Assembly: GCA_027603945.1 (NCBI GenBank)
Contig: JADIIU010000148.1
Coordinates: 1 to 29,221 of the forward strand
Length of the DNA: 29,221 bases
Source of the DNA: Terramyces sp. JEL0728
Lineage: Eukaryota; Chytridiomycota; Chytridiomycetes; Rhizophydiales; Terramycetaceae
Reading direction: 5' to 3'
Part shown: positions 1 to 29,221 of the stretch, in pieces
Position numbering within the stretch: the first letter of the stretch is position 1
How the letters are laid out: every line of letters starts with the position of its first letter
The notes under the pieces: generated by a model
What the model saw: the letters and a program-made list of their open reading frames with translations, nothing else
Told to the model about the DNA's origin: nothing
The model's database searches: none
Position numbers and translations under genes: made by a program

Positions 1-1343
1 ATCAACTTCAACCCTACTATTATCCAGGAGGTGCCAGTTACAAGCCAGCCGACGCGCTTGACCCAACTACCGTTGCTGATTATCTCCAGACGAGCAATGA
101 CGCATTGGGATTTCTCGCGATGATATTGTTCTTTATTGGCGCAATTACGAGTTTGATATCTCTAGCTGGTATTACTATATACAGGAATCATCCCATGGTT
201 AGAGCTTCGGATGTATTTGTTGGGTTTGCAATGCAAGTATGTATATTTATTAGTTGGTTTGACCTATTAACCATGTTGAACAAACCAACCCGGCTGGCTT
301 GTACTGCAGATTCAGTTATCTTGCCAATTACCTTTTCAATTTACTATGGATTGATGTTTATCAAGAATTATCGAATGTACATGATTTTTACGAGACCAAC
401 CCGTCGTGTGTTGAAAACGCACCAAACTATTGCCGTAGGGGCAGTGTTTGCCTTACCTGCTGCAATTATAATAGCAATTTGGCACGCAATTGATTCACCA
501 AAACCAGCTGCCCTTGCGGTGGTGAAAGGTGTGTATGCTTGGACCTGTTCGTCAACCTCGACCAGTGTTCAAAGTGATTTCGTAGCCGCTCTGGCCGTTT
601 ACTGCGGAGTCATTTTAGCTTTAAATTTGTTTATTGCTTTCCAGACCAGAAACGTCCCATCAAAATATAACGAGACTAAACTGATTACCATATCAATTTA
701 CAACACCGCGATTGTAAGCTGATACTCATCATAGGTTACTTTGTTTGCTATTTCATTGCTGCTTTCTCAAGGTCTTGGCTTTAGATTGAAAGCTGGAGTA
801 AAGATGTTTGCGGAATTCTACGTATTGTATTTCAACCTGATTAGCACGTTCATGGTCAAAGTTGTACAGTGTGCAAAAGGTCAAGGTCTGACTACCAGAA
901 GTTTTGGTCACTCATCTCAATCTCAAAGTCAAACTGGTAATACAAAAGAAGAAAACAAGACTGCTGGCTCAAAAGACGCAAAGAAACCAAAGGCAGGCAC
1001 ACCTGTTTTATTCAAGAAAGGGGGTATTTTTGCAACTTCAACTCCAAGAATCCTTACTTCTGAATCTGGTGATATTGTCTCATTCTGTCGATTTACCAAA
1101 ATTACTCTCGAAGACAGGAATCCCACTCGAAGAGGAGACGGGGAATGCTGGAAATTATCCAACCTTCAAGGCTTTAAGGTAGATGCGATCTCGAAAACTT
1201 CCCGCAAATACTTTTTGGACTTTGATGTATTTGAAATAGTGTTTGAAAACGAAGAGGACACCAAATTCTGGGATCAGTATTTTCATTCTTGGGCCAACAA
1301 ACATGCTTCGCACTCTTTGATGGGAGAAACAATGATGAAATAA
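1..1343 (+). CDS. Class C (GABA-B/mGluR-like) GPCR, 7TM region and cytoplasmic tail; 5' partial
   Basis: Exons 1-713 (first complete codon at 3) and 735-1343. The 21-nt intron 714-734 carries an in-frame TGA. The piece begins in the juxtamembrane stretch (PGGASYKPAD) and then has seven hydrophobic segments. Class C signatures are clear: a Cys opening TM3 followed by GLMFIKNYRMYMIF, a WTC in the second extracellular loop, and FQTRNVPSKYNETKLI between TM5 and TM6. The extracellular ligand-binding domain should lie upstream of the window. After TM7 comes a Ser/Gln/Lys-rich linker, then about 95 residues of mixed beta-like sequence (from KKGGIFATSTPRIL to FWDQYFHSWANK) resembling a PH-type fold; that last point is inference. 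A plasma-membrane receptor coupling to heterotrimeric G proteins is expected from the family. The ligand is unknown. Confidence 0.9.
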
Positions 1344-1411
1344 TTTTTAATCTATTTTCCAATTACAATTGAATTTTGCCTTTATTCTTTTTAACATCAC
1401 CTAGTTTAGAA

Positions 1412-2936
1412 TTAAATACTTTCATTGAATTGAGTAACTACTTCAGTAATACTTTTACTACTGTCATTTCTGATCGATGGGGATCTACTGCGAGGTTTGT
1501 ATTCTTTTTGAGGGAGGAGGTCTCTCAATTTCTTTGTTTCATTAACAAATTCATCTATAGGTATATCGTTGTCTTCCTTAAACGCTTTCTGCAGGAAAAA
1601 TGTCTCTTCAAGTTGTTCTTGTCGAATAGCTTTGGCGTGTTCGGCAATTACAATCTCTGGAATAGCATCAATTTGCTCAACAATCGAGTAGCCATCGTCA
1701 GCTAGTACCAGTTTTGCGGATTGATCAATCACACTTTGCACCAAAATTTCAACTGCACGCGAGTTGCTTTGACTTGCTGGAGTAATAAATACAGAATTGC
1801 GTTTGTCTTCAAAAATCTCTTCTGGAAAATCAAATACGGCATTCTCCATAATAGATGGAGACACCGGAATACCTTTGTTCTTTGGCCGTAATTCTCCTTT
1901 GGAGACGAATGTGCCAGAACCACTATCCATTGTGCTCCTTCTCCGGCTACTTACTTGAGGTGATGAATACAGCGACGAAGAATCACTTTTCATACTTATT
2001 GGAGTGGCAAGCCCATTATCCCCTAATCCTTTGCGAGAGAGTCGCGCCGAATCAGTAGTGTCAATTGGGGCTGGAGTTGCCGTCCCAAGACTTATCCGCC
2101 TTCCAAGTAAACTGTTTCTTTGGTGTCCAGCTGGGACCAAAGACCGGGATTTCTCAATTGCAGTTTGAGACTGAGAAACCTTTGAGGATCGTTTTTCCAC
2201 TTTAGATTGATTGAAATAGCTTTCATCAGAAATCACCTTTTTGGAATTCCGGTCCAGTGTCACTATTCCTTCATATCCAGATTTTTCAAATGCTTTTAAT
2301 TTTTCAATTATTTGAGACTCATTATTGACTGAAACGCACGGCTGACTTTTGTAGAATAACATGTAAGTGGGGTATAAATTAATATCGTATTTTCCGCGCA
2401 ATTCCTAGGATAAGCAATTCTTACATCTATTCCCAACATTTCGTCAATTCCACAGAACTGCATGGTGGGGTAAAATCTTGATAGCGAAATCATACTGAAA
2501 ATGTGGTTTTTGTGATTTTGATGTCTGGAGCTGTAGAACAAACACGCAGACAGCCCATCGTAGACAAGTAGCGACGCCAGATGAGAGCCAGATTTCGCTT
2601 CATGATATTTGCTCTGTGCTAGAATGCATTCTCGAAGCACTTCGGGAATTTTGACTGGATCCAAAATCAAGCTGCTAAAGACAGTTCCGTTCACAAAGAA
2701 CTGAAATGATGGGTAGCCAGTGATGCGAAATTTAGAAGCTATTTCTTTCATTCTGTTTGTATCTACCTGTATGCAGGTCGCTCCTTCGGATACCAGCTTT
2801 TGAGGCATCGATTTGACATCAGAACTGGTTAGCTTGATAGTTACTTGTATGCAAAGCAGTAAAATAGACACAAAGTAAATTTGGTCGATGTGATGGATTG
2901 GAACTCTTCTAGACTTTTGATTTCTTGCCAGGACAT
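1412..2936 (-). CDS. Tandem thioredoxin-fold protein without CXXC, with disordered C-terminal tail
   Basis: Exons 2936-2845, 2824-2425 and 2404-1412, giving 494 aa; introns 2825-2844 and 2405-2424 are both 20 nt. Residues about 1-110 have the thioredoxin order: strand FTLCLFY, then DTNRMKEIASKFRITGYPSFQFF with the cis-Pro. A second copy follows, with ACLFYSSR, then ELRGKYDINLYPTYMLFY. In both copies the CXXC site is replaced (AYNSD and SSRHQ), so disulfide exchange is unlikely; a binding or scaffold role is inferred. The last ~300 residues are Ser/Arg/Lys-rich and low complexity, with a more ordered acidic stretch near the end. There is no signal peptide or KDEL, so it is probably not an ER PDI. 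The ATG at 2936 is the first one compatible with the frame. Confidence 0.7.
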
Positions 2937-3204
2937 TTGGTAGGTGTGATTGACAATGCATCGCAAGAACAATGCAAACTCTTATTTATTCCTACGGATA
3001 TGGAACTCGCAGAAAAACTGCAAGCGCTGAATCCATTGACTTTCCCAGTAAATAGAAAGTTACTCGTCTTTGTTGTCAGATTACACAAATATATTCTACC
3101 GATACATCCAAGGTGGACAATATTTCCGCTGCTGATAATACACAATCCTAGTATTCCACAAGCAAGCGCCAACAAAAGGAATATTAATGGACAGTTTATT
3201 AATC

Positions 3205-4124
3205 TTACTTTCTTCTTTTGCTAGAGTGGACATTCACGGCTTGTCTAACGTTAATCTCCTCCTTTTTAGGCTTTCCAATCTTTTCTGCAATATCCAAATT
3301 CTTTTGTTTTTCAACTTCAACTGGACCGGTGCTAGATTCAAACTGAGTAAGAAATATGCTACCTTTCTCTTTACGCCTTTCACTTTGACATTGTCGTTCT
3401 TTAATTTAGGGTCGAATTTGCCCATGGAAGCAGTTGAAACATTGGCATCGACGATTTGCTTGTAGAGCATTTGCTTCTTGAAAGATTTATGATCCAAGCC
3501 TTTTTGCTTTGCGTAAGATTCTTCTTGGTTTCTTCTTTGCTGCATTTGGTTCTTTTCTACTCGTTTCTTCTTTTCTTCTCTGTCTGCTTGGTACATATCT
3601 GTAGTTGGATCTCGAATTAGCAAATTATTACCAGTTTCATCTGGAACTTCTTTAATCCAATCTGATAAATCTTTTCCACTCTTTCCTTGGTTCTTGTATC
3701 CAAAGGTTGGACGATATTCTCCAGTATTTTCGTCAAACACAACTCTCTTCTTTTTAGTTTTCTGGATTCCTTTAGCCGCAGCAAACTTTTCCCATCTTGT
3801 CATTGGTTTTTGTTTAGGAATTGGTTTTGCCCTTGGAATTTGATTCTTCATTGAACGAGGGAGAGTTGCAAACACACCATCTTCGTTTGAAACTGTAGGA
3901 CATTCGAAAATTGCATTGATTAGTATCTGAATTCCATCTCTAGCATCTGATTCCAAATTGTTTCTGAATTAGATAATATTACTCTGATGGGTTTGGGTCA
4001 AACGCAGTCAAGCATTGTAAATCAACTTCCAATGGGATATTTTTGTCGACTTTTACTGAAGCACTATGTTATTATTCAACTACTATTTCTCTTCTAATTT
4101 CGCCAACTGGTCAGAAACATCCAT
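3205..4124 (-). CDS. RRS1: RRS1, 60S ribosome biogenesis factor
   Basis: Exons 4124-4084, 4063-3983, 3963-3363 and 3342-3205, giving 286 aa. Introns are 4064-4083 (20 nt), 3964-3982 (19 nt) and 3343-3362 (20 nt). The family blocks are in order: N-terminal MDVSDQLAKLEEK, DLQCLTAFDPNPSE, then LPRS with PKQKPMTRWEKFAAAKGI, KKKRVVFDENTGEYRPTFGYK and a Lys/Arg-rich C terminus ending SSKRRK. Rrs1 acts in the nucleolus with Rpf2 to bring the 5S RNP into pre-60S particles. The N-terminal block is only recovered by splicing a 41-nt first exon and an 81-nt second exon around two tiny introns. AATAAA at 3195-3200 lies 4 nt past the stop. Confidence 0.95.
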
Positions 4125-4431
4125 TTTGTTTTTGAAAAAAAAGAAAAAAAAATATAAATTTGAATGCCGAATGGGATAATACCAATTAGGTAAAGAACCT
4201 TTCTTTAATCTGTGCTATACGGATAGCGTGAGAGTTATGGAATAGATTGACAGAAATGGCAGTCGACAACCTCCTCGACAGCAGCAGAAGCAGCTCCAAG
4301 CGAGTACTTTATAAGACGCGTAAGGCTTTAGTATTAAATCAAGGGATATATGCACATCTCACTTCCATTTAGTTGAACAGACTTTGTCCATGACAATGTA
4401 GGAGAGAAAATTTTTTCACTCAACAAAAGCA
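4125..4431. promoter_or_regulatory. Divergent promoter region between RRS1 and the SR-protein gene
   Basis: 307 nt separating two divergently transcribed RNA/ribosome genes. It holds an A-rich tract around 4134-4152 next to the RRS1 start and a TTTATAAG element near 4309. A small ORF of 38 codons on the plus strand (4256-4372) has no recognisable product and could be an upstream ORF in the SR-protein leader. I see no further gene. Confidence 0.4.
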
Positions 4432-5328
4432 ATGGGAGAAAACAGAAGAGTATACTTTGGTATGGTAGAGCTAATGCCAGGAAAATTACCTAGAGATTGT
4501 AGAGAACGAGACGTTGAAAAGTTGGCCAAGGAATTTGGAAGAATCCGGGATGTTCGTTGTCTGCAAGGCTTTGCTTTTGTTGAATTTGATGATGGCAGAG
4601 ATGCATCAGACTGTGTAAAGGACTTGGATGGTACAAGATTCATGGGAGAAAGGTAATTTGGCGTTTAAAACAGAATTATTTGTGAATTTGCAAAAAGTAG
4701 CAGAGGTGATCGCAGAGACGACAGGAGGGATGACAGAAGAAGAGACGACAGAAGAGATGACAGAGATCGTCCACGTAATATTCGCAAACCAGATCATCGG
4801 TAATCTACATCTAATTCTAGTGTTACTGTTTTGGGTCTCCCACGTGGTACCTCATGGCAAGTAAATGAATATTGATATCAAGGATCTGAAGGATCTGATG
4901 CGCAAAGTTGCTGAAGTGCAATACACCAACGTGGACCAAAATGGTGACGGTGTTGTTGAATTCATTTCTATTGAAGGAAAAGATAAGGCACTCAAACACT
5001 TTGAAGGATACGACTACAATGGATCGACTCTTGAAATCAAAGAAGTAAAAATTGCTAATTTCAGGGTGACAAGGATCGTTCTGGTGACCGCAACGATCGT
5101 GACAGAGTGACTGCATACTAATGATAGGATGACCGTCGCGACAGGGATGGCAGAGACGATCGTCGTGACAGAGACGACAGAGATGATCGTCGCGACAAAG
5201 ACAGAGATGACAAGGACGACCATCGTGATAAAGATAGGGATGATCGCAGAGACAGAGACGATGACCGCGATCGCTCACGCTCCCCTGCCAAGCGCTCCGA
5301 ATCTCCAACAAATCATGATGAAGAATAG
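4432..5328 (+). CDS. SR splicing factor, SRSF1-like (two RRMs) with Arg-Asp tail
   Basis: Seven exons: 4432-4459, 4481-4652, 4674-4799, 4821-4860, 4883-5044, 5065-5106 and 5128-5328, giving 256 aa. Introns are 21, 21, 21, 22, 20 and 21 nt. RRM1 has RNP2 VYFGKLPRDC and RNP1 LQGFAFVEFDD. An Arg/Asp-rich linker follows, then the pseudo-RRM with SWQDLKD, the invariant heptapeptide of SRSF1-type second RRMs. Expected role: nuclear splicing-site selection and mRNP assembly. The tail has alternating Arg and Asp (DRRDRD, RDDRRDRDD) rather than Arg-Ser; only RSRSP near the end is classical RS. It has six introns in 0.9 kb, the highest density here. Intron 1 is the only short intron that is a multiple of three with no in-frame stop. 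Confidence 0.95.
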
Positions 5329-5684
5329 TGATTCTCATAATAAAACTTGGTTTTACCCATCTAATATGGCTGGCCACTGGTTCTCTATTTGGAATGGATG
5401 GTACTGGCTCCTCATAATGTGTCTAAGGTTTCTCGATTGCATTGGCTATTCTGATTCTCATAACGGTCTTGTGCTTCTCCAGGGATTTGGTGCATCTCCT
5501 GTATCTTGCTTGTGCAATCCTGCTCTTTCGCTCTGGATTATCTTTATTGCCTCGCACAAGCTCAACGGGTGTATCTTGCCTTGTGTACTCTCACTTATCG
5601 ATGTGTATACTGTCTGTTTCCACCTGTCAAATTCCCTTTCTATACCCGCAATCAAAAATACAAATATAAAAAATGTTGTCAAGT
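5329..5684. other. Intergenic 3' region, no gene model supported
   Basis: 356 nt between the convergent SR-protein and secreted-protein genes. AATAAA at 5339-5344 fits the SR-protein 3' end. All three plus-strand frames contain open, hydrophobic stretches (for example around 5442-5560), but no chain of ATG, 19-22-nt GT-AG introns and stop joins them. One minus-strand frame (5458-5682) is open and polar. I call no gene. Confidence 0.5.
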
Positions 5685-6413
5685 CTATATTAATCTAATT
5701 AAAGCAAGAGCCGCCAAATAAGGTGCAACTCTGAAGGCAGAACTGGTTGCAGTTGGGTTGGATGGTATGAAAACAGTAGTAGGGCCTAAAGTGCCATTAC
5801 CACCAGAACCAGAAGGATTTGTACTAGTATTTGTGCTAATACTAAAGTTTTGCAATTGGAATTCCAATGTCCTGATGGCGAAAGACGGGCCTCTAACAGT
5901 GGTGATGATTGGCACACTGGTGTTTGGATCTAGCTCTGACAAGATCATTTCCAAAGATACAATATATTCATTGTTCACATCGCCTAGTTGCGATACATTT
6001 GCAGCGATTTGAGTTGGATTAAAGTCAAAGTGGATTTCTTCTGGACCAGCTCCGACAAATGCAGTAGCATTCGTTCCAAATACTTTCTTTTCTTTGTTTT
6101 TAACATTGAAAATTGCGGTTTTGGCTTTTCTTTCAGTTTTGATATTGTCGTAGATAATATTTATAGTGATTGTATCATTGCCCCAGACCAATTCTCTTGG
6201 GCAGCCGTCACTCTGTGTGTGGTGTGGAAGTGAGGATTTAAATGTGCAGTTGTAGGTCAATGCATCAACTAATGGTACTGAGGTATGAGTTGTTGCGCTG
6301 GTCGTTGCAACTAAAGTCTCTGTTTTTGTAGGTGCTGCACTGGCAGTCTTTTTAATGCTACTTGTAACTGCATAAATTGATGTCGCAAGCGACAGTACTG
6401 TCAATATTTTCAT
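5685..6413 (-). CDS. Secreted, probably GPI-anchored glycoprotein of unknown function
   Basis: Single exon, 242 aa, ATG at 6413. A signal peptide (MKILTVLSLATSIYAVTSS) is followed by a Thr/Ser/Ala-rich stretch. Residues about 50-180 are a compact domain with two cysteines (NCTF and DGCP), many beta-prone segments and about nine N-glycosylation sequons. A Gly/Ser/Asn/Thr linker leads to a C-terminal hydrophobic run (APYLAALALIRLI) with no basic tail, which is the pattern of a GPI-attachment signal. Likely at the cell surface or wall. I do not recognise the domain. It shares its upstream region with the divergent uL23 gene. Confidence 0.6.
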   Translation of the reverse strand: MKILTVLSLATSIYAVTSSIKKTASAAPTKTETLVATTSATTHTSVPLVDALTYNCTFKSSLPHHTQSDGCPRELVWGNDTITINIIYDNIKTERKAKTAIFNVKNKEKKVFGTNATAFVGAGPEEIHFDFNPTQIAANVSQLGDVNNEYIVSLEMILSELDPNTSVPIITTVRGPSFAIRTLEFQLQNFSISTNTSTNPSGSGGNGTLGPTTVFIPSNPTATSSAFRVAPYLAALALIRLI

Positions 6414-6733
6414 TTGTTTAATATGAAACTATTTCAAAGCTTTATTCCCAGTTCGAGCCCCAAGCGGCAACTCCATTCCTAAAAAGCGATAGAGGCCCCG
6501 ATCACAACATCCTGTGGCCATTGAATAAGGAGCAATGGAAATGAAAGAGTAAGCGGGAGGGGATTTCATTGTTATCAGCATCGTGGGTTAAAAGGTTTAG
6601 GATAGACTGTGTTGGGAGGGAGGCGCACGCGACCATGAGCCAAGTTCCCATACTATTAACTAATACAAAACATAGTATAGATAGAGTTATACCACGAGTG
6701 AATGTAAAGTTCGCGCAGTGTCTGTTTGGATCC

Positions 6734-6810
6734 AGGCGAATCAATAATAGGCGAATCAATAATAGGCGAATCAATAATAGACGAATCAATAGGCGAATCA
6801 ATAATAGGCG
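6734..6810. repeat. 15-bp minisatellite, about 5 copies
   Basis: Unit AGGCGAATCAATAAT at 6734, 6749 and 6764; a 12-nt variant AGACGAATCAAT at 6779; a full unit at 6791; then a partial AGGCG. The unit length is a multiple of three, but no coding role is apparent. It lies 160-237 bp upstream of the uL23 start. Confidence 0.97.
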
Positions 6811-6902
6811 GTGGAGATTAACAGTAACCACAATCTCATGCTGAATCCAACTTGGATCGACTCATGTAATGAAAGATTTTAGCAACTGTAAAAGGATAAA
6901 AC

Positions 6903-6908
6903 CACGTG
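6903..6908. promoter_or_regulatory. CACGTG (E-box / Cbf1-type) motif upstream of uL23
   Basis: Perfect palindrome 62 bp before the uL23 ATG. CACGTG is the binding site of bHLH factors such as Cbf1, which regulates ribosomal protein genes in some fungi. Use here is inference from position. Confidence 0.35.
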
Positions 6909-6970
6909 AGTATCACCTGACCCGGAGAGAAAAAAAAATACAGAGCAAACTAATTTCACTTTTTAAAGAA

Positions 6971-7536
6971 ATGGCACCAGTAGTAAAAAGTAAGTAATCA
7001 CTTGTGGGTAGCAGCTTTAGCTGCATTGTTTTAGTGGAACGAAAGGCATTTTCGAATGCACTTGACGTCTTTTAAAGACCCAACACTAGAGCAAATCTAA
7101 CCTTTTAGAAACCGAAGCTGTCAAGCAAGCTGCAACCGCAAAGAAGGCTGCTCTCAAGGGAACTGCAAAGAAGCAAATCAAAATCAAGACTTCTGCTACC
7201 TTCCACTTGCCAAAGACTCTTAAACTTGCTCGTGCTCCAAAGTACGCAAGAAAGGCTGTCGCAAAGGCTGCAACTCTTGACCAATACTCTGTCATCAAGT
7301 TCCCACTTGCAACTGAATCTGCAATGAAAAAGATTGAATACGACAACACCATTGTCTTCATCTGTGATGTCCGCTCCAACAAGCGCCAAATCAAGGATGC
7401 TTTGAAGCGTCTTTATGACATTGAAGTTGCTAACGTCAACACCCTCATCCGCCCAGATGGAAAGAAGAAGGCTTTTGTCCGTTTCCCAGCTGATGTTGAA
7501 GCTACTGAAGTTGCTTCAAGAATCGGACTCATGTAA
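6971..7536 (+). CDS. RPL25: 60S ribosomal protein uL23 (L25/L23a)
   Basis: Exons 6971-6989 and 7109-7536, giving 148 aa, close to the family length of about 140-155. The short first exon encodes MAPVVK, followed by a Lys/Ala-rich N-terminal extension and the globular domain: [69 protein letters not shown] and the C-terminal ASRIGLM. uL23 sits at the polypeptide exit tunnel. Codon choice is C-ending and GC-richer than its neighbours (AAG, ATC, GCT), as expected for a highly expressed gene. It has the only long intron in the window. AATAAA at 7543-7548 lies 6 nt after the stop. Confidence 0.98.
6990..7108 (+). other. 119-nt intron in uL23 with three inverted repeats
   Basis: Begins GTAAGT and ends with CTAAC...TTTTAG. 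It contains three successive short hairpins: 7011-7024 (GCAGC/GCTGC, loop TTTA), 7046-7059 (GCATT/AATGC, loop TTCG) and 7067-7079 (GTCTT/AAGAC, 3-nt loop). It is about six times longer than every other intron here. No C/D snoRNA boxes are evident. Confidence 0.93.
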
Positions 7537-7542
7537 GCGCAT

Positions 7543-7548
7543 AATAAA
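7543..7548 (+). terminator. Poly(A) signal AATAAA of uL23
   Basis: Canonical hexamer beginning 7 nt after the last base of the stop codon. Confidence 0.6.
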
Positions 7549-7701
7549 TCTCTTGGGATAATAATATATAGTTTCTATTTTGTAATAATTGATTTTCATT
7601 GTCTTTCTGGATGGTGAATATTAATGCTTGTGCAAGCTGTTTCAGTTGAATAATCTACTCAATACTGTCTAGATCTCGCCAATTGACATTGACAATCATG
7701 A

Positions 7702-7709
7702 TATAAAAG
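7702..7709 (+). promoter_or_regulatory. TATA box of the CLC gene
   Basis: TATAAAAG ends 26 nt before the ATG at 7736. Normal TATA-to-start spacing would leave almost no 5' leader, so the real start site may sit further downstream or the leader is only a few bases long. Confidence 0.4.
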
Positions 7710-7735
7710 CCGAGCGCAGATGGGGGTTTCAAAAA

Positions 7736-10157
7736 ATGCAAGAAGAGCAGCCGCTAATTAGAAAAAAGGCATCGCATTTAAGAATGTAAATATCCACTAA
7801 ACTAGATCTGATGAACATCGCCAAACTTGGTCTCCAGACTCTCCAAACTTTGCAATCAACTCGCCAACCTTGTCGGTGATCAATGTCAATAATTGGCCAG
7901 ATAATCAAATAATAAATAAAGCAGAGGAGCATGGACTGCGCTGGAAGTATGACGATTACACCACCATTGACTGGATACATGACACTATAAAAGATCGCAT
8001 ACGGCAGCGGAATTTAAAATCTCTCTTGGGATGGAAGAATAAGCCGCTACAGCTATACGATGCTGCTCAAGCCTGGTTAGTGCTCACTATAGTTGGTATA
8101 TATCGCTAACCAAAGGAATACTAAGCGGATTTACAGCTTCCCTGTTGGATTTCACCAGCGCATTATTAGAAACTTATCGACACGGATACTGCAGATCAAA
8201 TATATTATCATCCAAAGATTTATGCTGTGCAGGAGAGTTATGCGACTGGGTGTCGTGGCAAGATATTTCGTCCTCCGTATCAATGTCAATATACGTTGGC
8301 AGTGCACTGTTATTTGCTTTAATTGCATTTGGAATCGCTTCGGGAGGACCCTACCACCAAATAAAATTAAACACAATCTTCAGACACGGCTACCTACACT
8401 TGGAAACCCCATCGTCAAACCATTATTACATGTACCATGCAGCTGGATCTGGCATACCAGAAGTCAAAACGATACTTGGAGGGTTTGTTATTAGAGGGTT
8501 CCTGGGAATGCGAACACTGATATTTAAAGTATTTTCACTTATTTTTGTTGTTGCTGCTGGATTAGCAATGGGTGTGCAAGGTCCCCTTGTCCATATAGCC
8601 TGTTCAATTGGAAATGTTACGACAAGGATATTCGAAAAGTACAAGACTAATGACGCCAAAAGGAGAGAGGTTATGTCTGCTGCTTGTGCAGCTGGTGTGT
8701 CTGTCGCTTTTGGTGCTCCTATTGGCGGTGTACTATTCTCTCTGGAAGAAACGTCCTATTATTTCCCCCCAAAAACAATGTGGAGAGCTTTTTATTGCGC
8801 GCTGATTGCAGCAGTGACGCTAAAAATGATTAATCCGCTAGGGACCGGCAAATTGGTAATGTTTCAAGTTACCTATAATACAGATTGGAATGCGATTGAA
8901 TTGATACCATTTTTCTTACTTGGGATACTTGGTGGGCTGTTTGGTGCATTATTTATTGGAGCCACAACTGCAATTGCCAGATTAAAGCACAGACTGCCGA
9001 GTTTCACACCATTAATGCAAGTTATTGCTATTGCGATAATAACCAGCTGTGCTAGCTATCCATTCGAACTTACAAACCAAGGAAATATCAACTACGTCAC
9101 CGAGTTGTTTAGCGAATGCTTACCAGACTCTAAATCTGGACTATGTAGACATGACAATTATCTGGACCTATTACTGGAACTATCTTATTCTTTGGTTGTA
9201 AAACTGGGGCTAATGATTATTACTTTTGGCATCAGAGTTCCTGGTGGAATTTTCATTCCATCCATGGCTGTTGGAGCTTCGATGGGCAGAATTATCGGGA
9301 CTTTATTCCAACTACTTTTAAAGTATTTTATTCTAATGTAGCTATTTGCCTATGTTTGATAAACCGATTAATGTTATTCCTGGTGTGTATGCTCTAGTTG
9401 GTGCGGCAGCAGCTCTATCGGGTGTAACTAGAATGACAGTTTCACTAGCAGTAATCATGTTTGAGCTTACTGGTGCACTCACATATGTTTTACCACTTAT
9501 GACTTCCATAATGGCAGCAAAATGGGTAGCAGATGCATTCGGAAGGGATTCGATTTACGATCACCTTATACACGAAAAAGGGTACCCATACTTGAATCAT
9601 AAACGCAATAATTTCACCAAACTCGCCCTGGCGCAAGATTTGATGGAGACGAATGTCGATACACTTGATACAGATTCTATTTATCGTGTAAGTGACATTC
9701 AATCAAAACTTTTGCATTTAGGTAATTCTTTATTAACCAGACATGGTTCATCCTTCGTTTGACGGCGGGTTCCCAGTAGTCAAATCTGGGTATGTGCTTT
9801 CTGGATATATTTCACAGACAGATCTCTCCCACGCACTTAGTCTGATCGATACAACACTAGACTATAACCAATGTATAGTATTTCACAATCTCGCATTCCA
9901 TAACACAGCTACTCCATCTCAATCGCCCCTGATCCAGTCAACTAGCCCAATCTGCGATTTATCGCACTGGGTCGACAAAGTACTTTTTTGTTAATTAGGC
10001 ACCACTGGCGGTATCTGCATCGGCCTCATGTGAATTGGTTATAGAAATGTTTGTAAAGCTGGGAATACGGACCTTATTGGTGGTAAGGGATGGTGTGTTT
10101 GTTGGTATTATTCACAAGAAGCGGCTGCTTTCATTCATTCACAAATCTCAAGAGTAA
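7736..10157 (+). CDS. CLC-family chloride channel/transporter with two CBS domains (Gef1/ClC-3-5-7 type)
   Basis: Six exons: 7736-7785, 7806-8095, 8116-9322, 9342-9721, 9741-9979 and 9999-10157, giving 774 aa. Introns are 20, 20, 19, 19 and 19 nt. The N-terminal cytoplasmic [12 protein letters not shown] segment resembles the eukaryotic endosomal group. Pore motifs: GSGIPE (about 224-229), GVQGPLVH (about 266-273), [15 protein letters not shown] (about 317-331) and GGIFIPS. CBS1 is split across exons 4-5 and CBS2 is in exon 6 ([18 protein letters not shown]). Family members move Cl- into acidic organelles or the Golgi. The gating glutamate of GxEGP is Gln (codon CAA, 8577-8579, residue about 268), while the proton-glutamate region FSLEE is kept. 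A strict 2Cl-/H+ exchanger is therefore doubtful. Confidence 0.96.
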
Positions 10158-10284
10158 CTAATTTTGTTTCAATAATTATATCCTGAATTGTATCACGTTT
10201 ACATCTTCCCAGCACATAAATCTCTCGAGTCTAAACAAACAAAACTTGATTTATAATTAAACTTTAACTTTAATCCTAACTTGA

Positions 10285-12452
10285 CTAACTTGTTTGCATA
10301 TTCTCAACAATCAACTCCAATGATCCTTCATAGTGATGCGGCGAACTATATTAATAGAAAGTCACTGGTCGGTAAACATTGAAGTGGAAAACACAATCTC
10401 TGAAAACGCAATTTCAACATCGTCGACTTCAAAAAGACTTAACGTGGTGGACGGCTTGGAATTCTTTACCAACTGGTCGTGATTCGCATTGATCCAATAC
10501 ACTCTTCCGGGGGGATACAATTTATCGGCTTTCATATCTGCATTAATATATTTTACCTGCCCGAAGGGTTTTTAGTAGAGCCCAGTACCATAGCTCATCT
10601 CGCTGAGCAGCTCCTGTCTCGTGCTCCTTGAATATTCCAAGTACTTTACCAATAACGCCTTCAGCCATTCCTTCTTCGTGACACAGACTAACTGTAATAT
10701 TCCTAAAATCACGTACAAGTCCAAGCGACAAACAAGGAACTATATCGTGGCGATATACAAACGTAGTCATTAGTTTTTTAAAGTTTCTCGATAGGTCGGC
10801 AGACATTATTGCGGGACAAGCATAAAGGAACGAGTGGATCGGACGCTCGGGAAAGCCTTTGCTAGTATCTGTCAAGAACGTTAGAGTCCCATCTTCATTT
10901 TCAATCTTTTTTGACCACAGTAAAGTCAAAAGTGCTGCACAACCCGCACCAAGTGAATGTCCAGTCAAAACCAGCGAAAAGTCTGGGTGTTTGGTCAGAG
11001 CTTCAGAAACTGCATCTCTAATTGGACTATTAGATATTTTAATTGCTGATTGGAAGATACCAGAGTGCACATAGCCTTCGATACCTTCGTCGTATTTAAA
11101 GAAGCAGTAATTTGCAGTGATATCAGTGACTAAATCCGACAGTCCCAGTGTTCCACGCAAAGATACAATTACAGAACTTGTTGCGTGGTCGACTGCAACG
11201 TAGTGAACTGGTGCATCGATTTTGGGGGGATGTAGAGTTGTCGGCTCGTTGTAAGAAGACGTGATGATGTGTTCAACTGGTATATCTGTGTGATTGGCCA
11301 TTGAATGGTGGTTATGGTGATCCTGAATGTTAAATTGAACTTCTCGCGGCTTCTCTATCCCCATTATTTTCAAAAAATTCGTCCCATAAGCCCCGACAGC
11401 GAATTTAACATACCGCGAGCCCAACTTGATCTGATTGAACGGTTTCAATTTTGTGAGAGGTTCAAATAATTTGGCAGGTATTTCCTCGCTCTTGGTTCGC
11501 AGCCGTTTGAAACTGTCTGTCGATTTTGTTTTTTTGATTTGCTGTTTTGGAGTAAATACTTCAAGCGATTTACGTCTTAGAATTACAGGAGAGTTTAGTG
11601 GATCGGAATTGGAAAACATGTCCTTTGTCTTTACTTGGGCAGCTGGGTCATATCTACAATCAACTGCGACTTACCCTCCGCGTTTGGTTACACTAGTCTG
11701 AAATATAGGATGCAGTTTGACCATCTGTCGCCATCTCTTCTTGTTCATGTACTGCAAACAACAATACGCCTAAACTTAATCTAAATTTACAGTCAAAGCC
11801 TTTGCCATTTGTCCAAGAGCATAGATCTTACCAAACCGCTGGGTCAATCCCAGTGCATCATCGTGCCCTTGCAGTTCCTGCAGAAATATAACAATCATCG
11901 CAGCAAGTGCCTTTGACGTTTCTGTATTACCAAGCAATCCATCAAAAATCTGCACAGTTTCTTCAGCCATTTCCAATGTAAACCGAATTGAAGCAGAGTA
12001 CAAGTGAAAAGTAGACAAGCACAGTAATTCAGCAAGTGAGAAGGACATATTTATCATATACACTGAAGTATTTGTGTAATTGTCCAGGATATTGTAGAAT
12101 GATAGTTCCTTTTCTTTGCCTATCATGTGGTGTAATGATCTAGCTGACGATACAGCGGATACCAGTGTCCGTCTACCCAAACCCAATGTTGTTGCGGTAG
12201 AGAATTTTAGAGATTCAAATATAGTGTCTGCTGTTAACGAATATTACCGACTGCTATCGAAGCGAAGCGTAGGGATACTCTAGATGCCATGGATAGTGAA
12301 GAGATGATTGAAGCCAGGTAATGAGGGAGAAGTGGTGAATGATCAACGTATTCCATAATTTTGTTGTCTAGGAATGTGAATCCTATTGGCGGTTCTATAT
12401 CTTCAAGTATTATATCCTGATCTTCAGAGGTTTCAGAGGTTTCACCTAGCAT
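10285..12452 (-). CDS. Class-3 lipase, fungal diacylglycerol-lipase-like
   Basis: Six exons: 12452-12248, 12227-11791, 11769-11675, 11653-10557, 10537-10366 and 10345-10285, giving 688 aa. Introns are 20, 21, 21, 19 and 20 nt. The N-terminal ~240 residues form the helical region of fungal class-3 lipases (SPLLPHYLASIISSLS, TTLGLGRRTLVSAVSSAR, NTETSKALAAMI). The alpha/beta hydrolase domain has the nucleophile elbow GHSLGAG (Ser about 479), RHDIVPCLSLG for the Asp (about 549) and DHSPHHYEGSL for the His (about 669, codon split by the last intron). A glycerolipid hydrolase is expected, probably sn-1 acting on diacylglycerol, membrane-associated; the substrate is inferred. The start ATG at 12452 is the first in the open frame. 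Intron 1 has a CAGCAG acceptor. Confidence 0.92.
12228..12247 (-). other. 20-nt intron with tandem NAGNAG acceptor (lipase gene)
   Basis: Minus-strand sequence ends GTTAACAGCAG. Splicing to the first AG would make a 17-nt intron and add one residue (Ala-Asp instead of Asp) without changing frame. Confidence 0.75.
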
Positions 12453-12725
12453 AGGTAAACTTTTTTCAGGAGCGCTGATCTATCGTTCGTGTTTGGCATA
12501 TGTCAAGGGCTCTTGTGATTACAGTCACTAATTGTTACCAGTTGCCCTGGTATCTGTTTTAGGTGTGATCTAGAATATAGGCGATGTGCAAATATATGCT
12601 GTGCACCAGGCACTTGTTTTCTAGCGGAGCCATTTTTACTCAAGCAGATATATTTCAATATATTCAAATATATATTGCTATTCACATAATTATCTTGGTC
12701 TTCAAATTTTCACTTTACCACAGAA

Positions 12726-15700
12726 ATGCAAAATGATCTGAAATTACAAATTCAGGAATCAGTAAGTTTGTATTTTACAACAAATGAAATCAATCACCTG
12801 AAATCTCTATCTACAGAACCGAATTTTAATGAGTTAATTGTCGATTACATTTTACTGCTGGACATGACAATTCAGGACAAGCAGCCACTTGTTGGCCTCA
12901 TCAAACAGTTGGAAATCCCCTCCGAATTACTGCTGTGTACTCTAGATACCGACCTGCTAGTTGAAATAGGGCTAATCGACGATGCGAAATTCGTAGATAG
13001 GAAAATCATCAGAGCAAATACAAACCTTTTGTACAAACAAACAAGATACAACTTACTGCGGGAAGAGAGTGAAGGCTATTCGAAACTTGTTGTACTTGTC
13101 ATCGAAGGGCTGGTTTTACCTGTGGATGTGTATTTTAATAGGGATGAGAAGAATTTCATGGAGCTGCGAAGCAAGGATTTGCAAAAGACACATCAGATCG
13201 TAGAGAATATCAGGAAATTGATTGGTTACTTTGATTTGGACCCCAACAGAGTGCTGGATATTTTATTGGATTTGTTTATTGCGAATTTCTTGGATTACTG
13301 GGATTACTTTTTATTGTTGTTCCAAGGGCTGGTCAAAACACAAAACAACCTCGGCCAATTACTAGGATTCAAGTACCAATCATACCAGGAAGCACCGGTG
13401 CAATTATACTATGTCTCGGCAATACTTATCAAGCACTCTCTGTTAAAGATTGAAGATTTGTATCCATTCTTGAACGAGAAACCCTATGACCAATATAAAA
13501 AAGAGTTGAAAGAGCAAGCTAGGAACGCCGGCAGGTTTGTCAGGGTTGTTATGGGTGAATTAGGAGCAGTTGAGCAAACACAAGAAAAGCAAGGGAAGAG
13601 TAGGAATTGCCAAAAGAGCGGGTTGTTGGAGTGTGCACTTGCAATCGGTATCTGAAGATTTATTGTAGGCGATTTACAAACCTCCTTGAAATTGCTGAGC
13701 AAAGCCAAATTTATCGATAAGGATATTGGATACAATATTTGTCGAATAATTCATTTACTAGTGGATCAATTTGATACGAGAATATTCAAGCCTAAATCAA
13801 AGGATTTGAGTTTATTCTGTCCGCCAGTATCTTCGTACCAAACTAGTTGCGGTTTAAGCACAAGAGTCTATACGGGCAAGAAACATTATCCGTCACTCTT
13901 CAGGTAGTTGGAGTTAATGTAGATTCTTTTATCCTTGGAAAGACGCTTTAATCAAAGAGTTGGATATTAGGGATAGTGCAGAAACAAAGGACGAGGTGTT
14001 GAAGGTTTTGAATCAAATCAATGGGTTGTTGAACCATGCCAGTGTCTATTTATCTTCTGATAATCTGCTATTAGGAAAACTGGTTCGATTTGGTACTAGC
14101 ACAACTAATCAAGGCAAACATTTGCTCAAAACGGAGCTTGAACAAGAATGCAAACAGCTGCTTTCAGAGTATATCCTACCTTCGGTTTCCATGACCCAAA
14201 CCAATCCAAATATATCAAACGAAATATGGAAAATCATGAAGCAATTCGATTACAAAGTCAGATATGCATTGTATGGCGAATGGCGACATATCACATATTC
14301 GAGAATCGATGTTTTACAAATAGCTAGTTCTGGTAACCGAAAAGACATTCAATACATCATGAACAGGCTCAGTAAAGAAAATGTAAAGTTAAATGGAAGA
14401 CAAATAGGCAAAATCGTGCATTCGAACCCCACACTTACCTTTTCGTATATTATCAACATGATTGAATCTTATGACAATATGATTCCGTTTGTGGTTGAGG
14501 CTACACGGTACTTGACTGATCTTGATTTGGATATCTTGTGCTTTTCGCTACTGGAATCAGTATCAAAACCCAAAGAAAAGATTGAACCAAATGGAACGAC
14601 TATTGAAAAATGGCTGAAATCATTATCAACATTTTCTGGAACACTGTTCAAGAAACACTCTATTGATTTACAAGGGTTAATACAGTATATCTGCAATCAA
14701 TTGGCGAATAACCAAATTTATGACCTGATTATTTTACAAGATTTGCTCACTCAGATGGGCGGAACTAGTTTGCCGGAAGAAGCAACTGCAGTCCAAATCG
14801 AATCGTTGGCTGGAGGAGAATTGCTGCGCAAAGAAGGATACTTGAACAACCAAAAATCACTCAAAAAAACCAGCACAAGACTCATGAAACATTTGAAAGC
14901 AAATATGATGAAGCTAGGTATTTTAATTGCACAGCAGCAACAGCAAATAATTTACCGTCAAAAGGATGAATTTGATTTGCCAAGCTTAAAAATCCTCGGA
15001 TGGCTAAACGACTTGTGTCTCAAGTCATTCCTCCAATACTTTGAATTTGTGTTTGACAATTGTAGCGAGTACCCTACATTTGAGTATTTGGTCGAGCGGA
15101 TTAGTATACCATTTGCTTTTCATATATATCGGCAAAAGATTATTGTTGAGATGCAGGGACGGGAAACTAGAGAGGAAGTTGATGATAGGAAGGAGGTTGA
15201 AGAGGAAGAGGAAGAGATGCAGGTTGATGAACTTGAAGAGGGGAAAGATGAAGAAAACAGAGAAGATGTGAAAGCAGAAACGGTGGAAGTGAAAGAGACT
15301 GAAGAAATGCAAGTTGATGAAGATGAAAAGACTGAACAGTTGGATGAAAAATCAAGTGCAATTGAAGATGATATGCAGGTTGATATTGAAATACATCCCG
15401 TACTCCAAACTCTTTCCAATCAAATCCTCCAACTAAACTTGGCGCAGCCGGAATATGTAGATTTCTACTCTAATTTCTGGTGCTTGTCTTTATCAGACAT
15501 CCTAGTACCAACAAAGCGATATGAAATTCAAATGAAGAAACACAAACAAGTGCTCGCAGACTTGGAAAAAGCCAAGAACGATTCAAAGAACCGCAAAGAA
15601 AAGGAACGTGTGCTTTCCATACAGCTACAAATAGTTAAAGAGTTCAATACGCAAAAACACTTTCATAAGAAAACAATGGAGCGATTGAAACTTGCCAAGT

Positions 15701-18700
15701 CTGGTTGGTTTAAGGAAGAAAGGACTCAAGTGCCAGAGTATATTCTCGAACAAGTATTTGAAAGGTGCAACATATCACCGGCGGATGCAATCTTTGGAGC
15801 CCAGTACATCAAACTATTGCACACCCTAGGGACCGAAAACCTGTCTACACTTTTGATTTACGACAAAATCCTGGACGGCGGCAGTATGCATTCCATCTTA
15901 TTTTCGCTAACAGAATTTGAAGCCAAGAACTACGGACTGTTTTTGTCTTCTATATTGGAAACTTTGACGAGATGGTATAAGGATGAAGCAGTTTATGATT
16001 CAGTCACCAAAGATGTACCTGGATTCAAGAAGGATGTTGATGAAATATTGCCATTTAGTGAATTCAAGCAGCTGATGATAAACTGGCACTTGCAGCTCCG
16101 CCAGTGTTTCCTTGAATGTCTCAAATCTGGCGAGTATATGCAAATGCGGAACTCTATTATTGTTCTGGACAAGATAAATGATTTCTACCCTACAATTGAT
16201 TTTGTCGGTCAGCAAATTGAAGTATCCATAATGAAAATCGAACAAAACGAAGTTAGAGGCGATATGAAGCAGTTAGCACGGTCGTACTATGCAAAAATTC
16301 AACACTCGAAAAAACAATGGAAGCCGATTGAATGTGTGGACCTTGAGCCTACAATTCAGTTCGCTGGACAGAAGATTGCTTTTAAACAGCTGCAAATTGA
16401 TGAGAACGATCGAATGCAAAAAGTTGAACCTCTTGCGTGGGCCAAACCTGCTGAAGAGAAAAGCAAAGTAAGAGAGTGGGATCGGGATAAGGATTGGGAT
16501 CGTAAGGTAGGTTTGGGTTAATGTAGGAGCGACGCCGTGATGATCGTGATAGAGATAGGGGTTTGAGAGAGTCAAAAGACAGCCGTGTTCCAAATAGAGA
16601 CAATAAGGATGCAAGTAGGGACACCAAAGATACAAGTGAAACTAAAGATATGAACGCTGAAAAGGGAGCAAATTCTGAAGATAAGCATACGCAGGAAGAT
16701 GTATCAAAACGAATATTCACAATTAAATCCGACAAGGATGTTGTTATTACAATCGAGAAGCCTGGGATGGAAGTAGGTGAGCTTGATGAAGGAGAAATCG
16801 ACGAAAAGAATGATGCAGATGTGTCTCAATGGTCGGACAAAGAAAAAGAGGATGCCATGCCTGAAGTAGCTAAAGAAGCCAAACCCGAAAAACAAGAGGT
16901 CAATAAGCAGCCCACTTCTGTTGATAAAACCTCTACCAAACCGCGAAATGATAGGAATGTGGACCGGCCAACACCAAATCAAACGGATAGGGATAGGAAT
17001 GATAGAGACCGAAGATTAAGTGATCGTGACCGACGAAATGATAAGAATTACCCGATTGATCGACTTGAACGTGACAGAACTAATGACAGGAACTGGAATG
17101 AAAAAAACGAACGGCTAGATAGAGATCGTGATGGTAAAACAGACCGCAATTCTTTCGGAAATGACCGACCAGATAGGGGTACTCGCAATTCATTTGGTAA
17201 CGACAGAAATCCAACTGCAAATGACCGAACCAATTATGGAAATGATCGACAAGGTGAGCGCGATCGAAACGACAGAAATACATACGGAAATGACAGGAAT
17301 AGAGATCGAAATGACCAATTTTCAAATGAAAGATTACCAGATAGAAATGATGCCAGAAGAAATGAGTACAATCGTCCCCGTCCAACTGACAGATCTTACA
17401 AGGAAGATAATGATCATGGAAAGGACAATGATCGCAATTACCGAAACAAAGAGCGCATCTCTGGAGAGGAGCGCAATAGGGATTCAGACCGCGCCAGAGT
17501 TTCAATTGAGCATAAAGCAGTATCCCCCAGAGTAGCGGAGCAAGATAGGTTTGCGGAGGGTAGAAATCGACAGGGAGCTGAAGCCAGTCCAGAGACAAGA
17601 GTTTCGGCGGATTCTCCGTCAAAAACACCCATTTCTCATGAAACCAAGCCAGACACTGAGCCATCTCCCACTAAGCCAATAGTTCCTGAAGACGTACTAC
17701 GCAAAATATCGCTGGTGAAATCTCAAATTGAAAAATCTGCAGGGCTGGACAAAGAACAAGTGCTCAAACAGAAAATTGAGCTCGAAAAGAAGAATAGAGA
17801 GCTAAAACGACAGGAAGATAGTAAAAGTATTCCTGTGCCTGCAGATATCCCCAAAAATGAGGCTAGCCACTCTGAAAATGCCAAAGATCGGCAATCTTAT
17901 CCTCCCGTGGAACTGCAAGGTTCACTATCGTCGGAAAAGGACCGAGGTGGACAAAGGGAACCTATTGCAACCCAAAGCGCAGTTACAGCTGAAAAGGATA
18001 TTAGAAATACTGACGAGCGCGGAAGGATGAATCAAACTATTGAAAAAGAAAGGTCGCAGCGCCATCCTCAACAACCAGAAAGGCAAGCTGCTGCCACTGT
18101 TCCACCAAGCTCCAACCTTGTTGATTCCCGTGCATCTAATGTTAAAGAGTCCCCAAAGCAAAGTTTTGAAAACGAACCTGTCAAGGAGCAGGCAGCAGAC
18201 AAGACCCCACCGTCATTGCAGGAAGATATCCCAAAAGCTCAAAGATCCCCCCTTCCTGAACGACAAAAATCTTCAGAATATGTTGGTGCAGATCAAGTGC
18301 AAGTGGAATCAAAGACCGAACACAAGTATGAGCGTCCAAAATTCAATCGAACTACTTCTCTCGATAGCAGCAAGGATGAGCCAATTAACGATACCTCTAG
18401 CCAAGACAAAGACAGGAATCAAGCAGCAACCAATCAGCCAAACGAACCAGCAAATAGACCACGTCAAGAAAATAGGGATAAAAGAAATGATAATCGCGAT
18501 CGATTGCCGAGAAGAGACTTCCAGCGTGATGGCCGGATGAGGGATAGCAGAGATCGCGACATTAGGGACAATCGAGATAGATTCCAAAGCAACTACCCAG
18601 ACCACCGCAACGAACGATTTGACCGAAACGACAGACCGAATGATCGCAATGACAGAAGATTTAATCGAAATGATAGATACCAAGTAAAATATTTTAATGA

Positions 18701-18775
18701 TAGGACAATAAGAGAGCTAGTGACGGCAATTCAAATCAAGATCCAAAGAGATTCAAGTATAGCAACAGACAATAA
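12726..18775 (+). CDS. THO2: THO complex subunit THO2 (THOC2)
   Basis: Exons 12726-13647, 13669-13903, 13923-16506, 16527-18683 and 18704-18775, giving 1,989 aa. Introns are 21, 19, 20 and 20 nt. THO2 is the scaffold of THO/TREX, which couples transcription to mRNP packaging and export. Hallmarks: YNLLREESEGYSKL, GYFDLDPNRVLDILLD, FFYPWKDALIKELDIRD, DYKVRYALYGEWRHITY, and a late Tho2 block (LTRWYKDEAVYDSV, HLQLRQCFLECLKSGEYMQM, NDFYPTIDF). About 40 residues separate the first two motifs, more than I recall in animal THOC2. A Glu-rich insert at about 15170-15390 carries three MQVD motifs. From residue about 1230 the ~760-residue tail is disordered and Arg/Asp/Asn-rich (NDRDRRLSDRDRR). The last 23 residues are a separate exon. 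AATAAA overlaps the stop. Confidence 0.94.
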
Positions 18776-18776
18776 A
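18771..18776 (+). terminator. Poly(A) signal AATAAA overlapping the THO2 stop codon
   Basis: The TAA stop (18773-18775) lies inside the hexamer. Confidence 0.45.
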
Positions 18777-18934
18777 TTTTCAATCTATTTTATTCTCCAT
18801 GTCGTTTCAGTATCTGGCGGTGATAATAGTGCAGCAATTTCAATATTTTCTGCCCAACTTATAGAATCCTTATAGAAATGTATTTCCAAAAAACATATTT
18901 ATATTTACCACTTTAAAACAGAACCCCGCTATTA

Positions 18935-19937
18935 CTAGCGCTTCTTTCTCCTTTTACGCTCAAAGAATTCCAAAATGTCCTTTTGCTCTACAACCTTGTC
19001 ACCACCCTTAAATTTTTCCAAAAATGTTAGTAGATCGCGTTTCAGGCCATTGTACGCAATCACCCCATCGATGGCTCGTTTCCTATCAATATGATTCAGT
19101 TTTTCCATTCCCAGGTCTACGCTTGATTTGTCGACTTGATTATCAAGTATGGGTTCCACTGATTGCTCTATTTCAAGGATAAATGGAATATCCGTGTAGT
19201 ATCCCATGCACTATGTCAGTACAATGCTACCTTTGCACATCTACAAAAGGCACTTCTGAAATCCTCTTTGCAGAATATACCTTTGGTCGATAAACTTTGC
19301 TTTTCATTTGGCAGTCCGCATTGATTTGTATCTAAACCAGTCTTTGGGGGAGAGATATATCCATTTTGATCAGCATAGCAGTGCAAAAAATCATGCTTAT
19401 CAACACATCCACTGCAGATATATTCGTTAAATTCCTGGTCTGGCATTCCAATGCATCTTTCGTGAAACCAGTCTTCGCAAACCAAACATTGCTGCATCAC
19501 ATCCTCCTCCTTTTCGGCATCGTACATTTGCTTGCAGTAGCAATTAATTCCATCAAAGTTGTCATTGTACTGGTTCTCGTTCTCTTCTCTTTCCGTGTTA
19601 TCAATCCGGCAAGCTTTATCTGTATTAAATGAGATTACTGATCGTTTTGTTGGTTCCACAATCACATCTGAAATTTCGCTTAAAGAACAGTTCTTGGAAA
19701 TCGTGATCTGTATGACAAGTTACAAAGCAGCCATAGCAAACGCCAACTGGAGAGTCCTTTTCCTTGGCGCATGTTAAACAAGAGTATATTCTTTGCCGAA
19801 TGTAGCCTAAATTAGAACAGATTACCCTTATTGTAAAAGCAGATTGTTGGGTCGAAAGGAAGAACCTCTTGCGCTTCCTTTTCTACGCGGTCCATTTCTT
19901 CGACATATTCCAAAGCGGTTACTACGTCCTTTGCCAT
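18935..19937 (-). CDS. UBR7: UBR7/Mlo2-type UBR-box and PHD-finger protein (putative E3 ligase)
   Basis: Exons 19937-19826, 19806-19639, 19619-19231 and 19210-18935, giving 314 aa. Introns are 19, 19 and 20 nt. The UBR box starts at about residue 35 with CFYNKGYIRQRIYSCLTC, then GVCYGCFVTCHTDHDF and KRNFRCDCGTNK. A PHD-like zinc finger follows (NCYCKQMYDAEKE, QQCLVCEDWFHERCIG, YICSGCVDKHDF), and a C-terminal FCRCAKCMGYY motif spans the last intron. The C-terminal helix ends in a basic run (RKRRKKR), a possible nuclear signal. UBR7 relatives bind histones or N-degron-like substrates; ligase activity is inferred from the family. The UBR box reads correctly only after removing two 19-nt introns. 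Confidence 0.95.
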
Positions 19938-20223
19938 TTCAAGATTTGGAAATTCTGCACTGAAAGTTCAACTTGTCCGAAATCAATGAGCTGCCTGAAA
20001 AATCACATGTAACTATAAGTGAAGGTTTGGTGGAGATTCGTACAAGACCTAAAGTCTCTTCAGCCTTTGCACAAAGTAAGGATTGGGAATGAGACTGGAC
20101 GGTTGAACAACATTAAATCCCTGGCCACATTGGTTAATGGAAATATACAACGTGCAGATTTTAATATTCAGCTGTGTTCAACCAAAATTTTATCAGTGCA
20201 CAGATCATCTCTTTGCAAAAAAA

Positions 20224-21635
20224 ATGTCATCCCAAAAGTATAATTCACTAACAAGTAGAAAGATTCTCTTTTTAGGATCAGGATTCGTCGCAGGACCTTG
20301 CTTCAGAGTGTTATTAACCCGACCAGAAAACTTTATTACCGTTGCATGCAGAAGAATTGAAACTGCTCAAAATTTATGCGATGGACATGAAAACACTCGC
20401 GCAATTTCACTTGATGTAGCAAACCAGCAGGCACTTGAAGAACAAGTTGCTCAGCATGATTTGGTCATCTCGCTGATTCCATATACTCTGCATGCAAAAG
20501 TTATTCAAGCTGCAATCAAGTACAAGAAGCATGTAGTTACCACCAGTTACATTTCACCAGCAATGCAAGAATTACACCAACAAGCGGTGGCTGCTGGTAT
20601 CACTGTATTCAACGAAGTCGGTGTTGATCCAGGCATTGACCATTTGTATGCAATCAAGATGATTAATCAGGTTCACAACGAGGGAGGAAAGGTAGTCGGA
20701 TTCTACTCTTACTGTGGCGGTAGCTAAGAATTCATTATAGGTCTTCCAGCTCCTGAAGATTCCAACAATCCTTTGGGATACAAATTCTCTTGGTCATCAA
20801 GAGGTGTGTTGCTTGCATTGAGAAACGATGCCAAATACTGGAAAGATGGAAAGATTGAAGAAACCCCTGGGACAAGATTAATGGAATTGGCTAAACCAAT
20901 TTACATTTACCCTGCATTTGCATTTGAAGGTTATCCAAACAGAGATTCAACCCCATACACAACGAGATATAATATTCCGGAATGCAGAGATTTGATTAGA
21001 GGTACTTTGAGATATCAGGGTTTCCCCAAGTTTGTCAAAGCACTAGTTGGATTAGGATTCTTGAATGAGAAACCCGTGGGCTATTTATCTGCCAAATCTG
21101 CTCCAGTCGCATGGAACCAAGTATTGCAAAAGGTTGCTGGCACTGCAACTACAAATGAGCAAGAACTAATCGCTGCAATTATCAAGAAATCTGCAATCCC
21201 ACAAGAAGATCAAGCAAGAATCATTTCTGGGTTTAGATGGTTGGGATTCTTTTCAGATACTAAAGTTCACTTGAAAGAAAACTTGCTCGACACCCTATGT
21301 GCAACTTTGGAAGAAAAGATGCAGTACGAAGCGCATGAAAGAGATATGGTAATGCTCCAACACAGATTTGAAATTGAAAACAAGGATGGATCTCATGTAT
21401 TTAATATTAATTATAGGAGACTCGCACATCTACCGGATTATGGTTTGGTGTTCCAGGAGGTGAAAGCGCTATGGCTAGAACTGTTGGTGTGCCTTGTGGC
21501 ATCACTACGCAATTGATCCTTGATGGCAAAATCAAGGAAAAGGGTGTACTGGCTCCAATGACCATGGAGCTTTGCCAACCTATCATTGAAGCATTGGAAA
21601 AGGAAGGCATTACTATGGTCGAGGCTGTCATTTAA
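20224..21635 (+). CDS. LYS9: Saccharopine dehydrogenase (NADP+, L-glutamate-forming)
   Basis: Exons 20224-20719, 20741-21396 and 21417-21635, giving 456 aa, near the 446 aa of yeast Lys9. Introns are 21 and 20 nt. The ATG at 20224 is preferred over the open frame reaching 20137, because the Rossmann strand KILFLGSGFVAGP then begins about 14 residues in. Further markers: DLVISLIPYTLHAKVI, KKHVVTTSYISPAM, NEVGVDPGIDHLYAIKM and the C-terminal MARTVGVPCGITTQLIL. It forms saccharopine from aminoadipate semialdehyde and glutamate, the penultimate step of the alpha-aminoadipate lysine pathway. It is a single-function protein with no fused ketoglutarate-reductase half, as in fungi. AATAAA begins 3 nt after the stop. 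Confidence 0.97.
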
Positions 21636-21637
21636 AT

Positions 21638-21643
21638 AATAAA
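21638..21643 (+). terminator. Poly(A) signal AATAAA of LYS9
   Basis: Starts 3 nt past the stop codon. Confidence 0.5.
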
Positions 21644-21742
21644 TCATGGACTCGCTGCATAGTATACTTTTAGTAAATATTCTTTCTCCAGCATCTGATG
21701 CGCTACTGATATACCACTGTCCAGAAATGCGAACCCCAGTGT

Positions 21743-22441
21743 TTAAAGAGAATCATACTTTTGTTTATTCTTTTTATGAAGATTATGAAGCATAAACACA
21801 AAGATGACCAATAGCGAAATGAAAAACACGATCCCTACAACGACATCAAAAGTCCTCTTTGGTGGTAAAACAGAATACTTTTTAGCCTTTCCGTAATACA
21901 TTTTCCCACTGCAACAAGCATCAGAAGGGAATTCACTGCAAAAACTCTGTTTAGCGCTTGGATATCCAAACCCACATGTCTGTCTATCACTATCGACTCC
22001 TAGTATACATTTAGACTGGGCAAATATGCTCGAGTGAGAGATTTGTTTGCACTGTACATCCGCATTGCTCACCACACTCCTAAACTTTGTAATTCTGGTG
22101 TCAGTTGAGGGTAAACATTTCGCAAGCAGGTATTTTGTGTACAGCCCATACTGATCACAAACATGATCGCATAACCTTGCCGGCTGATCAATATTTTCAT
22201 TGCACGATTTAGAGTAAACGAAAATATCCGTCATGCAAATGTAAGATAGGTAATATTGAACCAAAGAGTCTTTGTATTCGGGACATGAAAGGAAGACTGA
22301 CCATAAATTTGTGTTTCTGAGTGTTGTTTCGTAGTCGTGCTGTGTTTGAATATTGATCTGGTATACTTTTGATAAAATTTCAGTGTTGATTTTGTAGTTG
22401 TATGGCGAACAAATAGAGCTGTTGAGAGATATGCAAGTCAT
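21743..22441 (-). CDS. Cys-rich ectodomain protein with a C-terminal TM helix (frizzled-CRD-like pattern)
   Basis: Single open frame, 232 aa from the ATG at 22441. Residues 1-190 hold 14 cysteines with a pattern seen in extracellular Cys-rich domains: CISLNSSIC near the start, WSVFLSCPEYKDSLVQYYL, SYIC, SCNEN, LCDHVCDQYG and KCLPS. A TM helix (VVVGIVFFISLLVIFVFML, about 198-218) and a short basic cytosolic tail follow. The topology demands a signal peptide, yet none precedes the ATG. An in-frame 48-codon stretch (22594-22451) lies just upstream but is cut off by a TAA at 22448-22450. The 5' end is therefore uncertain. Its nearest plus-side neighbour is the channel gene on the same strand. Function unknown; the frizzled comparison is tentative. 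Confidence 0.6.
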   Translation of the reverse strand: MTCISLNSSICSPYNYKINTEILSKVYQINIQTQHDYETTLRNTNLWSVFLSCPEYKDSLVQYYLSYICMTDIFVYSKSCNENIDQPARLCDHVCDQYGLYTKYLLAKCLPSTDTRITKFRSVVSNADVQCKQISHSSIFAQSKCILGVDSDRQTCGFGYPSAKQSFCSEFPSDACCSGKMYYGKAKKYSVLPPKRTFDVVVGIVFFISLLVIFVFMLHNLHKKNKQKYDSL

Positions 22442-22608
22442 TCGAGATTAGAAAGGTTTTTCGGGGCTGGTATTTTGTTGGGCAGAGTCACCATTTGGTC
22501 CAACCTCCACAGATGCTCCAATATAACCGCAATTCGCTGATATTCCAATGGTAATTTCCAAATAGCCCGATTGGAAAATCACTTTGAAAAACATTTATTC
22601 ATTCATGC

Positions 22609-23931
22609 TCAAGTTCTGCTAAACATGGCCCTAAAAGGACTCAATTGTTGAGGTGTGACTTCTTCCCCATCCTTTTCAGCTTTCTGTGCCTTCTTGTACA
22701 AGTAATGCAAGTACATGAAATATGTAGCACCGAAAATACCAATTAGTACCATCAGGACTATCAGGGCAACTCTGGCTCCATTGATATCAGACCCAGGCAA
22801 GAAAATGTAGATGGTAAACAAAATCAACTCCACTGGCGCAACACCTCTAAAGATATTTTCAATAGTTGGCGATAGAGAAACCTAGATTAGCAAAGCCTTA
22901 CTCTTCCCAGTACTCTTAGCACATGAACTACTGCAAATTCAATCATTGCAATGAACACGAATAAAAAGATTATTGCAATGTATGTATCCAGCTTGGTTGC
23001 ATCTGCTATTAACAAATTTTACAGTTGACTTTTGGCAAATCGGCCGATACCACAAAGTTCAATGTAATGGTTGCTAATAGCAACGATACACCAAACCCTA
23101 CTCTCGCCGGCACCGCGGTTGGGTCGATCCAGTAAGTCAAAGTGGAACAAAGGGCGATAAAGAATAGCGGAAGAATGTACTTTAAAACGTAGACTGAAGG
23201 ATCTCTGGTAATGTACAAGGAATAGGTAAGCAGGTCGAATAGTGGTTGATTGTCTCTAAACAGAATACTGCCGTTTGTAGGCGTTACTTTATCCAATGAC
23301 CACAAAACAGAGGAAAAAGTCTTGTTGATAATGGGGTCAGGATAAGCGGCACCACCTGAATCGTTATACCACTGAACACCCATCGTGTTTTGACTAAATT
23401 AACGATAAATACTTGTTGGAGTAACTAACTAGTTGCAAAGGCAGCTTTTGCGAGTCGAATGGGAAATCATGCAAATCAAATCCAGTTGCCCATGACATCA
23501 AGTAATGTCGAGACCAAAACACAGTTCCATCATTGCCAATCTTTAAAGTCTCATCTAACGGGACAGGATCTGTAGCTTCATTGTAAAAATACACATCGGG
23601 AGTCCAAATTGAATCAGGACTGATCCTTAGTGCCTCGTTTTGCAAGTTTTCTGGGAATGTTAGTCTAGGATCATTCCACCGTAATCGGAGAAACAAGTCC
23701 ATTGAGAACTGGTTTGTTTTTGGGTCTACATTGAATAATCTGTTTAATCTGAATTGAGCCTGGACTATTGTTGGTTGTACGAATGCATAAGGCCTAGTCA
23801 AGTTGTCATATGGCACGCCGCCTAATTAAAGTGCAATTACCTGGGTTTTGCAGTAATCTGTTTGCTATCGCTCCTAGCTGGATCGACGTGTTTGTCTGGG
23901 CAGATACTGCCGCCAGCAATAAATGAAGCAT
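22609..23931 (-). CDS. Pentameric ligand-gated ion channel (Cys-loop superfamily) without Cys-loop cysteines
   Basis: Exons 23931-23841, 23821-23413, 23393-23023, 23002-22902 and 22881-22609, giving 414 aa. Introns are 19, 19, 20 and 20 nt. A signal peptide (MLHLLLAAVSAQ) precedes an extracellular beta-sandwich with RLRWNDPRL, the hallmark ISPDSIWTPDVYFYNEA, and the loop GFDLHDFPFDSQKLPLQL. The two cysteines expected around FPFD are Thr/Gly and Leu (about 143 and 156), as in prokaryotic GLIC/ELIC. TM1 YVLKYILPLFFIALCSTL, TM2 RVGFGVSLLLATITLNFV ending at LPKV, TM3 LDTYIAIIFLFVFIAMIEF and TM4 RVALIVLMVLIGIFGATYF are all present. The M3-M4 loop is short. The agonist and ion selectivity cannot be read from the sequence. 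The host-type tiny introns argue against contamination. Confidence 0.93.
23003..23022 (-). other. 20-nt intron with tandem NAGNAG acceptor (channel gene)
   Basis: Minus-strand sequence ends GTTAATAGCAG. The 20-nt form gives LPKVNYATKLD after TM2; the 17-nt form gives LPKVNSDATKLD. Both stay in frame, and the first fits the family better. Confidence 0.75.
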
Positions 23932-24173
23932 TTGCAGTTATCTACTATTTACATGGTTTTATCAACCACAACAATGTTAGCATTACAATGGTAATTCAAC
24001 AATGCAAACAAAAAACAGATATTATTTCCAGGCGTCTGTAACACTAATAGATTAGGGTGATCGCAATATGGATGTGACTGCGCAATGCTGGTGATTTTAG
24101 TGGTCTGGTTGCATTAGCGCGATAGGTGACGTCAGCTACTTAAAATAAAAGAACATTGTAGTGCAAGAATATT

Positions 24174-25136
24174 TTATATTCTCCTAAAGATTGAAAACAG
24201 TTCTTTGATTTTCTCTGATTCATCTCTGATAATACCCAAGTTTTCGCTTTCTTGAAGATCTACCGGATTCGACACCAGTATTGTACATTCCTTTTGGTTT
24301 AATTTTTCTTGAATGTCAGGTCTTATCCCGGTGTAAAGCTGTGGTTTAGTAACTGTGGTTGAAATTAGCTGGATTAGTTTTAAATACCTGCAGCTTTCCT
24401 CTAATTGTTTCTGTATCTCCAAAAACAAAATTAATTTGTGCTTCTTTTCCATATTGGTTTGTTGTTTGCGGGACTGCGCTGTCACTCAGCGAGCAATCTG
24501 GCGGAACATAATCAATGGCTGGTTCCAAGGATTAACCATTACTTACCTTCACTGTCCAGTGCCTCTCTCCTCCATTAAAATCGTAAACTCCAATCCAGTC
24601 ATTCTTGTAAACATTCAAACCAGCCTTTTGAAATAAACCTGAAATTAAAAATGGAAACCTGGCAACTCTGGGTAATTGAAATTAAAACAAGAAAAGCAAA
24701 TATCGCTACTGGTTTCAATAATTGGTTGGCCGTTGCAATAAATGTTCATGTACAGGTTTGTACATCCTCTTAATCGTAACTGCTGTCCGGCACATATAAA
24801 AGTACAATTTTGGCAGTCTCTAATAAATATCGATCCTTCGCAAGGCCCAATAAACACCAGACTGTCTTTGATTGCATCCACAGTTACTTGCTGATAACAA
24901 TCTTGCAAAAATATTTTGACATTTGAGCAATCTTGGATTTGAAATGGAACCGCATCTCCAAAAATCCCTTTTTTTATTATAGTTTCGTTTGTAATATTTT
25001 GGATCGTCACGTCTTTTGCTGTTAGTTTCTTTTTTGGCAGTGTGGGTAACTCCATTGGTTGCACATTTGTATTTACATTTGGTTCTGGATTTTCGACTTG
25101 ATCTTTAGGTTTTAGACATGGGCATAAACACTGCAT
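24174..25136 (-). CDS. RP2: RP2/TBCC-domain protein (ARL-GAP-like, ciliary trafficking)
   Basis: Exons 25136-24659, 24638-24543, 24518-24388 and 24368-24174, giving 299 aa. Introns are 20, 24 and 19 nt. The N terminus MQCLCPCL is Cys-rich and may be palmitoylated; it lacks the Gly2 of animal RP2. The beta-helical TBCC domain (about 40-185) has DCSNVKIFLQDC, GSIFIRDCQNCTF and QQLRLRGC, whose first Arg (about 121) matches the arginine finger of RP2. QPIIETSSDICF, YPELPGLF and WIGVYDFNGG follow. The C-terminal part (INFVFGDTETIRGKL) resembles the start of RP2's second domain but is short (human RP2 is 350 aa). RP2 stimulates ARL3 GTPase for delivery of lipidated cargo to cilia. Intron 2 (24519-24542) is the least certain junction; intron 1 begins GTTTCC. 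Confidence 0.85.
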
Positions 25137-25356
25137 TTCTAGATGTTGGTTGTACGCGACAAATTAGCAGCAAAGTTCGCACGCGATAGTGAGCAAGCCA
25201 TTCAAAGTCGGAATCTCATAAACTCGCAAAGCAATATCCCTTACGACAAATAAGGATCGTCCCATTGGTATATGAAACAGGAAACAAATCGGTATCTATG
25301 GTAAACGCCTCCATGAGCCATTCGCATTTGCCACAAATAATACTTTTTCTATCTTC

Positions 25357-26439
25357 ATGTTCCCACCAGAAAGCATTGGAAATTTGAACCGGATATCAGA
25401 AATTCTAATCAATCAGGATCCAGCGGTCATTTCCAAGGAACAAATTCTAGGTGCATTACATTTACAAAAACAAAAAACAAAAAAACTGTTACTACACAAT
25501 GATGAAAGAGTACTATACGCTCTTGTCCTTTACCAGGCTCTCTTGTATTTAGATAACGGCGGAATCAAAGGTGCGAGGAATTGCTACTCGTACTTTGGTC
25601 ATTTTTCAATTAATAGTTGGCCAGAGCACTATCCCGCATTAGCTGGCATTGAAAAGCATGCCAAGAATCTCTATATCGGGTATACTAACGTCATGCCGGA
25701 TCAGAAATATCAATTGCCAAATGACAGCTCGTTTAATGATTTGTTGGTTTTGCAGGATGCTATTAGCGGTGAACCATCTGCTCAAGTCAAATTGGCAATC
25801 AAATTCAAAAACATGAAACCGCCAAACGAGGTAGCTGCAGATTTTTGGTTAATGAAAGCAGCAAGAACTGGATTCATTCCCCAACCTGACGAGATTGAAG
25901 TTCTAGAGTCTACTTTTGGTAAATCAAAGAGACAGTCTATTCAATCTATTGCATCTATTAATAGTAATAGCAGCAAGAATGACAAGCGCATGTCTGTACT
26001 GTCTCTTGGATCAATGTTACCAGAAATCATGGAAAAACTTGCAGGGCAAGACGTTGAAGAAAACATGTCCAAGCGACTATCTGCTTTGGATGTAAATTTG
26101 GATTTATCAAATCTTGTTAAATTAGATCAAGAAAAGCCCATGCATGAATCATTGGGAAGCGAATCGCCAAACCACACCGGGATTGACCCACCTTTAAAAT
26201 TACACGATGGATTTGAACCAGCTGTAAAGTTGCAGAAAAGTGAAGCTCCAGTAAAAGTACAGAGTGGAATTGAAGCACAAGATAAAGAGATTATATTACA
26301 GCAAGATAGACCATCACATTCTAGTTTAAACACCATGGTATCGCAACCAGAGCGCAAACCGCAGATGCAAAACAAACTGGATAATGTAGAAATAATTGAA
26401 CCGCAAGAACCAAAAGGTGGATTCTGTTTTTGTTTTTAA
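25357..26439 (+). CDS. Sel1-motif protein A with C-terminal CxCx tail (paralogue of the next gene)
   Basis: Intronless, 360 aa. The N-terminal ~190 residues match the downstream gene position by position: an ISKEQILGALHLQKQKTKKL helix, NDERVLYALVLYQALLYL, and a single Sel1-like unit (SAQVKLAIKFKNM ... ADFWLMKAARTGFIP). A Ser/Asn-rich and Lys/Gln/Glu-rich disordered region follows. The protein ends GGFCFCF; the last four residues (CFCF) could serve as a CaaX-type prenylation signal or as palmitoylated cysteines (inference). One Sel1-like unit is too few for a full solenoid. Function unknown. AATAAA lies 7 nt past the stop (26446-26451). Confidence 0.65.
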   Translation: MFPPESIGNLNRISEILINQDPAVISKEQILGALHLQKQKTKKLLLHNDERVLYALVLYQALLYLDNGGIKGARNCYSYFGHFSINSWPEHYPALAGIEKHAKNLYIGYTNVMPDQKYQLPNDSSFNDLLVLQDAISGEPSAQVKLAIKFKNMKPPNEVAADFWLMKAARTGFIPQPDEIEVLESTFGKSKRQSIQSIASINSNSSKNDKRMSVLSLGSMLPEIMEKLAGQDVEENMSKRLSALDVNLDLSNLVKLDQEKPMHESLGSESPNHTGIDPPLKLHDGFEPAVKLQKSEAPVKVQSGIEAQDKEIILQQDRPSHSSLNTMVSQPERKPQMQNKLDNVEIIEPQEPKGGFCFCF

Positions 26440-26586
26440 TATCGTAATAAATCTATATTCTTTGTGCATGCTGATTACGGAGAGAAGCCACGCAATTTAA
26501 TCTGCTATCAGCGACTTTAATCGCACTTTGGTGTGTGAACCGCAACCCAACTCGGAAAAGGAAAGAAAAAAGTACCGCCGATTACA

Positions 26587-27738
26587 ATGGATCCTCATGA
26601 TGCAATAGAAAATTTAAACTTAATATGTGATATACTGGTAAACCAAGAGTCCCATATAATCTCCAAATACCAAATCGACAATGCCGTCTACGTTCAAACT
26701 TCAAAAACAAAAAAGCTGATTCTAGACAATGACAGTCGATTTGAATACGCTCTAGTTATGCTCCAAGCTCTACTGTACCTTCAAAATGAGCAGATTGAAG
26801 GTGCGCCAAAGGCTACAAAGCAATTCGACCCATTCATTTCCCAAATTCAAAAAAGCAACATTCATCGAATGCAAAATGACATTCAAATTCATGCAGCAAA
26901 GCTTTACTCTGACTATTTATACATGCTTCCAAATAGAAAATACCTTTTACCAATGGATTCAAGCGAACAGGATTTGATTTTATTGCAAGAAGCAATTGAC
27001 AATGACTTGAAAGCACAAATGATATTGGCAATGAAGCTCAAGAGTATGGGAAATGAAGAAGCTGCGGAATTTTGGTTATCGTCATCTTCCAAACAAGGAT
27101 ATATTCCTAATGAAGCGGAAGAGCTGCGTGCACTCGAATTATTCAATGAAAAGTACAAGAACAAAAAGTATGAAGCGGAAATACCAGTAATTGAAGTGCC
27201 ACAAGCAGTAGAATACACAGAACCTCAAGAAATATCTAATATGGCTGTAGTTAACGCGTCCACGTTTGATATTTCCAACTTATCTGAACAATTGGATCAA
27301 GAAACAAGTGTCAGTGAAGAGCTAGAATCGGAAAAGCAAGATATATTATTAGAAATAGAAATCTTGTCTGAAAAGCAAGAGACATTGAAAGAAGAAAGGG
27401 AAACTGTCGTTTCAGAAACGGAAATTGTAGATGTAGCAGAGCCAGCCTTGATTGTCGATCAATTGCCTAATGCAGTACCTGAACCTGAATTGCAACAAGT
27501 TTCTGTTGTTACCGAACGCGTAGACTCTCTAATCCCCAAACCAAACACTGCAGAAATACAAAAACCAAAAGAGTATTTGGTGACTGAAGGTCCAAAAGTA
27601 TCCCAAGATATGACTGATGAGGATTTATTTTCACCAGGCACTCAAGTCAGGGGCGGAGTGATCAACTATGTCTATACCAGTTTAACTTTTGCCATTTCTA
27701 CTGGTCTCAGCTATATCTATCCACCAACTAAAAAATAA
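26587..27738 (+). CDS. Sel1-motif protein B with acidic coiled coil and C-terminal TM anchor
   Basis: Intronless, 383 aa, 147 bp downstream of its paralogue in the same orientation. It shares the ISKYQIDNAVYVQTSKTKKL block, YALVMLQALLYLQN, LPNRKYLLPMDSSEQDLILLQ and the Sel1-like unit (KAQMILAMKLKSM ... AAEFWLSSSSKQGYIP). The middle (about 225-330) is Glu-rich with coiled-coil character (LESEKQDILLEIEILSEKQE). The C terminus has a hydrophobic segment (VINYVYTSLTFAISTGLSYI) and a short KK-ending tail, so it is probably a tail-anchored protein. Function unknown. Confidence 0.65.
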   Translation: MDPHDAIENLNLICDILVNQESHIISKYQIDNAVYVQTSKTKKLILDNDSRFEYALVMLQALLYLQNEQIEGAPKATKQFDPFISQIQKSNIHRMQNDIQIHAAKLYSDYLYMLPNRKYLLPMDSSEQDLILLQEAIDNDLKAQMILAMKLKSMGNEEAAEFWLSSSSKQGYIPNEAEELRALELFNEKYKNKKYEAEIPVIEVPQAVEYTEPQEISNMAVVNASTFDISNLSEQLDQETSVSEELESEKQDILLEIEILSEKQETLKEERETVVSETEIVDVAEPALIVDQLPNAVPEPELQQVSVVTERVDSLIPKPNTAEIQKPKEYLVTEGPKVSQDMTDEDLFSPGTQVRGGVINYVYTSLTFAISTGLSYIYPPTKK

Positions 27739-27739
27739 A
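27734..27739 (+). terminator. AATAAA overlapping the stop codon of Sel1-motif gene B
   Basis: The TAA stop 27736-27738 is inside the hexamer. Confidence 0.4.
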
Positions 27740-27795
27740 ATTGTCAGCTCCCGACATCTATCATTTTGACATGAATATTACAAGATATAAATTTA

Positions 27796-29221
27796 TTATT
27801 TTGAACTATCGTACTTTGATTTGGCAACTTGTCTGAGAGTTGCAGCATTGGTTGGACCAGTTGCATCGGCAAGTTGAGAAAAGAGACTGGTTGGATCCGA
27901 TAACAGTGTGTGCGGTGCCTCATATTCTTTCTTTACTCCGTTTTCCAGCACCAACACTCTGTCGAAATCGGCGATCGTGTTCAACCTATGAGCGATGGAT
28001 AATACAGTCGTGTCTTTAAAGTGTGTCTTGATGGAGACTTGGATAAGCTTGTCGGCTTCAGCATCGACCGACGCTGTTGCTTCGTCCATAATCAAGATTC
28101 TTGGTTTCAGCAATATAGCTCTTCCCAAACAAATTAGCTGCCGCTGTCCAACAGACAGGTTTTCTCCATTTTCGGCAACTGCGCTTTCCAGCTTATCCGT
28201 TAGCGATGAAACATATCCCTTCAACCCAATCATTTCCAGCACTCGCCAAATATCATCGTCTTGGTACAGTGATTCCACATCCAAGTTGTCTCTGATAGTG
28301 CCAGTAAACAACACTGGTTCTTGCGGAATGATTTGAATACTCTTTCGCAATGCTTCCAGACCAATTTTGGAAATATCAACGCCGTCAATGGAAATCGATC
28401 CTTCAGACAACTCGACAATTCTAAACAGCGCTGTCATCAAACTCGACTTTCCTGAACCAGTTCTTCCAATAATACCAATCTTTTCGCCAGCCTTGACATC
28501 AAATGAAATATCCTTCAACACTGGCAAATCAGGACGAGAAGGATAAGCCATGGTGATGTTCTTGACAGAGATTTCACCAAAAGACGGCCACTTGCTTCTA
28601 TCTGGATCATCATTGGACTTGAATGCTGCTTCCATTGGCAATTTATCACAATAGTATGACAAACGCTCAACAGAGTTGAATTCGTTTTCGAGTTGAGAGG
28701 AGGACATTAACAACAAACTTAATAGCGAAGTGTACCCAATAGCATAAGTCAATGCGAGACCGATTAAAGACGCGTCGATAGAGCTTGAACTACCCAGCAA
28801 ACACAAGACCAAAGTGATAGTACAGGTAAGAGATTCCAGTCGTAAACCAACCCAAGTAGATGCAAACAAACGCAAATATGTCGGAATGTTACTGATATTC
28901 ATCAACTTTCTTTCACGCATAATAAATTGTTTTTCAACACCATACGCTTTCACAGTTGCCAAACCAGCCAGGGTTTCACTGACATGTGCATAAAGCGGAG
29001 ATCTATTAGTGGATTCGAATCTCTTGAATTCCCTGTTTGAGCGTTGGTAATAGGCGATAATAAGTAAAAAGATCAACATCAATGGTCCAATTAGTGCCAA
29101 TAATTTGATTTCAACGTAAACCATAAATATAGCATTGGCAATCAATCCAGCAGTAGTCCAGCAGTAGATTTAATAACCAAAAACAACATGATCCAAATTT
29201 GTTGATCGACACTTTCAATAT
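27796..29221 (-). CDS. ABCC/MRP-type ABC transporter, C-terminal TMD2-NBD2 part; 5' partial, frame broken at the edge
   Basis: Open from about 29145 down to the stop at 27796. TMD2 helices come first (YVEIKLLALIGPLMLIFLLI; NRSPLYAHVSETLAGLATVKAYG is the coupling region). NBD2 follows with Walker A GRTGSGKSS, Q-loop IIPQEPVLFTGTIRDNLD, signature LSVGQRQL, Walker B RILIMDEATASVD and switch SIAHRLNTI. The family exports conjugated organic anions or drugs across the plasma or vacuolar membrane. The last 54 bases of the window continue the same protein (VDQQIWIMLFLV) in another frame; the shift is caused by an 11-bp tandem duplication at 29146-29167. On the minus strand AATAAA (27797-27792) overlaps the stop. 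Confidence 0.93.
29146..29167. repeat. 11-bp perfect tandem duplication inside the ABCC coding region
   Basis: TCCAGCAGTAG occurs twice back to back (29146-29156 and 29157-29167). A single copy would keep the ABCC reading frame continuous; two copies shift it. No GT-AG intron spans it. Confidence 0.95.

Follow-up and report, generated by a model that had tools for sequence, protein, structure and literature searches.

Near-uniform GT-AG introns of 15-16 nt are described in Stentor coeruleus, the most abundant carrying U at +5 (GUAAUU...); in the excerpted text of that study U2AF2 and SF1 are present and the Yju2 N-terminal domain is conserved, the Isy1 N terminus is not conserved, a strong branch consensus is lacking, neither Slu7 nor Prp18 is detected, and the Cwc25 plug is missing (PMC9505925). 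Introns are 18-21 nt in the Bigelowiella natans nucleomorph (as told in an excerpt of PMC10245619) and about 25 bp in Paramecium (from an excerpt of PMC5014332); for B. natans and P. tetraurelia, the available portion of PMC2483917 gives donors that are largely GT(A) and reports no branch-point signature. Mikrocytid introns are 16-17 nt, and the parasite M. mackini is credited with 224 introns and 17-19 identified spliceosome proteins (PMC10245619, excerpt). Introns of the zoosporic fungus Blastocladiella emersonii span 55-333 nt, with a CTAAC-like branch (PMC2773782, excerpt).

The subject here is an aquatic chytrid near Boothiomyces (Rhizophydiales), a fungus as originally guessed, with a genome of 15 Mb; its introns of about 20 nt appear to rank among the shortest known. 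As far as the Stentor text goes, the two share tiny, near-uniform GT-AG introns, U/T at +5, U2AF and SF1, a conserved Yju2 N terminus, and a non-conserved Isy1 N terminus, but the introns here are 4-6 nt longer, have a strong YTAAY, and are accompanied by Slu7, Prp18, and the Cwc25 glycine plug. The B. natans nucleomorph has the same length class and largely GT(A) donors, yet it is a relic endosymbiont nucleus with no branch signature in that account, whereas the chytrid branch signal is strong and positioned. Paramecium is likewise non-parasitic, with many tiny introns and largely GT(A) donors; its introns are slightly longer and show no branch signature in the same source, in contrast to the strongly positioned YTAAY of the chytrid. 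Mikrocytid introns, as excerpted, are uniform, very short, and conserved in sequence, but the chytrid has an extrapolated 22,000 introns and all eight spliceosomal proteins sought were found; with about 1.5 introns per kb, it also does not match the reduced spliceosome of the microsporidian type, with few introns and fewer proteins. B. emersonii has a similar branch sequence but, from the text available, ordinary fungal intron length. Among the matches listed by an open-access library there was no account of how long introns are in Boothiomyces, Terramyces, or other Rhizophydiales; subscription journals may hold one. Introns this small are described from ciliates, from a relic nucleus, and from a parasite living inside cells; the present case is a fungus with close relatives.

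The window, i.e., the whole 29,221-nt stretch of DNA that was analyzed, is an entire contig of this genome and was modeled as 12 intron-containing genes with 42 introns, 41 of 19-24 nt and one of 119 nt.

714..734, plus strand: 21 nt, class C GPCR-like gene; frame restored, spliced protein carries a 7tm_3 domain
1401..1419, minus strand: 19 nt, 3' end of thioredoxin-like gene; weak, called by the gene finder alone
2405..2424, minus strand: 20 nt, thioredoxin-like gene; frame restored
2825..2844, minus strand: 20 nt, thioredoxin-like gene; frame restored, thioredoxin domain in spliced protein
3343..3362, minus strand: 20 nt, RRS1; gene model and RRS1 comparison
3611..3631, minus strand: 21 nt, stopless, RRS1; if retained, a 7-residue excess over human RRS1, but not certain because yeast RRS1 has residues there
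3964..3982, minus strand: 19 nt, RRS1; gene model and RRS1 comparison
4064..4083, minus strand: 20 nt, RRS1; gene model and RRS1 comparison
4460..4480, plus strand: 21 nt, stopless, SRSF1-like gene; if retained, the RRM1 start is broken and the SRSF1 match begins only downstream
4653..4673, plus strand: 21 nt, SRSF1-like gene; gene model and SRSF1 comparison
4800..4820, plus strand: 21 nt, SRSF1-like gene; gene model and SRSF1 comparison
4861..4882, plus strand: 22 nt, SRSF1-like gene; removal restores SWQDLKD of RRM2
5045..5064, plus strand: 20 nt, SRSF1-like gene; gene model
5107..5127, plus strand: 21 nt, GTG donor, SRSF1-like gene; gene model
6990..7108, plus strand: 119 nt, RPL23A, sole long intron of the window; frame restored
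7786..7805, plus strand: 20 nt, CLC transporter; frame restored, beyond the CLC-3 alignment
8096..8115, plus strand: 20 nt, CLC transporter; gap-free against CLC-3
9323..9341, plus strand: 19 nt, CLC transporter; no excess residues against CLC-3
9722..9740, plus strand: 19 nt, first CBS of CLC transporter; frame restored, donor less sure because 6 residues just upstream of the junction are unmatched in CLC-3
9980..9998, plus strand: 19 nt, second CBS of CLC transporter; gap-free against CLC-3
10346..10365, minus strand: 20 nt, GTG donor, class 3 lipase gene; gene model
10538..10556, minus strand: 19 nt, class 3 lipase gene; gene model
11654..11674, minus strand: 21 nt, class 3 lipase gene; gene model
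11770..11790, minus strand: 21 nt, class 3 lipase gene; gene model
12228..12247, minus strand: 20 nt (17 nt possible, tandem AG), class 3 lipase gene; gene model
13648..13668, plus strand: 21 nt, THO2; gene model
13904..13922, plus strand: 19 nt, THO2; gene model
16507..16526, plus strand: 20 nt, THO2; gene model
18684..18703, plus strand: 20 nt, THO2 tail; gene model
19211..19230, minus strand: 20 nt, UBR7-like gene; gene model
19620..19638, minus strand: 19 nt, UBR box of UBR7-like gene; gene model, UBR box detected in spliced protein
19807..19825, minus strand: 19 nt, UBR7-like gene; gene model, domain search of spliced protein
20238..20258, plus strand: 21 nt, stopless, LYS9 saccharopine dehydrogenase; residues missing from the equal-length B. 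macroporosus P0001
20720..20740, plus strand: 21 nt, LYS9; B. macroporosus homology
21397..21416, plus strand: 20 nt, LYS9; B. macroporosus homology
22882..22901, minus strand: 20 nt, pentameric ligand-gated channel; gap-free against P0243 and P0244, P0242 without 4 residues
23003..23022, minus strand: 20 nt, same channel; gap-free against P0243 and P0244, P0242 without 5 residues
23394..23412, minus strand: 19 nt, same channel; gap-free against P0243 and P0244, P0241 without 11 residues
23822..23840, minus strand: 19 nt, same channel; gap-free against P0243 and P0244
24369..24387, minus strand: 19 nt, TBCC gene; gene model
24519..24542, minus strand: 24 nt (18 or 28 nt possible), TBCC gene; gene finder and gene model
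24639..24658, minus strand: 20 nt, GTT donor, TBCC gene; gene model

The short introns measure 19 nt (n = 12), 20 nt (n = 16), 21 nt (n = 11), 22 nt (n = 1), and 24 nt (n = 1). The donor is GTA in 38 of the 41, AG stands at the 3' end of all (the models were built on GT/AG), YTAAY occurs downstream of the sixth base in 28, and all 12 gene models are open once the introns are removed. The original prediction, that the genes here run on spliceosomal introns of about 20 nt, is borne out by these models and by two model-free tests over 229 kb; its short majority stands, but its exact counts (39 introns, 38 short, 35 with GTA, 26 with YTAAY) do not. Two of the modeled introns, 4460-4480 (SRSF1) and 3611-3631 (RRS1), are not required for an open frame and are supported by homology. 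Searches of the window returned nothing at Rfam cut-offs and no tRNA in a tRNA scan.

We conclude from the sequence that these segments are very probably U2-type spliceosomal introns, shrunk almost uniformly to 18-22 nt in this chytrid. Against their relatives, the predicted spliced forms of Prp8, LYS9, and the ion channel carry no excess residue at any intron: spliced Prp8 stretches of 299 and 914 aa, from a gene with six introns of 19-22 nt, align with human Prp8 with no gaps at 6/6 junctions; spliced LYS9 has 449 aa, the B. macroporosus length, at 94% identity; and the channel is gap-free at 4/4 junctions against Terramyces and Boothiomyces JEL0866. Three of the four aligned junctions of the CLC transporter are clean against CLC-3. 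CLC-3 carries 3 extra residues a few positions past the junction at 9323..9341.

Both model-free tests used a sample of 229,221 bases, 1.5% of the 15.0-Mb genome. The frame-bridging test, which uses no splice model, ranks all 256 dinucleotide pairs around frame-repairing gaps in six length bins. At threshold 4, GT..AG came first at 18-24 nt (76 versus 34 expected, z 7.2; next pair 3.0) and in none of the five other bins, where the best z was 2.8-3.4, did it reach the top five; at threshold 6 it was again first at 18-24 nt (14 versus 4.2, z 4.8), the highest z in any other bin being 3.7. At the strictest threshold, 8, with 63 events left in that bin, it was outside the top five, and a looser, unnormalized first version of the test did not single it out at 18-24 nt (rank index 47). 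The geometry test compares counts of GTA-YTAAY-AG with five dinucleotide shuffles: 238 were found at 18-24 nt versus 65-78 in shuffles, with a clear excess only at 18-22 nt (observed/shuffled: 18 nt, 20/9.2; 19 nt, 73/8.6; 20 nt, 72/11.8; 21 nt, 34/10.6; 22 nt, 21/9.0) and with most branch adenosines at position 14-15. There was no excess at 40-80 nt (483 versus 466-495). Single lengths scatter, as at 34 nt (23/12.2). The laxer YTRAY gave 388 versus 162-178 at 18-24 nt and a small unexplained excess at 40-80 nt (1099 versus 942-1005); with any GT donor, the count was 452 versus 372-406.

A gene finder whose length prior was flat over 10-300 nt, and whose sites were modeled starting from 21 window introns (19-21 nt each), placed 282 of 799 calls at 19-22 nt over a flat background of over-calls; because it over-called long introns, no gene or intron totals were drawn from it. 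A version using GT/AG only, without a signal model, fused genes and recovered few short introns. With a length term favoring 17-25 nt, 334 of 362 introns in the 229 kb were 16-25 nt, at about 1.5 per kb, from which we estimate some 22,000 short introns if the sample is scaled to 15.0 Mb. In the sampled sequence beyond the window, intron lengths keep the narrow distribution below 30 nt that marks ultrashort-intron genomes, and the proposed class of about 20 nt holds there too. YTAAY occurs in 203 of the 334; in most of these its A falls on intron position 14 or 15, usually with 5-6 nt left to the end including the AG. The YTAAY-to-AG spacing is 2-3 nt in 174/203, which leaves hardly any space for a polypyrimidine tract and supports the original claim on this point. 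The donor is GTA, with A at +4 in about half of the introns and T commonest at +5 and +6; +5G is not preferred. U2-type traits are present in the GT..AG ends (41/41 short window introns, and the leading pair at 18-24 nt) and in a branch sequence that can pair with the genome's U2 snRNA, which carries GTAGTA.

U2AF, SF1, Prp8, and U2 snRNA had been named as places to look for adaptations; all are present, and the change was found in Isy1 instead. U2 snRNA scores 140 bits, and the eight proteins sought (U2AF65, SF1, Prp8, Slu7, Prp18, Isy1, Cwc25, and Yju2) were all found. U2AF65 scores 251.7 bits exon by exon, under the 310.3 whole-protein cut-off, and its spliced protein gives a 212-bit match to human U2AF65. 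Loss of Slu7 and Prp18, expected from Stentor, is refuted, as both exceed the cut-off; Slu7 was also matched to solved structures. The Cwc25 glycine plug is present (MGGGDLNLKKSWHP), and the N termini of Cwc25 and Yju2 are conserved. For U6 snRNA, a covariance search scoring 48 of 1328 candidates gave best matches of 27 bits, under the 44-bit cut-off, and one pattern allowing up to 2 mismatches gave none; the two 27-bit candidates, a near-identical sequence on two contigs, were taken as chance. The N terminus of Isy1, which reaches into the active site, has been replaced, and it is divergent also in Globomyces, Kappamyces, and Gorgonomyces and not in the other chytrids compared. Judged by sequence, the splicing machine appears largely ordinary, with one active-site protein tail changed.

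An intron of this kind may be recognized as one compact unit, YTAAY being read by SF1 and, through the GUAGUA region, by U2 snRNA. Splicing would then use whichever AG comes first within a few nucleotides of YTAAY, so that no polypyrimidine tract would be needed, and a catalytic core that is otherwise conserved would have to fit a lariat loop of only some 13 nt. Least certain is the step in which replacement of the Isy1 tail is part of that accommodation, proposed because the tail normally lies on the branch helix and a tight loop would crowd it; it is a correlation in one fungal order plus Stentor. With rather less than even confidence, we propose that the spliceosome of this order may have been retuned to the ~13-nt loop: the Isy1 tail, normally a clamp on the branch helix, would have been dropped along with donor +5G, and the second-step factors and a strict branch site retained; this would be the same active-site change as in Stentor, independently evolved, with Isy1 tail loss marking a lower limit of intron length. 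The chances are about equal that the tail was simply lost by drift in some Rhizophydiales, unrelated to intron size. Yeast is viable without Isy1, Globomyces keeps the RFRE of the motif, and Cwc25 and Yju2 are unaltered at their N termini, all of which fits drift; against it, 109 of 120 Isy1 proteins among the matches listed retain the box or have a start that lies within the motif, and the other 11 comprise six that appear to be truncated or misannotated and five divergent sequences, of which four come from Rhizophydiales and one from JGI. The non-conserved Isy1 N terminus reported in the Stentor excerpt, beside introns of 15-16 nt, also speaks against drift (PMC9505925). With its branch signal intact and its splicing factors ordinary so far as tested, the chytrid lets minimum intron size be tested, and it offers a system for asking whether an intron that ends 5 nt past its branch point still depends on U2AF, Slu7, and Prp18, and whether lariat size is bounded by the Isy1 tail.

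It is improbable that in-frame stops and lengths not divisible by three were selected so that nonsense-mediated decay (NMD) destroys unspliced messages. Stops do occur in 9 of the 12 window introns whose length is a multiple of three, and in the 229-kb gene-finder set in 68/76 of that class versus 150/258 of the others; however, 21 of the 29 other window introns contain one as well, so the surveillance originally read into 9 of 10 has no force. In the geometry test, counts fall off through 19, 20, 21, and 22 nt with no dip at 21. Stopless introns of this class are also under-detected: three in the window emerged only with homology, and a search that finds introns through broken frames, like the original one, does not see them, a blind spot that the gene finder shares.

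Very unlikely, too, is that the true introns are 30-70 nt, with these segments forming only a part of them or lying next to them, as some public models of sister strains would have it. The channel models of two sister Boothiomyces strains, P0241 and P0242, lack residues beside three short introns (11 in the former, 5 and 4 in the latter), as though longer introns had been cut, the P0121 Isy1 model fits one 70-nt intron as read on the DNA here, and the YTRAY excess at 40-80 nt leans the same way. But the residues that P0241 lacks occur in P0242 and the other aligned relatives, and P0241, P0243, and P0244 all contain the ones that P0242 lacks; the two models therefore look wrong. Prp8 and LYS9 have no spare residues, and YTAAY geometry shows no excess at 40-80 nt. 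The channel models suggest, from the one gene compared, that annotation blurs the short-intron trait in sister strains, and since these models lack residues at short-intron sites, proteomes of this clade may carry systematic errors. That sequencing error or gene decay produced the segments as insertions or frameshifts, or that translation bypasses them, can practically be dismissed, as they share a GTA/YTAAY/AG anatomy confined to 18-22 nt, occur in the essential gene Prp8, and encode residues that sister-strain proteins lack.

Among the 362 gene-finder calls, 28 exceed 30 nt, some being fused genes and some having a good branch site, so that there are perhaps a few further long introns besides that of RPL23A. 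Slu7, Prp18, and U2AF65 may have been retained for this minority, since such introns would still need them. The 119-nt RPL23A intron has a CTAAC whose A lies 8 nt from the intron end, and its predicted fold has an energy of -29.4 kcal/mol (z -2.05).

Gene models were rebuilt with the help of a gene finder purpose-written and trained in this analysis, yielding 12 intron-containing genes in the window, which is one complete contig of a genome of 15,016,339 bases in 231 contigs. All 12 spliced models have an open reading frame, and 41 of their 42 introns measure 19 to 24 nt. The spliced models regained the UBR box, class C GPCR, TBCC, class 3 lipase and thioredoxin domains as well as the ligand-binding domain and part of the membrane domain of an ion channel; the THO2 and L23 domains were recovered from single exons. 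Solved-structure matches were obtained for RRS1, SRSF1 and the chloride-channel-type transporter CLC, and the UBR7-like protein gave short PHD and UBR matches only. These models bear out the original prediction of introns of about 20 nt in this window, and in all likelihood the ultrashort introns are real. The accompanying suggestion that in-frame stops in introns of a length divisible by three signal surveillance by nonsense-mediated decay fails, because the control introns of other lengths hold such stops too (21/29, versus 9/12 of those divisible by three).

Homologous proteins served as a ruler at the junctions. The Prp8 gene contains six introns of 19 to 22 nt, and two spliced stretches of the protein, 299 and 914 aa long, run gap-free against human Prp8 across all six junctions; as far as sequence comparison goes, this is the clearest homology case for the short introns. 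Spliced LYS9 (saccharopine dehydrogenase) comes to 449 aa, equal in length to the Boothiomyces macroporosus protein and 94% identical to it, the next-best relatives being from Globomyces and Kappamyces, and neither LYS9 nor the ion channel shows surplus residues in alignment with the sister species. The LYS9 comparison places the source organism among the chytrids, in the order Rhizophydiales and family Terramycetaceae, either inside Boothiomyces or near it. Three of the four CLC junctions that align to CLC-3 are clean; at the remaining one, 9722, six residues ahead of the junction lack a counterpart in CLC-3. A 21-nt stopless segment of RRS1 corresponds to a 7-residue excess over human RRS1 and to no excess over the yeast protein.

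Two tests against chance, both free of any splice model, were run on 229,221 bases, made up of the window and 20 chosen 10-kb stretches from 20 contigs. The first considered all 256 pairs of end dinucleotides and counted segments whose removal joins two open coding frames. GT..AG ranked first in the 18- to 24-nt bin, with 76 events versus 34 expected, and in other length bins no pair approached that level. The result held, with fewer events, at a stricter threshold; at the strictest, with 63 events in the 18- to 24-nt bin, GT..AG did not lead, nor was it singled out in an earlier unnormalised version. The second test sorted spans running from GTA through YTAAY to the first AG by their length and compared the counts with those in five dinucleotide shuffles. 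At 18 to 24 nt there were 238 spans, most abundant at 19 and 20 nt, versus 65 to 78 in the shuffles; at 40 to 80 nt there were 483, versus 466 to 495. Relaxing the branch pattern produced a small surplus at 40 to 80 nt (1099 versus 942 to 1005) for which we have no explanation. Short introns were met at every sampled place and, since 20 contigs were sampled, the trait is a property of the genome and not of the contig.

In the gene-finder set, which comprises 334 short introns, the donor has A at +3 in 91% and at +4 in 53%, T at +5 in 47% and at +6 in 62%, and G at +5 in only 15%. The geometry set, 184 introns defined by GTA, YTAAY and AG alone, agrees (+5 G, 14%; T, 46%). Spliceosomal donors usually prefer G at +5; given the figures in both sets, that preference is absent here. 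Introns end in TAG (209) more often than in CAG (85). YTAAY is separated from AG by 2 nt in 99/203, by 3 nt in 75/203 and by 1 or 4 nt in 26/203, and the commonest layout puts the branch A at intron position 14 or 15, 5 or 6 nt from the intron end. The 229-kb sample holds about 1.5 introns per kb; scaled up from 1.5% of the genome, this extrapolates to a total of roughly 22,000. This intron size is extreme for a fungus, and we found no earlier description of such introns in this group in the open-access literature searched. They are like known ultrashort introns in size but differ in having a strict, positioned branch site and in the retention of Slu7 and Prp18.

The splicing parts named for inspection in the original prediction (U2AF, SF1, Prp8 and U2 snRNA) were traced in the genome: U2AF65, SF1, Slu7, Prp18, Prp8, Isy1, Cwc25 and Yju2 were all found, as was U2 snRNA, including its branch-pairing region. 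Read exon by exon, U2AF65 scored 251.7 bits, below the whole-protein cut-off of 310.3; the spliced protein does match human U2AF65. Neither a genome-wide covariance search (48 of 1328 candidates scored) nor one sequence pattern detected U6 snRNA, possibly through an assembly gap; its non-detection coincides with donors that lack a preference for G at +5. Identical Cwc25 stretches lie at G000:C30:109075 and C33:23034 (contigs of this genome), with near-identical stretches on contigs C199 and C111 (loci L046 and L047), representing either a recent duplication or unmerged haplotypes.

The branching factor Isy1 begins here with MAPKTLAQKQE instead of MARNEEKAQSMLYRFREAQ, the start found identically in Spizellomyces, Fimicolochytrium, Powellomyces, Chytriomyces and Polychytrium and in similar form in one beetle and one ascomycete. 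Beyond this start the protein is conserved, and its match to human ISY1 begins at residue 37 here and residue 24 in human. The standard motif is absent from the gene's strand in loci reaching about 1.2 to 1.4 kb upstream, apart from a single chance match that lies within the gene and out of frame. After MAPKTLAQKQE (locus L038, reverse strand, ~1225-1300, on G000:C35) lie intron-like units of 20, 20 and 21 nt with spacers of 1 and 3 nt, which are either several introns parted by micro-exons or a single 70-nt intron. Boothiomyces JEL0838 has the same start as this genome. Other Rhizophydiales vary: Globomyces, Kappamyces and Gorgonomyces diverge in other ways, Globomyces most mildly, and Batrachochytrium retains MLYRFREAQ. 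Among 120 listed homologues, 73 carry the box R-[NSDT]-x-E-K-[AS] and 36 models begin within the motif; the 11 with neither comprise five divergent sequences and six that look truncated or wrongly annotated. Structural work locates the N-terminal ends of Cwc25, Yju2 and Isy1 on the branch helix and the branch A (PMC8022279). For Stentor, with introns of 15 to 16 nt, a lack of conservation is reported in both the N terminus of Isy1 and the plug of Cwc25, and the authors of that study suggest that a steric clash is thereby relieved (PMC9505925). Of these parts, the Isy1 tail is altered in the present genome; the Cwc25 plug and Yju2 are unchanged. We tentatively hypothesize a functional link between the altered Isy1 tail and short introns, while leaning slightly against it.

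Annotation of two sister strains shows irregularities beside the channel introns. In these Boothiomyces channel models, P0241 lacks 11 residues beside an intron and P0242 lacks 5 and 4 beside two introns, so that their gaps together adjoin three of the four channel introns; both also bear a TBCC domain, as though fused with the neighbouring gene. Two further channel models (P0243 and P0244) and the B. macroporosus LYS9 model (P0001) are clean. Most likely, gene finders that impose a minimum intron length picked longer junctions in P0241 and P0242.

Other features of the contig were as follows.
3-1343, plus strand: class C (7tm_3) GPCR gene, extended at its C terminus; the ligand-gated channel is encoded on this contig too
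~6735-6810: upstream of RPL23A, short tandemly repeated units of the GGCGAATCAATAATA type (by eye)
6990-7108, plus strand: the 119-nt intron of RPL23A
22609-23931, minus strand: fungal gene for a pentameric ligand-gated ion channel
25357-26439 and 26590-27738, plus strand: adjacent genes, paralogue-like by eye, the first without a Pfam match

The RPL23A intron folds at -29.4 kcal/mol (z -2.05; 4/200 shuffles as stable) and may carry a regulatory structure. Of the 29 channel relatives found, the best-scoring named ones are the chytrids Boothiomyces, Terramyces, Blyttiomyces, Globomyces and Zopfochytrium; lower scores went to animals, to a dinoflagellate and to a bacterial assembly.
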